NCBI RefSeq assembly: GCF_030282845.1
Contig: NZ_JASTWE010000012.1
Span: forward strand, 1 to 64,000
Direction: 5' to 3'
From: Pseudodesulfovibrio pelocollis
GTDB taxonomy: Bacteria; Desulfobacterota; Desulfovibrionia; Desulfovibrionales; Desulfovibrionaceae
DNA: 64,000 nt
The position numbers and the translations under genes were made by a program. This document shows positions 1 to 64,000 of the stretch, in pieces. Position 1 is the first letter of the stretch; each line of letters begins with the position of its first letter. The notes under the pieces were generated by a model. That model saw only the letters and a program-made list of their open reading frames with translations. It was not told the origin of the DNA and made no database searches.

Positions 1-21
1 GATGGATCAACGAGGTGAGCC

Positions 22-1209
22 ATGAAAATAGAATCAATCCGCTTGAAAAACTTTAAGTCTTTCAAGGAAGCGGAGTTGTCCGACTTGCCCAGTTTTTGCG
101 TGATTGTTGGAGCAAACGGGACTGGGAAATCCACTATTTTCCAAGTCTTTGGTTTCCTGCGTGACGCAATGTCGAGCAATGTGAACGTGGCCTTGGCCAA
201 GCTTGGCGGCAGTCGCGGCTTCAAGGAAGTTCAAAGCAGAAACGCCCAAGGATCAATTGAAATTGAACTCAAATTCCGAGCAGGCAAAGATAGCCCGCTG
301 ACTACATATTTTCTCCAGATTGGAGAAGAGAAAGGAAAAGCTCTGGTAGAGCGGGAAGTGTTGAAATATCGCCGAGGAAGCAGCGGCCAGCCATGGCATT
401 TTCTGGATTTTTCTCGCGGCAAGGGCAACGCCGTCAGGAATGAGTTGGATTCAGTCACGGATGTCAGACAACTGGACCGGGAAGATCAGAATCTCAAATC
501 TCCCGATATTCTTGCCATTAAAGGCCTCGCCCAATTCGAACGGTTTCCTGCCGTCCTAGCACTCGGAAACCTCATTGAAAACTGGCATGTGTCGGATTTC
601 CATGTCAGCAAGGCAAGGCCGGAACAAGAGGCTGGTTACGCCGAGCATCTTTCTCGCGAAGGCGAGAACCTTTCTCTTGTCATTGAGTACTTGTATAACA
701 ACAAGAAAGAGATTTTCAACAAAATACTTTCTCTCCTTAAAATGCGTGTGCCAGGGATAACAAATGTCGAATCAAAAACAACAGAAGAAGGAAGGGTCCT
801 TTTAAAGTTTCAGGATGGTGACTTTGAAGACCCGTTTTTGGCACGCTACGTTTCTGATGGCACAATCAAAATGCTTGCCTACCTCACATTGTTGTATGAT
901 CCGACACCACATCCTTTGTTGTGCATTGAAGAGCCGGAGAACCAGTTGTACCCCAAATTGTTGTGGGAGCTTGCAGAAGAATTCAGAGCCTATGCAAACC
1001 GGGGTGGGCAAGTTTTTGTTTCCACCCACTCTCCTGACTTCTTGAATGCCACAAGGCTTGAAGAGGTTTTTTGGCTCGTCAAGAAAAATGGATACACTCA
1101 AGTGAAGCGGGCAAAAAACGATCCGCAACTCGCTCAGTACATGGCCGAAGGAGATCAAATGGGCTATCTTTGGGAACAAGGCTTCTTTGATGGAGCAGAC
1201 CCTCAATGA
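22..1209 (+). CDS. AAA/ABC-type ATPase, OLD/RecF-like (putative defence ATPase)
   Basis: A 395-aa P-loop ATPase. It has an N-terminal SMC/RecF-style start, Walker A GANGTGKST at residues 30-38, a Walker B-like LLCIEEPEN near residue 300 and a switch-histidine motif STHSPDF near 335. This order is typical of the AAA_21/OLD-like ATPases. A GAGG ribosome-binding site lies 6-10 bases before the ATG. The stop overlaps the next start as ATGA, so the two genes are translationally coupled. Both are visibly AT-richer than the genes after position 2000, which suggests transfer. In defence systems such ATPases sense or process DNA and control a nuclease partner; applying that role here is inference from the pairing. 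The family call is firm, the biological role is not. Confidence 0.85.
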   Translation: MKIESIRLKNFKSFKEAELSDLPSFCVIVGANGTGKSTIFQVFGFLRDAMSSNVNVALAKLGGSRGFKEVQSRNAQGSIEIELKFRAGKDSPLTTYFLQIGEEKGKALVEREVLKYRRGSSGQPWHFLDFSRGKGNAVRNELDSVTDVRQLDREDQNLKSPDILAIKGLAQFERFPAVLALGNLIENWHVSDFHVSKARPEQEAGYAEHLSREGENLSLVIEYLYNNKKEIFNKILSLLKMRVPGITNVESKTTEEGRVLLKFQDGDFEDPFLARYVSDGTIKMLAYLTLLYDPTPHPLLCIEEPENQLYPKLLWELAEEFRAYANRGGQVFVSTHSPDFLNATRLEEVFWLVKKNGYTQVKRAKNDPQLAQYMAEGDQMGYLWEQGFFDGADPQ

Positions 1210-1772
1210 TTACGCTTGTTTTCTTTCTTGAGGAGCCGTCAGCAAAAGAAATGCTCTCTTCGTTGTTGCCCCGCATTCTTCCTGAGGGCGTCTCTTTAGA
1301 GTTTCGTGTTTTTAATGGCAAACAGGACTTGGACAAAAATTTGACCCCAAAGCTTCGTGGCTGGCTACGTCCCAACTGTGTTTTCGTTGTGATGCGTGAC
1401 CAGGATTTAGGAGATTGCAAAGCCATCAAGTCTAAACTTGCTCGGCTTTGTTTGGATGCGGGCCGTAATGACGTGTTGATACGTATTGCTTGCAGGGAAC
1501 TTGAAAGCTTCTACCTTGGCGACCTGCATGCAGTGGAGAAGGGTCTTGGGCTCAAGGGGATCGGAAAACGCCAGCGGCAAGCAAAATTTCGGAACCCTGA
1601 CAAACTTCAACATCCCTCGGAAGAGTTGGACAGATTAACTGACAACCGTTACGCTAAAATGTCTGGCTCACGAGCAATTGCCCCCTATTTGGACCCCGAA
1701 ACCAATCTATCCAGCAGCTTCAAAGTGCTTGTTTCTGGAATCCTTGCCCTCTGCAACAACAAGCAAGAATAA
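1206..1772 (+). CDS. DUF4276-family Toprim-like protein, partner of the upstream ATPase
   Basis: A 188-aa protein with the layout of DUF4276 proteins, which resemble Toprim/RloB nucleases. It has an acidic LEE at residues 8-10, an aspartate cluster RDQDLGD at 64-70, and the family-typical RELESFYLGD near residue 100. The start overlaps the ATPase stop by four bases, implying fixed stoichiometry. Known two-gene systems pairing an OLD-like ATPase with a Toprim-like effector (for example PARIS AriA/AriB and RloA/RloB) are abortive-infection modules. By analogy this may be the effector. The catalytic assignment is inferred, as no structure-based alignment was possible. Base composition is AT-rich like its partner. 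Confidence 0.75.
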   Translation: MITLVFFLEEPSAKEMLSSLLPRILPEGVSLEFRVFNGKQDLDKNLTPKLRGWLRPNCVFVVMRDQDLGDCKAIKSKLARLCLDAGRNDVLIRIACRELESFYLGDLHAVEKGLGLKGIGKRQRQAKFRNPDKLQHPSEELDRLTDNRYAKMSGSRAIAPYLDPETNLSSSFKVLVSGILALCNNKQE

Positions 1773-1828
1773 GGCTCTCCACCCACCCCCGGGAAGACAT
1801 TCCCCTCCAAATCCGGTACACCCCTCGC

Positions 1829-2005
1829 ATGGGCATGCTTTTCAAGATCATCGTCATCCTTGGGCTCATCTTCCTGATCGCCGGGCTGTTCACCAAGGGT
1901 AAGGCGGAGCGGGCGCAACGGCGCAACCGGACCACCAACATCCTGCTGGTGGTGCTCATTGCCATGCTCGCCATCTCCACCATCATGGGATTCCTCAACC
2001 GCTAG
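1829..2005 (+). CDS. Small two-helix membrane protein, unknown
   Basis: A 58-codon frame starting ATG GGC ATG. It encodes a hydrophobic helix (about residues 3-21), a short strongly basic loop (KGKAERAQRRNR) and a second hydrophobic helix (about 37-55). This helix/basic-loop/helix pattern fits a small inner-membrane protein with the loop in the cytoplasm. The upstream ribosome-binding site is weak. The next gene begins 12 bases after the stop, so the two may be cotranscribed. I do not recognise a family. Coding is supported by hydrophobic periodicity and high third-position GC, but a chance frame is not excluded. Confidence 0.5.
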   Translation: MGMLFKIIVILGLIFLIAGLFTKGKAERAQRRNRTTNILLVVLIAMLAISTIMGFLNR

Positions 2006-2017
2006 CGCCAACCAGCC

Positions 2018-3400
2018 ATGACCCGGCCGACCCATCCCCATATTCCCTGGTCCGGTGGCCAGGGGGCAAAGCCTGCCCGGGTCCTCGGCATCAACCCATG
2101 GATCACGGATTTCGCGGCCTTCAACCTGTGGTCCCGGCCGGTGGGGCTGCTGGCCTGCCTGTCCATGCTCCGCGAGGCGGGCGCGGCAGTGGCCCTGATG
2201 GACTGCCTTGACCCCACCTGGGACGGGGTGCCCTGGCCCCGGCCCGGCCGACACGGCACCGGCCACTATCCCAAGACCGAGATCGAGCCGCCCCCGGCGC
2301 TGGCCTTTACCGGCCGCCGCTACAGCCGCTACGGCCTGGACCGCGATCTGGTGCGCCAGGGATTGGCCCGGCTCGATCCGCCGCCGGACGCGGTCCTGGT
2401 CTCGTCCATCATGACCTACTGGTATCCGGCCGCCCTCGACGCCCTGGCCATGGCCGCCGAGCTGTGGCCCGATGCGGTGCGCGTCCTGGGTGGCACCTAC
2501 CCCTCCCTGTGTACAGACCACGCCGCGCGGCACGCCCGGGCAAACCTGCTGGTGCGCGGCCCGCTGGAGCGGCCGGACAACTGGGCGCGGCTGTGGGCCG
2601 CCCTGGGCCGCCAGGCGCCACCCCTGCCCGAGGAGACCGGGCTGCGCCTGGCCCTGGACCTCTACCCCGAGCCGGATTACGCGCCAGTGCTCGGCTCGCG
2701 CGGCTGTCCCTTTGCCTGCGACTATTGCGCCAGCCGGGCGCTGCACCCGGACTTCGTCCAGTCCGCTCCCGGCCCGGTGCTGGCTTCCATGGAGGCCGAG
2801 CAGGCGCGCGGGGTGCGCGACTTCGCCTTTTACGACGACGCCCTGCTGGTGGCCCCGGAGCGCTGGCTGTGGCCCGTGCTCGACGCCGTGGCAGCCAGCA
2901 TGCCCGAGGTGCGCCTGCACACGCCAAACGCCATGCATGTGCGCAACCTCACGGCCGACACCTGCCACCGCCTCAAGGCCGGAGGGCTGACCACCGTGCG
3001 CCTGGGCCTCGAAACCACGGACTTTGACCACCGCCACGATGTCAAGCTGACCCGGCGCGAGTGGGAGGCCGGGGCCGCCAACCTCGTGGACGCGGGCTTT
3101 GACCTGGCCGACATCGGCGTGTACATCCTCTTCGGCCTGCCCGGCCAGGACCTCGGCCGCGTGGAACAGGCCGTGGGCCATGTGCGCGACTTCGGCTTCC
3201 GGCCCCATCTGGCCCACTACACGCCCATCCCGGGCAGCCCCATGTTCGAGGCAGCGCGCCGGGCCAGCCCCTATCCCATCGCCGAGGAACCAATGTTCCA
3301 GAACAATTCCATCTGGCCCTGCGTGCCCGGCGGCTTCGACTGGGACGAGGCCGCCCGCTGGAAGGCCCTGCTCCAGGGCAAACCCGCGCCCGGGGCGTGA
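2018..3400 (+). CDS. Radical SAM protein with N-terminal B12-binding-like region
   Basis: A 460-aa protein of the B12-radical SAM layout. The first ~180 residues look like a Rossmann-type cobalamin-binding region. The radical SAM motif CPFACDYC (CX3CX2C) sits near residues 231-238, inside GSRGCPFACDYCAS, and ligates the 4Fe-4S cluster that cleaves S-adenosylmethionine. I do not see the DxHxxG cobalamin-ligand signature, so B12, if bound, may be base-off without the usual histidine. The end of the barrel has GLPGQD, typical of these enzymes. The substrate is unknown. No pathway neighbour gives a hint. Confidence 0.8.
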   Translation: MTRPTHPHIPWSGGQGAKPARVLGINPWITDFAAFNLWSRPVGLLACLSMLREAGAAVALMDCLDPTWDGVPWPRPGRHGTGHYPKTEIEPPPALAFTGRRYSRYGLDRDLVRQGLARLDPPPDAVLVSSIMTYWYPAALDALAMAAELWPDAVRVLGGTYPSLCTDHAARHARANLLVRGPLERPDNWARLWAALGRQAPPLPEETGLRLALDLYPEPDYAPVLGSRGCPFACDYCASRALHPDFVQSAPGPVLASMEAEQARGVRDFAFYDDALLVAPERWLWPVLDAVAASMPEVRLHTPNAMHVRNLTADTCHRLKAGGLTTVRLGLETTDFDHRHDVKLTRREWEAGAANLVDAGFDLADIGVYILFGLPGQDLGRVEQAVGHVRDFGFRPHLAHYTPIPGSPMFEAARRASPYPIAEEPMFQNNSIWPCVPGGFDWDEAARWKALLQGKPAPGA

Positions 3401-3564
3401 GCCTGCACGGCCATCACGTCTCCCGCGCCAGGGCGTCACGTCCCGGAAGTTGGCCCCGGAAGCCGGACCCGGACTCTTTTGGATTTAGATTTATTCTAGA
3501 CGCTTTGCCACGCCATGTGCTACTGGCACAAGCACGGAAGGACTAACGCAAGAGGGCGAATCAA

Positions 3565-4209
3565 ATGATGAATGTCAGAAAATCCGGGATGATGGTCGCC
3601 GCCTGCCTGATGGCGGCCCTGATCGTGGGAGGCTGCGCGCGGCAGCATATCGTCTCGTCGCCTCCGGCCCAGCGGCCCAGTGAGCGGACGATTCCCCTGC
3701 CCGCAGAGTCCTCATCCGAGGCCGCCACTGACGCGGACGCCATGGCCACAGATGACGAAAGGCGCACCAGCGACGGGGTCTATGTGGTGGATGCGCCGAC
3801 CGAGGAGCCGACCCGGCGCGTGGCCGAAAGGGAGCTGGGTGAGGAGCCCCTGCCCGCCGAGGCGGCGAGCGCTCCGGCCGCCACGGTTGCCCACGCCGAC
3901 ACCACAGTGGCCGACCACACCTCCCTCACCCATGAGACGCATCCCGGTGCCACGGCCACGGCCATGCCCGAAGTGGTCGAGGGCGGGAGCTATTTCGTGC
4001 AGGTGGGCGCGTTCTCAGACCTCGAAAACGCGAACAGAGCCCTCGCACGCCTCATTGCCGACGGGTACAAGGGCTCCAGACTGGACACGGCCGGAGACGG
4101 TCTGTTCCGCGTCCAGGCCGGGTCCTTTGGCGACCACGGCTCGGCCGAGGCGGCCCTGGACCGGCTCCGGGCGCAGTACCCCAAGGGGTTCGTGCTTAAG
4201 ACGGATTGA
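3565..4209 (+). CDS. SPOR-domain lipoprotein
   Basis: A 214-aa predicted lipoprotein. A basic N-terminus and hydrophobic helix lead to a lipobox ending GGC at Cys24. A long low-complexity Ala/Thr/Glu/Pro-rich linker follows, then a C-terminal SPOR domain from about residue 142 (YFVQVGAFSD... GLFRVQAGSF). SPOR domains bind denuded septal peptidoglycan, so an envelope or cell-division role at the septum is likely. The ribosome-binding site AGAGGG precedes a double ATG. The gene ends 14 bases inside the convergent HU-like gene, an unusually tight arrangement for two converging transcripts. Confidence 0.88.
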   Translation: MMNVRKSGMMVAACLMAALIVGGCARQHIVSSPPAQRPSERTIPLPAESSSEAATDADAMATDDERRTSDGVYVVDAPTEEPTRRVAERELGEEPLPAEAASAPAATVAHADTTVADHTSLTHETHPGATATAMPEVVEGGSYFVQVGAFSDLENANRALARLIADGYKGSRLDTAGDGLFRVQAGSFGDHGSAEAALDRLRAQYPKGFVLKTD

Positions 4210-4483
4210 GTTCGGAGCGGAACTTGCGGGACAGCCGGAACACGACCACCTTGCGCGGCGGCAGGGTGATGGTCTGGCTGGTCTGGGGGTTGCGCCCCTT
4301 GCGCGCCCGCTTGTCGTAGGCCTCGAACTTGCCGAATCCGCTGATGAGCAGCGCGTGGTCCTTCTTGACCGAGCTTTTCATGATATCAAGGATGGTCTCG
4401 ACCAGATCCTTGATCTCGGCGCGGTTGCTCTCGGTACGCTCATAGATGTAGTCCACGATACCGGCTTTGGTGAGGGTGCTCAT
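4196..4483 (-). CDS. HU/IHF-family DNA-binding protein
   Basis: A 95-aa protein spanning the whole bacterial histone-like fold: N-terminal helices with MSTLTKAGIVDYI, then GFGKFEAYDKRARKGRNPQT, which carries the beta-arm with the RNP proline that intercalates into bent DNA. Size and the arm sequence favour the IHF-alpha side of the family over HU, but the split is not certain from sequence reading. It bends DNA in the nucleoid and would assist sigma-54 promoters and recombination. The reverse-strand 3' end overlaps the SPOR gene by 14 bases. The next gene upstream on this strand, the HIT protein, ends 31 bases away. Confidence 0.9.
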   Translation of the reverse strand: MSTLTKAGIVDYIYERTESNRAEIKDLVETILDIMKSSVKKDHALLISGFGKFEAYDKRARKGRNPQTSQTITLPPRKVVVFRLSRKFRSELNPS

Positions 4484-4514
4484 TGGGTCGCCTCCGAAAA
4501 AAGGGTTTCAAAGC

Positions 4515-4940
4515 TTATTTCAGCAGGCCCGCGATGGTCTTCGCCAGGCCGCTCATCTCGTCGGGAGACTTGTATCCCGACTGGGGCCACAGGGTCAGGC
4601 CGTCGCCGGAATGCCTCGGGATGAGATGGAAATGCGCGTGGTGGACCAGCTGGCCCGCCGCCTCAAAGTTGTTCTGCATCAGGTTGAGCCCGTCGGCGGC
4701 CGTGGCCTCCATCACCGCCCGGCCCACCCGGGACAGGGCATCGGTCAGGTCCGCGCCCAGCTCGGCCGGAAGGTCCATGAGCGTGGGGTAGTGTCCCTTG
4801 GGCACCACCAGGGCGTGGCCCGGATGCACGGGCGCGATGTCCAGAAAGACGAGGACGTGCTCCGTCTCCAGGACCCTGGCGCAGGGAATGGCCCCCTCCA
4901 CGATCTTGCAGAAAATGCAATCCCTGTCCTTTGGCCGCAT
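4515..4940 (-). CDS. HIT-family nucleotide hydrolase/transferase
   Basis: A 141-aa histidine-triad protein. An N-terminal CIFCKI motif is typical of Hint-type members, and the triad HAHFHLIPR lies near residues 97-105. Such proteins hydrolyse nucleoside phosphoramidates or similar adducts in the cytoplasm. An upstream in-frame start at 5048 exists, but I choose the ATG at 4940. The protein homology begins there, and GAGGGA lies at ribosome-binding distance. It may be cotranscribed with the HU-like gene, 31 bases downstream. Confidence 0.88.
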   Translation of the reverse strand: MRPKDRDCIFCKIVEGAIPCARVLETEHVLVFLDIAPVHPGHALVVPKGHYPTLMDLPAELGADLTDALSRVGRAVMEATAADGLNLMQNNFEAAGQLVHHAHFHLIPRHSGDGLTLWPQSGYKSPDEMSGLAKTIAGLLK

Positions 4941-5218
4941 CGCTTCCCTCTCGAAAAATGACCCGATCCGCCCAAAAAGGGCTTTGCTCCTGGGTTGCCG
5001 AGCGGTCTTCAGACCGGGCACCGCCGAGGACGTGAACATGCCTAGCAATATTACTAACCGCGAAACTCATTTAAATCAAGTCGGTTGACCTGATTTTCTC
5101 GAATAATACACAAAGGCCATCGCGGACAGAGTCTAGATATCTTCTTGAAAATCGGTCGGTTGTCCGAAAATGGCTTTGCCCGGGTCGCCAATACTTCTTT
5201 CAAGACAAACAATACCAG

Positions 5219-7081
5219 CTAGTTGGAGTTCGGTGAGTACTCGGGGACGAGCCGCCCGAGGATGGCCCTGATGGCCTCGCCGTCGTGGGCTGCGGCCGCC
5301 CGCGACAGGGCTGCCAGCTCGCTGTCCAGGTCCTGCGATCGGACCGTGGCGGCCGAGCCCACCACCAGAATCTTGTCGTGCTCGGTGCGCACGATGCCCT
5401 CACCCTCGGTGATCAGCTCCTCGAAGAGCTTCTCCCCCTCGCGCAGGCCGGTGAACACGATCTCCACATCCACGCCCGGCTCCTTGCCCGAGAGGCGGAT
5501 GAGATCGCGGGCCATGTCTGCGATGCGCACGGGCACGCCCATGTCCAGGACAAAGACCTCGCCGCCGGTGCCCGCATCCCCCATGCTGCCCGCCTGGAGG
5601 ATGAGCTGGGTGGCCTCGGAGATGCTCATGAAGTAGCGGGTCACGTCCGGATGGGTCACGGTGACCGGCCCGCCCGCCGCGATCTGCCGCCGGAACAGGG
5701 GCACCACCGAGCCGCTGGAGCCGACCACGTTGCCAAAGCGCACGGCCATGAACCGGGTGGGGCCGCCGCTTAAGGACTGCATCAGCAGTTCGGTCACGCG
5801 CTTGCTCGCGCCCATGACGTTGGTGGGCCGCACCGCCTTGTCCGTGGACACGACCACGAACCGCTCCACCCCGGCCTCCACGGCCGCCCGCATGACCGTG
5901 CGCGAGCCCTCGATGTTGTTGCGCACCGCCTGCCAGGGGTTGCGCTCCAGCATGGGCACATGCTTGTAGGCTGCGGCGTGAAAGACGGCGGAGGGCCGGT
6001 GCTCCCGAAAGGTGCGCTCCATGAGGGGCGCATCGGCCACCGAGCCGAGCACGGTGACGCAGCGGTCAAAGCCCAGGGTGTGGCGCAGTTCCATCTCGAT
6101 CTGGTAGAGGTTGTACTCGCCCGCATCCACCAGCACGAGGCGGTCCGGCCGGTAGCGAACGCTCTGGCGGCACAGCTCCGAGCCGATGGAGCCGCCGCAG
6201 CCGGTGACCAGCACGGTCTGGCCGCAGAGGTACTGCCTGATGCGCCCGGTGTCGAGGTTCACGGGCGAGCGGCCCAGCAGATCAAGATAATCGATGTCGC
6301 GCAGGGTCTTGATGTCCACCTTGCCGTCAATGATCTCGGTCATGGCAGGCAGGATCTTGTAGGGCAGGCCCGTGCCCTTGCATGTCTCCACCATGCGCCG
6401 CATCTCCTCGGCCGAGGCCTCGGACACGGCCAGGAATATCTCGTCCACCCCGAACCGCTCGGCCACCGCGCCCAGGGTGCCCACCGGGCCGAGCACCGGC
6501 CTGCCGTGGATGGTCCGCCCCTTGAGGTCAGGGTCGTCGTCCAGGAATCCGACGAGGTTGTAGTGTGCCGGGTTGGCCATCAGCTCGCGCCCGATCTTCT
6601 CTGCCGCGTCCTTGGCCCCGACCACGAGCACGTCCTTGCGGCCCGGTGCCTGCCGGGCCAGGGAAAAGGTGCGGGTGTAGAAGGCGCGGATGGTGAGCCG
6701 AAGCCCGCTGCACAGGACCAGGGTCAGCACCCAATCGATGACGAAGATGGAGCGCGGCACCCCGATGAGCGAGAAACGGAAGCCCACGAAGGAGACAAGG
6801 ATGAGGCTTTGCAGGGCCGTGACCCGCAGAAGCCGCCAGAAATCATCAAGGCTGGTGTAGCGCCACATGCCCCGGTACAGGCCGAAGAGGAGGAAAAGCG
6901 CCCCCTTGAAGACCAGCACGTATTTGAGCAGCCCCTGGTACTGGGAGGAGAACCTCTCGGGCACGTCGAAGTCGAAGCGGAAAAGATAGGCCGCGTACAG
7001 GGCCAGGGCAAAGATGGCCACGTCCGCCAGGAGCATGGCGTAGAAATTGAGATTGCGGAAGTTTGGCAGGCCGAGCCTCAC
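5219..7081 (-). CDS. pglF: Membrane-bound nucleoside-diphosphate-sugar 4,6-dehydratase, PglF/WbpM/FlaA1 type
   Basis: A 620-aa enzyme with about four N-terminal transmembrane helices, a CoA-binding-like region, and a C-terminal SDR dehydratase domain. NAD is bound at GCGGSIGSE near residue 292. The STDKAVRPTNVMGASK stretch carries the substrate and catalytic lysine region. The family converts UDP-GlcNAc to UDP-4-keto-6-deoxy-GlcNAc at the inner membrane. The frame stays open further upstream, but that part is only the aminotransferase read out of frame. I choose GTG at 7081, which overlaps the aminotransferase TGA as GTGA. It is the last gene of a three-gene set with the PglE-like and PglD-like genes. 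UDP substrate is inferred from that context. Confidence 0.88.
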   Translation of the reverse strand: MRLGLPNFRNLNFYAMLLADVAIFALALYAAYLFRFDFDVPERFSSQYQGLLKYVLVFKGALFLLFGLYRGMWRYTSLDDFWRLLRVTALQSLILVSFVGFRFSLIGVPRSIFVIDWVLTLVLCSGLRLTIRAFYTRTFSLARQAPGRKDVLVVGAKDAAEKIGRELMANPAHYNLVGFLDDDPDLKGRTIHGRPVLGPVGTLGAVAERFGVDEIFLAVSEASAEEMRRMVETCKGTGLPYKILPAMTEIIDGKVDIKTLRDIDYLDLLGRSPVNLDTGRIRQYLCGQTVLVTGCGGSIGSELCRQSVRYRPDRLVLVDAGEYNLYQIEMELRHTLGFDRCVTVLGSVADAPLMERTFREHRPSAVFHAAAYKHVPMLERNPWQAVRNNIEGSRTVMRAAVEAGVERFVVVSTDKAVRPTNVMGASKRVTELLMQSLSGGPTRFMAVRFGNVVGSSGSVVPLFRRQIAAGGPVTVTHPDVTRYFMSISEATQLILQAGSMGDAGTGGEVFVLDMGVPVRIADMARDLIRLSGKEPGVDVEIVFTGLREGEKLFEELITEGEGIVRTEHDKILVVGSAATVRSQDLDSELAALSRAAAAHDGEAIRAILGRLVPEYSPNSN

Positions 7082-8241
7082 GGGGTTCGCCTCCCGCCCT
7101 TGTGGGCCGTGGCCGCCACCCCGGCGACAATGCGGGCAATGCGCGCCAGGTCCGCCTTGGTCATGGCCGTGCCCGAGGGCAGGCACAGGCCGCGACGGAA
7201 CAGGTCCTCGCTCACCGCGCCGCCGGTGCAGGGCACGTCCCTGAACACGGGCTGCATGTGCATGGGCTTCCAGACCGGGCGCGACTCGATGTTCTCCGCC
7301 TCCAGGGCCAGGCGCACGTCCTCGGGCGCTGCCCCGAAGGCGGCCTCGTCCAGGAGCATCACGGTCAGCCAGCGGTTGGCCCGGCCAGAGGCGGCCTCGG
7401 GCATGAAGGAGACGCCGGGCAGATGGCCCAGGGCCTCGACATACCAGTCGAAGATACCCCTTCGCCGGGCCACGAAGGTGGCGAGCATGTCGAGCTGGCC
7501 CAGGCCGATGGCAGCAGCCACGTTGCTCATGCGGTAGTTGTAGCCGATGGTGGAGTGCTCGTAGTGCGGGGCCGGGTCGCGCGCCTGCTGGGAGAGCCGC
7601 CGCGCCTCGTCGATGAGGGCCTTGTCGTGGCTGGCCAGCAGCCCGCCCCCGCCGGTGGTGATGATCTTGTTGCCGTTGAAGGAGTATACGGCCGCGTCCC
7701 CGCCGAGTCCGGCGTGGCGGTCCTTGTAGGTGGCACCCACGGCCTCGGCCGCGTCGATGAGCAGGGGGATGCCCCGAGGCTGGCACACGGCCAGCAGGCT
7801 GTCGTAGTCCGAACACTGGCCGTAGATGTCGGTGGGAATCACGGCGGCCACGCGGCGGCCACGGGCCTCGATCTCGGCCACGGCCCGGGCCAGCAGGGCC
7901 GGGTCCATGGTCCAGATGGCCGCGTCGCTGTCCACGAAGTGCAGGTCAGCGCCCAGGAAGGTGGCCGGAGTGACCGAACCGATGAAGGTCAGGGTGGAGG
8001 CAATGACCACGTCGCCCGGGCCGACCCCGAGCAGGCGCAGCCCCAGGTGGATGGCCGCCGTGCCGCTGGACAGCGCAAGACAGTGGGCAAACCCGGTCAG
8101 CCGCGAGAACCCGGCCTCGAACTCGGCCAGTTGCGGCCCCAGGGGCGCGATGAAGTTGGACTCGAAGGCCCGGTGGACGTAATCGAGTTCCGCACCGCCC
8201 ATGTGGGGCGGGGAAAGATAGATGCGGTCGCTGTTCACCAT
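7078..8241 (-). CDS. pglE: DegT/DnrJ/EryC1/StrS aminotransferase, PglE-like
   Basis: A 387-aa PLP-dependent sugar aminotransferase. The N-terminus IYLSPPHMGG and the PLP-lysine motif NGNKIITTGGG (near residue 189) match the bacillosamine-type enzymes. They transfer an amino group from glutamate to the 4-keto-6-deoxy sugar made by the PglF-like product. The gene ends in a GTGA overlap with pglF. The acetyltransferase gene stops nine bases upstream of its ATG, so all three form one operon. Assignment to PglE rather than PseC or LegC rests on the neighbours and is less sure than the family. Confidence 0.85.
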   Translation of the reverse strand: MVNSDRIYLSPPHMGGAELDYVHRAFESNFIAPLGPQLAEFEAGFSRLTGFAHCLALSSGTAAIHLGLRLLGVGPGDVVIASTLTFIGSVTPATFLGADLHFVDSDAAIWTMDPALLARAVAEIEARGRRVAAVIPTDIYGQCSDYDSLLAVCQPRGIPLLIDAAEAVGATYKDRHAGLGGDAAVYSFNGNKIITTGGGGLLASHDKALIDEARRLSQQARDPAPHYEHSTIGYNYRMSNVAAAIGLGQLDMLATFVARRRGIFDWYVEALGHLPGVSFMPEAASGRANRWLTVMLLDEAAFGAAPEDVRLALEAENIESRPVWKPMHMQPVFRDVPCTGGAVSEDLFRRGLCLPSGTAMTKADLARIARIVAGVAATAHKGGRRTP

Positions 8242-8250
8242 GGTTTCCTA

Positions 8251-8868
8251 CTAGGTTCTCTCGCGGGCCGGAACGCCGACCACGGACCGGCCAGCGCCCA
8301 CGTCGCGGATGACCGCCGCGCCCGCGCCCACCACGGCCCATTCGCCGATGGTCACGCCCGGGATCACGCTCGCGCCGATGCCGACAAAGGCACCGTGGCC
8401 CACGGTCACGCCCCCGGCCAGGTTCACGCCCGGCGCGATGTGCACGTGCTCGCCCAGCGCGCAGTGGTGGTCCACGGTGCAGCCGGTGTTGAGGATGGAG
8501 TTTCGGCCCACTGTCGCCCCGGGGCCGACCACAACGCCCGCGCAGACCACGCAGCCCGGCCCGATGCTCGCGGTCGGCGAGATCACGGCCGAGGGATGTA
8601 TGGCCGAGGCCAAGGTCTCACCCCCGGCTACCAGCCTGTCGGCCACGGCCATGCGCACCCGGTTGTCGCCGATGGCCACCACCACCGCATCGTGCGGGAT
8701 GGCGGGGAGGTCCTCCTCGCTGCCAAGCAGGGGCAACCCCAGGTCTTCTGCCGCGCCGGGCCGGGGCTCGCGGTCGATGAAACCCAGGGGAACCGCATCG
8801 GGCGACGCGGCCAGGATGTCGGCCACCACCAGAGCGTGGCCGCCGCTGCCCACGATGACCACCCTCAC
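8251..8868 (-). CDS. pglD: NeuD/PglD-type sugar O/N-acetyltransferase
   Basis: A 205-aa left-handed beta-helix acetyltransferase. A Rossmann-like N-terminal lobe (VVIVGSGGHA) binds the nucleotide sugar. From about residue 90 hexapeptide repeats follow, with VDHHCALGEH carrying the likely catalytic histidine. The family acetylates the 4-amino group to give a 2,4-diacetamido-2,4,6-trideoxy sugar. I choose GTG at 8868, preceded by a G-rich ribosome-binding site; longer forms would add residues unlike the family. First gene of the pglD-pglE-pglF transcript. It is the only sugar acetyltransferase I see in the window, so it may also serve the legionaminic-type genes. Confidence 0.85.
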   Translation of the reverse strand: MRVVIVGSGGHALVVADILAASPDAVPLGFIDREPRPGAAEDLGLPLLGSEEDLPAIPHDAVVVAIGDNRVRMAVADRLVAGGETLASAIHPSAVISPTASIGPGCVVCAGVVVGPGATVGRNSILNTGCTVDHHCALGEHVHIAPGVNLAGGVTVGHGAFVGIGASVIPGVTIGEWAVVGAGAAVIRDVGAGRSVVGVPARERT

Positions 8869-8943
8869 GGACGTCCCCCCGGGACGCGGGAAAGGGCGCG
8901 CTGGCGGATATTCTTGATTATCAACGGGGTACCCATTTGCGTC

Positions 8944-8972
8944 ATCTACCCCTTTGTGATTTTTACTGTCAA
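8944..8972 (-). promoter_or_regulatory. Possible sigma-70 promoter for the pglD-pglE-pglF operon
   Basis: On the minus strand TTGACA (8967-8972) is followed after 17 bases by GTAGAT, a poor -10. The segment is a short AT-richer patch in an otherwise GC-rich intergenic region, about 75 bases before the pglD start. The -35 is perfect, the -10 is not. Confidence 0.25.
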
Positions 8973-9100
8973 CCCAATGCTCGCCCGATGCGGCCGGACA
9001 GGCGCGCCTTGACGCGCCTCGCCCGGGCGGGCTATCCCCTTTGCCAGCGCGGCTTCTGGTCGCACCGGCCCGGCCGCGCAGCAACTCCAAGGAGACCACA

Positions 9101-10033
9101 ATGACCAAGACAGCGATACTGTTCCCGGGACAGGGCTCCCAAGAGCAGGGCATGGGCCGCGACGTGGCCGAGGGTCTGGGCGAGGCCATGGACCTGTGGA
9201 TTCTTGCCGAAAAGGAATCCGGCCTGCCCCTGCGCGACATCTACTGGGATGGCGCCAGCGGCGACATGGCCGACACCCGCGCCCTGCAGCCCGCCCTGAC
9301 CGTGACCAACCTCTCCCTGTGGCTGGCCGCGCGCGACCGGCTTACCCCGGCGGCCGCGGCCGGGCACAGCCTGGGCGAGTTTGCGGCCCTGGCCGCCAGC
9401 GGCGCACTGGACGGCCGCGACGCCATCCGGGCCGTGTGCCTGCGCGGCAGGCTCATGGCCGAGGCGGGCGGCGAGGGCCACGGCATGGCCGCAGTGGTCA
9501 AGCTCGACCAGGCCACAGTGGAGGGCATCGTGGAGCAGGCCGCGCGCGACACCGGCCGCCAGCTGCGCATCGCCAACTACAATTCCCCGGCCCAATTCGT
9601 CATCAGCGGCGAGGGCGAACCTCTTGCCGCCGCCGCCATGCTGGTCAAGGAGGCCAAGGGCCGGGCCATCACCCTGGCCGTGTCCGGCGCGTTCCACAGC
9701 CCGCTCATCGGCGAGGCGGCCGACGAGTTCGCCGCCTTCCTGGCCGGGCTGGCCTGGAAGGTCCCGGTCTTTCCCGTCTTTCACAACGCCACGGCCCTGC
9801 CCGAGCCGGACCCCTCCGGCATCCTGCCGGTCATGCAGCGCCAGATGACCTCGTCGGTGCTCTGGGTCCAAACCCTCCAGGCCCTGTGGCTGGCCGGGGT
9901 GCGCCATTTCGTGGAGATCGGACCCAGGAACGTCCTGACCAAGCTGCTCGCGCCCAATCTGACAGAACTGGCCGGGGAAGAAGCATGGACCTCGGCCAAC
10001 GCGGGCAGCCTGGAGCAGGCTCAAGCCCTGTGA
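9101..10033 (+). CDS. fabD: Malonyl-CoA:ACP transacylase
   Basis: A 310-aa FabD. It moves malonyl from CoA to acyl carrier protein to feed fatty-acid elongation. The N-terminal FPGQGSQ, the nucleophile elbow GHSLGE (Ser near residue 89) and the catalytic histidine in SGAFHSPL near residue 198 are all present. Length is normal for the family. I choose the ATG at 9101, preceded by AAGGAG; an upstream in-frame ATG would add an unrelated Arg/Pro-rich tail. aroE follows after 17 bases, so the two are likely cotranscribed, separated from the usual fab cluster. Confidence 0.93.
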   Translation: MTKTAILFPGQGSQEQGMGRDVAEGLGEAMDLWILAEKESGLPLRDIYWDGASGDMADTRALQPALTVTNLSLWLAARDRLTPAAAAGHSLGEFAALAASGALDGRDAIRAVCLRGRLMAEAGGEGHGMAAVVKLDQATVEGIVEQAARDTGRQLRIANYNSPAQFVISGEGEPLAAAAMLVKEAKGRAITLAVSGAFHSPLIGEAADEFAAFLAGLAWKVPVFPVFHNATALPEPDPSGILPVMQRQMTSSVLWVQTLQALWLAGVRHFVEIGPRNVLTKLLAPNLTELAGEEAWTSANAGSLEQAQAL

Positions 10034-10050
10034 GCCAGGGAGACGCGTCC

Positions 10051-10869
10051 ATGACCGCCCGCCACGGCATCATCGGCTGGCCCCTGGGCCATACCCTGAG
10101 CCCGGCCCTGCACAACTGGGGTTTTACCAGCCTCGGCCTGGACGCCACCTACGAGGCGTGGCCCACCAAGCCCGACGGCCTGGCCGACTTTGTCGCGCGC
10201 GTGCGCGCCCAGTCCATCCGGGGCGTGAGCGTGACCATCCCGCACAAGCGGGCGGTCATGCCGCTGCTTGACCGGCTGACCGAGCGGGCCCGGGCCGTGG
10301 GCGCGGTCAACACCCTGTACTGGGAGGACGGTCTGCTCTGCGGCGAGAACACGGACGTGACCGGAGTGGCGGCCCCCCTCAGGACGATGGATGCGCTGCC
10401 CGGCACGGCCCTGGTCCTGGGCGCGGGCGGCGCGGCCCGGGCCGCGGTGGCGGCCCTGCGCGAGCTGGGCGTGCCGGAAATCCTGGTGGCCAACCGCACC
10501 CCGGACAAGGCCAGAGACCTCGCCCGCCAGCTGTCGGCCCGGGCCGTGGCCTGGGAGGCGCGCATGGACCAGGGCGCGGGCCTTGTCTGCAACACCACGC
10601 CCCTGGGCATGACCGGCGACATGATCGATGCCACCCCGTGGGACGCTCTGCGCTTCACGCCGGGCATGATCGCCTATGACATCGTCTACAACCCCCTGCG
10701 CACCCGCTTCCTGCGCGAGGCAGAGGCCGCCGGGTGCATCACGGTGTCGGGGCTCGAGATGTTTCTGCACCAGGGGCTGGCCCAGTTCCGGCTGTGGACC
10801 GGCCGCGACCTGGAGGAGGCCGGGGCCAGAGCGCTGCTCCTTGAGCGGCTCGCCGAGTCCCCGCATTGA
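10051..10869 (+). CDS. aroE: Shikimate dehydrogenase
   Basis: A 272-aa NADP-dependent shikimate dehydrogenase, reducing 3-dehydroshikimate to shikimate in aromatic amino acid synthesis. Visible signatures are the substrate motif HTLSPALHN, the catalytic lysine in TIPHKRAVM (near residue 65), the aspartate in GENTDVTG near 101, and the nucleotide motif GAGGAARAA. It starts at ATG 10051 behind GGGAG. The same frame stays open back into fabD, but that stretch is only fabD read out of frame. It lies 17 bases after fabD and 60 before the cyclophilin gene. Confidence 0.93.
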   Translation: MTARHGIIGWPLGHTLSPALHNWGFTSLGLDATYEAWPTKPDGLADFVARVRAQSIRGVSVTIPHKRAVMPLLDRLTERARAVGAVNTLYWEDGLLCGENTDVTGVAAPLRTMDALPGTALVLGAGGAARAAVAALRELGVPEILVANRTPDKARDLARQLSARAVAWEARMDQGAGLVCNTTPLGMTGDMIDATPWDALRFTPGMIAYDIVYNPLRTRFLREAEAAGCITVSGLEMFLHQGLAQFRLWTGRDLEEAGARALLLERLAESPH

Positions 10870-10929
10870 TTCGCCGCGCCTTTTCCGGTAGGTTCGGCGT
10901 TCACGACATCAAGATCGAGGTAAAGAACC

Positions 10930-11592
10930 ATGCGAAAACTCACGCTTCTTTTCAGCACCCTGCTTCTGGTCGGTCTGCTGGCCCTGCCCGGCGCTGTCCA
11001 GGCCCAGGGCGGCGGCCCCAACCCGGTGGTGGTCTTCGAGACGACCCTGGGCCGGTTCATCGTCATGCTCTACCCGGGCGAAGCGCCGGAGACGGTGGAG
11101 AATTTCATGCGCTATGTGGACGAGGGGTTTTATGACGGCACCCTGTTCCACCGGGTGGTCACGGACAGGGATTTCCGAAAACCCGATCTGGCCGGACGCA
11201 ACCCCATTCCCTACAACATCATTCAGGGCGGCGGCTACGAGATGGGCATGCGCATGAAGCGGACCCATCCGCCCGTCCGCAACGAGTCTGCCCGGGCCAT
11301 GTCCAACCAGCAGGGCACCATCGCCATGGCGCGCGGGGCCGACCCGGACTCGGCCACGGCCCAGTTCTTCATCAACGTCAAGGACAACCCTTCTTTCAAT
11401 CAAAGAGTGGTCAAGGACAGGCAGGACGAAACCAAGTTTATCACCCACGAGGGGTACACCGCCTTTGGCAAGGTGATCCGGGGCTGGGAAGTGGTGGAGG
11501 CCATCAGCCAGGTGGAGACGGCCAAGCTGGGGCAGCACGAGAACGTGCCGGTCAAGCCGGTGATCATCACCCGGGCCTACCGGCCGCAATAG
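10930..11592 (+). CDS. Exported cyclophilin-type peptidyl-prolyl isomerase
   Basis: A 220-aa cyclophilin with a clear signal peptide (basic start, hydrophobic core, AQA-like cleavage near residue 26), so it acts in the periplasm. Core motifs FHRV, QGG and the TAQFFIN box are present, as is the late GYTAFGKV. Odd: about 17 residues (TDRDFRKPDLAGRNPIPYN) separate FHRV from IIQGG, where ordinary cyclophilins have a few residues, and a second basic insert (KDRQDETKF) lies near residue 155. These inserts could alter substrate access. Likely function is folding of exported proteins. Confidence 0.88.
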   Translation: MRKLTLLFSTLLLVGLLALPGAVQAQGGGPNPVVVFETTLGRFIVMLYPGEAPETVENFMRYVDEGFYDGTLFHRVVTDRDFRKPDLAGRNPIPYNIIQGGGYEMGMRMKRTHPPVRNESARAMSNQQGTIAMARGADPDSATAQFFINVKDNPSFNQRVVKDRQDETKFITHEGYTAFGKVIRGWEVVEAISQVETAKLGQHENVPVKPVIITRAYRPQ

Positions 11593-11688
11593 GCGGCAGC
11601 CCGGGCCATCGGGCCATGCTTTCAGATCAATTCCGACGGCTGGATTTCGGGCCGGGAACGCTCCAAGGCGTTTCCGGCCTTCTTGCTG

Positions 11689-12558
11689 CTACACCGGACA
11701 GGCGTCTTCCGCGCACTCCATGAACAGGTGCCGCACTGAGCGCAGCTCGTCCACCACGTTGGCGCAGACCCTGTCCACGATCCCGGCCGTCAGGCCGAGG
11801 CGCTGGATGACCGTGGCGGACGGAATGTAGTTGAGGCCGTCCACGCCAAGCCCCACCCCGATCATCTTGGCCAGGGCGTTGCCGATGTGAACCAGATCAA
11901 GGACCGTGTCCGTCTCCGGGGCCTCGTCTGGCCGCAGGTGGTGGCAGACGACCTCGGTGATCTCCGAGGGCAGCCCCCAGGACTGGAGCAGGATGCCGCC
12001 CACTTCGGCGTGGTTGATGCCCAGCACCGCGTCCTCGGCCCGGTCGAAGCTCAGGCCCTGCTCCATGGCCAGATCCAGGATGGCCTTGACATCGACCTGG
12101 ACGTAGGCACCCAACAGGAGCTTGCCCACGCCCGCGAGCAGCCCGGCGGTGAAGGTGTAATCCGGCGCGTCGAGACCGAGCACCCGGCCCAGCTCCCGGG
12201 CGGCCATGGCCACGGCCACCGAGTGTTGCAGGTGCATGCTCGGGGCCAGGTCGTACCCGCCGATGCGGCGGACAAAGGAGGGGGCCACGCCGGTTGAGAG
12301 GATGAACTGGAGCACCTGGAGGGTGCCCAGGAGGCGGATGGCCTCGCCTGCGGTGCGCATGGGCTTGCCGCCGCCGAAAAAGGAGGCGTTGACGATCTTG
12401 AGCAGGTTGGCGGTCAGGCCGGGATCGTGCTCAATGATCCGGGCCAGTTCCGCCAGTTCCGCTTCCGGGTCGCCCAGCAGGGCCGCCGCCTTGTTGGCGC
12501 AGCACGGGATGGCCACTACCCGGGACACGGTGTCGAGAATCTCTTGGCGTCTGGTCAT
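11689..12558 (-). CDS. HDOD-domain signalling protein
   Basis: A 289-aa single-domain HDOD protein. The family is related to HD phosphohydrolases but usually lacks the metal-binding HD pair, and works as a regulatory or scaffold module. Seen here are the N-terminal DPGLTANLLKIVNASFF helix region and AEVGGILLQSWGLP in the middle. It overlaps cheD by four bases (ATGA) and is cotranscribed after it, which points to a link with chemotaxis or motility. Ligand and partner are unknown. Confidence 0.85.
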   Translation of the reverse strand: MTRRQEILDTVSRVVAIPCCANKAAALLGDPEAELAELARIIEHDPGLTANLLKIVNASFFGGGKPMRTAGEAIRLLGTLQVLQFILSTGVAPSFVRRIGGYDLAPSMHLQHSVAVAMAARELGRVLGLDAPDYTFTAGLLAGVGKLLLGAYVQVDVKAILDLAMEQGLSFDRAEDAVLGINHAEVGGILLQSWGLPSEITEVVCHHLRPDEAPETDTVLDLVHIGNALAKMIGVGLGVDGLNYIPSATVIQRLGLTAGIVDRVCANVVDELRSVRHLFMECAEDACPV

Positions 12559-13037
12559 AGGTCTTTCTCCTCTCCCAGTGAACGGACCACCACGCGGCCG
12601 GTGTCGAGGTGCAGGAACATGGTTCGCGGGACAGTGCCGCCCACGTCCGAGGCCGACAGGGTCACGGAGTTGCGCTCAAGCAGCTTGCCCAGGGCCTCGA
12701 AATTGCGCGCGCCGGTGTTGAAGAGATTGTCGCCGCGCATGTTGGCCCCGCCCGCGGCCTTGAAGACCAGGCGGCGCTTCTCGGCCCCACGGTCCATGAG
12801 CCTTCTGACCATCATGGCCACCCCGGTGTTGACGAACATGAAGGGGTTGGCCCGGGCCTTTTCCCTGGCCGCCCCGGCGTGGGGCAACAGACAGTGGACC
12901 ATGCCGCCCACGCCCGCCTTGGGGTCATGGGCAGTGACCCCTAGGCAGGAGCCCAGGGAGTAGGTGACGACGACATCCTCCCTCGCTGCGGAGAGCTTCA
13001 TGTCGGATATGGTGACTATGTGCAGGGCCATGGGCAT
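12555..13037 (-). CDS. cheD: Chemoreceptor glutamine deamidase CheD
   Basis: A 160-aa CheD. It deamidates specific glutamines of methyl-accepting chemotaxis proteins and often interacts with CheC. The catalytic cysteine motif TYSLGSCLG and the histidine in GGMVHCLLPHA are intact, followed by the conserved NIFNTGARNFE-like region. Length is normal. The stop overlaps the HDOD gene start by four bases, so this two-gene unit lies away from any other chemotaxis gene in the window. Confidence 0.92.
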   Translation of the reverse strand: MPMALHIVTISDMKLSAAREDVVVTYSLGSCLGVTAHDPKAGVGGMVHCLLPHAGAAREKARANPFMFVNTGVAMMVRRLMDRGAEKRRLVFKAAGGANMRGDNLFNTGARNFEALGKLLERNSVTLSASDVGGTVPRTMFLHLDTGRVVVRSLGEEKDL

Positions 13038-13066
13038 GATCCGTGCGCGCCGTGCGCACCGGTTGA

Positions 13067-14833
13067 CTACCGGATGGAGTCGTCGAACTGCATCTGGTAG
13101 AGGCGGTTGTAAAGGGGGCAGGAGGCGAGCAGCTCCCTGTGGGAGCCTGTTGCGATGACCTTGCCGTGTTCCATGACCACGATGATGTCGGCCGTGAAGA
13201 TGGTGGAGAGGCGGTGGGCGATGACCAGCGAGGTGCGGCCGCGCATGAGGTTTTCCAGGGCGTCCTGCACCACGCGCTCGGACTCGGTGTCCAGGGCGCT
13301 GGTGGCCTCGTCCAGAATGAGCAGGGAGGGGTCCTTCATGATGGCCCGGGCAATGGTCAGCCGCTGCTTCTGGCCGCCGGATATCTTGACGCCGCCCTCG
13401 CCCACCACGGTGTCGTAGCCCTGGGGCAGGCCCATGATGAAGTCGTGGGCGTAGGCGCTGCGGGCGGCCCGCTCCACTTCCTGCTGGTCGTACTCCTCTC
13501 GGGCGTAGGCGATGTTCTCGCGCACGGGCAGGTTGAAAAGGAAGGTGTCCTGGGAGACCAGCCCAAGGCCCATGCGCAGGCTGCTCAGGGTGTATTCGGT
13601 CACGGGCACGCCGTTGAGCAGGATGCGCCCCTGCTGCGGGTCGTAGAAGCGGGGAATGAGATTGACCAGCGTGGTCTTGCCCGAACCACTGGGGCCGACG
13701 ATGGCCACCCGCTGCCCGGACTTGATGGTCAGCGACACGCCGTCAAGGGCGGGATGCGACGAGCCGGGGTAGGTGAAGCGGACATCCTCAAGACGCAACT
13801 CGTCGAATTTGCCGTCAAAGACGACGCCTCCCTCGTCCTCCACCGTGATCTCCGGGGAGTCGAAGATGTCAAAGACGCGCTCCGCGCCAGCCAGACCCGC
13901 CTGGATCTGGTGATTGGACATGTTGATCTTCTTGACCGGCTCGTACAGCTGGACCAGGCAGACCAGGAAGGCGGTCAGGTCGCCCGGGGTGATGACGCCG
14001 TCAATGACCCGGGTGCCGCCGATCCACAGCACCGCAGCCGCAGCACCGGCGGCCACGAAGTCCATGACCCGCGAGGAACTCTCGTTGTAGAATATCTGGC
14101 GGATGATGATCCGGCTCAGCTTCTCGTTCTCCCTGTTGAAGCGCAGCCCCTCGCGCACCTCGCTGGCAAAGGCCTTGATCACCTTGATGCCCGAGAAGCC
14201 CTCTTCGAGGGTGACGTTGACCCCGGAAAGCTCGGCCTGGATCTTGCGGCCGTATTTGCGGACTTTTTTGCCAAAGAAGACAATGGGGTACAGGGCGGCT
14301 GGCATGACCACCAGGCTCCAGAAGGCGAGGGAGGGGTCGAGGTAGATGACCGTGCCGACAAGGCCGAGGAGCGTGAATATCTGGCGCACGAACATGATGA
14401 TGCTCGGCAGGCTCTGGCGCACGGCCACCACGTCGTTGATGATCCGGCTCATGAGCATGCCCACCTCGCTCTCGGCGAAGAAGGGCATGGGCAGGCGCAC
14501 GATCTTGGCGTAGAGGTCGCGGCGCATGTCCCTGAGCACCAGGATGCCGGTGGCGTTCATGATGTAGGTCTGGACAAACTGGAACACGCCCTTGAACACG
14601 ATGAGCACCACCAGACCGACGATGCACAGCTTGAGGACCGAAAGGTCCTTGGCCACCAGCACGTCGTCGGTGATGTACTTGGTCAGCCAGGCCAGGGCCG
14701 GGGCAATGGGCGCGTAAAGAAGCATGGCCGCCACAGCCAGGATCACCCGCCCCTTGTAGGGCGCGAAGTAGCTGATGCTGCGCTTGAGCAGATGGATGTT
14801 GCCAAGATAGTGCAGGTCGTTGGAACGGGCCAA
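13067..14833 (-). CDS. MsbA-like ABC exporter (lipid/polysaccharide flippase half-transporter)
   Basis: A 588-aa half-transporter with the membrane domain first (six helices within residues 20-320) and the nucleotide-binding domain after. Walker A is GPSGSGKTTLVN near residue 380, the signature ISGGQKQRLTIAR near 485, and Walker B LLILDEATSALD near 507. This is the MsbA/HlyB-type exporter layout; MsbA moves lipid A-core across the inner membrane. In this glycan-rich window a lipid-linked cargo is likely, but specificity cannot be read. The gene stands alone, divergent from the phosphoesterase gene. Confidence 0.88.
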   Translation of the reverse strand: MARSNDLHYLGNIHLLKRSISYFAPYKGRVILAVAAMLLYAPIAPALAWLTKYITDDVLVAKDLSVLKLCIVGLVVLIVFKGVFQFVQTYIMNATGILVLRDMRRDLYAKIVRLPMPFFAESEVGMLMSRIINDVVAVRQSLPSIIMFVRQIFTLLGLVGTVIYLDPSLAFWSLVVMPAALYPIVFFGKKVRKYGRKIQAELSGVNVTLEEGFSGIKVIKAFASEVREGLRFNRENEKLSRIIIRQIFYNESSSRVMDFVAAGAAAAVLWIGGTRVIDGVITPGDLTAFLVCLVQLYEPVKKINMSNHQIQAGLAGAERVFDIFDSPEITVEDEGGVVFDGKFDELRLEDVRFTYPGSSHPALDGVSLTIKSGQRVAIVGPSGSGKTTLVNLIPRFYDPQQGRILLNGVPVTEYTLSSLRMGLGLVSQDTFLFNLPVRENIAYAREEYDQQEVERAARSAYAHDFIMGLPQGYDTVVGEGGVKISGGQKQRLTIARAIMKDPSLLILDEATSALDTESERVVQDALENLMRGRTSLVIAHRLSTIFTADIIVVMEHGKVIATGSHRELLASCPLYNRLYQMQFDDSIR

Positions 14834-14975
14834 GGCGTCTCCTCGTCACGGTTGCGGCGGCACTCCCGAGCGACGCGCCGTCACGCCCTCTGTATATGGT
14901 TGACGCCTGCGAGTAAAGCCCGGGCGGGGCCTGAAAGGGCTTGCCCCGGGTCTGGTTCCCGGCCATGCTGGGGCC

Positions 14976-15782
14976 ATGGAAACCCCAGGCTCCCCTCCCT
15001 CGACGCGCCAGGACCGGGCCACGGAACGAGTGGCCGTGCTGGCCGACATCCACGGCAATGCAGACGCCCTTGAGGCCGTGCTGGCCGATGCGGCCCGGCG
15101 CGGCGTGACCCGGTTCGTCAACCTGGGCGACACGTTCTACGGCCCCCTGGACCCGGCCGCCACATGGCGGCTGCTGCGCGACAGGCCCATGCCCGCCGTG
15201 CTCGGCAATCAGGACCGCATCCTGCTCGACCCGGCCTCGCCCATGGCCGGGCTGCCCGCCTTCCGGGCGGCGCACGAGGCGCTGGGGCAAGAGGGGCTGG
15301 CCTGGCTGGCCGGGCTCCCGGCCACCCGCGTGGTGGACGCTTCACTCTTCCTGTGCCACGGCACACCCAAGAGCGACACGGCCTACCTGCTTGAGGACGT
15401 GACCTCGGGCCGCCCTGTGCCACGCCCCTGCCCGGCCATCGAGGCGGATCTGGCCGGGGTGCCCGGCGGCTGCACCGTGGTCCTGGCCGGGCACAGCCAC
15501 TACCCCGGAGTGACTGCCTGCGGCCGGTTCACGGTGATCAACCCGGGCAGCGTGGGTCTGCCCGCCTATGACGACGACACCCCGCCCCATGCCATGGCCA
15601 CGGGCTCGCCCCACGCCAGATACGCCCTGCTCACCCCGCCCGGGGCCGCAAACACACCCGTGTCCACCTCCTGGACAGCAGAACTGGTGGCCGTAACCTA
15701 CGACTGGGAGCGGGCCGCCCGACTGGCCGAGGCCAACGGCCGCCCGGACTGGGCGCGCTGGCTGGCCACTGGACTGGCCTGA
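14976..15782 (+). CDS. Calcineurin-like metallophosphoesterase (YfcE type)
   Basis: A 268-aa phosphoesterase with the dimetal site motifs in order: DIHGN near residue 24, NLGDTFYGP near 48, LGNQD near 76 and GHSHYPG near 170. The third motif reads GNQD instead of the usual GNH(E/D), as in the diadenosine/YfcE-like subgroup. Such enzymes hydrolyse phosphodiesters with two metals in the cytoplasm. The ATG at 14976 lacks a strong ribosome-binding site and a GTG at VAVLADIHGN is a possible alternative start. The substrate is unknown. Confidence 0.8.
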   Translation: METPGSPPSTRQDRATERVAVLADIHGNADALEAVLADAARRGVTRFVNLGDTFYGPLDPAATWRLLRDRPMPAVLGNQDRILLDPASPMAGLPAFRAAHEALGQEGLAWLAGLPATRVVDASLFLCHGTPKSDTAYLLEDVTSGRPVPRPCPAIEADLAGVPGGCTVVLAGHSHYPGVTACGRFTVINPGSVGLPAYDDDTPPHAMATGSPHARYALLTPPGAANTPVSTSWTAELVAVTYDWERAARLAEANGRPDWARWLATGLA

Positions 15783-16070
15783 TCACGAGAATGGATTTTT
15801 TATCTCAACCGTCTGTTTTCATATCAATTTCAAAGCCAATCTCGCGACCAAGGGCAACGCATCGCGTGCCGGACGCGGTCGCCACAGTCCCGGCTCCGAC
15901 CTTCTGGGCCTGAATTTTGCCAAGGAAACCGCATTATTCTCTGGACTTTTTTTAGATTTTTCTGAAAACTACGGAAACGCTGTGGCACCCTGAAGCCCCG
16001 GAGTGCTTTCCGGCGGCGTGGACTATCCCTATCATGCGGGATTTTCCGAAGCACCCTACGGCCCAAGGCT

Positions 16071-17918
16071 ATGAACTTGCACGTAAAAAAAAATCTTAGC
16101 CTCTGCCTGCCCGCGCTGCTGGCGCTGGCGGTGCTGCTCGCGTGGCCGGGCCACGGCGCAGCCTCCACGGCCGCGACGCATTTCAACAAGGGCCATGCCG
16201 AATTCCATTCCCTGATCAAGGACCCGAAGCGGGTCAAGTTCCGGGCCAACTGGGAAACCGTGGAGCGCCACTTCAGCAACTGCCTGCGGGCCGACCCCGA
16301 CGGGCCCAACGCGCCCAAGGCCCTCTACTACATCGGCCGCGTCCACGAGGAACTGGGAGTGCAAAGCGGCCGCCAGTCGGATTTTCGCAAGGCCATCGAC
16401 TATTTCGGGCGGGTCGTGGCCCGCTATCCCCGCCACGGCTGGGCCGACGACTGCCTCTACCGCAGGGCCGAGATCCAGGCCCGGCGACTGGGCGAGACCG
16501 AGGCGGCGCGCCTTGATCTGGCCCGCATCTTGGTGGAATACCCCCGGGCCGACATGTATTCCAAGGCCGATGCCGCCCTGCGCAGGCTCGGCGGCTATGA
16601 CGCGGCCGTGGCCAAGGTCTCTGGCAAGGCGGTCAAGCAGTCCCTGGCCGAGGTGGCCAAGCGCGTGGCCGAGAGCCCGAAGCCAGCCCCCCAGGAGACC
16701 GTGACCGACGAGTCCGGCGACCAGCGCGTGGTGCCCAGGGACCCGTCCGGCCTCGCGCACCTCGACATGGTCCGCTACCGCTCCAGCGACGAGTACACCC
16801 GCGTGGTGCTGGAGATGGACAGCCGCGTCACCTACCGCTATCAGGTGCTCGAACCCAACGACGAGGTGGGGCGGCCCCACCGCCTCTACGTGGACCTCGT
16901 CAACTCCCGCCTGGGGCACGACGTGACCGCGTCCACCACGGTTTCCGACGGCATCCTGCGCTCCATCCGCACCGGCCAGTACAACAAGGACACCACCCGG
17001 GTAGTGCTCGATTTCCTGTCCATGCAGGAATACAAGGTTTTCCCGCTGGACAACCCGTTTCGCATCGTCATCGACGTTTATTCGCCGGATCAGGAAGTGG
17101 CCGAGGCCCAGGCCGAGGCCCGCGCCACGCGCGCCGCCCAGAAGGCCGAGCAGGCCGAGACCCCGTCCAAGAAGATCACCTACCGCGCGCCCGGCGGCGG
17201 CAAGCAGACCGTGGGCGATCTGCTTGAGCAGCTGGGCCTGACGGTCAAGACCATCATGATCGACCCCGGCCACGGCGGCAAGGACCCGGGCGCGGTGGCC
17301 AACGGATTGCGGGAGAAGGACATCAACCTGCGCTTCTCCACCATCCTGGGCAAGATGCTGGCCGAAAAGGGCTTCAACGTACACTACACGCGCACCACGG
17401 ACGTCTTCATCCCCCTTGAGCAGCGCACGGCCATGGCTAATGTCAAGAAGGCCGATCTCTTCCTCTCCATCCACTGCAACGCCAACCGCAACACCCGGGT
17501 CAGCGGCCTTGAGACCTACAGCCTCAACCTGGCCAAGACCAACGACGCGGTGCGCATCGCGGCCCGGGAAAACGCCGTGGACCCACGCGCCATCTCGGAC
17601 CTCCAGTTCATCCTGACCGACCTGATGGTCAACTCCAAGATCAAGGAGAGCCGCGATCTGGCCGCAGACGTGCAAAACAACACCCTGGCCCATGTCCGGC
17701 GCAAGTGGCAGATCCAGAACAACGGGGTGCGCGAGGCTCCCTTCTATGTGCTCATGGGTGCCAAGATGCCCTCGGTCCTCGTGGAGCTTGGCTACATCAC
17801 CAACCCCGCCGAGGCCAAGCGGCTCAATACCGACGCCTACCTGGAATATCTGGCGCGCGGCGTGGTGGACGGCGTGCTCGCCTACAAGGGCAAGATCGAG
17901 CGCTACGCCGAGCGCTGA
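16071..17918 (+). CDS. N-acetylmuramoyl-L-alanine amidase, AMIN plus Amidase_3 (AmiC-like)
   Basis: A 615-aa exported amidase that cleaves the amide between MurNAc and the stem peptide. Order: signal peptide, a TPR-like region (about residues 35-180), an AMIN targeting domain (about 225-345), then the zinc catalytic domain starting at DPGHGGKDPGA near residue 398 with GLREKDINL, SIHCNAN and the late VELGYITN motif. An N-terminal repeat region is extra relative to E. coli AmiC and is common in deltaproteobacteria. The preceding 288 bases (15783-16070) hold no gene; short AT-rich runs there may carry the promoter. Confidence 0.9.
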   Translation: MNLHVKKNLSLCLPALLALAVLLAWPGHGAASTAATHFNKGHAEFHSLIKDPKRVKFRANWETVERHFSNCLRADPDGPNAPKALYYIGRVHEELGVQSGRQSDFRKAIDYFGRVVARYPRHGWADDCLYRRAEIQARRLGETEAARLDLARILVEYPRADMYSKADAALRRLGGYDAAVAKVSGKAVKQSLAEVAKRVAESPKPAPQETVTDESGDQRVVPRDPSGLAHLDMVRYRSSDEYTRVVLEMDSRVTYRYQVLEPNDEVGRPHRLYVDLVNSRLGHDVTASTTVSDGILRSIRTGQYNKDTTRVVLDFLSMQEYKVFPLDNPFRIVIDVYSPDQEVAEAQAEARATRAAQKAEQAETPSKKITYRAPGGGKQTVGDLLEQLGLTVKTIMIDPGHGGKDPGAVANGLREKDINLRFSTILGKMLAEKGFNVHYTRTTDVFIPLEQRTAMANVKKADLFLSIHCNANRNTRVSGLETYSLNLAKTNDAVRIAARENAVDPRAISDLQFILTDLMVNSKIKESRDLAADVQNNTLAHVRRKWQIQNNGVREAPFYVLMGAKMPSVLVELGYITNPAEAKRLNTDAYLEYLARGVVDGVLAYKGKIERYAER

Positions 17919-17939
17919 TCCCGGCCCCCACTGGCCAAC

Positions 17940-18968
17940 TCAGATCAGCACGAATCCCGCGGCGTCCACATAACGGATCGTCCCTTGGGACAGCCCCAGG
18001 GCTTGATACTCACCCCGCAGTTCGCCGCCATGGCCCAACAGCTCACCCTGGTACCGCCGGGGCACGTCCAGCCGCGTGGGCGCACGGCCCAACTCACCGG
18101 CCGCCTCCCGGACCACCTCCAGCAGGGCCCGCCCGCGCACCGACTGCCCCAGGGCCGGATGCCACGGCCCGGCCAGAATATCCCGTTCCAGCGTTCCCTC
18201 CGGGGCCAGCCCCAGCCGGATGACCCGCACCCCGCGCCCCCAGAAGACTGGCAGGGCAGCGGCCAGTTCCTCCCGGGTCCGCTCCAGGGTCCAGGGCGTG
18301 TAGCGGCCGCGCTCCCACTCCCGGGCCAGCCCGGTGCCGCGCACCACGAGGCAGGGATAGAGCCGGGCTATTTCCGGGGCAAGGTCGGCCGCCAGCGCCG
18401 CATCGCGCCGGAATACCCCGGGCCGATCGCCGGGCAGGCCGGGCAGCAGCTGAATGCCCAGCGCCAGTCCGGCCTCGCGCACGGCAGCACATCCTTGCCG
18501 GGCGGTTTCGCCGGAGTACCCACGGCCCGAAACGGCCAGGGCACGGTCGTCAAAGGACTGAACGCCCAACTCCACCATGTCCAGCCCAAGGGTGCGCAGC
18601 CTGGCCAGACCGGCCGAGTCCGTGCAGTCGGGCCGGGTGGAGCAGCGCACGCGGCTGATCAGCCCCGCACTCCGAAAGCGCGCGGCCAGGGCCAGGAAGG
18701 TTTCGGGCCACGGCTCGGGCAGGGCGGTGAAGGTGCCGCCATAAAAGGCCAGCTCATAGGGACCGCGCCCGGCGGCCAGGGCGGATTCAAGGTCGCGGGC
18801 CAGACTGTCGCGGGCGCCACGCAGGGTGGTGGCGTCGCGGCCGGTCTGCCTGTCCTGGGCGCAGAACAGGCAGCGGTGCGGGCACCCGGCAAAGGGCAGG
18901 AACACGGGCCAGACGCGATGTGCCCGGGGCGGTGGCTCGGGGTGGAAGAACTCGATCTGCCGGGCCAC
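17940..18968 (-). CDS. Radical SAM protein (Elp3/YtqA-like)
   Basis: A 342-aa radical SAM enzyme with the cluster motif CPHRCLFCAQ (CX3CX2C) near residues 28-36, a GGTF glycine-rich SAM motif (FYGGTFTALP) and GVQSFDD, which resembles Elp3/TIGR01212-type proteins. No acetyltransferase domain follows, so it is not a full Elp3. The end of the gene is seven bases after the galE stop region, on the same strand, so it lies upstream of galE and may be cotranscribed with nothing else. The substrate is unknown. Confidence 0.8.
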   Translation of the reverse strand: MARQIEFFHPEPPPRAHRVWPVFLPFAGCPHRCLFCAQDRQTGRDATTLRGARDSLARDLESALAAGRGPYELAFYGGTFTALPEPWPETFLALAARFRSAGLISRVRCSTRPDCTDSAGLARLRTLGLDMVELGVQSFDDRALAVSGRGYSGETARQGCAAVREAGLALGIQLLPGLPGDRPGVFRRDAALAADLAPEIARLYPCLVVRGTGLAREWERGRYTPWTLERTREELAAALPVFWGRGVRVIRLGLAPEGTLERDILAGPWHPALGQSVRGRALLEVVREAAGELGRAPTRLDVPRRYQGELLGHGGELRGEYQALGLSQGTIRYVDAAGFVLI

Positions 18969-18975
18969 GTCCGCC

Positions 18976-19944
18976 CTACCTGTTCATCCAGTTCCAGGCA
19001 TGGCCGATGGTTTCGCGGATGTCCGTAAATTTCGGTTCCCAGCCGAGGGCCTTGCCCGCCAGGGCGCGGTCGGCCACCAGCCGGGGCGGGTCGCCGGGCC
19101 GCCGCTGGCCGATCTTCGGCTCGATGGGCAGGCCGGTCACGGCGCGGGCGGCCTCGATGATCTCGCGCACCGAGTTGCCCGTGCCGGTGCCCAGGTTCAC
19201 GGCCAGGGACGGGTTCCCGGCCAGGTGGTCCAGGGCGAGGATGTGGGCCTCGGCCAGGTCGCAGACATGGATGTAGTCGCGGATGCAGGTGCCGTCGGGC
19301 GTGTCGTAGTCGGTGCCGAACACGGTCACGGGCCGGTCCGGCTGCCTTGCGGCCCGCAGCACCAGGGGGATGAGGTGGGATTCGGGATCGTGGCTCTCGC
19401 CGGTCTCGCCGTCCGGGTCGGCCCCGGCGGCATTGAAATAGCGCAGGGCGCAGTGGCGCGTGCCGTGGGCGCGGCCAAAGTCCTCAAGCATCCGCTCGAC
19501 CATGAACTTGGACCAGCCATAGGGGCTGACCGGCCACTGGGGATGGTCCTCGGTGATGGGCACCTGCCGGGGCTCGCCGTAGACCGCGGCCGTGGACGAA
19601 AACACGATGCGCCCGCAGCCGTGGTCGCGCATGGCTTCGAGCACGGCCAGGGCCCCGGCCGCGTTGTTGCGGTAGAAGGCCCCGGGGTTGCGCACCGACT
19701 CGCCCACCTCGATGAAGGCCGCGAAATGGATGACCCCCTCGGGCCGATAGGTGGCGAACACCGTATCGAGCAGGGCGCGGTCCGCAATGTCGCCGCGCAC
19801 CAGCGGCCCCCACTTGACGGCCCGCGCATGGCCGTTTGACAGGTCGTCGAGGGACACGGGCGTGTACCCGCGCACGGCCAGCGCCTTGCAGGTGTGGGAG
19901 CCGATATATCCGGCCCCGCCGGTAACGAGAATGGTCTTGGTCAT
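18976..19944 (-). CDS. galE: UDP-glucose 4-epimerase
   Basis: A 322-aa extended SDR. NAD-binding GGAGYIGSHT lies near residues 9-18, the catalytic YGWSK (YxxxK) near 145, and the sequence closely follows GalE throughout, including RYFNAAGADPDGE. It interconverts UDP-glucose and UDP-galactose (possibly also the GlcNAc/GalNAc pair). I choose the ATG at 19944, because the upstream extension is not family-like. About 100 bases separate it from the dehydratase gene, with a small GC hairpin at 20007-20029 (6-bp stem). It marks the promoter-distal end of the minus-strand glycan island. Confidence 0.92.
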   Translation of the reverse strand: MTKTILVTGGAGYIGSHTCKALAVRGYTPVSLDDLSNGHARAVKWGPLVRGDIADRALLDTVFATYRPEGVIHFAAFIEVGESVRNPGAFYRNNAAGALAVLEAMRDHGCGRIVFSSTAAVYGEPRQVPITEDHPQWPVSPYGWSKFMVERMLEDFGRAHGTRHCALRYFNAAGADPDGETGESHDPESHLIPLVLRAARQPDRPVTVFGTDYDTPDGTCIRDYIHVCDLAEAHILALDHLAGNPSLAVNLGTGTGNSVREIIEAARAVTGLPIEPKIGQRRPGDPPRLVADRALAGKALGWEPKFTDIRETIGHAWNWMNR

Positions 19945-20043
19945 GGGCTGACGTTCTTTATTCCAAAAAGACACTCGGTTGTGAGGTTTCACGGATGCCA
20001 TCATCCACCCGGCCAGCACTGCACCGGGTCACATCCACTCTCG

Positions 20044-21054
20044 TTACACGTTGTAGATATCCGCCTTGTACAGGGAAAGGTTGTCCCGCAAGGAAAACCA
20101 ATCCGCTGTCTCTTTCAACCCTCTGATAAAACCCTCAATACCGGCATACTCGGGCTCCCAGCCCGTCAGCTCCCGCAGACGGGTGTTGTCTGCAAAGAGT
20201 CGCTCCACTTCGCTGCCCTTGGGGCGAACCCGCTGGGCATCCTCTTCGAAAGCCACTTCCTTGTCCATGACCTCCGCAATGCGCAGCGCGACTTCGCCGA
20301 TGGAGATCTCAAATCCGCTCCCCGCGTTCAACACTTCGCCGACCGCTGTGTCGGATTGAGCCACACTGACGAAGGCTTCCGCCGTGTCGGTGACATAGCT
20401 GAAATCCCGCGTGGGGTGCAGCGAGCCAAGCTTGATGGATTTCGCACCGTTGGCCAATTGGGTGATTATCGTGGGTATGACAGCCCTTGCCGACTGCCTC
20501 GGGCCGTAGGTGTTGAACGGGCGCAACACCGCAACCGGAACCTCGAAGGAGCGATAATATGAAAGCGCCATCTGATCCGCCCCGATCTTGGTGGCGGAAT
20601 AGGGCGACTGACCTTGCAGTGGATGCTCCTCGGTAATGGGAACAAACTGCGCCGAGCCATAGACTTCGCTGGTGGAGGTATGGACAAAGCGGTCCACACC
20701 TTGGTGCCGCGCCGCCTGTAACAGGTTCAGGGTGCCCATGATGTTCGTCTGCACATACGATTCCGGCGATGAGTAGGAATAGGGTATGGCGATAAGCGCG
20801 GCCAAATGAAAAACCACGTCAATGCCCTTCATCATCTCGCGGACACTTCCGCAATCGCGAATATCCCCTGTGACGACTTCCGTGGCCGACAGGATGTCGG
20901 GCCGCAGGGTGTCGAGCCATCCCCAGGCATTGCAGTGATTATAGTGGGCCAACGCCCGAACCGAATGCCCGGCGGTCACGAGACGTTCCACAAGATGCGA
21001 ACCGATGAATCCGTCAGCTCCGGTTACCAGAATTTTCTTGTTGGCAAGCTTCAT
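20044..21054 (-). CDS. legB: NAD-dependent sugar 4,6-dehydratase, LegB-like
   Basis: A 336-aa extended SDR. It has TGADGFIGSH at residues 11-20, HYNHCNAWGWLD near 40, which is characteristic of LegB-type enzymes, and YSATK near 155 as the catalytic YxxxK. In Campylobacter LegB removes water from GDP-GlcNAc as the first step of GDP-linked legionaminic acid synthesis. The start overlaps the stop of a small 63-codon frame as ATGA. A PtmA-like SDR and a NeuB synthase lie just upstream in the same operon, consistent with this role. The nucleotide (GDP or UDP) is inferred. Confidence 0.85.
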   Translation of the reverse strand: MKLANKKILVTGADGFIGSHLVERLVTAGHSVRALAHYNHCNAWGWLDTLRPDILSATEVVTGDIRDCGSVREMMKGIDVVFHLAALIAIPYSYSSPESYVQTNIMGTLNLLQAARHQGVDRFVHTSTSEVYGSAQFVPITEEHPLQGQSPYSATKIGADQMALSYYRSFEVPVAVLRPFNTYGPRQSARAVIPTIITQLANGAKSIKLGSLHPTRDFSYVTDTAEAFVSVAQSDTAVGEVLNAGSGFEISIGEVALRIAEVMDKEVAFEEDAQRVRPKGSEVERLFADNTRLRELTGWEPEYAGIEGFIRGLKETADWFSLRDNLSLYKADIYNV

Positions 21055-21242
21055 TGCGCATCAGCTCCGGTGCCAGGCGGCATGACCCCTTCCTCTTCCT
21101 TGCCACACGCGAAAATCCCCGTTGTGCTTGAGACGAGTTCGGAAAGAGGCGTTGTCACATGCACTTGACACCGCCTGAGCGGAGAAAGTTTCAACTTGTT
21201 GGACTCGTTGTTGTTTCTCTCAGCCTTGTTGTCGCTCATCAT
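21051..21242 (-). CDS. Possible 63-aa protein coupled to legB
   Basis: A 63-codon frame starting ATG ATG AGC, six bases after GGGAGG, one of the best ribosome-binding sites in the island. It starts 12 bases after the SDR stop and its stop overlaps the legB ATG as ATGA. The product is polar at the N-terminus (MMSDNKAERNNNESNKLK), with no recognisable domain. Either a real small protein or a leader that couples translation of legB. The signals around it are better than the protein itself, so coding is uncertain. Confidence 0.4.
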   Translation of the reverse strand: MMSDNKAERNNNESNKLKLSPLRRCQVHVTTPLSELVSSTTGIFACGKEEEGVMPPGTGADAQ

Positions 21243-21254
21243 GCTAACCTCCCG

Positions 21255-22022
21255 CTACACGCAGCTCATGCCACCATCAATCATGAGAAATTCACCCGTG
21301 GTGCAACCAGCCGCATCCGAAAGAAAGAAGACCACCGCAGCGCCCACCTCGCGGGCGGTCGCCATCCGTCCCAGCAGGGTCTTGGCATTATATTGGCCCA
21401 AAAACGGTTCGGTCTGGTTGTTCTGGACGCCGCCCGGGCATACCACATTGACCCGGATGCCCTTGCTGCCATAGCGGCTAGCCAGCCATCGCGCATGGGA
21501 CAATATCGCCCCCTTGGCCGCGCTGTATGCGGACGGCGTAAACTTGTCGGTTCCATTATATATACTGAAGTCCGGCCCGATGACGCCGTACACCGAGCCC
21601 AGACTGACGATTGACCCGCCCGGGGCCATGGCTTCTGCCGCTGCCTCGCTGCACAGGCACGAAGCACCAACATGACGCTGCACCGCTTCCAGCCAGGATG
21701 TTTCCGGGCAGCCGCTCTCGTCTTCACTGGCCGCTGGATACGCGCAGTTCACCCACCCGTCAAAAGGATAACGCGCCCACAAATCGGCAATGCGCCCATT
21801 CAGACCAGGGAACTCCGTCACGCTGAGGCGCTCATAGGCCACCTGCTCCATACACCGTGAATCCAGAAAGGATTCGAGGACGGTTTCGCCATCCGTCACC
21901 ATGTCCAAAACAAGAACCTCGGCCCCGGCCTCAAGAAGGCACGCAAGCGCGCCGCGCCCGACTCGCCCCAAACCGCCAGCAATGACTATTCTTCTTCCCT
22001 CAAGGCGGAACATCTGCATCAC
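21255..22022 (-). CDS. ptmA: Short-chain dehydrogenase, PtmA-like
   Basis: A 255-aa classical SDR with the NAD(P) motif GGLGRVGRGA near residues 16-25, the catalytic YSAAK near 165, and a C-terminal DGGMS typical of the family. PtmA in Campylobacter acts early in legionaminic acid synthesis or flagellin glycan modification. Its position between NeuB and LegB genes fits that pathway. The start overlaps the neuB-like stop as ATGA. The gene symbol is by context, as SDRs are a broad family. Confidence 0.72.
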   Translation of the reverse strand: MMQMFRLEGRRIVIAGGLGRVGRGALACLLEAGAEVLVLDMVTDGETVLESFLDSRCMEQVAYERLSVTEFPGLNGRIADLWARYPFDGWVNCAYPAASEDESGCPETSWLEAVQRHVGASCLCSEAAAEAMAPGGSIVSLGSVYGVIGPDFSIYNGTDKFTPSAYSAAKGAILSHARWLASRYGSKGIRVNVVCPGGVQNNQTEPFLGQYNAKTLLGRMATAREVGAAVVFFLSDAAGCTTGEFLMIDGGMSCV

Positions 22023-23089
22023 GCCTCCCCGTCAAAGTCCTGCCAAACAATGATCTCGTCCGCAGAAATGTGCTTCTTCACGACCCGCCCGACCACATGG
22101 TCAAGATCCACCGGGCTTATGCCAATGCCGGGCCGCTTGAAATCGAGATCTGCGACCGCAAGCCGTGTGCCTGCCTTGATGTCGCGGGCGGCAACGATGC
22201 TTCTCCTGAAAGCCGGGCGGCGCTCGGCATCCTCGCTCGTCAGGGTGCGCCTGGTCGAGCCCAGGCAGGCGCGAACGCTCCGGCACATGCGCACCAACTC
22301 GGCCATCTCCGCCGGATCGGTGGAAATGGCGTGGTCCCAGCCGAACATGCCCTTGTCCAGGGTAAAATGTTTCTCGATGATGCTTGCCCCCAAGGCAACG
22401 GCTCCCACTGCGGCGGCAGCCCCCATGGTGTGGTCCGAATAGCCCACCGGGCATCCGGGATAGGCCGTACGCAACCACTCCATGTTCCTGAGATTGACGC
22501 ACTCCTCGCGAGGTGGGTAATTGGAAACGCAGTGGAGCAAGGCCAGTTCCTTGACGCCCGCCGCCTCCATGACCAGCACGGCCCGGTCTACCTCGCCGGG
22601 GTCTGACAGGCCGGTGGAGAGGACCACCGGGGTTCCTATCCCGGCCACGTATTCAAGCAACGGCGGCGTGGTGATGTCCATCGAGGCAATTTTCACGAAT
22701 GGGGCCTTGAGCTCCTCCACCAGAAAATCCGCTTCTGCACGCGAAAAGACAGAGCTGGAAAAGTGGATGCCTGCATTGTCGCAGAATTCCTTCAACTCCC
22801 TCAGTTGGCCTTCGTCAAGAGAAAACGCCTCAACGATCTTCTCCAGGGTAAAGTCCTTCCGCTGGCGGTAGTCGTCGGAAAGAAACTTGTTTTCGCGATA
22901 GTTGACCGCAGAGAAAATCGTCTTTTTGCTCCATGATTGAAACTTGACACAATCGCATCCGCTTTCCTTTGCGGCAACAACCAGTTTCCTGGCAAGTTCC
23001 ATGTCTCCATTATGGTTTGCCCCGATCTCGGCGATAATGTACGGGACACCAAAATCACTGACCACCCTGCTCCCAAAGGATATGCTCAT
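22019..23089 (-). CDS. legI: NeuB-type nonulosonic acid synthase (LegI-like)
   Basis: A 356-aa synthase that condenses phosphoenolpyruvate with an N-acylated mannosamine-type sugar. The barrel motif IAEIGANHNG, GYSDHTMG and IEKHFTLD hold the metal-binding pair of histidines, 21 residues apart as in NmNeuB. A C-terminal SAF (antifreeze-like) domain follows (FRRSIVAARDIKAG). The ATG at 23089 has a strong GGAGGGGG ribosome-binding site. LegI rather than NeuB is inferred from the adjacent LegB and PtmA genes. First gene of a four-gene overlapping set. Confidence 0.88.
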   Translation of the reverse strand: MSISFGSRVVSDFGVPYIIAEIGANHNGDMELARKLVVAAKESGCDCVKFQSWSKKTIFSAVNYRENKFLSDDYRQRKDFTLEKIVEAFSLDEGQLRELKEFCDNAGIHFSSSVFSRAEADFLVEELKAPFVKIASMDITTPPLLEYVAGIGTPVVLSTGLSDPGEVDRAVLVMEAAGVKELALLHCVSNYPPREECVNLRNMEWLRTAYPGCPVGYSDHTMGAAAAVGAVALGASIIEKHFTLDKGMFGWDHAISTDPAEMAELVRMCRSVRACLGSTRRTLTSEDAERRPAFRRSIVAARDIKAGTRLAVADLDFKRPGIGISPVDLDHVVGRVVKKHISADEIIVWQDFDGEA

Positions 23090-23134
23090 ACTTCCCCCTC
23101 CTGAAAGATAGCCAGGGAACACATTGCTTCACCG

Positions 23135-23190
23135 CCTGACGGAATTCTCGTCATTTCGCAGGCACCACATCGGCCATCCTCTCGCCTTGT
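23135..23190 (-). repeat. Intergenic leader-family member D (upstream of legI)
   Basis: This gap sequence shares blocks with the repeat at 30424-30499 in the same order: ACAAGGCGA, a CC/TGG/GC core, then TCC and TCAGG, read on the minus strand with small gaps. The gap holds no gene. Similarity is moderate and was aligned by hand. Confidence 0.4.
23162..23176 (-). promoter_or_regulatory. Possible sigma-54 (-24/-12) promoter for the legI operon
   Basis: The minus strand reads TGGCCGATGTGGTGC. The essential GG and GC are ten bases apart and 8 of the 10 fixed positions of TGGCAC-N5-TTGC match. It lies about 75 bases before the legI ATG. Sigma-54 commonly controls flagellar genes, which would suit flagellin glycan synthesis. 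The related leader copies do not all keep the GG, so this is tentative. Confidence 0.3.
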
Positions 23191-23213
23191 CCCATGTGAT
23201 TCAACCACCCAGC

Positions 23214-24059
23214 CTAACAACACTCCCACCACAGCATCTTCCTGCTTTTTTTTGCATCCAGCGCATCAGCCAGTTGCATCAAATGCCTTCTGTCCTCAGT
23301 GCATCGCGCATGAAGGTTGCCATATGCCTGCGCCAAGGCGGCATAGCCGGTAAAATGGTTATTCATGAATCGGTAGTGCGCCTCCTTCACCGCCAGACAG
23401 CGCAACAGGTAATCCGCGCCCAACAGGCCATGGCCTGCGAAACTCATCTCGTGCTGCCGATAAAACGTGGCCGCTTCCGCTGTGAACACGGCCTCGCGGC
23501 CAGACTCCAGCAATGCGCCATAGAGCGCCCAGTCAAAGGCCGGTATGTCGGCAGGAATGGTCAACTCCACCGCCAAAATGGCGGCCGCGACAGCGGTGTT
23601 GCCAAGACCAAGGCAATTGCCGCACCGGATGTCCTCTTTTGTCACCGCCTGCCCGTGATCAAAGACATGGGAGAACCAGGGATTTCCCACAACGCCGTCA
23701 GCGGTCATGGGAATCACGTCGTTGCAAACGATGGCAGCCCCCGCACCGATCAGTTTCCTGCTTTCCGCGACCCGGCCCATGCCCTGCACGTCGTCGCAAT
23801 CGGCAAAAACGATCACCTCCACCCGGCTCTCCAGGCAGCGGCGGATTCCCGCCATGCGGTTTACTCCGGGCGTGCCGGAGTTGGACACAAAAGAGACATC
23901 CAAGTCCCCGGTCCATCGTGTGACCTCGGCCTGATCCAAGCCATCGTTGACGATGAGCACGCCGAACTCCCTGTCGCGCTGCTCCAACAAGGAGCGGAAG
24001 TACGCCTCAAGGTAGGGCTCCACGCCCTTGAACACTGTGCCCATGACGACCGTTTTCAC
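23214..24059 (-). CDS. GT2-like glycosyltransferase
   Basis: A 281-aa GT-A protein. The N-terminus VFKGVEPYLEAYFRSLLEQ and LIVNDG resemble GT2 enzymes, and FADCDDVQ near residue 87 is the likely DxD metal site. The C-terminal third has no recognisable domain. It probably transfers a sugar to a polysaccharide or protein in the cytoplasm or at the membrane. The gene ends about 125 bases before the legI start, so it is the last gene of the preceding operon, in which it follows the methyltransferase gene by 20 bases. Confidence 0.75.
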   Translation of the reverse strand: MKTVVMGTVFKGVEPYLEAYFRSLLEQRDREFGVLIVNDGLDQAEVTRWTGDLDVSFVSNSGTPGVNRMAGIRRCLESRVEVIVFADCDDVQGMGRVAESRKLIGAGAAIVCNDVIPMTADGVVGNPWFSHVFDHGQAVTKEDIRCGNCLGLGNTAVAAAILAVELTIPADIPAFDWALYGALLESGREAVFTAEAATFYRQHEMSFAGHGLLGADYLLRCLAVKEAHYRFMNNHFTGYAALAQAYGNLHARCTEDRRHLMQLADALDAKKSRKMLWWECC

Positions 24060-24079
24060 GCCAACCTCCTCGCCTTCAC

Positions 24080-24985
24080 CTAACCCGTGCGTCGCGCCAG
24101 GAGGCGAAGCTGCTGCGCCCTGTTGGCCTGTGCGGGTCTGAAAGCGTCACCCCCCAGTGCGTTCCAGATCCTGAAATGGACATTGGCAATGGCCTGAAGG
24201 GGTTTTGCCAGTATCGGGAGTTTGTTGGCATTGGCCAGCCTGGTGCTCCATGGCAGTCTCATTGCAAACCGATCCAGCACCACGGGATCGAACCCATACT
24301 CCTTGCAAAGGCGCTCAAGGGATGAGGAGGGAAAGTACTGCCGGGCATGCCTGTTCATGCTATACTCCAGCACCTGCGCAGGCTCGCACCAGTCAATTTC
24401 GCGTACCGTGATGAACATGTACCCCCCCGGCTTGACGAGGGATTTTACCTTTCTCATGACCTTGTCGAGGCCGCTCAGATACGGCAGCACACTGGCCAAC
24501 ACGACCAGATCCCACTGCCCGTGGACCTCGACAGACTCGAAAAACCCGGTACGCACCTCCACCCCGTGCTGGTTTTTGGCCCGGACCGCGAAACCCTTGT
24601 CGTGGTCCACGCCCAAGACCTGCCACCCGAGATCACCCAATTCTCGCAGATCGTGGCCAAAGGCGCAGCCCACGCTGAGCGCCCTTGGCGAAGCCGGGAC
24701 GCCCAGGCGCTCAAGGTAAGAGATGATCCACCGCACATGGCTGCGGGCGTAATTCCAAAGCTTGTTGCTGCGATAATCCGAGGCGAACCCGGTCTCCTGG
24801 CTCTCAACGGACAGGGCTTCCACGGGATAGGGGTTGTCCGGGGTCGAATTGTCGATGAACAGCAGCCCGCATTCACGGCACCGATGAAACACCTCGCCCG
24901 TGGACCGCTCATGGTAAACAGGAGCCCCGGCGGTGCGGCAAACCGGACAGCAATCGTGGGGCAAGGTCTCTGGACGATCAGGCAT
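24080..24985 (-). CDS. Class I SAM methyltransferase with N-terminal zinc ribbon
   Basis: A 301-aa protein. It starts with two CxxC pairs (CCPVC, CREC) about 23 residues apart, a zinc-ribbon layout seen in sugar C- or O-methyltransferases of polysaccharide clusters. The SAM-binding motif is ALSVGCAFG near residue 92. The ATG at 24985 follows GAGGAG; a TTG one codon upstream is less likely. It lies 14 bases after the WbpG-like gene. The substrate may be the deoxyamino sugar of this island, but that is inference. Confidence 0.8.
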   Translation of the reverse strand: MPDRPETLPHDCCPVCRTAGAPVYHERSTGEVFHRCRECGLLFIDNSTPDNPYPVEALSVESQETGFASDYRSNKLWNYARSHVRWIISYLERLGVPASPRALSVGCAFGHDLRELGDLGWQVLGVDHDKGFAVRAKNQHGVEVRTGFFESVEVHGQWDLVVLASVLPYLSGLDKVMRKVKSLVKPGGYMFITVREIDWCEPAQVLEYSMNRHARQYFPSSSLERLCKEYGFDPVVLDRFAMRLPWSTRLANANKLPILAKPLQAIANVHFRIWNALGGDAFRPAQANRAQQLRLLARRTG

Positions 24986-24999
24986 CAATACTCCTCGAA

Positions 25000-26301
25000 T
25001 CAGAGCACGCTGAAGGTTGCCGCTTCTTCATCCAGCCTCGGATCGCCGCTCTTCTCCGGCGGGTTGTCCGGGTTGTAATAAAGAGCCCTGTTGTGGTGGG
25101 CAAAGACATGATCCGCCTCATCCAACGGGGCCTTGAGGGCCTCGTGGGTCTCGTCCGTCTCCTGCCGGTGGATGGCATCGGTCAGAACCCATTGCCCATC
25201 CTTGCCGCGCTCCCAGATGCCCGCCTCGCGCTGGCTGTCGAAAAGAGCCATGAACTCCTGGCGGCTCAACTCAAAGTAGTCGAGGTAGGTTGCCAAGGAT
25301 TTTGGCTCCACCGGGTCATACTCCCTGACCAATTCCACGCCCTCGGCCCGGGTCAGGCGCCCCAGGCGAATCTCGCGGCTGGCCGCGTCTGTGCCCCGCC
25401 CGTAGCCGAATTTGAGGAATTTCATGTAATCATGCACTTCGTTGGCATGGTCTTCAATGTGCGAGTAGAGGTTGAAGGTCCGGTCGCGATGGAAGGTGAC
25501 CGGGGCAAAATCCCATGTCTTCATCATCAATTCCGTCTGGGCCTTGGCTTCCCAGTTAATGAAATTGCTCAAGTAGATTCCGCGCATGTCCACCCTTTCC
25601 ACCTCTTCGGAAGAAGGGAAAAGGTAGGGGGCCATGTCGGTCATCTTAATGTCGTTGTCCGGGTCTTTGACAACATCGGCCACGTCCAGGCCGCGCATGT
25701 CGTACTGCTTGCGTGTCCAGCGGGTAAACTCCACGAAGTTCTTGAGCGAGAACATGCCGGTCAGTTCCGCGTACCCGTGTTCGCCCCAGATGACGAGCGG
25801 GATGTTCATCTGCGCCGAAACCTGGAAGGGCACAGTGTAGATCCCGGCGTGATAGTGCCAGGTCAGGTCGCCGACACGCTTCAGCATGAACCGGGAAAGC
25901 TTGCGCACCGAGTGGGGACTGGGCGTGATCCGTATCAGGTCACACCCGGATTTCTCCACCAGATTTTCCAGGTTGCGCCCTCCAGCCTGGGTGTTGAATG
26001 TGTGGTTGAACGCCACCAGAAGCGGGTTCATGCCATACTTTTCCTTCATGAGCCAGGTCTGAAAATGTGAGTCTTTCCCGCCACTTATCGGGATTATGCA
26101 ATCATAGATATTCCCCCTGCGACGCGCGTCGGCCTGGGCCTCTTCCAGCAGGCGGGCAAGCATCCGCTCCCGCTCTTCCCAGTTGATGTCGGCATCTTCC
26201 CGGCTCTCGTGGTACCGACAGCCGCTGCATACGCCCTCTGCATCGAAGATGATGGTTGGTTTTGCATTTTCCGGGTAGCAACAACGTTTGCAGTATCTCA
26301 T
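25000..26301 (-). CDS. N-acetyl sugar amidotransferase, WbpG/PseA/PtmG type
   Basis: A 433-aa ATP pyrophosphatase-type amidotransferase. Cysteines at 4, 7, 8, 25 and 28 (CKRCCYPE, CSGCRYHE) form a zinc-like site. The PP-loop SGGKDS lies at residues 73-78. The family converts an N-acetyl to an acetamidino group, using ammonia made by a HisH/HisF pair; that pair lies immediately upstream here (26298-27691). In Campylobacter PtmG or PseA gives amidinated legionaminic or pseudaminic acid. The sequence seen supports the reaction, while the exact sugar is unknown. Overlaps hisF-like stop by four bases (ATGA). Confidence 0.87.
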   Translation of the reverse strand: MRYCKRCCYPENAKPTIIFDAEGVCSGCRYHESREDADINWEERERMLARLLEEAQADARRRGNIYDCIIPISGGKDSHFQTWLMKEKYGMNPLLVAFNHTFNTQAGGRNLENLVEKSGCDLIRITPSPHSVRKLSRFMLKRVGDLTWHYHAGIYTVPFQVSAQMNIPLVIWGEHGYAELTGMFSLKNFVEFTRWTRKQYDMRGLDVADVVKDPDNDIKMTDMAPYLFPSSEEVERVDMRGIYLSNFINWEAKAQTELMMKTWDFAPVTFHRDRTFNLYSHIEDHANEVHDYMKFLKFGYGRGTDAASREIRLGRLTRAEGVELVREYDPVEPKSLATYLDYFELSRQEFMALFDSQREAGIWERGKDGQWVLTDAIHRQETDETHEALKAPLDEADHVFAHHNRALYYNPDNPPEKSGDPRLDEEAATFSVL

Positions 26302-27077
26302 GCCTTAACTCCGTTCGCGCTTCGAAATGGTAGGTTCTGATCCAGCAGATATCGTTTGGCTTTCTTGCAGCTATTTTCCGAGTAATGAAAAACATTGGCG
26401 GCAGCCACGGCGTCCAGGCCAGCCTGCTCCACGCCTTCCTTGAGATGCCCCCACTCGGACACCCCGCCAAAGCCGATGACAGGAATCGAGACGGCACGCT
26501 TCACCTTGGCCAGGCAATCCAGGTTATACCCCCGGCACATTCCGTCATGTTCGATGGAATTCACGAACAGTTCCCCGGCACCGAGTTGCTCGGCCTCCCG
26601 AGCCCAATCCACGACCGCTGTGGCTGTGAGCCTCGCGCCGCGATCAATGCAGACGCGCTCTACCCCGTCAGCGTCTTTTCTTGCGTCAATGGAAACAACC
26701 ACGCATTGCCGCCCGAGGCGGTCGGCAAGCAGCGGGACCAGGGTGCGATCCTCGAAAGCCCGCGTGTTGAGCACCACCTTGTCCGCACCGCAATGAAGCA
26801 GGTCAACAGCGTGCTGCTCGGTCTCGATCCAACCGCCCACGACATGAGGCAGGAAGCAGGCGTCGGAAAGCTCGGCAACAACGTCAAGAAATTGTCCACG
26901 GCTTTTTGACGAGCGGCTGACATTGAGCGTCATGATCTCATCGACAGCCCACTTGTTGAAGCAGTCCATGGCAAAGACCGGATTGTCGTGAATCTTGTGC
27001 GGGTGCCTGAACTGCTCGCTTTGGACGATTTTGCCATCGCAAACGACCAGCACGGCGACGAGGCGCTTCTTCAACAT
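26298..27077 (-). CDS. hisF2: HisF-like cyclase subunit of the amidotransferase
   Basis: A 259-aa beta/alpha barrel homologous to imidazole glycerol phosphate synthase HisF. The two catalytic aspartates are kept (CDG at 12-15 and SIDAR with Asp131). The phosphate-binding GVSEWG and GADKVV loops are present. In sugar clusters such a HisF channels ammonia from HisH to a WbpG-type protein rather than making histidine. No other his genes lie here, which supports that role. Overlaps hisH by seven bases and WbpG by four. Confidence 0.85.
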   Translation of the reverse strand: MLKKRLVAVLVVCDGKIVQSEQFRHPHKIHDNPVFAMDCFNKWAVDEIMTLNVSRSSKSRGQFLDVVAELSDACFLPHVVGGWIETEQHAVDLLHCGADKVVLNTRAFEDRTLVPLLADRLGRQCVVVSIDARKDADGVERVCIDRGARLTATAVVDWAREAEQLGAGELFVNSIEHDGMCRGYNLDCLAKVKRAVSIPVIGFGGVSEWGHLKEGVEQAGLDAVAAANVFHYSENSCKKAKRYLLDQNLPFRSANGVKA

Positions 27078-27691
27078 GGCAACTCCACGAAATTCTTGAG
27101 GACACGCAGTCCAAAGTGCTGGCTCTTCTCTGGATGAAACTGGGTGCCAAACACGTTGCCGCGCTCCACGGCAGCCACGAATGGCTCCCCATACTCACAG
27201 GTGGCGGCAACATCAGACGAATCGCAGCAAGCCACCTTGAAGCTGTGGACGTAGTAGAAGTCCGCTCCCTCGGGTACGCCTGCCATGATCGCCTTGCTGT
27301 TGACCGGCCTCGTGTCGTTCCATCCCACATGCGGCACCGACAACCCGGGGGTGTCCGCAAACCGCGTGACAGCCCCGCGCAGCCAGCCCAGACCGGGGGT
27401 CTTCTCTCCCTCGTGTCCCATCTCCATGATGAGCTGCATGCCCAGGCAAACCCCCAGGAACAATTTGCCCCTGCCCACGACCTGCTCGTTCAGAGCCTGA
27501 ACAAAACCGGTCTCGTTCAGGTAGGCCATGGCCTTGGGGAACGCCCCCACTCCCGGCAGAATGATCTTGTCGCACCGTTCAAGTTCCCCAGGGCTTTTCA
27601 CGACCATCCCGCCATCGCAACCAACCGCCTTGAGGGCGTTGATGACCGAGCGAAGGTTTCCGGCCCTGTAGTCAATGACACCTATCTTCAT
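27071..27691 (-). CDS. hisH2: HisH-like glutamine amidotransferase subunit
   Basis: A 206-aa class I glutaminase with the nucleophile in GVCLGMQ (Cys82) and the catalytic FHPEKS near residue 185. It releases ammonia from glutamine for the HisF-like barrel. The ATG at 27691 follows GGATGA; an upstream start would add a non-family tail. The trio HisH-HisF-WbpG, overlapping throughout, matches the amidine module of Pseudomonas O antigens and Campylobacter flagellin sugars. Gene order along the transcript is hisH, hisF, wbpG, followed by the methyltransferase. Confidence 0.87.
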   Translation of the reverse strand: MKIGVIDYRAGNLRSVINALKAVGCDGGMVVKSPGELERCDKIILPGVGAFPKAMAYLNETGFVQALNEQVVGRGKLFLGVCLGMQLIMEMGHEGEKTPGLGWLRGAVTRFADTPGLSVPHVGWNDTRPVNSKAIMAGVPEGADFYYVHSFKVACCDSSDVAATCEYGEPFVAAVERGNVFGTQFHPEKSQHFGLRVLKNFVELPC

Positions 27692-27710
27692 CACATCATC
27701 CTGCCTGGCC

Positions 27711-29069
27711 TTATTCGGGAGACCCCGACCAGTAGCCCTTGCCTTCCACATTCACGAATGTCCCGTTTGTCCTTTCCAGAAGAGCCGTGGCAGTGCTTCC
27801 GGCAGCAGTGCAGGCCCCAACACCCAGGTAGTGGATGATTTCCGGGTGGCGCAGCGGGGTTCCCCAGGCAGTGTCGCCCACCCGAACGAAATTCTGCTGG
27901 TAAAAGCGATGGTCCACGGTCTTTACCGCCAAAAACGGCTCGCTGCCGAACACCGGCTGGTTGCTGGTCACATACAGGACATCGTCTTCCACGCGCATGG
28001 AAAATTGCAACGGCTCGTCATCATCGCGCCCCAGGGCGCCCGCCGCCGCCTCCACGGCAGTGGCGTTTCGCCACTGCACTTCCGGGAAATCCCTGGACAC
28101 GCGACTTACCAACTCGAACAGTTTCTCCGCCTCTGGCGCAATGGCGCGAAAGTCGTGGCTGAACCCGGAAACAACCGTTGGCTCCCCCCTGTCCGCACGC
28201 TCAAAGGCCCGCCGGACCTCGGACTCATCCAGGCTGTAGAGACGGGTGTTGACGCAGAGACTTCTGAACAGGGTCCGCTTCAAATTGCCAGGACGTTCAA
28301 CATCGTGGGAATCCGGGTGATAGTGCGACCAGTCCGCCGGGGCGCGGAGCCAGAAGTCGTTCTCGCGCGCGATGCGCTTGTGCATGGAAAATTCGAAGTT
28401 GATGGAATGCAGGCTGTAGTCAAAGGGAATCCAGTTCTCCAGCCAGAGATTGGCATCCCATCGCTCCAGGCAGTAGCCCGCCCGATACGCTGCCGGAAAG
28501 TCGCGACTCTCGATGATGCGATGACACAGGATCTGCTCGTATTCGTCGCTGGAAAAAAACGATGCCTCCTTGACGAACGGGTGCTGGTCGCGACGCATCT
28601 GGTGATAGTGCCAGTAAAACCCATCCAGGTCGAAACTCGCGGGCGTCGGCAGGCTCTCGCGCAGGCAGTGGTAGACCTGTCCGTAGCCAACCAGGCGGCG
28701 GCGCGGATTGATGAACGTGGCCGTATTGTCCAGCACAAACCAGCTATACCGGTAGGGATTGCCCTCGGGGTCGGCCAGCTTCCTGCGGAAGACCTCGTCG
28801 CCCGCCGCGCGCAAGGCTTCGGCATAGGCGGCTCGTGAACTCAGGAAGTTGACCGTGGCCAGGAGCCGCTTCACCTCTTCCTTGTCGGACACCTCTTCTT
28901 CGCCTCGCTCCAGCCTGCCCACCAGTTCGCACATTGCCCCGTGGTCCATCTCGGTGTCGAAGTCGGTGCCAAACAATTCATTCACACGCAATACGGTTGC
29001 CTTGAGCGACTGCGTCAACGGGCCTTCTGTGTCGATGGCGTGGACGAGATAGAGTCGTTTTGTGGTCAT
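27711..29069 (-). CDS. Uncharacterised protein, possibly polysaccharide-deacetylase-like
   Basis: A 452-aa protein I cannot name. The N-terminus HAIDTEGP resembles the VDTEG motif of some NodB-like polysaccharide deacetylases, and a late SGFSHDFRAI region could carry another barrel strand. I do not see a complete set of NodB motifs, so the assignment is weak. It is rich in aromatic residues (many W, Y, H) typical of carbohydrate-active proteins. It heads the hisH-hisF-wbpG operon, 19 bases ahead of hisH, so it may act on the same amidinated sugar. The upstream gap holds leader copy C. Confidence 0.55.
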   Translation of the reverse strand: MTTKRLYLVHAIDTEGPLTQSLKATVLRVNELFGTDFDTEMDHGAMCELVGRLERGEEEVSDKEEVKRLLATVNFLSSRAAYAEALRAAGDEVFRRKLADPEGNPYRYSWFVLDNTATFINPRRRLVGYGQVYHCLRESLPTPASFDLDGFYWHYHQMRRDQHPFVKEASFFSSDEYEQILCHRIIESRDFPAAYRAGYCLERWDANLWLENWIPFDYSLHSINFEFSMHKRIARENDFWLRAPADWSHYHPDSHDVERPGNLKRTLFRSLCVNTRLYSLDESEVRRAFERADRGEPTVVSGFSHDFRAIAPEAEKLFELVSRVSRDFPEVQWRNATAVEAAAGALGRDDDEPLQFSMRVEDDVLYVTSNQPVFGSEPFLAVKTVDHRFYQQNFVRVGDTAWGTPLRHPEIIHYLGVGACTAAGSTATALLERTNGTFVNVEGKGYWSGSPE

Positions 29070-29142
29070 GGGCGATCCTTGTCTTGTTGGTCGATCCAGC
29101 AATATCCGTTCCGACCGGGTTTGCGCGGGCTCGCACTGTTGT

Positions 29143-29177
29143 CCAGCCAACAACGCTCCCCTGTTTCGCTTGTCTCA
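29143..29177 (-). repeat. Intergenic leader-family member C (upstream of the 29069 gene)
   Basis: On the minus strand this stretch resembles the first part of the repeats at 30424-30499 and 31445-31520 (AAGCGAAACAGGGG then AGCGTTG and GCTGG), with internal gaps relative to them. It is the weakest of the assigned copies and abuts the sulfotransferase stop. Confidence 0.28.
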
Positions 29178-30407
29178 TCATGCGCAATCAGTGGCATGCG
29201 CTTCCTCCCTGCCCGACGTCTTCTGCACCAACAGGAAGGCATGAATGTCGTCGTGCAAGAAAAAGTGACGGGCGTCGCGCGCATTGAGCCCGGCTCGCAG
29301 CGCGCCATGCCGATTCCCCTCCATGGACAGCTCAAGGCGGGTGTCCTCCAGCGTGTACGGCTCAAACCGGCGGATCCACATGGCAAGACTCTCCCGTGGC
29401 ACCACCGGAGGATCATCCAGCATTCGTCGTGTTGCATCGGCATCGGGTCCATGCACCGGCTCATAGCCGAACAAGCCCATCTCCGGTGCGCACAGGTAGT
29501 CCACCAAGGCGATCTCTCCTTCGGACAGGCTGCTCTGCCATCGACCAAGGGTGCTCGTGTCGAATGCTGTCCCGCCACGGCCAAAGGCACTGTTCTGAAA
29601 CCATGGAAGGTTCAGACCGTTGACGAAGGAAGAGAGATCCGTCATGGCGGGGTGCCATTCGATGTCGAGAAAATCGCACATTTTCCGAGAGACCGCCGCG
29701 GGCTCAGTGATCACGTCTTCAAAACGAAGCGTCAGGACACGGCCGGACAACGCCGGATCGTGGCCATACCAATATGCCAGCGCTGCGATCTTGCGCCACT
29801 GGCGGGCCATGAAAACCGGAGGATACTGGGCCATGCGAAATTTCTTTGAGGCAAAAACCGCACGCGGATCGCGCACAAGGCAGACAAAACGCATTTCAGG
29901 AAAGGTTCTGGCCAGGGCGGGCACAAACTCAGTGGCCCATACCTCCTTGAAACCAACAATACCGGTGGCCCGGTCCCCGTACTCCTCCCTGATGAGCGTC
30001 AGCAGTTCCTCCAGGAGTTCTGCATAGGTGGCTCCGCCCGCCGACCCCGCCCTCGGGGCCAACAAGGGAGAGTACTGCGGATGCTCCGCGCACCAGGTCG
30101 CAATGCGGGCCAGCAGCTCGGCCCTATCCGCTTCCTTGAGGGGCAGATGGAGGTCTGCTTGCTGCACGGCCCGGAACACGTCAGCCTGCCGCCCGAAGGC
30201 ATAGTCAGCCAGCGGAGACTCAAACCCCTCGGGGATGTCCGCACCATGCCGGGAGGCAATTGCGTTACGCAGAAACTTGAAGAAGGGAAACAACCCGTCG
30301 GACGCCAGGGCGATCCGCGGATGGGCGTGCAACAGCCTGCCGGTCAGGGTGGTTCCTGAACGAAACATCCCGGAAAGAAAGACGGTCTGCAGAGTGTTGG
30401 GATTCAT
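29178..30407 (-). CDS. Sulfotransferase family protein
   Basis: A 409-aa PAPS-dependent sulfotransferase. The 5'-phosphosulfate loop SGMFRSGTT lies at residues 12-20, the 3'-phosphate motif LVRDPRAVFAS near 175, and a GFKEVWATE strand between them. It would add sulfate to a sugar or protein in the cytoplasm before export. The ATG at 30407 follows AGGAGC; upstream in-frame residues are leader, not protein. Sulfation within a nonulosonic-acid island is uncommon. Alone in its segment: 110 bases from the methyltransferase gene upstream and 108 from the next gene. Confidence 0.83.
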   Translation of the reverse strand: MNPNTLQTVFLSGMFRSGTTLTGRLLHAHPRIALASDGLFPFFKFLRNAIASRHGADIPEGFESPLADYAFGRQADVFRAVQQADLHLPLKEADRAELLARIATWCAEHPQYSPLLAPRAGSAGGATYAELLEELLTLIREEYGDRATGIVGFKEVWATEFVPALARTFPEMRFVCLVRDPRAVFASKKFRMAQYPPVFMARQWRKIAALAYWYGHDPALSGRVLTLRFEDVITEPAAVSRKMCDFLDIEWHPAMTDLSSFVNGLNLPWFQNSAFGRGGTAFDTSTLGRWQSSLSEGEIALVDYLCAPEMGLFGYEPVHGPDADATRRMLDDPPVVPRESLAMWIRRFEPYTLEDTRLELSMEGNRHGALRAGLNARDARHFFLHDDIHAFLLVQKTSGREEAHATDCA

Positions 30408-30423
30408 GATGCAGCGCTCCTGC

Positions 30424-30499
30424 TGCCTAACCTGAGGGACTTTCCAGCCTGGAGCTGCATCCATGCTGGCACATCGCCTTGTTTCTGTTCACATGCTCA
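30424..30499 (-). repeat. Intergenic leader-family member A (upstream of sulfotransferase)
   Basis: 76 bases that align without gaps to 31445-31520 at 53 of 76 positions by my hand count. It lies 17 bases before the sulfotransferase ATG. Its minus-strand 3' end reads CAGGTTAGGCAG, followed by an AGGAGC ribosome-binding site. Matches are scattered along the whole length, so it is a diverged duplication rather than one short motif. Other gaps contain weaker relatives. Confidence 0.8.
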
Positions 30500-30517
30500 T
30501 CAACATCAGCCGCATCT

Positions 30518-31435
30518 TTACAAATCATCATCTTTCCTGGCTATGAACTCCAAGCACCCGCCACCATACATCAAGCGACTCAAATAGTGGTCATAATTAT
30601 AGTGCAGCGGGCTAAAATACCGCCGTATATTTTTACGCTTGATGTAGCGCCGCAGTCTTCGGGGAGAGCAAAACCCGTTTCTCGTGTACATTTCAATATG
30701 CTGCTCTTCGGAAACGGGAATACGGACAGGCGCCTGACAGATATTCTGAAGAGTGACAAGCAAGTCCAAATCAAGCAACGATTTCAGAAAGCCCAGATCG
30801 ACGCTCTCTTCTTCACGGGTAACCATTTCATTCTGAACAAAATCAACAATTTCGGCAACGTCCTGAGGCGTAGTGTGGTCAACAAAGTCCTTGAAGTCCT
30901 CATTGTTCAAATAATAGTTTCGAAGGGCTGGATACAGGCAGTCGCGCCAGATGCCTCCCTCTTCACCCAAGACAGTATAAAGCATTCCACCCGGCTTGGT
31001 GACTCTCGCCAACTCCTTGAACGCCTGCTCGACTTCCGCATAGTTGTTCAGATGGACCATGACACCGTGGCAGGCCACAAAGTCGAATGATTCGTCTTCA
31101 TAAGGTATGGAGAGGATATTACCGCTTTTCAAGTTCACGCATTCCAAAGGCACTCCATATTGCTCAAGGCTGGATTTTGCCACAGGTATAAACTCATCTC
31201 CAAGATCGAAAGCGCATATTTCCTTCGACCCTAGCCGGTGAAGCGCTATCATGAGCTTTGCCGTGTCTCCACACCCTGCATCGAGAACCTTTTTCCCCAG
31301 AAAATAATCGTCCTCAAGTTGGAAATATTCCATCGAGAACATATTGATAAACCGCTCCATTGCGACTTCATCTTGCGAGATGCGTTCATGCTGCTTATGA
31401 TAAACTTGTCGTGTCTTTTCTGAGTAATCATGCAT
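30518..31435 (-). CDS. Class I SAM-dependent methyltransferase
   Basis: A 305-aa methyltransferase with SAM motif I VLDAGCGDTAKL near residues 50-61, an acidic FDLGDEF second strand, and a Methyltransf_11-like core (SFDFVACHGVMVHL, VTKPGGML). It is the AT-richest gene of the island, which suggests a separate origin. It stands alone between two gaps that contain the paired repeats 30424-30499 and 31445-31520, as if it were an inserted cassette. Its substrate may be the surface sugar. The start at ATG 31435 has a weak AGGTG ribosome-binding site. Confidence 0.85.
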   Translation of the reverse strand: MHDYSEKTRQVYHKQHERISQDEVAMERFINMFSMEYFQLEDDYFLGKKVLDAGCGDTAKLMIALHRLGSKEICAFDLGDEFIPVAKSSLEQYGVPLECVNLKSGNILSIPYEDESFDFVACHGVMVHLNNYAEVEQAFKELARVTKPGGMLYTVLGEEGGIWRDCLYPALRNYYLNNEDFKDFVDHTTPQDVAEIVDFVQNEMVTREEESVDLGFLKSLLDLDLLVTLQNICQAPVRIPVSEEQHIEMYTRNGFCSPRRLRRYIKRKNIRRYFSPLHYNYDHYLSRLMYGGGCLEFIARKDDDL

Positions 31436-31791
31436 AATAACACCTGCCTAACTTGAGCGATTCCCCAACCTGACACAACATCAACGCTGGATCATAGCCC
31501 TGTGTTTGCTTACATTATCACCCGGCCGCGACCTCATGACCGTTTCGCCCATTTGGTCGAGGGCCGGATGTCCAACCTCAAGAGAACCAAAACACTGGTC
31601 ATCAACGATGTCCATGCTGCGAAGGACAGCCTGACAGGTCGGGCCGGGCTCGATCTCTTGGCGCGCCACCTGCCTGGCATCGCCCTTTTCCCTCGCATCA
31701 ATCGTCTTTCCGGCTCCGGGCCTGGCGCCTGATTTTCCTTGCTTTTCTCCCGGGTCAACCACTGCCGGGGCTGCTCCGCACGCCAAGGGTT
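31436..31791 (-). other. Intergenic region without a recognisable gene (356 bases)
   Basis: Between the methyltransferase start and the ptmE-like stop I find leader copy B (31445-31520) and 270 further bases with no supported gene. A 134-codon minus-strand frame (31481-31885) starts inside ptmE in another frame and has no ribosome-binding site or known domain. A stretch near 31580-31610 (TGTTTTGGTTCTCTTGAGG on the minus strand) resembles part of the gap before 43491. A promoter for the methyltransferase is likely here, but I cannot place it. Confidence 0.5.
31445..31520 (-). repeat. Intergenic leader-family member B (upstream of methyltransferase)
   Basis: Ungapped partner of 30424-30499 (53/76 identical by hand). 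It ends ten bases before the methyltransferase ATG and supplies its weak AGGCAGG ribosome-binding region. Both copies sit in the same position relative to the following gene and in the same orientation. Confidence 0.8.
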
Positions 31792-32865
31792 CTAGAAATC
31801 CTTCCTGCGGGTGGCGTCGTTGTTCGCCTGAAGATAGTCCTTGGGGCACCCGATATCGAGCCAGTATTCCCGAACGGGAAAACACCCGACTCCCATGCCC
31901 TGCCTCTCGATGACGGCCCGAATAAGTTCGGGCATGTCATAGGGGCAGCCGCGTGGCACCAGGTCCAGGGCTTCGGGGGAGATCACGTAAACACCCGCGT
32001 TGACGTAGTACTCGAACTCCGGCTTCTCTTCTATCTCCCGGACGATGGTATCCTCCAGCTTGACCACCCCATACGGGATGGTCACATGGTGTTTCCACAC
32101 GGCGGTAGTGATGATCCGCCCTTCATTGTGGTGGTATTCCAATAGTCTTTCAAAATCCAAGCCGGTGAGGACATCGCCATTGATCACAATCACCGGCTCC
32201 ACCGGCTTGGACTTCAGCAGGCCGAGGCAGCCAGCAGTGCCCAGCGGTTCATTCTCCCTGAGGTAGGAAATGGAAACGCCGAACTTGCCGCCGTCACCGA
32301 AATGCTCGGTGATCCGCTCGGCCAAGTAGTTTACTGATAAGGATATATTCAGGAAACCACTCTCCCTCAACCGCTCGATGATGATCTCAAGCAGCGGTCG
32401 CCCGCCCACGGGCAGCATGGGCTTGGGCGTCTCCTCGGTCAGGGGGCGCAGCCGCATGCCCCTGCCCCCGGCCAGGATGACGACGTTGTTGGAATGGAGC
32501 ACGGAGCGACCAAACAGCTCGCGCGTGTTCACCAGGGCCACGGGCCTGTGTTCCGAATCCACGACCGGCACCCATATGTGATGCTTGGACTGCTGCAAGT
32601 CCATGAGTTCCTGTATCGGGTCCTTGCTCGTGACGCACGCCGGGGTGGTGGTCATGATTTCCGAGATGGGCAGGGTCAATTCCACTCCGCGCAACAGCGC
32701 CTTGCGGATATCGGAGTCGGCCACGACGCCCTGCAACCGGCCTTCATCGTCCACAGCCAGAACCAGGGCATTGGATGCGTCCAGCATTTTCACCGCATCC
32801 ATACAACTTAGACGTGCATTCAAAACCACTCGTGGAAATGTTTCAAGATAATTTCTGAGGTTCAT
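31792..32865 (-). CDS. ptmE: CBS-domain nucleotidyltransferase, PtmE-like
   Basis: A 357-aa protein with a pair of CBS domains (about residues 10-115) fused to a sugar-1-phosphate nucleotidyltransferase (from about 124: ILAGGRGMRLRPLTEETPKP, with VINGDVLT later). This fusion is typical of Campylobacter PtmE, which makes GDP-glucosamine for legionaminic acid. The CBS pair probably senses adenine nucleotides. Overlaps the upstream SpsF-like gene by four bases as ATGA. It is the last gene of the long overlapping operon beginning at 42069. The GDP specificity is inferred from the domain fusion. Confidence 0.85.
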   Translation of the reverse strand: MNLRNYLETFPRVVLNARLSCMDAVKMLDASNALVLAVDDEGRLQGVVADSDIRKALLRGVELTLPISEIMTTTPACVTSKDPIQELMDLQQSKHHIWVPVVDSEHRPVALVNTRELFGRSVLHSNNVVILAGGRGMRLRPLTEETPKPMLPVGGRPLLEIIIERLRESGFLNISLSVNYLAERITEHFGDGGKFGVSISYLRENEPLGTAGCLGLLKSKPVEPVIVINGDVLTGLDFERLLEYHHNEGRIITTAVWKHHVTIPYGVVKLEDTIVREIEEKPEFEYYVNAGVYVISPEALDLVPRGCPYDMPELIRAVIERQGMGVGCFPVREYWLDIGCPKDYLQANNDATRRKDF

Positions 32866-33611
32866 GATCCCCTCGCAGAGCTGAATGGTTCATGCAAATG
32901 ATGATTCGAGGTGTCGCCCATGCCAGCCAGTGTTTCAGCCACCTGCTCCACGGTAAAACCGTACCCGCTCCGGGCCGGATCGATTCGCGTCAGGATCTCC
33001 GTAACGAGACGCTCGTCCTCCGGGTAGTCCACGGTGACGAAAAAGCCGGTTGCAGCCCGGTCCGCCATCCTCAGGAAGCGGCTCGAAAACACGACTTCGT
33101 CAAGGGGCAGGAACCCTTTTTTCAATCGGTCAGGATTTCTCGCGCCGTAGCGGACGTACTCGCGCTCCAGGGCATCGGTCCTGAAGGCCATGGCCGCCAT
33201 GCCCACGGGCCATCCGCTCGCATGGGCGGTGGTGGTGAACTCCGCACTGCCTGTCCGGTGTGCGGCCACGATCTCCCGCAGCCCGTAAGGGCAGACCAGA
33301 GGATCGTCGCCCTGAAGACGAACAAGGTTCGCAAGCCCGAAATGGCGTGCCGCATCCAGCACTCGCCCGGTCACGTCTTCCTCTTCGCCAATAAAGCAGT
33401 CCAGCCCCCGCTGCGCGCAATACCTCTCTATCTCTCGGCTTGTTGCGGTCGTGGCAACGATCAGGGGCATGTCTTCGAGCAAACCGGAGCATTCCACGCG
33501 GCGCACCAGATGCTCCAGAAGGGGCACACCGTGCATGTTTGCCAACGCCTTGTTGGGCAACCGCGTCGATCCGAGCCGGACCTGGAGGATGAAACCGATG
33601 TCCCTGTTCAT
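32862..33611 (-). CDS. SpsF-like cytidylyltransferase family protein
   Basis: A 249-aa protein of the SpsF/COG1861 type, with the nucleotide-binding start ILQVRLGSTRLPNKAL near residue 8 and LQGDDPLVCP near 97. The family is related to CMP-sugar synthetases and would activate a sugar acid with CTP. It sits directly after the divergent NeuB-like gene (9 bases) and before ptmE, so a likely substrate is the product of that synthase. This would be a second activation route in addition to the canonical cytidylyltransferase at 40290. The assignment of CMP is inferred. Confidence 0.78.
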   Translation of the reverse strand: MNRDIGFILQVRLGSTRLPNKALANMHGVPLLEHLVRRVECSGLLEDMPLIVATTATSREIERYCAQRGLDCFIGEEEDVTGRVLDAARHFGLANLVRLQGDDPLVCPYGLREIVAAHRTGSAEFTTTAHASGWPVGMAAMAFRTDALEREYVRYGARNPDRLKKGFLPLDEVVFSSRFLRMADRAATGFFVTVDYPEDERLVTEILTRIDPARSGYGFTVEQVAETLAGMGDTSNHHLHEPFSSARGS

Positions 33612-33620
33612 CGCATCCGC

Positions 33621-34670
33621 CTAGAAGTCTTCCCAGGTGATGGGGGTGTGCCTGTCCAGATCTCGCCGAAGCCTCCGGCCCAGCACCTGCTCAATGTGGA
33701 CCACGGAGATCCCCTTTTCCGGCTTGGCGGCCAAAATATCCTCTGCCGCCAGTGTCTGACCTTCCTTCAGCGGACGGGCGGCATACAGGCCACGCCGGCC
33801 TATGCGGCGGGGCAGACTCTGCTCGTCCACGCTCATGCGGCGTCCGGAACCGAGCGCCATTTCCATGGTGCGAATCCGGGCGACAAGCTCCCCGGCCTGC
33901 TCCACCGGAAAGGAAAAAACGTGTTCCGGGCTGGCAATAGCCGTGTCCCGGGTAATGGGTTTCTCGATGACGTCAGCCCCCAAGGCAATGGCCGCCATGA
34001 CACAATCAAGTCCCGGGGTATGGCAGGACAGGCCGACAGGAATGCCGAATAGATCCTTCATGGTCCTGATCATGCGCAGGTCCGTTTTATCCGGCGGCGC
34101 GGGATAACCCGACGGGTTGTGCATGATGACCACCTGCTGCGCGCCGTGCCGCTCAAGGTGCATGAGCGCCTGCTCAACCTCGTGGATATACGCGCCGCCG
34201 GTATCCAGGAATATCGGCTTGCCCGTTGCCGCCACCCACTCCTGAAGCGGAAAATTGTTGAGATCCGGGGAGGCAAGCTTGTACGCAACGGCGCCGATGG
34301 ATTCAAAGAACTCGATGCTGGACTTGGTGGCCACTGTCGGAAAAAAGGTGATGCTCCTCTTGTCCGCCGCCGCCTTGATCTGCGCAAACTCGCTGTAGGA
34401 AAGCTCCAGCCGCTTGAGGAGCTGATAGTAGTTCTCTGTCACCTCACCCCGGGCTGTGCCGTACGTGTGATTCACGGTTCGATCCACCACAAGCTCGTCC
34501 GCCTGGAACGATTCCACCTTGACGCAGTCGGCACCGGCGGCGGCCGATGCGTTGACAAAGCTCTCCGCCACCTCCACGCTCTGTTCATGGGTGACGCCAA
34601 GCTCTACGACAATGTACACTGGTGCGCCATGCCCGATGGTCTTGCCTTCGATCTCGACTGTGCTGCGCAT
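33621..34670 (-). CDS. Divergent NeuB-family synthase, second metal histidine missing
   Basis: A 349-aa NeuB paralogue with a barrel and C-terminal SAF domain (RRGLYAARPLKEGQT). Usual motifs are altered: IAEIGxNH becomes VVELGVTH, and IEKHFT becomes IEKPIT. The first metal histidine is kept in LSCHTPG, but 21 residues on, where legI has His, there is Pro. In NmNeuB His215 and His236 hold the Mn ion. So this protein may use another metal geometry, another substrate or be inactive. It sits between the aminotransferase (2-base gap) and the SpsF-like gene (9 bases), suggesting a separate pathway for an unusual sugar acid. Confidence 0.8.
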   Translation of the reverse strand: MRSTVEIEGKTIGHGAPVYIVVELGVTHEQSVEVAESFVNASAAAGADCVKVESFQADELVVDRTVNHTYGTARGEVTENYYQLLKRLELSYSEFAQIKAAADKRSITFFPTVATKSSIEFFESIGAVAYKLASPDLNNFPLQEWVAATGKPIFLDTGGAYIHEVEQALMHLERHGAQQVVIMHNPSGYPAPPDKTDLRMIRTMKDLFGIPVGLSCHTPGLDCVMAAIALGADVIEKPITRDTAIASPEHVFSFPVEQAGELVARIRTMEMALGSGRRMSVDEQSLPRRIGRRGLYAARPLKEGQTLAAEDILAAKPEKGISVVHIEQVLGRRLRRDLDRHTPITWEDF

Positions 34671-34672
34671 GG

Positions 34673-35902
34673 CTATCCCCGCGCCCAGCGAATGGTCTGA
34701 CGCAGGGCCTCGACCTTGGGCCGTGCCTCCTCTTCATCGCGGTAGTTGTTCACAAACTGCATCAGCTGAGGCTGGACCGCCTCGGCGACGGGGCACAGGC
34801 CCGGCCTGTATTCGACCTTCCCCTTGTAGAGGGGGCAGCGCACAGGGCATCCCTTTCCATAAAACGCTTCGTTCGCCATGACCGGCTCCAGATGAAGCGG
34901 AGCCCAGGCCGCATAGATTCCGTCACCGCCAAACGCGACATACCGATTGCGAAACTCCTTCCAGCTCCTGCCTGTCCTGGCCGCATCATACTTGGCGGCA
35001 AAGGAAAAATAGGCGTTGTTCGTGCCTGCCGGGTTGACCTGCGGAGCAAGAAACTCGCAACCTTCCTCTTCAATGACCGCCAGATACATGCCCGCGATTT
35101 TTCGGCGCATGGCCACGAACTCCTCGATGCGCTCGGTCTGGGCCAATCCCACTGCCGCCGCCACTTCCGGCATGCGGTAGTTCCAGCCAAAGCCGTCGTG
35201 GCGCTTGTATTCGGGTGACTGCAACTCCTCCTTGAGCACCTTGCGCACCCGCCCGTCGGAAGCGCTCAGACCCGCATAGCCCAGAGTGGCGAACTTGCGA
35301 ACGGCCACGGCCAACACCTCGTCGTTGGTGGTCACGATGCCGCCGTCGCCTGTCGTGATGTGCTTGGAGTTCTCGAAGCTGAAACTTGTCATGTGGCATA
35401 TGGACCCGGATTTTCTCCCCTTGTATTCTGCCAGGTGCGCCTGGGCAGCGTCCTCGATGACCACCAGACCGTGCTGGTCGGCCATCTCCATGAGGGGATC
35501 AAGGTCCGCTGGCAGTCCATAAAGGGACACCGGAATTATCGCCTTTGTTCGCTCCGTAATCTTGCTGGCCACGTCGTCCACATCAATATTGAAGGTCTGC
35601 GGGTCTATGTCGGCGATGACGGGTACCGCATTCTGGTGCAGGACCACGCTGGCCGTGCTGATGACTGTCAGGGCTGGCACAATGACCTCGTCGCCGGGGC
35701 CGACACCTGCCGCCGCCAGGCAGGCGTGCATGGTCGAGGTGCCCGAGTTCATCGTGATCCCGTATCTGGCGTCCACCTTGGCGCAAAATGCCTGCTCAAA
35801 CCGCTGGTTCATGTTGCCACAAGTGGAAGACATGAATTCCGAGTCCAGCACCTCTTTCAGGTACCTCATCTCGGCCTCCCCGAATCGCCATGTATTTTTC
35901 AT
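34673..35902 (-). CDS. DegT/DnrJ/EryC1/StrS aminotransferase
   Basis: A 409-aa PLP-dependent sugar aminotransferase. The fold type I motifs GTSTMHACLAAAG, DAAQAH and the PLP lysine in ENSKHITTGDGG (near residue 180) are present. It lacks close resemblance to LegC, having CGNMNQRFEQAF near residue 25. It may aminate the sugar used by the divergent NeuB-like synthase next to it. The C-terminus has several Cys (KGCPVRCPLYK, LCPVAE), unusual for the family. The ATG at 35902 was chosen because an upstream extension is not family-like. Overlaps the surface-carbohydrate gene by four bases. Confidence 0.83.
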   Translation of the reverse strand: MKNTWRFGEAEMRYLKEVLDSEFMSSTCGNMNQRFEQAFCAKVDARYGITMNSGTSTMHACLAAAGVGPGDEVIVPALTVISTASVVLHQNAVPVIADIDPQTFNIDVDDVASKITERTKAIIPVSLYGLPADLDPLMEMADQHGLVVIEDAAQAHLAEYKGRKSGSICHMTSFSFENSKHITTGDGGIVTTNDEVLAVAVRKFATLGYAGLSASDGRVRKVLKEELQSPEYKRHDGFGWNYRMPEVAAAVGLAQTERIEEFVAMRRKIAGMYLAVIEEEGCEFLAPQVNPAGTNNAYFSFAAKYDAARTGRSWKEFRNRYVAFGGDGIYAAWAPLHLEPVMANEAFYGKGCPVRCPLYKGKVEYRPGLCPVAEAVQPQLMQFVNNYRDEEEARPKVEALRQTIRWARG

Positions 35903-38013
35903 TGTTCTGCTCCGGATAGTTTCTGCTCGTACTGCTGGACCAACTGGCTCACGATACTTGAATACCTCTCGACTTCCCACAGGCGCACATTGCCAAAAAT
36001 CCAATCCTGGTCCTTGCCCTCCTCGTATGGGACCACGGTGTCGGACGGCAAACGGAAGGGGACTCGCCTCGACTTCAGAACCTCCTCATGGATGGCTTGG
36101 GCCGCCCTCTTGCAGGCCAAACCGTCAATGTCGCCGTAATGGGCTCGCGTGATTTCACCAACCACGGCTTCGTCCGCATTGGACCTGCCCAGTTCAACCC
36201 CGTTGATGAGCTCCCTGAGCTCTTCGCATTGTTGGCAGGAAGGCGACAGCCTGGAAATGGGCAAATACTCCGGTGTCGGATCAGCAAAGCTCAAGGCCGG
36301 AATTGACAGGAAATGCCCTTCAAGGGCGGTCGTCGATCCCGCATGGATGATCAGGTCAACGCAAGAGAGCAGAACCGGCATGTATTCATCCATGATAACA
36401 GGGACTTTCATCTGCCGCTTCTTGAAGAAGGACTCATATGCCTCCACGCGCTCACCCGGGTGGGGGCGCATGATAAAATTCCACCTGTCCCCCATCTCCC
36501 GGTACAGACGATGAAGGGCATCCAGCCAGGTGGCCCGGCCCTTTTTGCACATGCCGACATAGGCCTCCACCATGGGGTCCAATTGCTCGGCCCGGCCCTT
36601 TTTGCGGGCCGATTCCGGGATAGCCGTGGCGGGATCGCGGTCAGCATGCGCCCAGCGCGCGCAAAAAATCATTACCGGCTTTTCGGGGTCCAGCCCGTAC
36701 TGCTTGAGGTAGGCTTCTTTTGAAGGAAGGTACGGACCCAGCGAGCCCATCCTGTAGATATCGAAAAGCATGGCCCCGACCGAAATGGTCGCCTCCTGGG
36801 GCATGTACCCGAAGGTTGATGTGACATCCGCCGGCTCGGGGCCGGACATGACCTCCAGATCCACGAGATCGGAATAATCGTTTTTCCCGATCCACCAACT
36901 TCTTCTGCCCTCATCCGCATATTCCCAACTCGAATAGGTATGCCCCGCTTCCTCCCGGCGGACAATGGAGACGACATTGCGGGCACGGGCAAACTGGGCC
37001 AACTCGAACTTGAATGGCGTGGTCCGTTCGCCCCAGACCACGGCGTGTGGCAAGAGCTCCACCAGGCTCTCCTTCAGTCGGTTCAGTGACGGGCGCACAT
37101 AGGTTTCGTAGCCCATTCTTTCAAGCCACAGGCGAAGGAGCAGGACGATGAAAAGGTCGCGCTGCTTGCGTCCGACGCAGAGCAGGATGCGTTTTTTCCC
37201 GGGCTCCCGGGGCGGTGTGGCAGAGAAGAGGTGGCATCGCAGCTGCGCCAGTTCTGTCGCCATCGGTTCGGCAACCGCGCCCCTGGCAAGGGACAATCGG
37301 CTCATCCACCCTTCGTGGTCCCTTTCAAGCAGCCGGTCCAGGCCCTCATCCATCTGCCCGCGCCTGGCCACCGCTTCCCCTTCCAGATAAATCCTGGCTG
37401 GCGCGAACAGCGGGAATTCCCTCGCGATGGACCGGGCGGTTTCCGTCATCACCGGGTCTCCCCACGCCTTGCCCAGCAACTGCCGGAGAAAGGATGATGG
37501 CGGGGCGGCCAATGCCGTCTTCCCGGCAACGCGCAACAGGAACCACGCGGTATCGACAAGGACGCGCTCCGGCATTTTCCCGAATTCCAGCATGTCACGG
37601 CAAACCATGGCTTGCACCGGGAAGCACACCTTTTCCAGGTCCTCCAACTGCCGGACGCTGCGGCAGACAACGGCAGGACGATGGCGCAGCACAAACTGCT
37701 TTATCGCGTACTCGTCTTCATTGCGCACCTTGAGCGACGTGCGGCCTATGTCCATGACCAGGGGGATTCCAGCGGGCATGTCCACGAATTGGACAAACCT
37801 GGGGCCAGGGCACAGGGAGTCAACGACGGCAAGAATGATATCGGCCTCCCTGCACGCCTCCCCTGCCGCGTTCGACGGCCCCCACATGGCCCCGGGCGGC
37901 GTCTCCCCGCCGCCGAAGTGGTGGCACAAACAATCATGCCCCATTTGGGTGTACGCCGTGATCTGTGCCGAAACACGTGGATCAGAGGAGTTCGTGAGAA
38001 TGGCTATGCGCAT
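35899..38013 (-). CDS. Surface carbohydrate biosynthesis protein (GT-B-like, large)
   Basis: A 704-aa cytoplasmic protein. The C-terminal half shows RPHPGERVEAYESF near residue 514 and HAGSTTALEGHFLSIP near 555, typical of the surface-carbohydrate/CDP-glycerol-phosphotransferase-like group. The first 200 residues resemble a separate GT-B-like domain (MRIAILTNSSDPRVSAQ). Together this may be a fused glycosyltransferase. The start at ATG 38013 was chosen because upstream sequence belongs to the neighbouring gene. It overlaps the propeller-like gene by ten bases and the aminotransferase by four. Linkage and sugar are unknown. Confidence 0.72.
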   Translation of the reverse strand: MRIAILTNSSDPRVSAQITAYTQMGHDCLCHHFGGGETPPGAMWGPSNAAGEACREADIILAVVDSLCPGPRFVQFVDMPAGIPLVMDIGRTSLKVRNEDEYAIKQFVLRHRPAVVCRSVRQLEDLEKVCFPVQAMVCRDMLEFGKMPERVLVDTAWFLLRVAGKTALAAPPSSFLRQLLGKAWGDPVMTETARSIAREFPLFAPARIYLEGEAVARRGQMDEGLDRLLERDHEGWMSRLSLARGAVAEPMATELAQLRCHLFSATPPREPGKKRILLCVGRKQRDLFIVLLLRLWLERMGYETYVRPSLNRLKESLVELLPHAVVWGERTTPFKFELAQFARARNVVSIVRREEAGHTYSSWEYADEGRRSWWIGKNDYSDLVDLEVMSGPEPADVTSTFGYMPQEATISVGAMLFDIYRMGSLGPYLPSKEAYLKQYGLDPEKPVMIFCARWAHADRDPATAIPESARKKGRAEQLDPMVEAYVGMCKKGRATWLDALHRLYREMGDRWNFIMRPHPGERVEAYESFFKKRQMKVPVIMDEYMPVLLSCVDLIIHAGSTTALEGHFLSIPALSFADPTPEYLPISRLSPSCQQCEELRELINGVELGRSNADEAVVGEITRAHYGDIDGLACKRAAQAIHEEVLKSRRVPFRLPSDTVVPYEEGKDQDWIFGNVRLWEVERYSSIVSQLVQQYEQKLSGAEQ

Positions 38014-39032
38014 GGAGACGTCTCTCCTCTGCCCAGGTCCGCTGAAGGAATCGAGAGCAAAAACTCCAACGGGATCAGCGTCACCGGCGCGCCATCCGCC
38101 CGGAGCACGCAAACACCGCCAGGGATCGCGATCATCTGGACAACCCTCTCTGGGCCGGAAAGACGGCAAACACCGACAACAACACCGCGTCTGTCGCAAA
38201 TGGATATCTCGTGGTTGGTGGCAACCACGACCAAGCCCCCGCAGCACAGATAGCCCTTTGGAGACTGTGGCAGACTGGTGCGGAACACTGTCTTGGGCGC
38301 ACGGGTTTCAAGTCCCATGGTGGCAAGGCTGGGAAACCAGGAATCACCAAGCGCCAACCCCTGCTCCGTTTCGACGAACTCGCGTGGCAGAAACAGTGGC
38401 CCTGCAACGTGATGTCGAAGGTCACCAAGGGTCTCCGCATCAACGGAAAACACCAACCGTGGATGGTTCTTCACGGAATAGTCGCCAATGATGTACAATC
38501 GCCCGTTCCAGACTTTACAGGCAACAATCCGGGACACGCTTTCCGATCCAACCCCCAGGGATTCCAGGGTGAATTCCATTTCCAGCCGCCCGGCCCCATC
38601 CAGGCGGGCGAACCGGCGGCTGATGCTGCCAGCCACCCAGAGGGTGTCGCCACTCCCGCAACAGACTGCCCGCTCAAAGGCGGGGTGCTCAAGTGAGCGG
38701 GTATGCTTACCGTTGCGGAAGCAGTGGATGGTAGGCTGTGAATGCTCAGTCACCACCAGCGTATTCCTGCCTGCCCAATATCCCAAATGGAAGCCCGCAT
38801 TGATAATGCTGCCACTCAACACCGTTCCCGGCACAGGCCCGTCGTGGAGTTGGGCATGGCGCTCGATCTCGTCGCCAGAGAGCACGAATTGCCTGCTGCC
38901 AAGGCAAGACCACTCGTTGCCCCAGACAAAGGCCGCATCCTGGCCGTTGGCCACGACACTGTCGGCAAGCCTGTCCGTGACAAAGGCGAGATGGTCAAGC
39001 CGCATTGATGGTATCTTGTTTTGCTCTGACAC
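38004..39032 (-). CDS. Hypothetical beta-propeller-like protein
   Basis: A 342-aa protein without a named family. Repeated units with GDTLWVAG, NGRLYIIGDYS and GLVVVATNHE every 40-50 residues suggest a beta-propeller. The start GTG at 39032 has AAGGGA at ribosome-binding distance; ATG 39005 lacks one. It is interleaved with its neighbours: it overlaps the 427-aa protein gene by 38 bases and the surface-carbohydrate gene by 10. Such heavy overlap suggests the three genes moved together and act together. No signal peptide is evident, so it is likely cytoplasmic. Confidence 0.62.
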   Translation of the reverse strand: MSEQNKIPSMRLDHLAFVTDRLADSVVANGQDAAFVWGNEWSCLGSRQFVLSGDEIERHAQLHDGPVPGTVLSGSIINAGFHLGYWAGRNTLVVTEHSQPTIHCFRNGKHTRSLEHPAFERAVCCGSGDTLWVAGSISRRFARLDGAGRLEMEFTLESLGVGSESVSRIVACKVWNGRLYIIGDYSVKNHPRLVFSVDAETLGDLRHHVAGPLFLPREFVETEQGLALGDSWFPSLATMGLETRAPKTVFRTSLPQSPKGYLCCGGLVVVATNHEISICDRRGVVVGVCRLSGPERVVQMIAIPGGVCVLRADGAPVTLIPLEFLLSIPSADLGRGETSPCA

Positions 39033-40278
39033 GCTGGCCCATCCCTTGATCCTTGAAAATGGAATAACGCAACAAATCGAAGGAACTGCGTACGATCAGA
39101 GACGCCTCTTCCTGAACGTTGACCCCTTTGACGCGCCCGCCAAGCAGCAGTTTTTCGTATTGGCCAAGCATGGCCAGTGTACCCACCAGCACATGTTCCG
39201 TCATTTCAAACACCTGGGGGAAGGCTTGCCGCCCCCAGATGTAGCCGCCAGATGGCAAGACCGGTCGCATGGTCCGCTTTTCAAAGCTCCAATAGCCATC
39301 GCGAGGCTCAAAACGGTCAGAGTCGTCATAGTGACCACGCTCAATGCCCTGCCGCACCATAAAGAAAATTTGTCCTGCCAATTCGGCAGTATCAACCTCC
39401 ACAGGGGGTCTGTTCCTGCCGATTGCCTTCACCACACGGCCCATTCCCTGCTTCGTCACCCCAAACAGGGTCACACTCAGGCTTTCCGCGCCGGGAAACG
39501 CATCATCACACAGGTGCAACACGGTCCGGTTCCTGCCATCGGTCCCAAGCAGGACCACCGGCACCTGGCCGCGCCCATCCAATCCGACATACTTTGGAGA
39601 AAAGTTCCGGTCGTACGAACCCCGGAACACAAATGAAGCCAGCCCTCCCTCACGCAGCCACCTGACGGCGTTCTCCCGGTCACACGACGACTCCAAGGGG
39701 ATGCGCGGCTCTTGCGCTCTCTCGGCTATGCGAAGCAGGTCCTGCTCCCAGGCGTAGTCAAAGGGGGCACTGCGCAGCCAGCCATCCCCTTGAGGACCGT
39801 CGCCGGAGACAAGCGGAAACATCTCGCTGACATGAAGGATCTTGTACAGGGCACGCAGTTGACAGGGATGCTCGCTCGCCTTGCGGCATGAGGCAACCAC
39901 ATGAGACGGGTCCGCCTCATGAATCTTCAAGGCGCTCGCCAACATCCGGCCGGAAAGGAGCGGAGCATACCCCGATAAGACCGCCACAGGAGCCTCCTTG
40001 TCCATGCCGCCTGCTCCCAGGGCGCGAAAAAACTGCTCGCTGTTTTCGGGAAGAGACAGAGAAAGAACCCGGCCTGGAACACGGAAGACCCCCAGTCCTC
40101 GCGACGCAAGCCGCCGGGCCATGGCTTCGCTGCCGACAGCAGCCATTATTCGCCCACCCCCGGCACTCTCTCGGATACTCCCGATCAACCGGGCAAGGCC
40201 GCTATCCAGGTACTCTTCAAGCCAGACGTCTCCCTCGGGTTCGGGAAACCGGAGAACTACGGTATGCTTCTTGTTCAT
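38995..40278 (-). CDS. Uncharacterised protein of the glycan island
   Basis: A 427-aa protein I do not recognise. The N-terminal region (AVLSGYAPLLSGRMLASALKIHEADPSHVVASC) is reminiscent of the middle of CMP-sugar synthetases, so it could hold a degenerate nucleotidyltransferase fold, but the LAR-SKG nucleotide-binding start is missing. The C-terminal part has GYIWGRQAFPQV and several basic runs. It lies 11 bases after the cytidylyltransferase gene and overlaps the propeller-like gene by 38 bases. Its operon place suggests a role in nonulosonic acid transfer or assembly. Confidence 0.6.
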   Translation of the reverse strand: MNKKHTVVLRFPEPEGDVWLEEYLDSGLARLIGSIRESAGGGRIMAAVGSEAMARRLASRGLGVFRVPGRVLSLSLPENSEQFFRALGAGGMDKEAPVAVLSGYAPLLSGRMLASALKIHEADPSHVVASCRKASEHPCQLRALYKILHVSEMFPLVSGDGPQGDGWLRSAPFDYAWEQDLLRIAERAQEPRIPLESSCDRENAVRWLREGGLASFVFRGSYDRNFSPKYVGLDGRGQVPVVLLGTDGRNRTVLHLCDDAFPGAESLSVTLFGVTKQGMGRVVKAIGRNRPPVEVDTAELAGQIFFMVRQGIERGHYDDSDRFEPRDGYWSFEKRTMRPVLPSGGYIWGRQAFPQVFEMTEHVLVGTLAMLGQYEKLLLGGRVKGVNVQEEASLIVRSSFDLLRYSIFKDQGMGQRVRAKQDTINAA

Positions 40279-40289
40279 CTCTTTGTGGC

Positions 40290-40979
40290 CTATGCTATTG
40301 TGTACAGCTCTCTTGAAAGCACTTGCTCTGCCAGAACAAGATCCGTCAGTGAATCGATATCTATCAACTCTGCCGGATGATCAAGGACATGGCAGTAAGG
40401 GTTGTCTACCCGACCTCGACGATGGCCATAAAAGGTTCCGTACGATCTGACCCAGGCCATGCCCTGCTCGTTGAGACGGTTACTGTCTTCAATGACCGTC
40501 ACCGTGCCTCCTTCTCCCATCCGGACAAAACTGTTGCGTTGCGTTTGGATTCTCCTGGCAGTGTAGACCGGGCTGAATCCCTGCAATCCCTTGTTCACCA
40601 GTTCGTTGATGACACGAGACTGCCGGAAGGGGTGCGTCGGATACAGGCTGGCCGAAAAATCGGGCACATATCCCTCTTCCTCCCGAAGCCACTCATGGAG
40701 CTGTTGTTCCACCTCGCCAGGCCTGACGGAATCGCCGCCGAGATGCTCGGGCCTCAAAAAAGGAACCTCCGCTCCGTAGTCCCGGGCGATCTGGGCGATT
40801 CTCTCGCTGTCGGTCGAGACGATCACTCGTTCGAAGGCGGGCACGGCCAGGGCCACCTCAATGGTCCAGGCCAACAACGGCTTGCCATGGAGCGTGCGGA
40901 TGTTCTTGTGCTTGAGGCCCTTGGAATTGGCTCTGGCCAAAATGATGGCCAAGGCTTTTTTATTGTTTTCTTCAGGCAT
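40290..40979 (-). CDS. neuA: CMP-nonulosonic acid synthetase (NeuA/PtmB/LegF-like)
   Basis: A 229-aa cytidylyltransferase with the nucleotide-binding motif LARANSKGLKHKN at residues 14-26 and VIVSTDSE near 52, close to standard CMP-sialic acid synthetases. It activates the sugar acid with CTP before transfer. Its closest pathway role is LegF/PtmB, given LegI and LegB in the same island. The ATG at 40979 lies eight bases inside the 2-epimerase gene, which precedes it in the operon. Substrate specificity is inferred. Confidence 0.88.
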   Translation of the reverse strand: MPEENNKKALAIILARANSKGLKHKNIRTLHGKPLLAWTIEVALAVPAFERVIVSTDSERIAQIARDYGAEVPFLRPEHLGGDSVRPGEVEQQLHEWLREEEGYVPDFSASLYPTHPFRQSRVINELVNKGLQGFSPVYTARRIQTQRNSFVRMGEGGTVTVIEDSNRLNEQGMAWVRSYGTFYGHRRGRVDNPYCHVLDHPAELIDIDSLTDLVLAEQVLSRELYTIA

Positions 40980-42069
40980 GTGACGCCCACCCCCGTTCAG
41001 CCAAATCCTCCACGATGCGCAGGGCGGCCCGTCCATCCCACAGCTTTGGCCTGGCAGACCCTCTCCCTGCCCCGTTCAAGCCCAGGAAAGCCTCTTCGAT
41101 CCCTTGGGGTTCCACCAGTCGGTTCGTCCCCTCCGAGCAGGTTATGGGTCTCTCGGTGTTGGGCCGAACAGTCAAACAGGGAACACCCAGGACAGTGGTC
41201 TCCTCCTGTATGCCCCCGGAATCGGTGACAACGGCTCTTGCCCCGACAACCAAAGACATGAACCCGATGTAGGGAGCGGGGTCGCAAAGCCGGACACCGC
41301 CCGCGCGCAGGCGCGAGTCATGGCCATCCTTCTCCAACGCGGCCAGCGTTCTCGGATGGCAGGGCCAAATGACGGGAACACTTTTTCCCATGCTCACAAG
41401 GGCGTTGACGATGCTCTCCAATCGTTGGGGGATGTCCGTATTGCTGGGCCGATGCAGTGTCACCACGACATATTCGCCCCGCTTGACTCCGAAGGCTTCC
41501 CACTGTTTGGCCGCTTCAAACGACGGCAGGAATGAGAGGAGCGAATCGATCATGCAATTGCCGACACACGTGATTTTCTCTTGGGCGATTCCTTCGCGAA
41601 GAAGGTTATCCGTGGCGTCCGGAGAAGGCGTCCAGTGAATGGATGCCAGGCTGTCCGTGAGCCTGCGGTTGATCTCTTCGGGCATGGTGTCGTCAAAGCT
41701 GCGCAGACCAGCCTCCAGGTGGGCAACGGGGACATGGAGCTTGGATGCGGCCAAGGCACAGGCCAGAGTCGAATTCACATCCCCGGGGACAATAACCAGA
41801 TCCGGCCTGCTTTCCTGCAAAAACGCTTCATATCCGATCAGGACCGCCGCCGTTTGCCGGGCATGCGACCCTGACCCCGCCCTCAGGTTGACGACCGGCC
41901 GGGGCAGCTTCAACTCATCCCAGAAGGCACTGGAAAGCAGGTGGTCGTAGTGTTGACCGGTGTGAACCAGCTCAAGCTCGTAAGAGCCGCTGGCCGAGAG
42001 GGCGCTCCAGACAGGGGCTATCTTCATGTAATTCGGCCGGGTCGCCACCATCAGGTGTATTCGCTTCAT
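40972..42069 (-). CDS. UDP-GlcNAc 2-epimerase family (WecB-like)
   Basis: A 365-aa GT-B-like epimerase with ATRPNYMK at residues 9-16, HTGQHYD, PGDVNSTLA, HLEAGLRSFD and VTDSGG. The hydrolysing NeuC/LegG enzymes usually carry a RAD(Y/F)G start; here it is RPNYMK as in non-hydrolysing WecB. So it may provide ManNAc-type sugar rather than free mannosamine. In the legionaminic pathway this step would need LegG; whether this enzyme fills it is open. First gene of the nine-gene overlapping operon ending at 31792. Leader copy E lies just upstream. Confidence 0.83.
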   Translation of the reverse strand: MKRIHLMVATRPNYMKIAPVWSALSASGSYELELVHTGQHYDHLLSSAFWDELKLPRPVVNLRAGSGSHARQTAAVLIGYEAFLQESRPDLVIVPGDVNSTLACALAASKLHVPVAHLEAGLRSFDDTMPEEINRRLTDSLASIHWTPSPDATDNLLREGIAQEKITCVGNCMIDSLLSFLPSFEAAKQWEAFGVKRGEYVVVTLHRPSNTDIPQRLESIVNALVSMGKSVPVIWPCHPRTLAALEKDGHDSRLRAGGVRLCDPAPYIGFMSLVVGARAVVTDSGGIQEETTVLGVPCLTVRPNTERPITCSEGTNRLVEPQGIEEAFLGLNGAGRGSARPKLWDGRAALRIVEDLAERGWASHA

Positions 42070-42100
42070 ATCCTCACCCTCTTTCGCTTTTCCCCGCGCC

Positions 42101-42130
42101 CTGTTCTGGAACGCCTTGTCGCTTCACGTG
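42101..42130 (-). repeat. Intergenic leader-family member E (upstream of the 2-epimerase)
   Basis: On the minus strand it reads CACGTGAAGCGACAAGGCGTTCCAG. It shares CA(C/T)GTGAA and ACAAGGCG with 30424-30499 in the same order, separated by a two-base gap difference. Only about 30 bases can be matched. It lies 32-60 bases before the ATG at 42069. Confidence 0.4.
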
Positions 42131-42201
42131 GATGACAGCCCCACACTGTTGTGCGAACTTACTCAAGTGAAACAAGTGCATTACGCGATCATCCTGGCCG
42201 A

Positions 42202-43491
42202 CTACGTCGCGTCGGCTTGGTTCGTTCTTTCGCGGCCGTCGGCATCCATGCGAATTGCGGACGCCACGCCGGGTCTTCCCAGTTCGGCATACATGGTCAC
42301 GAGACGTTCGGCATCGTGGGACCAGGCATATTTTCCCAGGGCCGCCTTGCGGCCATTTCTTGCCCGCAGCCGGGCCAATTCCGGGTTGGCGTGGATGAAC
42401 TCAAGCTGGGAGCACATATCCCTTGCATCGTTGCACTTGAAGACAAAGCCAGCGTCCGCATCCTCGACAATCCGCTTGAGCGGCCTGCAGTCGCTAACAA
42501 GAATTGGCTTCTCGCAGATCATGTACTGGAAAAGCTTGTGCGGAACCGTTGTCTGCGTGTGCTCGAAATCATTGTGGGGAACCAGACAGACGCGACTGGC
42601 GTGGATGTAGCTATTGACACTCTCAAAGGGCTGCCAATTGATGGTTTCAACAGCGTTGGAAACCCCCAGAGCCTTTGCCCGGTTCCGAATCATGGCCGCA
42701 TTGGAATTGTCGGTCCCCACAAACGTGAGAAGGAAATTCGGGATCGTGTGGACAGCCAAAGCCGCGCACTCAAGGGCAGTATCCCAACCCCGATGCGGAC
42801 CAATGCCCCCGATAAAGGAAACCATCCATCTCTCCTCGTAGCGCTTGAGGATTGCTTCGGATGCCTGCTCCGCAGGGTAGTTGAAGGTGGTTTCATCTTC
42901 AGTGTTGGAAACAATCGTGACCATGTCCGACGGGATCTGGTATCGGGCAAACCGCTCGGCCGCTTCGGGCACCACCACGATCACGCGCTCGCATTTTTTC
43001 AGGGCTTTTTTCTCATGCCATTGCCACATGGGATAATTGAACAGGATGGACGCCTTCAGACGCATGAGGGGCCTCAGGTTCGAACGCCAGGCTCGCTTGG
43101 CGGCAGGCATGTTCTCGTGAAAATCAGCCACCACAGGCAGGCCGCGCGGCCCTGCGCAATCAAGCACCAACGGGAGATAGGGGAAATCATGCACATGAAC
43201 GATGTCGGGCCGACACCGATCCAGGAACTGTTCCACGACGGGCTTGACCCAGGCCTCGCGCAGGGTGAAGTTGGCCCGCCGCTTCTGGAACCAGCTCGGC
43301 GGCCCTGTCACCTCTGCGCGAAGGATGTCGATGCCCGGCTCAAATGCCTCCGACTCCTCAGGATGGTCTGCGGTTTTTTTCGTGCAGATGGTGATATGAT
43401 GCCCGGCGGCCGCCAATGCACGAGCCTCCTTAACAATTCGAATGTCTGGAGGAAATCCGTTGTTGCTGAGATGAATCATGGCAATGTGCAT
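42202..43491 (-). CDS. GT4-type glycosyltransferase
   Basis: A 429-aa GT-B retaining glycosyltransferase. The N-terminal MIHLSNNGFPPDIRI and later FIGGIGPHRGWDTAL, with FEHTQTTVPHKLFQYM and PILVSDC, show the GT4 donor-binding E-x7-E-like end. It probably adds a sugar to a lipid-linked glycan or protein at the cytoplasmic face. I choose ATG 43491. A GTG at 43560 is possible but adds residues not typical of the family. It is the first gene of the island as transcribed, with a 555-base gap upstream and 132 bases downstream. Confidence 0.82.
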   Translation of the reverse strand: MHIAMIHLSNNGFPPDIRIVKEARALAAAGHHITICTKKTADHPEESEAFEPGIDILRAEVTGPPSWFQKRRANFTLREAWVKPVVEQFLDRCRPDIVHVHDFPYLPLVLDCAGPRGLPVVADFHENMPAAKRAWRSNLRPLMRLKASILFNYPMWQWHEKKALKKCERVIVVVPEAAERFARYQIPSDMVTIVSNTEDETTFNYPAEQASEAILKRYEERWMVSFIGGIGPHRGWDTALECAALAVHTIPNFLLTFVGTDNSNAAMIRNRAKALGVSNAVETINWQPFESVNSYIHASRVCLVPHNDFEHTQTTVPHKLFQYMICEKPILVSDCRPLKRIVEDADAGFVFKCNDARDMCSQLEFIHANPELARLRARNGRKAALGKYAWSHDAERLVTMYAELGRPGVASAIRMDADGRERTNQADAT

Positions 43492-44046
43492 ATCGTTTTC
43501 CGACGTTTTTTCACTCACTTTATGAACGTTTTCTTCCCGAGGGGCAGAGGCGGGCGTCACTGCCCGACCTCGCTGCGCATCGTGCCGAAAGCACCGTCAG
43601 ATCAACCTCTAAACCACCAAAACAACGACGCTCCGGCCCTTGCCCCAACGGCACAGGATCAAAGAGATCGCTCGCGCTTGAGGGGCATTGATATCCGGCT
43701 ACCATCTGGATTGACGCGCCGCAATCACCCAGAATGCCCTCGCGTTCCTCTCCGACAATTTGAATTGCCCCTGCTTGGCCCGGGGGAGAGGGGAACTTTC
43801 TACCCGGTCCAGCACCATGCAGCCAATAATCTGGCGGACGGTCATCCCTTGTCAGAAAAACACTTTTGTCTTGAATGTAGACGACTTCCGCACTGGTGGC
43901 ACGGTCGCCGCCAGCGTCAAACGATTTTTGCAAGAACGGGGCCGAATGTGGCAAGGTGCCGGGGAATGCAATTTGCAGAACTTGCGAAGAGCGTCAGGAC
44001 ATGACCATTTCATTCAACAAATGAACGATGCGTGACAGTGCCAAAC
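43492..44046. other. Gene-free gap between divergent glycan blocks (555 bases)
   Basis: The island and the plus-strand block at 44047 diverge here, so promoters for both should lie in this stretch. I see no convincing -35/-10 pair. A 144-codon minus-strand frame (43520-43954) starts with TTG and lacks a ribosome-binding site or domain. Near 43590-43620 the minus strand reads TGTTTTGGTGGTTTAGAGG, similar to the gap before 31435. GC is lower than in the block to the right. It may be the breakpoint of the island. Confidence 0.45.
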
Positions 44047-44889
44047 ATGACTGAAAAACCCATGACCTTGACAGAGACCATAACCCGCATGGCCGACCGG
44101 CTCGGCACGGAGCCGGGCGAGGAGTATCGCAACCCCGCCGTGTTTGACGGCCATCTGCGCATCTACCCGACCCTGGCCTGCAACCTGCGCTGCGCGTATT
44201 GCGTCAACGAGGCCATGGGGTGCCGTCCCCACCGCCATCCCCACCGCCATCCCCTGGCCGGACCGCAGGCGTGGGCCGAGGCCATCAACCGCGAGGGGCG
44301 GCACGTGGTCTTCACCGGGGGAGAGCCCTTCCTGTATCCCGGCCTGGCGGAGGTCATCAATGCCCTGCGGCCCGAACTGCGGGTGCGCGTCTATTCCAAC
44401 TTCTGCCTCGATCTTTCGGACCAGCTGGCCCGGATCGCCCGGCCCGTGCATTTCTTCGTCAGCTGGCACCCCCAGCAGCGGGCGGACAGGGAGGTTTTTT
44501 TGCGCAACCTCATGCTGATGCGCGACAGGGGCCGGTTCACGGCTGACATCCACGCCATCGACGCCGTGGAGACCGCGCCTGCCCTGGCCGACGACATCGC
44601 CCATTTCGCAAGGCACGGCTTCGCCATCGCCATGGACTCGGACCAGCGCGGCTTTGCGGGCGCAGGGCAGGGGCTGTGCCGCCCGGCGGCCTGCGCCAAG
44701 ACCCTGTATCTCATCGCCCCGGACGGCTCGCGCTTTCAGTGCGTGTCCCGGCTGGTGCGCAACGACCGGCCCATGGAAAACATGCTAGCCGGGCCGCTCG
44801 GCCCGGCCGCCGCCGTGTCCGAGTGCCCGGATTTCGGCAACTGCGCCCCGTGCGACGCCCTGGGCGAAACCACCATGGCCGTGTTCTAG
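44047..44889 (+). CDS. Radical SAM protein with a second cysteine cluster
   Basis: A 280-aa radical SAM enzyme with CNLRCAYC (CX3CX2C) near residues 45-52 inside YPTLACNLRCAYCVN, and FTGGEPFLYP, the SAM glycine motif. The C-terminus has more cysteines (CRPAACAK, FQC, CPDFGNCAPC), an arrangement like the auxiliary 4Fe-4S cluster of SPASM/Twitch proteins. The substrate is unknown. A 2-epimerase gene begins 10 bases after its stop, so it heads the plus-strand glycan operon. GTG 44032 is an alternative start. Confidence 0.82.
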   Translation: MTEKPMTLTETITRMADRLGTEPGEEYRNPAVFDGHLRIYPTLACNLRCAYCVNEAMGCRPHRHPHRHPLAGPQAWAEAINREGRHVVFTGGEPFLYPGLAEVINALRPELRVRVYSNFCLDLSDQLARIARPVHFFVSWHPQQRADREVFLRNLMLMRDRGRFTADIHAIDAVETAPALADDIAHFARHGFAIAMDSDQRGFAGAGQGLCRPAACAKTLYLIAPDGSRFQCVSRLVRNDRPMENMLAGPLGPAAAVSECPDFGNCAPCDALGETTMAVF

Positions 44890-44899
44890 GAGAAGCCGC

Positions 44900-46036
44900 G
44901 TGTCCCTGAAACTGACCACGATCCTCGGCGCGAGGCCGCAATTCGTCAAGGCGTCCGCCCTGTCCCGCAGGGTGGCCCGGCTCAATGCCGAAGGCGCGGC
45001 CATCGAGGAGACCATCGTCCACACCGGCCAGCACTATGACCAGGAAATGTCCGATGTCTTCTTCTCGGAGCTGGCCATTCCCAGGCCGACACTCCGGCTT
45101 GCCGCTGCGGGCGACGACAGGGCCGGGCGCTTTGCGGCCATGGTCTCGGGCCTGGGGGATTTCCTGGGCCGGGTGCGGCCCGACGTGGTCCTGGTCTTCG
45201 GCGACACGGACACCACCCTGGCCGGGGCGCTCACCGCGTCGCAATTGGGCATTCCGGTGGCCCATGTGGAAGCCGGGCTGCGCTCCTACAACCGGACCAT
45301 GCCCGAGGAGACCAACCGGGTGCTCACGGACCACATCTCCCGCTTCCTCTTCTGCCCCACGACCACGGCCGTGACCAATCTGGCCGCCGAGGGCATCACC
45401 GACGGCAAGGGGACCGGCGCGGAGCGCGTCCATGTCTCCCTGTGCGGCGACATCCAACTGGAGACCCTGCGCCACTACGCGGCCGCGAGCCGCCTCGCGC
45501 CGGAAATCGGCGAGCAGGTTCGCGCCCTGACCAAGGGCGGATCCTACGCCCTGGCCACCATCCACCGGGCCGAATCCACGGCCGATGCCCACCGCCTCGG
45601 CCAGTTGCTGCTCGGCCTCAAGCGGGTCGCCCGGCGGCTGCCCGTGGTCATCCCCCTGCACCCGGGCACCCGTAAAAAGATGGAAGAGCACGGTCTGGAC
45701 CTGGACGATCCGCGCGTGCTGGTGCTGCCCCCGGTGGGCTTTCTGGACATGATAGCCCTGCTCGACGGCGCGTCCCTGGTCATGACCGACAGCGGCGGCC
45801 TGCAAAAGGAGGCGTTCTTCCTGCGCACGCCGTGCCTGACCCTGCGCCGGGAAACCGAATGGGTGGAGCTGGTGGAACTGGGCTGCAACCGCATCTGCGG
45901 CGTGGAGGCCGAGGCCATTGATCGCGGCGCGGCCCTGATGCTGGAAAAGGCGTGCGACTGGTCGGCCACGCCCTACGGCGCGGGCGACACCTCGCGCATC
46001 GTGCTCGAAACGCTGTCGGCGGCTTTTACCCGCTAG
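44900..46036 (+). CDS. wecB: UDP-GlcNAc 2-epimerase (non-hydrolysing, WecB-like), second copy
   Basis: A 378-aa epimerase with GARPQFVK, HTGQHYD near residue 45, FGDTDTTLA, HVEAGLRSY and MTDSGGLQKEA, all in the usual order. It interconverts UDP-GlcNAc and UDP-ManNAc in the cytoplasm for glycan synthesis. Start GTG at 44900 behind GGAG. It differs clearly from the 40972 paralogue, so the two probably serve different sugars. Its stop overlaps the convergent glycosyltransferase gene by four bases (46033-46036). Confidence 0.88.
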   Translation: MSLKLTTILGARPQFVKASALSRRVARLNAEGAAIEETIVHTGQHYDQEMSDVFFSELAIPRPTLRLAAAGDDRAGRFAAMVSGLGDFLGRVRPDVVLVFGDTDTTLAGALTASQLGIPVAHVEAGLRSYNRTMPEETNRVLTDHISRFLFCPTTTAVTNLAAEGITDGKGTGAERVHVSLCGDIQLETLRHYAAASRLAPEIGEQVRALTKGGSYALATIHRAESTADAHRLGQLLLGLKRVARRLPVVIPLHPGTRKKMEEHGLDLDDPRVLVLPPVGFLDMIALLDGASLVMTDSGGLQKEAFFLRTPCLTLRRETEWVELVELGCNRICGVEAEAIDRGAALMLEKACDWSATPYGAGDTSRIVLETLSAAFTR

Positions 46037-47148
46037 GCGAGCAGGGATTCCACCTTTCTGGCCCGCATGGTCCAGTGGTGATCGGCCTTGATCGCCTTCA
46101 TCCGCTCCACCTTGGTCCCGTACTCGCGGATCATCCCCTCGGGATCGAAGTCGCCGAAATCGCCGAAGTCGGCGTCGAGCACCCAGCCCACGTTGTTTTC
46201 GGCCACGAACTCGGCCACGCTGGTGCCGCCGCTGACCAGCAGCGGAATGTTCTGGCCCACGGCCTCGTAGAGCTTGTTTGGCATGGCAAAGCCCAGGTAC
46301 GGATGGTCGGTGCGGACAATGGCCGAGATGGTGTGCTCGGCAAAGGCCGCCTTCAGGGCGTCGCCGTGCAGATGGCAGACCGTCACCCCGCCCGGCAGGC
46401 TTCCGTAGAACCCCTGCCATTGCGCCCATTCCTCCTGGCGGGTGCAGACCGTGACCGGATATTGCGCCCCGAGTTTGATGAGCGGTGTGATGTCGTACAC
46501 CGGGCTGGACACCCCGCCCACGTAGATGAAGCGCAGGTCGCCGGGCGTCCGGGGAAAGGGCCGGTCCACGTCCGAGGTCATGTCGTGGGCAGCGGGCAGC
46601 GGGCTGGCCTTGGCCTTGAGACCGTCGGGCAGCAGATAGGCCAGCTTCATGCTCGGCAAAAAGAGCACGTCCAGCAGCCTGGCGTAGTAGTGGAAATCCA
46701 GGTGATAGAAGAACTTGCGCCACAGCCGGGCGTGCCATGGCTTGTCCTGCATGAAATATTTGAATTTCCAGTAGATGTCGCGATAGAACAGGCCGATCTT
46801 GATGCCGTGCCCCTTGAGCCTGGCAAAGAAGTCGAAGTCTGCGAAGGGATAGAAGGGCCGGTTGTTCTTCTCGGTGAGCATGGTGGGCAGGACCGAGCTT
46901 TCGGCGTAGCAGAAGGCGTACTCCTCGCCCCGGTCAAGCCGTTTGGCGATGGCGGCCATGGCCTGGGCGCGGCTGGCCTTGTCGCCGGAGATGACGTCCA
47001 CCGCATACCCCAGCGCCTCGAAGGCGGCGATCATCTTGCCGGGCCGTATGCCGCCGCCGGAGATGGCGTATCCCAGCCTGAATGGTACGTGAAACACGAT
47101 GCGCGGTTTCGGCTGCGTGCTGTCCTGTGGCAAGGCTTGCTCCGTCAT
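46033..47148 (-). CDS. GT-B-type glycosyltransferase
   Basis: A 371-aa protein with a nucleotide-sugar-binding look: VFHVPFRLGYAISGGGIRPGKM near residue 18 and a late MPNKLYEAVGQNIPLLVSGGTSVAEFV typical of GT4-like C-terminal domains. Aromatic-rich DIYWKFKYFMQDKPWH lies in the middle. It probably transfers a sugar to a surface glycan. It is minus-strand, diverges from the GT9 gene (231-base gap) and converges on the 2-epimerase. The ATG at 47148 is chosen over longer forms, which would enter the divergent promoter region. Confidence 0.75.
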   Translation of the reverse strand: MTEQALPQDSTQPKPRIVFHVPFRLGYAISGGGIRPGKMIAAFEALGYAVDVISGDKASRAQAMAAIAKRLDRGEEYAFCYAESSVLPTMLTEKNNRPFYPFADFDFFARLKGHGIKIGLFYRDIYWKFKYFMQDKPWHARLWRKFFYHLDFHYYARLLDVLFLPSMKLAYLLPDGLKAKASPLPAAHDMTSDVDRPFPRTPGDLRFIYVGGVSSPVYDITPLIKLGAQYPVTVCTRQEEWAQWQGFYGSLPGGVTVCHLHGDALKAAFAEHTISAIVRTDHPYLGFAMPNKLYEAVGQNIPLLVSGGTSVAEFVAENNVGWVLDADFGDFGDFDPEGMIREYGTKVERMKAIKADHHWTMRARKVESLLA

Positions 47149-47379
47149 TGTTTTGGCACTATCATCCACCACGGCCCTGATTGCAAGTTGGAGGCCAGCC
47201 TTGCCGGGCAAACCGCCAGAGCCTTGGGCCACGCGGGCGCGCAACTTGCAAGGGCGTATGGCCCTGTCAATGCGTCCGCGCCGCCCCGGCGTCAACCCGG
47301 GGGGAGGGAGTGCTGCCAAGCCAAAGGAGACGGTCATTTCGTTGCAACGCCACGCCGCAAACCCCGGAGCCGTCCGGCC

Positions 47380-48714
47380 ATGACCGTGCTCGTCCTGCCC
47401 GAACCGGGCCTGTGGCGCACCGGGCTGCCCGCCCCCCTGATCGCGATGGGGGACGCGGTCGTGGTCTGTCCGGCCGAGGACAGGCAGGATGTGGAACGCC
47501 TGCCGGGTGCTTCCCGGATCGTGACCTTTGAGGGCGGCTCCCTGACCCCGTCGCGGCCGGACCTCCGCGCCCTGGTCGTCCGGCTTGATCTCTCGGGCGA
47601 GGTGGTCCTGATCCGCGACGAGACCCTGCCCAGGGCATGGGACGCCTACGTCTGCGCCCTGGGCCTCGTGGGGGCCAAGGCCTTGCGGCTGCTCGGCCAG
47701 TCCGGGGAAACAGCCGTGACCCCGCCCCGCAGGCCCGACATGGGCGCGGTGCGCTCCCTGTTGCTCACGGCCTGTAGTGGTATCGGCAACGTGGTCCAGA
47801 CCACGTCCCTCCTGGTGGCCGCCCGCCGCCATGGCCTTGATGCCGCCTTCTGCCCCGTGTCCGACGCTGGCGGCTCCCTGGCGCCCCTTTTCCGCACCGC
47901 GCTCCCGGGCCTGACCGTGCTCACCCCGGAGCAGGCCCATGGCTTCGAGGCGGACCTGCGCCTGAACATCGAGTGCCGCGCCCTGCTGCGGCCGGGCGAT
48001 TTCTTCCATTCCCCGTATCGCGACCCCGTGACCCGGCACGAGGCCGAGGCCTATGCCCAGTTCTTCGCCAATGTCACCGGCCTTCCGGCCAGCCCGGACG
48101 AATCAGCCGTCGGCGGCCACGAAGCGGTGCCCGAGGCCGCCCTCAGGGGTCGCGTGGTCCTGTGCCCGGGCAGCAAGCCGGGTTGGGATTCCAAGCGCTG
48201 GCCGCACTTCGGGGCGCTTGTCCGGCGGCTCGAGAATCCGGTGGTCCTGTGTCGGCAGCAAGATCTTAAAGCCTATGCCACCCTTGATTTTCTCGCCCCC
48301 ATCCGGGGCAACGGGGCCACGCTGGTCACGGAGGCGAGCCTGCCCGAGGCGGCCGCCATCCTGCGCCACGCGGCCGCCGTGGTGGCCAACGACTGCGGCC
48401 TGGCGCACATGGCCGCAGCCACGGGCGCGCCGACCCTGGTCCTGTTCGGCCCGTCCTCCCTGGGCAAGAACCGCCCCCTGGGGGCAAATGCGCGCACCCT
48501 GAGCCTCGGCCTCGGCTGCCAGCCCTGCCAAGGGGCCACCAGCGGCCCGGGGCGGCTGGCCCCGGGCGACTCTCGCTGCGACCTCGGCTATCCCTGTCTG
48601 GCCGACATGACCGTGGACATGGTCCTTGCTGAACTGCAACGCTGCCTGAAAACCGGGAAGCCGCCCATGCCGCCCGTCCCGCCGATCACTCCAGAAGGAA
48701 CACGCCATGCCTGA
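47380..48714 (+). CDS. GT9 glycosyltransferase (heptosyltransferase-like)
   Basis: A 444-aa protein. The C-terminal half is GT9-like, with CPGSKPGWDSKRWPHF near residue 265 and VVANDCGLAHMAAATGAPTLVLFGP, the donor site. A late cysteine pair (GCQPC) and CDLGYPC suggest a further motif. The first 120 residues are not recognised and make it longer than LPS heptosyltransferases. It may act in LPS core or in protein glycosylation. The start at 47380 has no strong ribosome-binding site. Overlaps the FkbM gene by eight bases. Confidence 0.8.
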   Translation: MTVLVLPEPGLWRTGLPAPLIAMGDAVVVCPAEDRQDVERLPGASRIVTFEGGSLTPSRPDLRALVVRLDLSGEVVLIRDETLPRAWDAYVCALGLVGAKALRLLGQSGETAVTPPRRPDMGAVRSLLLTACSGIGNVVQTTSLLVAARRHGLDAAFCPVSDAGGSLAPLFRTALPGLTVLTPEQAHGFEADLRLNIECRALLRPGDFFHSPYRDPVTRHEAEAYAQFFANVTGLPASPDESAVGGHEAVPEAALRGRVVLCPGSKPGWDSKRWPHFGALVRRLENPVVLCRQQDLKAYATLDFLAPIRGNGATLVTEASLPEAAAILRHAAAVVANDCGLAHMAAATGAPTLVLFGPSSLGKNRPLGANARTLSLGLGCQPCQGATSGPGRLAPGDSRCDLGYPCLADMTVDMVLAELQRCLKTGKPPMPPVPPITPEGTRHA

Positions 48715-49834
48715 CCATCCCTTTCAGACCCTGACCGATCTGCCGCGCCACGGGCGTGTCCTGATCTATGGCTGCGGGGCTGCGGCCGGGACGGTGCTCG
48801 CCCGCATCCGGGCCGGGCGGCCGGACGTGACCGTGCCCTGCCTGATGGACTCGTTCAAGGCGGGCGAGGCCTTTGGTCTGCCGGTGATCACCCGGGCGGA
48901 CCTGCCCGGCCTCGCGGGCGGTTTCGATCATATCCTCATCGCCTCGGCCTGGTGGCGTGACATCGCCGCCGCTCTGGAGCGGGAAGGCGTCACGGCCTGG
49001 GGCGTGGCCGCGCCCGTGCTCTGGCACAAGTACGTCTTCTCGAACGAGGAGCTGCTGCGGGCCAGACCCATGCTCGACGCGGTGGAGGCCATGCTCGCCA
49101 CCGACCGCGACCGCGAGCTGTACCGCTTCCTGACCGAGTGCCGCCGCGAAAACTCGCCCCTGGTGGACATGGACGCCATTTCGCCGCGACTGGCCGATGC
49201 CGCCGGGGTCCGCGCCACCCTGTGCGCCCACCTTGGCGGGCAGTATCTCGATTTCGTGGTCCGCGACCGCATCCACACCGTGCTCCACGCCGGGGCCTAT
49301 GACGGCAGGGACTGCCTGCGCTTTCTGGAGGCGTTTCCCGATGTGGCCATGATCCACGGGTTCGAGCCGCAAGGCACGGCGCGGATCAAGGCCGACACCC
49401 TCTCCGCCATCAGGGAATCGGGCCGGGTGCGCATCCACCCCCTGGGCCTGTGGAGCGACACCTGCTCCCTGCCCCTGACCGGCTCGGGCGGCTGCGCCAC
49501 CCTGACCTCCGCTGTTTCGCCGCACGAGGCCGCAGGCAATGTGGACACCGTCTCCGTGGACGGGTTCGTGGCCCGAAACAACATCGGGCGGGTGGACTAC
49601 CTGTGCCTGGACGTGGAGGGCGCGGAACTGCCCGCCCTGGACGGCGCGCGCCGCACCATCGAGGCCCACCGGCCCCAGCTGGCCGTGTGCATCTATCATC
49701 TCAAGGAAGACTTCTTTCGGCTGCCCCTGATCCTCAGGGACCGCCTTGACGGGTACGTGTACCGGCTCGGCCACTATAGCCACGGCCTGCATGAGACAGT
49801 ACTTTACGCCATCCCCGAGGAGTTGGTGAATTGA
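48707..49834 (+). CDS. FkbM-family methyltransferase
   Basis: A 375-aa protein with a Rossmann-like N-terminal domain (RVLIYGCGAAAGTVLAR, about 1-110), which resembles sugar-nucleotide-binding regions, then an FkbM methyltransferase (HAGAYDGRDCLRF near residue 193 as SAM motif; CLDVEGAELPAL near 300). FkbM enzymes O-methylate sugars. The stop is one base before the GT2 gene. It probably methylates the glycan made in this operon. Confidence 0.85.
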   Translation: MPDHPFQTLTDLPRHGRVLIYGCGAAAGTVLARIRAGRPDVTVPCLMDSFKAGEAFGLPVITRADLPGLAGGFDHILIASAWWRDIAAALEREGVTAWGVAAPVLWHKYVFSNEELLRARPMLDAVEAMLATDRDRELYRFLTECRRENSPLVDMDAISPRLADAAGVRATLCAHLGGQYLDFVVRDRIHTVLHAGAYDGRDCLRFLEAFPDVAMIHGFEPQGTARIKADTLSAIRESGRVRIHPLGLWSDTCSLPLTGSGGCATLTSAVSPHEAAGNVDTVSVDGFVARNNIGRVDYLCLDVEGAELPALDGARRTIEAHRPQLAVCIYHLKEDFFRLPLILRDRLDGYVYRLGHYSHGLHETVLYAIPEELVN

Positions 49835-49835
49835 C

Positions 49836-50780
49836 ATGACCCAGACAAGCCTGCTCGCGCCAAAACGATTCCTCGTGGTCATCCCCTGCCACAACTGCGG
49901 GGAGTACATCGGCCAGTGCCTGGATTCCCTGCTGGCCCAGACCTTCACCGGCTGGACCGCCCTGGTGGCTGACGACTGCTCCGACGACGACACGGCCGAG
50001 CGGGTGCGCCCCTATCTGGACGATCCGCGAATCCGGCTGCGCACCGGGGCCGAGCGCGCCTGGCTCGTGGGCAACAAGGTGGCCGCGCTACGCTCCCTTG
50101 ATCTGTGCCCCTCGGACGTGGCGGCCGTGGTGGACGGCGACGACTGGCTGGCCCCGACCTGCCTGGAGCGGCTCTGGGAGCGCCACCGGGCAGGATACGA
50201 CCTGGTCTACGCCGACGACGCGGTCGAGGGCGGCGGCCATTCGGTGGGCCGTCCTTATCTGGTCACGGCCCCGCCCAGGGCGCAGGCGTGGTGCTTTTCC
50301 CATCCCCGCTCCTTCAAGGGCTACCTCTTCGGCCTCCTGCCCGACGAGACCTTCCGCGACCGCGACGGCAACTATTTCCGCTCGGCCGGAGACCTCTCCC
50401 TGCTCCTGCCCATGGCCGAGCTGGCCGGGCCGGAGAAGATCGCCTTTGTGGACGAACCCCTGTATCACTACCGGGTCCATGACCGGTGCAACTTCCTGGT
50501 GCGGCGCGAAGAACAAATGCGCAACAACCGCGACATCCGGTCGCGGCCGCCGCTGATGCGGCAGACCAACCACTTCGACTTCGTGCATGGGGTGGAGCAT
50601 CTCGAAAAAGCGGGCATCGACGCCCTGGCCCGCGAGGTGCGGGCAGCCCATCCCCTCCCCTTTACCGTGAACATCCGCCACCGCATCCCGGCGGACCAGG
50701 TGGCCGACTGGCGGCCCTACCACGGTCTGTGGGTGGAGGAGGGGGTGTACCTCAGCGCGGAGATCGTCGAGGGGCCATAG
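49836..50780 (+). CDS. GT2 glycosyltransferase
   Basis: A 314-aa GT-A enzyme with VVIPCHNCGEYIGQCLDSLLAQ near residue 12, LVADDCSDDDTA and VVDGDDWL near 95 as the DxD metal site. It should transfer a sugar from a nucleotide donor at the cytoplasmic face. It begins one base after the FkbM stop, so it is translationally linked to it. The last glycan gene of this operon; NAD synthetase follows after 58 bases. Confidence 0.87.
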   Translation: MTQTSLLAPKRFLVVIPCHNCGEYIGQCLDSLLAQTFTGWTALVADDCSDDDTAERVRPYLDDPRIRLRTGAERAWLVGNKVAALRSLDLCPSDVAAVVDGDDWLAPTCLERLWERHRAGYDLVYADDAVEGGGHSVGRPYLVTAPPRAQAWCFSHPRSFKGYLFGLLPDETFRDRDGNYFRSAGDLSLLLPMAELAGPEKIAFVDEPLYHYRVHDRCNFLVRREEQMRNNRDIRSRPPLMRQTNHFDFVHGVEHLEKAGIDALAREVRAAHPLPFTVNIRHRIPADQVADWRPYHGLWVEEGVYLSAEIVEGP

Positions 50781-50838
50781 GCGTGGGTCGGCCGCCTTGG
50801 CGGTTGCCCCTGTCCGGCCTTTGGCGTATCCAGATTCC

Positions 50839-52521
50839 ATGAAAGTCGGCGTGCTGCAACTCAATGCCATGGTGGGCGACATCGACGGCAACTGCGCGGC
50901 CATCAGGCAGGGCATGGCCGAGGCCCGAGCCATGGGCGCGGACCTGTGCCTGACCCCGGAGCTGGCCGTGACCGGCTACCCGCCGCGCGACCTGCTGCTC
51001 TACGACAGGTTTGTGGCCAGGGCCAGGGCCGCAGTCGATGCACTGGCCCGCGAGCTTGAGGACGACGCGCCCGGCGGGCCGCCCCTGCTCCTGGGCGGGG
51101 TGGAGCCGAATCCCTGCACGCTGGGCAAGCCCGTCTTCAACGCCGCCTTCTGGTGCGAGGGCGGGGCCATCCGCCGCACCTTCCGCAAGACCCTGCTGCC
51201 CACCTATGATGTCTTTGACGAGGCCCGCTACTTCGAGCCAGCGCCAGCCGAACACAACGCCTGCGGCGAGCAGGCCAACATCATCAAGCACCAGGGCCGG
51301 ACCATCGCCGTGACCATCTGCGAAGACGCCTGGAACGACAAGGACTACTGGGAGACCCGCGTCTACCCGCGCGATCCGCTGGAAGAGGCTGCGGCCCACG
51401 GGCCGGACCTGATCGTCAACCTCTCGGCCTCGCCGCTCTTCCTGGGCAAGCAGCGGCTTCGCGAGGACATGCTCGGGGCCGTGGCCCACAAGTACCGCGT
51501 GCCCCTGGTCTATGCCAACCAGACCGGCGGCAACGACGACCTGATCTTTGACGGCCGCTCCTGCGCCTTTGGCCCGGACGGCAGGCTCACGGGCCGCGCC
51601 CCGGGCTTTGCGCCCGCAGTGGCCGTGTTCGACCTTGACGCGCCCCGGCCCGGTGCCATCGCCGACGACGATTTCGGCCGCGAGGCCGAGACCTGGCGCG
51701 CCCTGGTCATGGGCACCCGCGACTATGTGCGCAAGAGCGGCTTTTCCTCGGCCCTGATCGGCCTGTCCGGGGGCATCGACTCGGCCGTGACCGCGGCCGT
51801 GGCCGCCGAGGCCCTGGGGCCGGAGAACGTCACCGGCGTGCTCATGCCCTCGCCCTATTCCAGCCAGGGCAGCGTGGACGATTCCCTGGCCCTGGCCGCC
51901 AACCTGGGCATAAGCACCCTGACCCTGCCCATCGCGCCCATCATGGACGCCTTCACCCGGGCCCTGGCCGTACCCTTTGCCGGATTGCCCGAGGACACCA
52001 CCGAGGAGAACATCCAGTCGCGCATCCGGGGCAACCTGCTCATGGCCCTGTCCAACAAGCGCGGGGCCATGCTCCTGACCACGGGCAACAAGAGCGAGCT
52101 GGCCGTGGGCTACTGCACCATCTACGGCGACATGTCCGGCGGCTTCGCGGTCATCTCGGACGTGGACAAGACCGGGGTCTTTGCCCTGGCCCGCTGGCAC
52201 AACGCCCATGTGCGCGAGGCCATCCCGGAAGCCACCATCACCAAGCCCCCCTCGGCAGAACTGCGGCCCGACCAGAAGGACCAGGACTCCCTGCCGCCCT
52301 ACGACGTGCTCGACGCCATCCTGGCCCTGCACATCGAGCACCACCGCTCGGCGCGCCAGATAGTGGAGGCCGGATTCGACCCGACCACCGTGGATCGCGT
52401 GCTGCGGCTGGTCCGCTCGGCCGAGTTCAAGCGCCGTCAGGCCGCGCCGGGCATCAAGTTGACCCCGCGCTCATTCGGCACGGGCTGGCGCATGCCCCTG
52501 GCCTGCCGCCGCGAGATATGA
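50839..52521 (+). CDS. nadE: Glutamine-dependent NAD+ synthetase
   Basis: A 560-aa two-domain enzyme, making NAD from deamido-NAD with glutamine. The N-terminal nitrilase-type glutaminase has Glu in TPELAVTGYP, Lys in FRKTLLPTYD and Cys in TICEDAW near residue 160. The C-terminal ATP pyrophosphatase has GLSGGIDSA near 312. All three nitrilase catalytic residues are seen, so it can use glutamine. Housekeeping gene, unrelated to the neighbouring glycan genes. The ATG at 50839 starts at the usual MKVGVLQLN. Confidence 0.93.
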   Translation: MKVGVLQLNAMVGDIDGNCAAIRQGMAEARAMGADLCLTPELAVTGYPPRDLLLYDRFVARARAAVDALARELEDDAPGGPPLLLGGVEPNPCTLGKPVFNAAFWCEGGAIRRTFRKTLLPTYDVFDEARYFEPAPAEHNACGEQANIIKHQGRTIAVTICEDAWNDKDYWETRVYPRDPLEEAAAHGPDLIVNLSASPLFLGKQRLREDMLGAVAHKYRVPLVYANQTGGNDDLIFDGRSCAFGPDGRLTGRAPGFAPAVAVFDLDAPRPGAIADDDFGREAETWRALVMGTRDYVRKSGFSSALIGLSGGIDSAVTAAVAAEALGPENVTGVLMPSPYSSQGSVDDSLALAANLGISTLTLPIAPIMDAFTRALAVPFAGLPEDTTEENIQSRIRGNLLMALSNKRGAMLLTTGNKSELAVGYCTIYGDMSGGFAVISDVDKTGVFALARWHNAHVREAIPEATITKPPSAELRPDQKDQDSLPPYDVLDAILALHIEHHRSARQIVEAGFDPTTVDRVLRLVRSAEFKRRQAAPGIKLTPRSFGTGWRMPLACRREI

Positions 52522-52558
52522 CCCACGGCCCATCGCGGTCCAAACACACGGACACCAC

Positions 52559-54322
52559 ATGCTGACCACCTGTCTCGACCTGCTGACCAAGGACCACATC
52601 CAGGGCAATCCCCTGGTCATCACGCTTGGCGCGTGCCAAGTGGAAGCAGGGGTCTCGCCCGCCAGGGCGCTGCCCCTGCCGGACGCAGGCCCGGACTCCA
52701 TGTCGGCCATTGGCCGCATCCCCCTGGCCGAGTTTCGCGATGGCGCGGTCCTGGTGGTTTCGTCATCCCTGGCCGAGTCCGACTACCCGGCGGTGCGCCG
52801 CATCCAGAAGCACCTCGTCTTCTGCCTGATCAAATACGTGTGGTTCCCCTGCCAGGATACCGCCACCCCGGACCCCCTGGGCCTGGGCGGCGACAAGGGA
52901 CCGCTGGCCGATCTGCTCTATCAGATCAACGCCATGGAGAACCTGCCCCATCTCCTGTCGTGGCCGCGCGCCAAGAGCCTCGCGGGATCGCTCCCGCCCA
53001 TGCCCGTGCTCCTGCTGCTGCCCGGCGACTCGCTGAACGATCTCGCGCCCCATCTTCCCGCCCTGGCAGAACGATTCCTGGTCCTCTGCCTGTCCAAGAC
53101 CCTGGCCTTTTGCCGCGACGCGGGCATCACGCCGGACATCGTGGTCCAGCTAGACACCCATGGCGAGCAGGCCAACTTCTATCCCGATGACATGGACCTC
53201 TCGGACAGCTGGCTCCTGGCCCTGTCCTGCATCCCGGCCAGCCGCTATCTCCACCGCTTTGCCGGAATCTTCTGGATCGACACCTTTGACCCCTGCCTGT
53301 TCGACAACGGCTATGAAATCCGCAACTCCTGGCTCAGCTCCTTCATCCCCATGCTCGGCGTCGCCGAACTGCTGCGCCCGGCCAGCCAGCTGGTGGCCGG
53401 GGCAGACCTCGCCTTTGGCTGCCGGGCGGACGGCCCGTGCACGGATGAAGACCAGCCGCTCTCTAACGCCCGGAACCTGACAGCGGTGGGCCCGGGCACC
53501 TTTGCCGCGCGCCTGGGCAACGGCCGGACAGGGACCACCACCATGCAGTTCATGGCCACGGCCTACGAGGCCGAGACCATCGCCGCCGAGCTACTGATCA
53601 AGGGCGGCACTGTCTGCTACAACCTCTCGCGCACCGGCCTGCTCGACCCAGACGTGTTTGAACACGCGGCACCGGACGCTTTCCTGACAGCCCCGACCAT
53701 TGACCGGGCCTTGTTCCGCAAGGGCATGGAGCGCGCCTCGCGAGTGGGCCTGCCCAAGGTGGCCGGGGCCAAGCGCATGCTCTACGAGCGGCTGAGCATG
53801 GCCGAGACCCTGACCCGTCAGGCCGAGGCCCTGGTTGCGGAAGCCAGACCCGAGGACCTGGCCGACAGCCCCCTGCTCTCGGCCACCAAGCTGCTGACCC
53901 ACCTGCATCCCGTGGCCGACACCGCCACCCGGGTACACATTGCTCTTGAACTCATCCGGCGCTACCGCGACATCCTGCGCCAGCGCATCACAGGGTTCCG
54001 GCTGGCCGACTGGGCCGACCGGGGCAAGACCCTGCCCCTGCTCTGCCACCCGGACGAGCGCGACGCGCTGCTGACTGCCCTGAGCCAACGCTTTCCAAAG
54101 GCGCACTGGCGCACCCTGCACACCTGGGAAAACAATGCCAACCGCACCGCCACCCTGAAGGCGGGAGCCCTGCCGCAGTTCCTGCACGACCATCCCGTGA
54201 CCCTGATCTCGCGCCGCTATGCCGAGTGCGCGGACTACCTGCTGCGCCTGCTGCCCAGGGATACCTCCCTGATCGTCGAGGACATCCTGGCCGCGCCCTG
54301 GCCGCCCGGCCGAGGCCAGTGA
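52559..54322 (+). CDS. DUF115/MptE-like (6-hydroxymethylpterin pyrophosphokinase-like) protein
   Basis: A 587-aa protein with the DUF115 core in the middle: LCLSKTLAFCRDAGITPDIV and VVQLDTHGEQANFY near residues 180-205, then an Ala/Gly-rich VAGADLAFG near 285. DUF115 proteins include the Maf flagellin glycosyltransferases of Campylobacter and Aeromonas, which transfer nonulosonic acids to flagellin. That would link it to the nonulosonic acid genes in this window. Transferase function is inferred; no flagellin gene is here. It starts 37 bases after nadE. Confidence 0.72.
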   Translation: MLTTCLDLLTKDHIQGNPLVITLGACQVEAGVSPARALPLPDAGPDSMSAIGRIPLAEFRDGAVLVVSSSLAESDYPAVRRIQKHLVFCLIKYVWFPCQDTATPDPLGLGGDKGPLADLLYQINAMENLPHLLSWPRAKSLAGSLPPMPVLLLLPGDSLNDLAPHLPALAERFLVLCLSKTLAFCRDAGITPDIVVQLDTHGEQANFYPDDMDLSDSWLLALSCIPASRYLHRFAGIFWIDTFDPCLFDNGYEIRNSWLSSFIPMLGVAELLRPASQLVAGADLAFGCRADGPCTDEDQPLSNARNLTAVGPGTFAARLGNGRTGTTTMQFMATAYEAETIAAELLIKGGTVCYNLSRTGLLDPDVFEHAAPDAFLTAPTIDRALFRKGMERASRVGLPKVAGAKRMLYERLSMAETLTRQAEALVAEARPEDLADSPLLSATKLLTHLHPVADTATRVHIALELIRRYRDILRQRITGFRLADWADRGKTLPLLCHPDERDALLTALSQRFPKAHWRTLHTWENNANRTATLKAGALPQFLHDHPVTLISRRYAECADYLLRLLPRDTSLIVEDILAAPWPPGRGQ

Positions 54323-54356
54323 ACCGACCAAGAAAACGATCCTTGGGAAAAGCGCG

Positions 54357-54383
54357 AAAAAGCCCGGCGGGCACATGCCGGGC
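54357..54383 (-). terminator. Rho-independent terminator of the 54452-54937 gene
   Basis: On the minus strand, stem GCCCGGC/GCCGGGC (7 bp, 8-base loop) is followed by five T. It lies about 70 bases after the stop at 54452 on that strand and after the plus-strand DUF115 stop at 54322, so it also separates the two converging genes. Confidence 0.7.
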
Positions 54384-54451
54384 GGGCCGCGATAATGGCG
54401 AGGGAAAACGGGACGAAGGAAGACGGGCGGGAGTGCGCTGCGTGGCGCAGG

Positions 54452-54937
54452 TCACATGGTATTGATCAGCGAGCGGCCCTTGCCGTCGCCATCGTCGATG
54501 ATGCCGTAGGCCTTGATGTCCTTGTCGAGCTTGTCCAGCACGGCCGGGACGAGGTTGCTGCGCCGGGCCCGCCGGGTGGGGGCCGAGACAGAGCCGCCGT
54601 CGGCCATGGCCATGCGCACGGAAAAGATCACCTCGGTGGTGTCGGTCACCGCCCTGTACGGGTCCTGAAGCGTGATCTCGATGGTCACGTTGGCCAGCCG
54701 GGAGTCGTGCCGCCTGATGAACTCCATGATCTGCGCGCGCTCCTCGGGCGTGAAATCCTTGCGGCCGAGATCACCGGCAAAGGTGAGCTTGCGGTCGGCC
54801 GAGCGCTCGAACACGGTCTCGCCCTCGGGCAGCATGTCCAGGTTGAAGAAGATGGCCACAACAATGCCGGCCAGAAGCACGAGGAGGAAATTCCTCGTCC
54901 TCTCCCTGCTCTTTTCCCTGCTGTGGCTGCTTTGCAT
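54452..54937 (-). CDS. Membrane-anchored protein of unknown function
   Basis: A 161-aa protein. A basic start (SREKSRERTR) is followed by one hydrophobic helix at about residues 17-33, then a soluble domain with LTFAGDLGRKDFTPEERAQIMEF. This fits a single-pass inner membrane protein with its domain in the periplasm. The general shape recalls small flagellar or secretion-linked accessory proteins, but I see no diagnostic motif. It converges on the DUF115 gene and has its own terminator. About 150 bases separate its start from the divergent reductase gene. Confidence 0.65.
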   Translation of the reverse strand: MQSSHSREKSRERTRNFLLVLLAGIVVAIFFNLDMLPEGETVFERSADRKLTFAGDLGRKDFTPEERAQIMEFIRRHDSRLANVTIEITLQDPYRAVTDTTEVIFSVRMAMADGGSVSAPTRRARRSNLVPAVLDKLDKDIKAYGIIDDGDGKGRSLINTM

Positions 54938-55085
54938 GACTTCTCCGGTCAGTTGGCGGTGTTTCCCGAATGGGGAACCAGACCCATACTATGATTTCGT
55001 TGTTTAGCAAAGCGGCCCGGCACCCCTTGCGCGACACGCGCCGCCCGGTGTACGACACAGGGCAAAATCCCGGAGATTCACGACC

Positions 55086-56261
55086 ATGCGACACGACATC
55101 ATCATCTGCGGCTGCGGTCCGGCCGGGGCGGCGGCCGGGCTGACCCTGGCCCGGCAGGGGCGCTCGGTGCTCATGCTCGACAAGGCCCACTTCCCGCGCC
55201 CCAAGCTGTGCGGCGGACTGCTGACCTGGAAGGCGGTCCGGCTGCTGGAAACCGTGTTCGGCGAGACCATGGCCGCCCTGACCGATGCCGGAATCGTCAC
55301 CCACGTGTCCGAGCGCTACGCCATCCGCTCGCCCCGTGCCGTGCTGGCCCAGGGCGGGTTGCCCTATCCCTTCCACTTCACGGACCGCGCCCGCTTCGAC
55401 GCCCGGCTGCTGGAGCACGCCGCCCGGGCCGGGGCCGAGATACGGACCGGAATGCGCGTGGCCGCCTGCGACCCGGGCGCCGAGGGAGCGGGCCAGAGCC
55501 GACCCGCCCGTGTCACCCTGGCCGACGGCACCGCCCTTGAGGCGGACCGGCTCATCGGCGCGGACGGGGCCAACTCCGTGGTCCGCAACAGCTTCCCCGG
55601 GCTGGACAAGGCCCGCTTCAACCGGTTCATGGCCCCGGCCATCGAGGTGGCCCTGGACCCGGCCGCCCTGTCCGGGCCCGTGGATTGCCCGCAGTTGCAC
55701 GTGGGGTTGCTTGAGGCCGGATACGGCTGGGTCTTTCCCGCCGGAGACCGCGTGCAGGTGGGCATCTGCGGCCTTCGGCGCGGAAACGTCAATTTTTCCA
55801 GTGTATTTAGAGATTTTATCGACTATCTCGAGATCGATCCGGCGGCCGTGCCGCCCCTGCGCGGGCATCCCTTGCCCTATGGCAACGCCCTGGACGACCC
55901 GGCCTGGGGCCGCGCCCTGCTGGCTGGCGACGCGGGCGGTTTTGTGGAGCCGCTCTTTGGCGAGGGCATCTTCTATGCCCTGTGCACCGGCCTCTATGCG
56001 GGACAGGCGGTGGCCAAGGCCATGGACACGGGCCAGGCTGCCGGACCGCTCTACAACCACAGGCTGCGCCGCGACATCCACCCCGAGCTGCGCTGGTCCG
56101 ACAGGCTGCGCTGGATGCTCTTCCGAGCCGTCAAGCTGGCCGGGCCGCGCTCTCTGGGCCTGTTCGTCAATTCCGGGTCCACCCGGCTGGCCGAGATGGT
56201 CCACGGCATGCGCTCCTTTGCCTGGCTGCGCCCCAAGCGCTGGTATTTCCTGGAACAATGA
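55086..56261 (+). CDS. FAD-dependent oxidoreductase, geranylgeranyl reductase-like
   Basis: A 391-aa flavoprotein with the dinucleotide motif CGCGPAGAAAG near residues 8-18, PRPKLCGG near 39-46, GADGANSVVR near 160 and GDAGGFVEPLFGEGI near 280, the pattern of the geranylgeranyl reductase/FixC group. Such enzymes reduce prenyl chains of lipids or menaquinones. A role in menaquinone or lipid tail saturation is plausible in a sulfate reducer, but the substrate is not shown by sequence. It ends close to a strong hairpin. Confidence 0.85.
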   Translation: MRHDIIICGCGPAGAAAGLTLARQGRSVLMLDKAHFPRPKLCGGLLTWKAVRLLETVFGETMAALTDAGIVTHVSERYAIRSPRAVLAQGGLPYPFHFTDRARFDARLLEHAARAGAEIRTGMRVAACDPGAEGAGQSRPARVTLADGTALEADRLIGADGANSVVRNSFPGLDKARFNRFMAPAIEVALDPAALSGPVDCPQLHVGLLEAGYGWVFPAGDRVQVGICGLRRGNVNFSSVFRDFIDYLEIDPAAVPPLRGHPLPYGNALDDPAWGRALLAGDAGGFVEPLFGEGIFYALCTGLYAGQAVAKAMDTGQAAGPLYNHRLRRDIHPELRWSDRLRWMLFRAVKLAGPRSLGLFVNSGSTRLAEMVHGMRSFAWLRPKRWYFLEQ

Positions 56262-56290
56262 CGGTGTGGACCGCCGCGCCCGGACGCGGC

Positions 56291-56323
56291 AGCGCCCCTG
56301 CCGGAGGGTCCGGCAGGGGCGCT
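56291..56323. terminator. Perfect inverted repeat between convergent genes, likely terminator
   Basis: AGCGCCCCTGCCGGA and its exact complement flank a GGG loop (15-bp stem). It lies 30 bases after the reductase stop and 36 before the peroxiredoxin stop. No T-run follows on either strand, so termination is likely but may need Rho, or the stem could protect 3' ends. Confidence 0.55.
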
Positions 56324-56358
56324 TGGCAACAGGAGTTACGAGAGTGTGAGGGTCGTAA

Positions 56359-57003
56359 CTATTCGTTGAGGGCCTCGTACACCTTGCCCACCAGCCCCTC
56401 GCCCGGGGTCAGGGTCTTGGAGCCCGGGGTCCATTTGGCCGGGCAGGCCTGCTCGGGGTGGTCCTTGAGGTAGGCGTTGGCCTCCATCTTGCGCACCAGT
56501 TCTTCGGCGTTGCGGCCCACGTTGTAGTAGTTGACCTCGGCCGAGACCAGCATGCCTTCGGGATTGATGACAAAGGTGCCGCGCAGGGCCAGCCCGGAGT
56601 CGTAGTCCCAGACATCAAAGAAGCGGGAGACCTCGCCGGTGGCGTCCGAGGCCATCTTGAATTTCACGTCGGCCAGCAGCCGTTCGTCGTTCTTCCAGGC
56701 CAGATGGGTGAACTTGGTGTCGGTTGAAACGGAGATCACCTCGGCCCCGAGCCCGGTCAGTTTCTCGTGCTTGGCTGCCAGGTCGGCCAGCTCGGTGGGG
56801 CAGACAAAGGTGAAGTCGGCCGGGTAGAAGAAAAGAACGACCCATTTGCCCTGCTCGCGCAGCGCTCCGAGATCCACCTCGCAAAAACCGCCCTCGGCCG
56901 GATCAAAGCTCTCCATGACAAAGGGGGGCACCGCCTGCCCGACCCTGGCGAATTCCGGGAACATCTCGTCGTGGTTGTGGTCAGTGTCGCATCCGCAGCT
57001 CAT
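56359..57003 (-). CDS. Peroxiredoxin, AhpC/typical 2-Cys type
   Basis: A 214-aa peroxide-reducing enzyme. The peroxidatic cysteine is in FTFVCPTEL (Cys68) and the resolving cysteine in EQACPAKW near residue 187, as in typical 2-Cys enzymes. Odd: a Cys/His-rich N-terminal extension (MSCGCDTDHNHDE) may bind metal. The ATG at 57003 follows GGAGA; an upstream ATG is less likely. The gene stands alone, with a PerR-box-like palindrome about 40 bases upstream, so peroxide induction is probable. Oxidative stress defence fits an anaerobe. Confidence 0.9.
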   Translation of the reverse strand: MSCGCDTDHNHDEMFPEFARVGQAVPPFVMESFDPAEGGFCEVDLGALREQGKWVVLFFYPADFTFVCPTELADLAAKHEKLTGLGAEVISVSTDTKFTHLAWKNDERLLADVKFKMASDATGEVSRFFDVWDYDSGLALRGTFVINPEGMLVSAEVNYYNVGRNAEELVRKMEANAYLKDHPEQACPAKWTPGSKTLTPGEGLVGKVYEALNE

Positions 57004-57040
57004 GGCATTTCTCCATATGGTCAAAAGGTTGTACCAAGGT

Positions 57041-57055
57041 TATGAATGATTCCTA
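57041..57055 (-). promoter_or_regulatory. PerR-box-like operator upstream of peroxiredoxin
   Basis: The minus strand reads TAGGAATCATTCATA, a 7-1-7 imperfect palindrome with 8 of 14 fixed positions of the TTATAATnATTATAA consensus and a perfect GAAT-C-ATTC centre. It lies 38 bases before the peroxiredoxin ATG, where PerR boxes usually are. PerR-controlled ahpC is known in Desulfovibrio vulgaris. The match is partial. Confidence 0.35.
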
Positions 57056-57248
57056 TTTTCAATCAATCTATGTGCGCGTCCGGGTGGCGTCAAGTGTTTT
57101 TTGCACCCACTGCGCACTTTGATCCCGGGGCCATGTGGTGTATAGGCATGGACTGCCGCGCCGCCCTGCCCGGGCGGCCCGAATCGTATGGCCATGCATG
57201 AACGGCCCGAACGCACCTACAGCAGGCAAACCCAAGAGAGCACGCATA

Positions 57249-60158
57249 ATGAGTCACGGTTTCACCAAAGTCAGGGAGCTTGAAATCCCGGAGATGGCCG
57301 CCACGGCCCACCTGTATCGCCACGACCGGACCGGCGCGCGCGTCCTGTCCATCGTCAACGACGACGAGAACAAGGTCTTTGGCATCACCTTCCGCACCCC
57401 GCCCAAGGACTCCACGGGCGTGGCCCACATCCTGGAGCACTCGGTGCTCTGCGGGTCCGAGAAGTATCCGGTGCGCGAGCCCTTTGTGGAGTTGCTCAAG
57501 GGGTCGCTCCAGACCTTTCTCAACGCCCTGACCTTCCCGGACAAGACCTGCTACCCGGTGGCCAGCGCCAACACGAGCGACTTCTACAATCTGGTGGACG
57601 TCTACCTCGACGCGGTCTTCTTTCCCCGGCTGACAGAGAACACCCTGAAGCAGGAGGGCTGGCACCTGGAGCTGGCCGGGCGCGACAAGCCCCTGACCTA
57701 CAAGGGCGTGGTCTACAACGAGATGAAGGGGGCCTATTCCTCGCCCGACTCCCTGCTGCACGAGCACTCCCAGCAGTCGCTCTTCCCGGACGTGACCTAC
57801 GGCCTGGACTCGGGCGGCGACCCGGCGGTCATTCCCGACCTGACCTTCGAGGGGTTCATGGCCTTTCACCGCGACCACTACCACCCCTCCAACGCCTACG
57901 CCTATTTCTGCGGCGACGACGACCCGGACACGCGCCTCGCCATCCTCGACGCCGTGTTCTCGCGCTTTGAACCGCGCGAGGTGGCGGCCAGCCGGGTGCC
58001 GCTCCAGCCCCGGTTCACCGAGGCGCGCGCCCTGCGCAAACCCTATCCGGCCTCGGAGCGGCTGGACAAGGCCATGTTCACGGTCAACTGGCTGCTGGCC
58101 GAAACGGCCGACCCGAATCTCAACCTCGCCATGCACATTCTGGAACACATCCTGGTGGGCCTGCCCTCGTCGCCGCTGCGGAAGGCGCTCCTGGACTCGG
58201 GTCTGGGCGACGATCTGGCGGGCGTGGGCCTGGAGGCGGACATCCGCCAGATGTTCTTCTCCGTGGGCCTCAAGGGCATGCACCCGTCCAACGCCATCAA
58301 GGTGGAGGCCATCGTCTTCCACACCATCAAGGAATTGGTGGAAGGGGGCATCGACCCCAGGGACATTGAGGCCGCGGTCAACTCCGTGGAGTTCGACCTG
58401 CGCGAGAACAACACCGGCTCCTACCCGCGCGGCCTCTCCCTCATGTTCCAGGCCCTGTCCACCTGGCTCTATGACGACGAGGACCACGAAGGCGATCCGC
58501 TGCTGCTCCTGCCCTTTGAGAAGCCCCTGGCGAACATCAAGGGGTGGCTCGCCTCGGGCGAGAGGATTTTCGAGGAGCTGCTGGCCCGGCTCTTCCTGCA
58601 CAACCCGCACCGCACCACCGTGCTGCTGGAGCCGGACCGGAAGATGGCCAAGCGCATGGCCGCCGATGAATCGGCCCGGCTCAAGGCGGTCAAGGAGGCC
58701 ATGACACCGGCCGACCTCGACCGGGTCATGTCCGAGGCCAAAGAACTCTCCCGGCTCCAGGGCGAGCCCGACGCGCCCGAGGATTTGGCCTCCATCCCGC
58801 GCCTGTCCCTGGCCGACCTGCCCGCCGGGAACAAGGCCATCCCCACCGAGGCGCGCACCCTCGGCGCCACGCCCCTGCTCTTCCACGACCTGACCACCAA
58901 CGGCATCGCCTATGTGGACCTCGCCTTCGACCTCGCGGTGGTGCCCGACGAGCTGCTGCCCCTGGTGCCCATCCTCGGCCGCGCCCTGACCGAGACAGGC
59001 ACGGCCCGGCGCGACTATGTGGACCTCTCCCAGTGGATCGCCCGCACCTCGGGCGGCATCTGGGCGCAATCCTTCACCGCCCCGGTCCTGGACTCGGACC
59101 GGGCCGAGGGGCGGTTCATGATCCGGGCCAAGGCCACGGCCGAAAAATTCGCCGAGACCGCCGAAATCCTGACAGAAATACTGACCTCGGCCCGGCTGGA
59201 CAGCCGTGAGCGCGTGGGCCGCATCGTGTCCGAGGCGCGCGCCCGGGCCGAGCAGCGGCTGGTGCCCTCGGGCCATCAGGTGGTGGCCACCCGGCTGCGC
59301 GCCCGCACCCACGCGGCCCACGCCATGGAGGAGCGCATGTCCGGCGTGACCGGCCTGCTCTTCCTGCGCGACCTGGAAGCCCGGATCGAGAATGATTTCC
59401 GCTCCGTGGCCAAGGACCTGGAGCGGCTGCGCGGGCTGTTGCTCGCCCGGCCCGGGCTGGTGGTCAACGCCACCATGGACGCGGAGACGCTGACCCGGTG
59501 CGAACCCGCCCTGGCCGCCGTGGCCGCGGCCCTGCCCGAGACGCAGGCGGCCATGGTCCCGCGCGGGCCCCTGGATCTGCCCGGCCGCGAGGGGCTGGCC
59601 ATCCCGGCCCAGGTCAACTACGTGGGCAAGGGCGTGAGCGTGGCCGAGCACGGCCTGTCCTTCAACGGCGCGGCCCTGGCCGTGAACAAGCTGCTGCGCA
59701 CCGGCTACCTGTGGGAGAAGGTGCGCGTGCAGGGCGGGGCCTACGGCGCCTTCTGCCTCATCGACCGGATCGGCGGCGGCATCGCCTTTGTCTCCTACCG
59801 CGACCCCAACCTCGCGGCCACCCTGGACGCCTTTGACGCGGCCGCCGACCACCTCGAGCGCCTTGATCTCTCGGAAAACGAGCTGGAAAAAACCATCATC
59901 GGGGCCATCGGCGAACTGGACGCCTACCAGCTGCCCGACGCCAAGGGCTTCACTGCCCTGGTCCGCCACCTGACCGGCCAGACCGACGCCTATCTCCAGA
60001 CCCTGCGCGAGCAGACAATGGCCACCTCGCGCCAGGACCTGGCCGATTTCGCCCGGGCCGTGCGCGCCAACGCCGCCCACGGCGCGGTCTGCGTCCTGGG
60101 CGACGAGGAGGCCATGACTGCCTCGGGGCTTGACCTGGACATCACCCGGGTGCTGTAG
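57249..60158 (+). CDS. M16-family metallopeptidase (PreP-like)
   Basis: A 969-aa single-chain M16C peptidase made of two M16 halves. The inverted zinc motif HILEH lies at residues 60-64, with a further Glu in NEMKGAY near 157. The second half is catalytically silent and holds the conserved RxxxY-like region (RVQGGAYGAF near 830). Such enzymes form a closed chamber that degrades short unfolded peptides; PreP cleaves targeting peptides in organelles. The ATG at 57249 starts with the family-like MSHGFTKVRE. A terminator follows 22 bases after the stop. Confidence 0.92.
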   Translation: MSHGFTKVRELEIPEMAATAHLYRHDRTGARVLSIVNDDENKVFGITFRTPPKDSTGVAHILEHSVLCGSEKYPVREPFVELLKGSLQTFLNALTFPDKTCYPVASANTSDFYNLVDVYLDAVFFPRLTENTLKQEGWHLELAGRDKPLTYKGVVYNEMKGAYSSPDSLLHEHSQQSLFPDVTYGLDSGGDPAVIPDLTFEGFMAFHRDHYHPSNAYAYFCGDDDPDTRLAILDAVFSRFEPREVAASRVPLQPRFTEARALRKPYPASERLDKAMFTVNWLLAETADPNLNLAMHILEHILVGLPSSPLRKALLDSGLGDDLAGVGLEADIRQMFFSVGLKGMHPSNAIKVEAIVFHTIKELVEGGIDPRDIEAAVNSVEFDLRENNTGSYPRGLSLMFQALSTWLYDDEDHEGDPLLLLPFEKPLANIKGWLASGERIFEELLARLFLHNPHRTTVLLEPDRKMAKRMAADESARLKAVKEAMTPADLDRVMSEAKELSRLQGEPDAPEDLASIPRLSLADLPAGNKAIPTEARTLGATPLLFHDLTTNGIAYVDLAFDLAVVPDELLPLVPILGRALTETGTARRDYVDLSQWIARTSGGIWAQSFTAPVLDSDRAEGRFMIRAKATAEKFAETAEILTEILTSARLDSRERVGRIVSEARARAEQRLVPSGHQVVATRLRARTHAAHAMEERMSGVTGLLFLRDLEARIENDFRSVAKDLERLRGLLLARPGLVVNATMDAETLTRCEPALAAVAAALPETQAAMVPRGPLDLPGREGLAIPAQVNYVGKGVSVAEHGLSFNGAALAVNKLLRTGYLWEKVRVQGGAYGAFCLIDRIGGGIAFVSYRDPNLAATLDAFDAAADHLERLDLSENELEKTIIGAIGELDAYQLPDAKGFTALVRHLTGQTDAYLQTLREQTMATSRQDLADFARAVRANAAHGAVCVLGDEEAMTASGLDLDITRVL

Positions 60159-60180
60159 CCTCTGCCCTGTCACGAATGAG

Positions 60181-60220
60181 CGGCCCGGTGCGTGCTGACG
60201 CGCCGGGCCGTTTTGTTTTT
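60181..60220 (+). terminator. Rho-independent terminator of the M16 peptidase gene
   Basis: A 13-bp stem (CGGCCCGGTGCGT with ACGCGCCGGGCCG, one G-U pair) with a 4-base loop is followed by TTTTGTTTTT. It begins 22 bases after the stop codon and lies just before the convergent HAD gene. Confidence 0.9.
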
Positions 60221-60241
60221 CCTGGTGCCGGAGGGTCGGAA

Positions 60242-60910
60242 TCAGATCAGCCCGGCCTCGTCGAGCAGGGGCAGGAGCGCGGCCACGTCCGGGGCGATGA
60301 AGTCCGGCTTGAGGGCGGCAAAGGCGTCGGCACCCTGGTGGCCGCTGGTCACGGCGGCGCACAGGGCGCCTGCGCGGCGGCCGGTCTCCACGTCCATGGG
60401 GTGGTCACCCACCATCAGGGTCCGGGCCGGGTCCGCGCCCAGCCGCTCAAGGACCTGCATCAGGTGGGCCGGGTCCGGCTTGACGCGCACCGCCGCCTCC
60501 CGGGCCACAAAGGCCCCGACCTCGGCATCGATGTCTGGAAACACGAGGCGCACGGCCGCCGAAATGTTGCGGGTGATGACCCCGGTGGCCACGCCCCGGT
60601 CGCGCAGCAGGGCCAGGGCGGGCCGGGTGAAGGCGAAAAGCCGCCCCTCGCGGGCCGCGTCCAGCTCCGTGGCCGCCAGGACCAGCCTGCCGCGCGAGGC
60701 GAACTCCAGCCCCTCGTCGCGGTCCATCTCCATGGCCCGGGCCACCAGTTGATCAAGCCACTCCAGGGCGGGCGTGCCGTCCGGTTCGGGCCGCTCGCCC
60801 AGGAACACCTCGCCCAGGGCCGCGATCTTGCGCTTCATCAGGTCGAAATCCAGGGTCAGCTCGGCCAGGGTGCCGTCAAAGTCGAAGACAATGGCGTCGA
60901 GCCGGTTCAC
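60242..60910 (-). CDS. HAD-superfamily phosphatase (Gph-like)
   Basis: A 222-aa HAD hydrolase. Motif I FDFDGT (nucleophile Asp10, Asp12), motif II VITRN near residue 110, and motif IV VGDHPMDVETG near 172 are in order. The helical cap type agrees with phosphoglycolate phosphatase-like enzymes. GTG at 60910 overlaps the nfo stop as GTGA, so it is cotranslated with nfo. In several bacteria Gph-like phosphatases clean up DNA damage-derived phosphoglycolate, which would suit a gene coupled to endonuclease IV; this link is inferred. Confidence 0.87.
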   Translation of the reverse strand: MNRLDAIVFDFDGTLAELTLDFDLMKRKIAALGEVFLGERPEPDGTPALEWLDQLVARAMEMDRDEGLEFASRGRLVLAATELDAAREGRLFAFTRPALALLRDRGVATGVITRNISAAVRLVFPDIDAEVGAFVAREAAVRVKPDPAHLMQVLERLGADPARTLMVGDHPMDVETGRRAGALCAAVTSGHQGADAFAALKPDFIAPDVAALLPLLDEAGLI

Positions 60911-61812
60911 GGCAGCCCTCCGGCATCGCCAGCCAGCCCGCGCAGGATGGCCAGGTTGCGCACGTCGTCGGCCAGGTCCGTGTCCTTGGGCGTCTCCAGC
61001 ACCTTGGGCACTGCGGCGAATCGCGCATCGCGCATGAGCAGGCGAAATCCCTCAAGGCCGATGGCCCCCTGGCCGATGTGCTCGTGCCTGTCCTTGCGCG
61101 CGCCCAGGCCGGTCAGGGTGTCGTTGAGGTGGAAGAAGCGCAGCCGGTCCAGCCCGATGACCCGGTCGAAGTCCTCGAAGGTCTCGGCGTAGGCCTCCGG
61201 GGTGCGGATGTCGTAGCCTGCGGCAAAGGTGTGGCAGGTGTCGTAGCACACGCCGAGGCGGTCCGGGTGGCGGGACAGTTCCATGATCCGGGCCAGCTCC
61301 TCGAAGCGCGCCCCGAGGTTGGTGCCCTGACCGGCCGTGGTTTCCAGCAGGACCATGGCCCGGCTCGTGCCCGAGCGCTCGATGGCCCGGTCCAAAGCCT
61401 CGGCATAGCGACTGGTGCCCGCCTCCACCCCCTGGCCCAGGTGGGAGCCGGGATGGGTGACGAGATACGGGATCTTCAGGGTTTCCACGCGCCGCAGCTC
61501 CTCGGCAAAGGCGGCCAGGGAGCGCTCATGCAAATCCGGGTCGGGCGAGGCGAGGTTGATCAGGTAGGAATCGTGGGCAGCCACAGGGTGGTCGCCCCAC
61601 TGGGCCCAGGCCTCGGCAAAGAGGGCCGCATCCAGGGCCGAAAGCTCGGGGATACGCCACTGGCGCTGGTTGCGGGTGAACAGCTGCAGGGCCGTGCCGC
61701 CCACGGCCGCGATGTGGGCAAAGGCCATGTGCAGCCCCCCGGCAATGGACATGTGCGCGCCCAGCGGGCCGCCAGGTTGCTCCAAAGCGCTGCCGCTGTG
61801 CGCCGCCATCAT
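60907..61812 (-). CDS. nfo: Endonuclease IV (AP endonuclease)
   Basis: A 301-aa TIM-barrel nuclease cutting DNA at abasic sites. Zinc ligand motifs are visible: HDSYLINLASP, VTHPGSHLG, LLETTAGQG, CYDTCHTFAAGYD, FHLNDT and HEHIGQG. These are the standard order and length for the family. The ATG-ATG start at 61809-61812 follows GAGG. It overlaps the HAD gene by four bases and lies 25 bases after the 93-aa gene, so all three are one operon for repair or processing of damaged DNA. Confidence 0.93.
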   Translation of the reverse strand: MMAAHSGSALEQPGGPLGAHMSIAGGLHMAFAHIAAVGGTALQLFTRNQRQWRIPELSALDAALFAEAWAQWGDHPVAAHDSYLINLASPDPDLHERSLAAFAEELRRVETLKIPYLVTHPGSHLGQGVEAGTSRYAEALDRAIERSGTSRAMVLLETTAGQGTNLGARFEELARIMELSRHPDRLGVCYDTCHTFAAGYDIRTPEAYAETFEDFDRVIGLDRLRFFHLNDTLTGLGARKDRHEHIGQGAIGLEGFRLLMRDARFAAVPKVLETPKDTDLADDVRNLAILRGLAGDAGGLP

Positions 61813-61837
61813 CGCCTCGTCCGGGCGGTCGGCCCGG

Positions 61838-62119
61838 CTAGTCGATCCAGGCGCCCAGGGCCTCGACGATCTTCTGGGCCTGGGCCTGGCTCGAGATGTT
61901 GAACTTGGACTTGGGCCGGTAGGTGCCGTCCACCTTCTGGTAGCGGCGGATGGAGAACTTTTCCGGGCCGAATTCGCCCTTGGCGCGATTGAACTCCTGG
62001 TAGCGGAAGACGATAATGGTCCAGGCGCCCTTGGACAGGACGACCTTGTCCAGCTCCTTGACGATGAGCTGGTTATCCTCGGAATAATTGATGGTGATCT
62101 CTTCAACGGTGGTTGCCAT
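61838..62119 (-). CDS. Small conserved-looking protein, possibly PC4/YdbC-like
   Basis: A 93-aa acidic/basic balanced protein. The part WTIIVFRYQEF followed by KFSIRRYQKVDGTYRPKSKFNIS and an amphipathic C-terminal helix (QAQKIVEALGAW) resembles the PC4/YdbC single-stranded-DNA-binding fold, but I cannot prove membership. AGGAGC precedes the ATG. As the first gene of an operon with endonuclease IV and a HAD phosphatase it may bind ssDNA or RNA during repair. Neighbouring genes make this plausible, not certain. Confidence 0.7.
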   Translation of the reverse strand: MATTVEEITINYSEDNQLIVKELDKVVLSKGAWTIIVFRYQEFNRAKGEFGPEKFSIRRYQKVDGTYRPKSKFNISSQAQAQKIVEALGAWID

Positions 62120-62168
62120 GGACTGCTCCTTGCGATGATGCTCGCCCCTGGGGGCGGCAGGGCTCTAC

Positions 62169-62400
62169 CAGGCTGGTTAAAAACGTCCGATTGCTGCGTT
62201 GCTTCAAAAAGGTCAAACCCTCGCGTACAGGAAGTACATCTCTGCTCTCATGATCCGTAAGGCTCGAAGACTCGCCAACGGCTCAAGGGCTTCGGTCTTG
62301 CCCTTTTTTCGCGCCTATCGCTGCTGTCTTGATCCGTAGGATTCGCCGAAGACGGCTCATCAACGGCTCAAACTGCACTCGAACATTTTTAACCAGCCTG
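62169..62400. repeat. 232-bp element with 18-bp terminal inverted repeats (MITE-like)
   Basis: The ends read CAGGCTGGTTAAAAACGT (62169-62186) and ACATTTTTAACCAGCCTG (62383-62400), complementary at 17 of 18 positions. Inside there are two imperfect direct repeats, 62251-62286 and 62330-62371, sharing GATCCGTA, GAAGAC and CAACGGCTCAA. No coding frame or target-site duplication is evident. The AT-rich ends and absence of genes fit a non-autonomous transposon relic or a dispersed chromosomal repeat. It lies between the nfo operon and the RRM gene. Confidence 0.72.
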
Positions 62401-62707
62401 CAAAATGACGGTTTCAAAGGGCTCTACCTCTACATAGGTAATGGGCAAAGGGCAAGGGGCCGCCAGGAGCCCGGCCCGAACCAGGCACAGGGGCTCCCAA
62501 CCGGAAAGAACGCCTGGAGAAACGGGAATCGGGTTGACGAAACAATCGCCCTGGCGTAACGGCAGTATTACTCTGCGCTCCTGCCTCGCCATGGGCGGGC
62601 CGGGCGCACGGGCTGGCATTGGCGCGGGGCGGCCGCCGCACCGCCGGGAGCGACCCGGCGGGCAGCCCCTTCCCGCCGGATTCCCATTTCATTTGGAGCC
62701 TCTTGCA
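62401..62707 (+). other. Leader region of the RRM gene (about 300 bases), no gene
   Basis: GC-rich stretch between the inverted-repeat element and the RRM start. TTGACG (62534-62539) with a 17-base spacer before TAACGG (62557-62562) is a possible weak promoter. Several short GC-rich inverted repeats precede the RRM start, with GGAG 10 bases before the ATG. A long leader is common for RRM-type cold-shock genes, but no cold-shock box was found. Confidence 0.4.
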
Positions 62708-62968
62708 ATGAAAAGCATTTATGTCGGCAACATTCCCTTCAGCGTTTCCGAAAACGACATCCGCGACATGTTCGGCGCCTTTGGCCGGGTTGTGGCCGTG
62801 AAACTGGTGGAAGACCGCGAGACCGGCCGTTTTCGCGGCTTCGGCTTTGTGGAAATGGACGACGCCGACGCCCTGGCGGCCATCGAGGCCCTGGACGGCA
62901 AGGACATGGGCGGACGGACCCTCAAGGTCAACGAAGCGCGGCCCAGAGAACCCCGCCCCCGCCGCTAG
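62708..62968 (+). CDS. Small RRM RNA-binding protein
   Basis: An 86-aa single RRM. RNP2 IYVGNI lies at residues 4-9 and RNP1 RGFGFVEM at 43-50, with a basic tail (REPRPRR). Such glycine-free short RRM proteins are frequent in cyanobacteria and some deltaproteobacteria and bind RNA, often induced by cold. Start ATG at 62708 behind GGAG. It has a long leader. Downstream is a GC-rich stretch with a weak CACCGG/CCGGTG hairpin. Confidence 0.92.
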   Translation: MKSIYVGNIPFSVSENDIRDMFGAFGRVVAVKLVEDRETGRFRGFGFVEMDDADALAAIEALDGKDMGGRTLKVNEARPREPRPRR

Positions 62969-63112
62969 ACGCCCACCGGCCCCCATCCGGTGCGCACCCC
63001 GCCCCCGGGGCGGCTTCCGGCGCATGGCCGGGGTCTGAAGTCGTGCCGTGCGACCTGCCGCGAATCCCGAAAATGCGCCGCGCCAAAGCCCTTCCCGGCC
63101 GCCTGGGTCCTG

Positions 63113-63748
63113 TCAATCGGCCAGGGCCAGCCGCAGGCCAAAGCTGACAAAGAGGGCGCCCACGGCCCGCTTGATCCAGACGCCAAAGCGCCCGCCGCCG
63201 CCGAACATGGTGGAGAGCCGGGCCGCGGACCACGCCCAGAGCAGGTTGATCAGGGTGCCGTTGACCGTGAAGATGACGCCCAGCAGCAGAAAGGCCATGG
63301 AACCGGACCCGGCATCCACGAACTGGGGCAGAAAGGCGAGGAAGAAGAGGGCCACCTTGGGATTGAGGGCGTTGGTCAGAAACCCCTGGGTGAAGACCTT
63401 GCGGGCCGGAACCCGGGCCAGCCTTTCGCCGCCCTTTCCGTCCGAGGGAGCGCGGCCATTGCCCCGGCCAAGGAGCATGACCGCGCCTATCCACACCAGA
63501 TAGGCCGCGCCCACCAGCTTGACCACCAGAAATGCCGTGGCCGAGGTGGCCAGGATGGCAGACAACCCCAGCGCTGCCGCAAACACATGCACAAAGCACC
63601 CGGCCCCGATGCCCAGCGCGGCCACGCACCCGTCGCGCAGCCCGTGGGCCGCGCTGCGGCTGACGATATAGGCCACATCCTGGCCCGGCGTGATGTTCAG
63701 GAGCAGGCCGGAGACAACAAACAGCGCAAGATCGTGGGTGCCGAACAT
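63113..63748 (-). CDS. LysE/RhtB-family amino-acid exporter
   Basis: A 211-aa inner membrane protein with about six hydrophobic helices. The N-terminal NITPGQDVAYIVSRS and NPKVALFFLAFLPQF are the family signatures. It likely exports an amino acid or a similar metabolite by proton exchange. The ATG at 63748 follows GAGGAAT, so a longer upstream form is unlikely. The gene is alone on its strand here; substrate unknown. Confidence 0.9.
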   Translation of the reverse strand: MFGTHDLALFVVSGLLLNITPGQDVAYIVSRSAAHGLRDGCVAALGIGAGCFVHVFAAALGLSAILATSATAFLVVKLVGAAYLVWIGAVMLLGRGNGRAPSDGKGGERLARVPARKVFTQGFLTNALNPKVALFFLAFLPQFVDAGSGSMAFLLLGVIFTVNGTLINLLWAWSAARLSTMFGGGGRFGVWIKRAVGALFVSFGLRLALAD

Positions 63749-63927
63749 GGGATTCCTCGTGGCGGATTTTCCGCGCCCGATGGCAGGGGCGGTCACTCCG
63801 GGCTACGCCCGGGCCGGGGCGGAGTCAAGGCCCTGGACTGAGCAGGAGCTCAGACCGATGGCGACACGACAAGCCGACAAGCCTTTGACCCTAATGAATG
63901 CCTTTCGCGGGCAATGGCATGCGTCCA

Positions 63928-63957
63928 TTGACAAGACCCCTCGGATAAACATATTAT
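63928..63957 (+). promoter_or_regulatory. Sigma-70-type promoter for the gene at 63985
   Basis: TTGACA (63928-63933) is followed after 17-18 bases by ATATTA/TATTAT (63951-63957), a good -35 and a fair -10. The start codon lies about 30 bases further on. The local AT-richness and the spacing support it. Confidence 0.6.
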
Positions 63958-63984
63958 TTTGGAAACCATTACCAAGGAGACTTG

Positions 63985-64000
63985 ATGTTTACGCATTTGG
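63985..64000 (+). CDS. Start of a truncated gene at the window edge
   Basis: ATG at 63985 with AAGGAGA at 63974-63980 at ideal ribosome-binding distance, preceded by a sigma-70-type promoter. Only five codons (MFTHL) are inside the window, so the product cannot be named. Confidence 0.6.

Follow-up and report, generated by a model that had tools for sequence, protein, structure and literature searches.

Insertion sequences (ISs) of the IS1380 family are about 1.6-1.7 kb long and generate short target-site duplications of 4-5 bp. Two members of this family, ISEcp1 and ISPme1, are described in an excerpt of PMC9330008 as carrying adjacent genes that lie beyond their 3' end, the carried DNA being closed by a downstream repeat that is mistaken for the proper one. 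According to the same excerpt, both elements bear outward promoters; it also cites Potron et al. for a trimmed ISEcp1 remnant in front of a resistance gene, in which most of the IS is deleted and the remaining end (about 200 bp) is presented as a lasting promoter.

Here we compare these systems with a surface-glycan island in a 64,000-nucleotide stretch of Pseudodesulfovibrio pelocollis DNA (the window). Five intergenic sequences of this island (copies A to E) had been proposed to form a family of leaders. We find that A and B are almost certainly the worn left (transposase-start) ends of two dead IS1380-family copies, and no regulatory role is needed to explain them. They belong to the same IS family as the gene-carrying ISEcp1 and ISPme1 modules and, like the trimmed ISEcp1 remnant, have lost most of the IS and kept one end. 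In contrast to the modules, in which DNA past the 3' end is carried, only left ends are visible at A and B. An ordinary cause thus takes the place of a supposed regulatory family. The finding is of an ordinary sort, in that leftovers of a known IS family were mistaken for leaders, although the methyltransferase gene bracketed by A and B means that it is not wholly trivial. Coordinates are collected in Table 1.

Table 1. Features of the window discussed in the text.
Feature	Position	Strand	Description
Copy C	23135..23208	+	Possible strongly decayed IS end; ties best of 1814 windows, absent from profile searches
Sulfotransferase gene	29178..30407	-	Pfam Sulfotransfer_3 (2.4e-26); downstream of A
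Copy A	30426..30501	+	Solitary left-end remnant (CCTAACCTGAGGGACTT...) of an IS1380-type IS
SAM methyltransferase gene	30518..31435	-	305 aa; Pfam Methyltransf_11 (2.5e-19); bracketed by A and B
Copy B	31447..31718	+	Left end of an IS1380-type IS with transposase start
Transposase N-terminal remnant	31541..31717	+	59 codons, inside B; tblastn match to L062
CBS/nucleotidyltransferase gene	31792..32865	-	Pfam NTP_transferase and CBS; upstream of B

Similarity between copies A and B

The likeness of A and B, placed at 30424-30499 and 31445-31520 in the initial annotation, was borne out, with 53 of 76 positions identical in an ungapped comparison. A repeat search of 18000-48000 independently recovered the pair as a direct-repeat family (D2). 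Aligned locally to the gap around B, A scored 60 (shuffle mean 25.1, sd 3.7), a value that none of 1000 dinucleotide shuffles reached; the same was true of 1000 shuffles in the reverse direction. Both copies have the same orientation and carry CCTG directly outside CCTAAC. The outer end of A, at 30426, lies 18 nt ahead of the sulfotransferase start codon (30407, - strand) and its inner edge is 16 nt off the methyltransferase stop codon. The outer end of B lies 11 nt ahead of the methyltransferase start codon (31435, - strand). It is because the outer ends sit 11-18 nt ahead of start codons that A and B look like leaders.

Identification of the insertion sequence

We searched positions 29178-31525 in 60 genomes, namely the own genome, 35 of the same genus and 24 of the order. 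Beyond the own locus this gave six matches in five genomes, all congeneric, and every match fell on A or B. In the six compared copies, similarity begins at an identical terminal base (CCTA...). The A/B sequence of G009 and G017 continues inward into a reading frame resembling the frame beside B. The frame of the G002 copy is broken, with two pieces that match the IS1380 transposase family, and the G004 copy shows DNA similarity over 213 bp only, with no transposase frame listed. By blastn, A was 78.9% identical to the G017 copy over 76 bp and 84.4% identical to the G004 copy over 64 bp; B was 77.9% identical to the G009 and G017 copies over 271 bp.

Transposase family assignments were obtained from the relatives. 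The remnant inside B was 47% identical over 59 residues to the 507-aa L062 transposase (tblastn, E 5.5e-11); on its own this fragment scored no NCBIfam family. The L062 and L068 proteins scored 233 and 251 bits against NF033539 (IS1380 family transposase), both over the cut-off of 180, and the G009 piece scored 137 bits, under it. Against PF13701 the G009 protein was over the cut-off with 64 bits and one G002 piece under it with 28 bits; two N-terminal pieces gave no score.

An nhmmer profile built from the six congener copies, with A and B left out, found A (50.6 bits, E 8.8e-15) and B (45.0 bits, E 4.8e-13), both from the terminal base; the next-best match in the window scored 4.6 bits. A sequence model of the six-copy alignment gave 11 matches in 7 of the 36 genus genomes at E<=0.001. 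Six of these were the rows of the model, and the other five were A, B, a second G004 end, a weaker second G002 end and a second G005 copy. The initial annotation had recognised no named element in these sequences, and the IS1380 family supplies the name. In the own genome, no IS end besides A and B was found in the genus scan (E<=0.001) and NF033539 had no match at E<=0.001, so that no intact parent IS is present there. Among the 36 genus genomes, NF033539 was over its cut-off in one (G012).

Comparison with complete elements

The G002 element (L010 1972-3542) is 1571 bp long, and its ends, CCTAACCCGAGCGATTCTCC and CCTAAATCGGGCGCTTCTAC, form an inverted pair matching at 15 of 20 positions, with TCCTC on either side. 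We fetched 11 loci of Desulfosarcina alkanivorans, whose element belongs to the same transposase family (NF033539/PF13701) as the relatives of the A/B sequence. With the partial locus L097 left out, ten copies were measured; they were 1723-1724 bp long, all ten were flanked by a 5-bp direct duplication, and 42 of the 50 duplicated bases were A or T. The G009 copy has a target duplication in which 4 of 5 bases match, and four other relatives examined (L064, L066, L069, L085) had no clear one. The terminal inverted repeats of seven relatives' elements match at 10 to 18 of the first 20 nt, and all begin CCTAA.

The alignments of A and B with relatives in the same genus cover the left end, so that the two copies show only half of the terminal pair. 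Unlike whole IS1380 elements they are fragments, with no visible right end or working transposase: B retains 272 bp of the IS and A just the outermost 76 bp. Right ends for A and B were not found by searching the window with three exact 9-mers or by blastn of the IS bodies, and consequently no target duplication can be demonstrated for them. A literature search linking IS1380 with Desulfovibrio returned nothing relevant, as judged by titles and the beginnings of abstracts.

Two further copies deserve mention. In G004, a solitary 56-nt IS end (L015 about 2740-2795, - strand; G004:C1:2833739-2833794) is located upstream of a gene for an IS66 transposase. On the inner side it terminates in ATCGCTCAGG, which repeats the core of the terminal repeat in inverted form, and it is perhaps an internally deleted mini-element. 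The IS1380 copy at G009 L011 5350-7066 (G009:C94) is apparently inserted at an IS1595-type transposase gene.

Origin of copies A and B

Of 72 aligned positions, A shares 57 with the G004 copy and 56 with the G017 copy, and B shares 56 with each of the G009 and G017 copies, compared with 49 between A and B. Being closer to copies elsewhere than to each other, A and B represent two IS variants and, judged from these alignments, probably two separate insertions. Alternatively, a single remnant could have been duplicated locally together with the methyltransferase gene, which would fit the shared orientation and the CCTG outside both ends. We consider this very unlikely, as each copy is nearer to those of other genomes than to its neighbour and B carries 196 bp more of the IS than A.

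In the separate-insertion history, IS1380 copies would have entered A+T-rich gaps of the island one at a time. If the island copies shared the target preference of the D. alkanivorans relatives, which duplicate mostly A/T, then in this G+C-rich island the target sites would mostly fall in gaps ahead of start codons. The IS bodies would have been lost after insertion, leaving the lengths seen today.

Proposed copies C, D and E

We next consider the other three members of the proposed family. Each was aligned with A, with B and with the IS-end consensus (counts are given in that order) and compared with 1000 shuffles per test. For C, the observed score was equalled or exceeded by 449, 43 and 8 shuffles when the whole gap was used and by 76, 536 and 0 when the originally proposed interval was used. 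The corresponding counts for D were 262, 14 and 393 (whole gap) and 9, 385 and 44 (proposed interval), and those for the E gap 667, 85 and 219. A second control comprised 1814 windows of the same 64 kb, the sites' own windows included. The score was reached by 341, 12 and 2 of these for C, by 341, 3 and 384 for D, and by 1089, 204 and 384 for E. One of the two top windows for the IS consensus is C itself, hence its tie for best. The match of B to D lies at about 42149-42196, outside the block at 42101-42130 that had been proposed. None of the three was listed by nhmmer up to E 1000, nor did blastn hit any of them at E<=1 when the bodies of three ISs were the queries. Taken together, the outcomes for C, D and E range from mixed to negative.

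Of the five-copy family, then, A and B are real, D and E are not established, and C is a weak match that may be a strongly decayed IS end. Its assignment as a diverged G002-type member was rejected, since 103 of the 1814 windows score equally high. The gap at 23090-23213, between the GT2-like gene and the NeuB gene 22019, seems by eye to be much shorter or absent in the related island of G130; it may hold a decayed insertion (copy C).

Gene order around the remnants

To compare gene order we used G130, a genome of the same family and another genus, whose island (G130:C1:3048000-3085000; L115, L121) is largely collinear with the window. The collinear genes are 35899, the aminotransferase, NeuB, cytidylyltransferase, sulfotransferase, 27711, HisH-like, HisF-like and 25000 genes and methyltransferase-24080. 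The sulfotransferase homologue of G130 (51%) directly follows the cytidylyltransferase gene, its start overlapping the stop (ATGA). Between the same two genes the window has the nucleotidyltransferase gene, B, the methyltransferase gene and A; the CBS/nucleotidyltransferase gene and the cytidylyltransferase gene (32862-33611) share 4 bp. Both remnants thus stand at junctions that are not the same in the two islands. The methyltransferase homologue of G130 is at the opposite end of the island, before the 20044 homologue. In the G130 island itself no IS end was seen: the top score in L115 was 5.4 bits (E 0.3), and L121 had nothing at E<=1. The order also differs at the epimerase 20044, SDR, GT2 and second NeuB genes, with no clear IS end found at these places.

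The methyltransferase gene is poor in G+C: its content is 46.5%, and that of the other measured island genes, from 20044 to 43560, is 56-61%. In 348 genomes of the order, including the own, its only other match at E<=1e-25 was the G130 homologue (72% identical). No close homologue was found in the 35 genus relatives, the best match being 35% identical over 134 residues (G008). The sulfotransferase likewise had no close homologue among the 35; its best matches there were 29% (G019) and 36% (G022) identical. In G019, G022 and G314, where sulfotransferase homologues are 29-36% identical, gene order is too different for a comparison of the junction.

The comparison with this one related island gave a break at the A and B junctions, and suggests IS-linked shuffling. 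Since the order relative to G130 breaks at the methyltransferase gene, the IS copies may have been involved in its arrival or move. On the strength of this one comparison genome we hold that view tentatively, as somewhat less probable than its opposite. The gene would then have been brought in or moved through either composite-type transposition or recombination of one IS copy with another. The alternative suggestion of the initial annotation, that the repeats mark cassette boundaries, survives in part: A and B are mobile-element ends at methyltransferase junctions that differ from G130, yet only two of the five copies qualify. The locus offers a modest example of IS remnants at rearranged points of a surface-glycan island, and bears on how such islands diversify.

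Promoter and leader predictions

In the window as a whole, Rfam gave no match at the gathering score. When 30380-31900 was scanned for the sigma-70 consensus, three sites came up, none of them on the - strand, the strand of the genes. In the consensus fold of eight aligned ends, the covariation term was 0.02 and both sides changed in 2 of 13 pairs. A leader RNA was rejected because Rfam and the consensus fold were both negative. A sigma-54 promoter, considered because inspection by eye showed a GG-N10-GC spacing in all of A, B and C, was dropped once the continuity with the IS was seen.

The idea of a shared promoter or leader coregulating modules is not upheld, the sequence being an IS end with part of a transposase attached and showing no Rfam match, - strand sigma-70 site or covarying fold. 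In its strict form, a glycan-island promoter or RNA leader family with no link to mobile DNA, it accounts for the shared orientation and the similar start-codon distance of A and B. For these two it is refuted by the transposase continuity in congeners. Some copies also have unrelated neighbours, namely genes for an IS66 transposase, a DNA-methylase-like protein (under the cut-off) and a PAS/GAF sensor, and C, D and E are weak or absent; such a family is extremely improbable.

A tamed remnant, with IS ends retained as promoters or leaders of the methyltransferase and sulfotransferase genes, is a different matter. The position of the outer ends agrees with this, as do the outward promoters of ISEcp1 and ISPme1 and the lasting promoter of the trimmed ISEcp1 end (excerpt of PMC9330008). 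A and B also stand between genes whose G130 homologues abut, where a new promoter could be needed. In contrast to the trimmed ISEcp1 remnant, for which that excerpt describes a promoter, none was found for A and B by the sigma-70 scan; there is no covarying fold, and ISPme1 carries genes beyond its 3' end (same excerpt) whereas A and B are left ends. We regard taming as unlikely, and a regulatory role of A and B as possible but unsupported.

Genes beside other left ends

In a transposable module of the ISEcp1/ISPme1 type the captured DNA adjoins the 3' end, and an imperfect second end and a target duplication close it. In the window the methyltransferase gene is between two direct left ends, and no right end or duplication was found. 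The same layout occurs in G002, where a glycosyltransferase gene (Glycos_transf_1) lies between two direct left ends (L010:548-618 and 1972-3542; G002:C1), one of them diverged (29.4 bits, E 2.7e-6). IS1380 left ends might thus form lasting borders of sugar-modification cassettes that hold one gene each, possibly doubling as outward control sites, and the element might move genes lying outside its left end. We give this reading only a small chance of being right; if true, such movement would be unlike that of ISEcp1 and ISPme1.

Among the other copies, one in G003 flanked on either side by methyltransferase genes and one in G004 next to a pectate-lyase-like gene could have a link with sugars or sugar modification. 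The remaining ones adjoin genes of the IS66 (G004) and IS1595 (G009) types, a DNA-methylase-like gene that is under the cut-off (G017) and, in G005, genes for a PAS/GAF sensor and a MotA-like protein, the second of these under the cut-off. The IS element is not confined to glycan islands.
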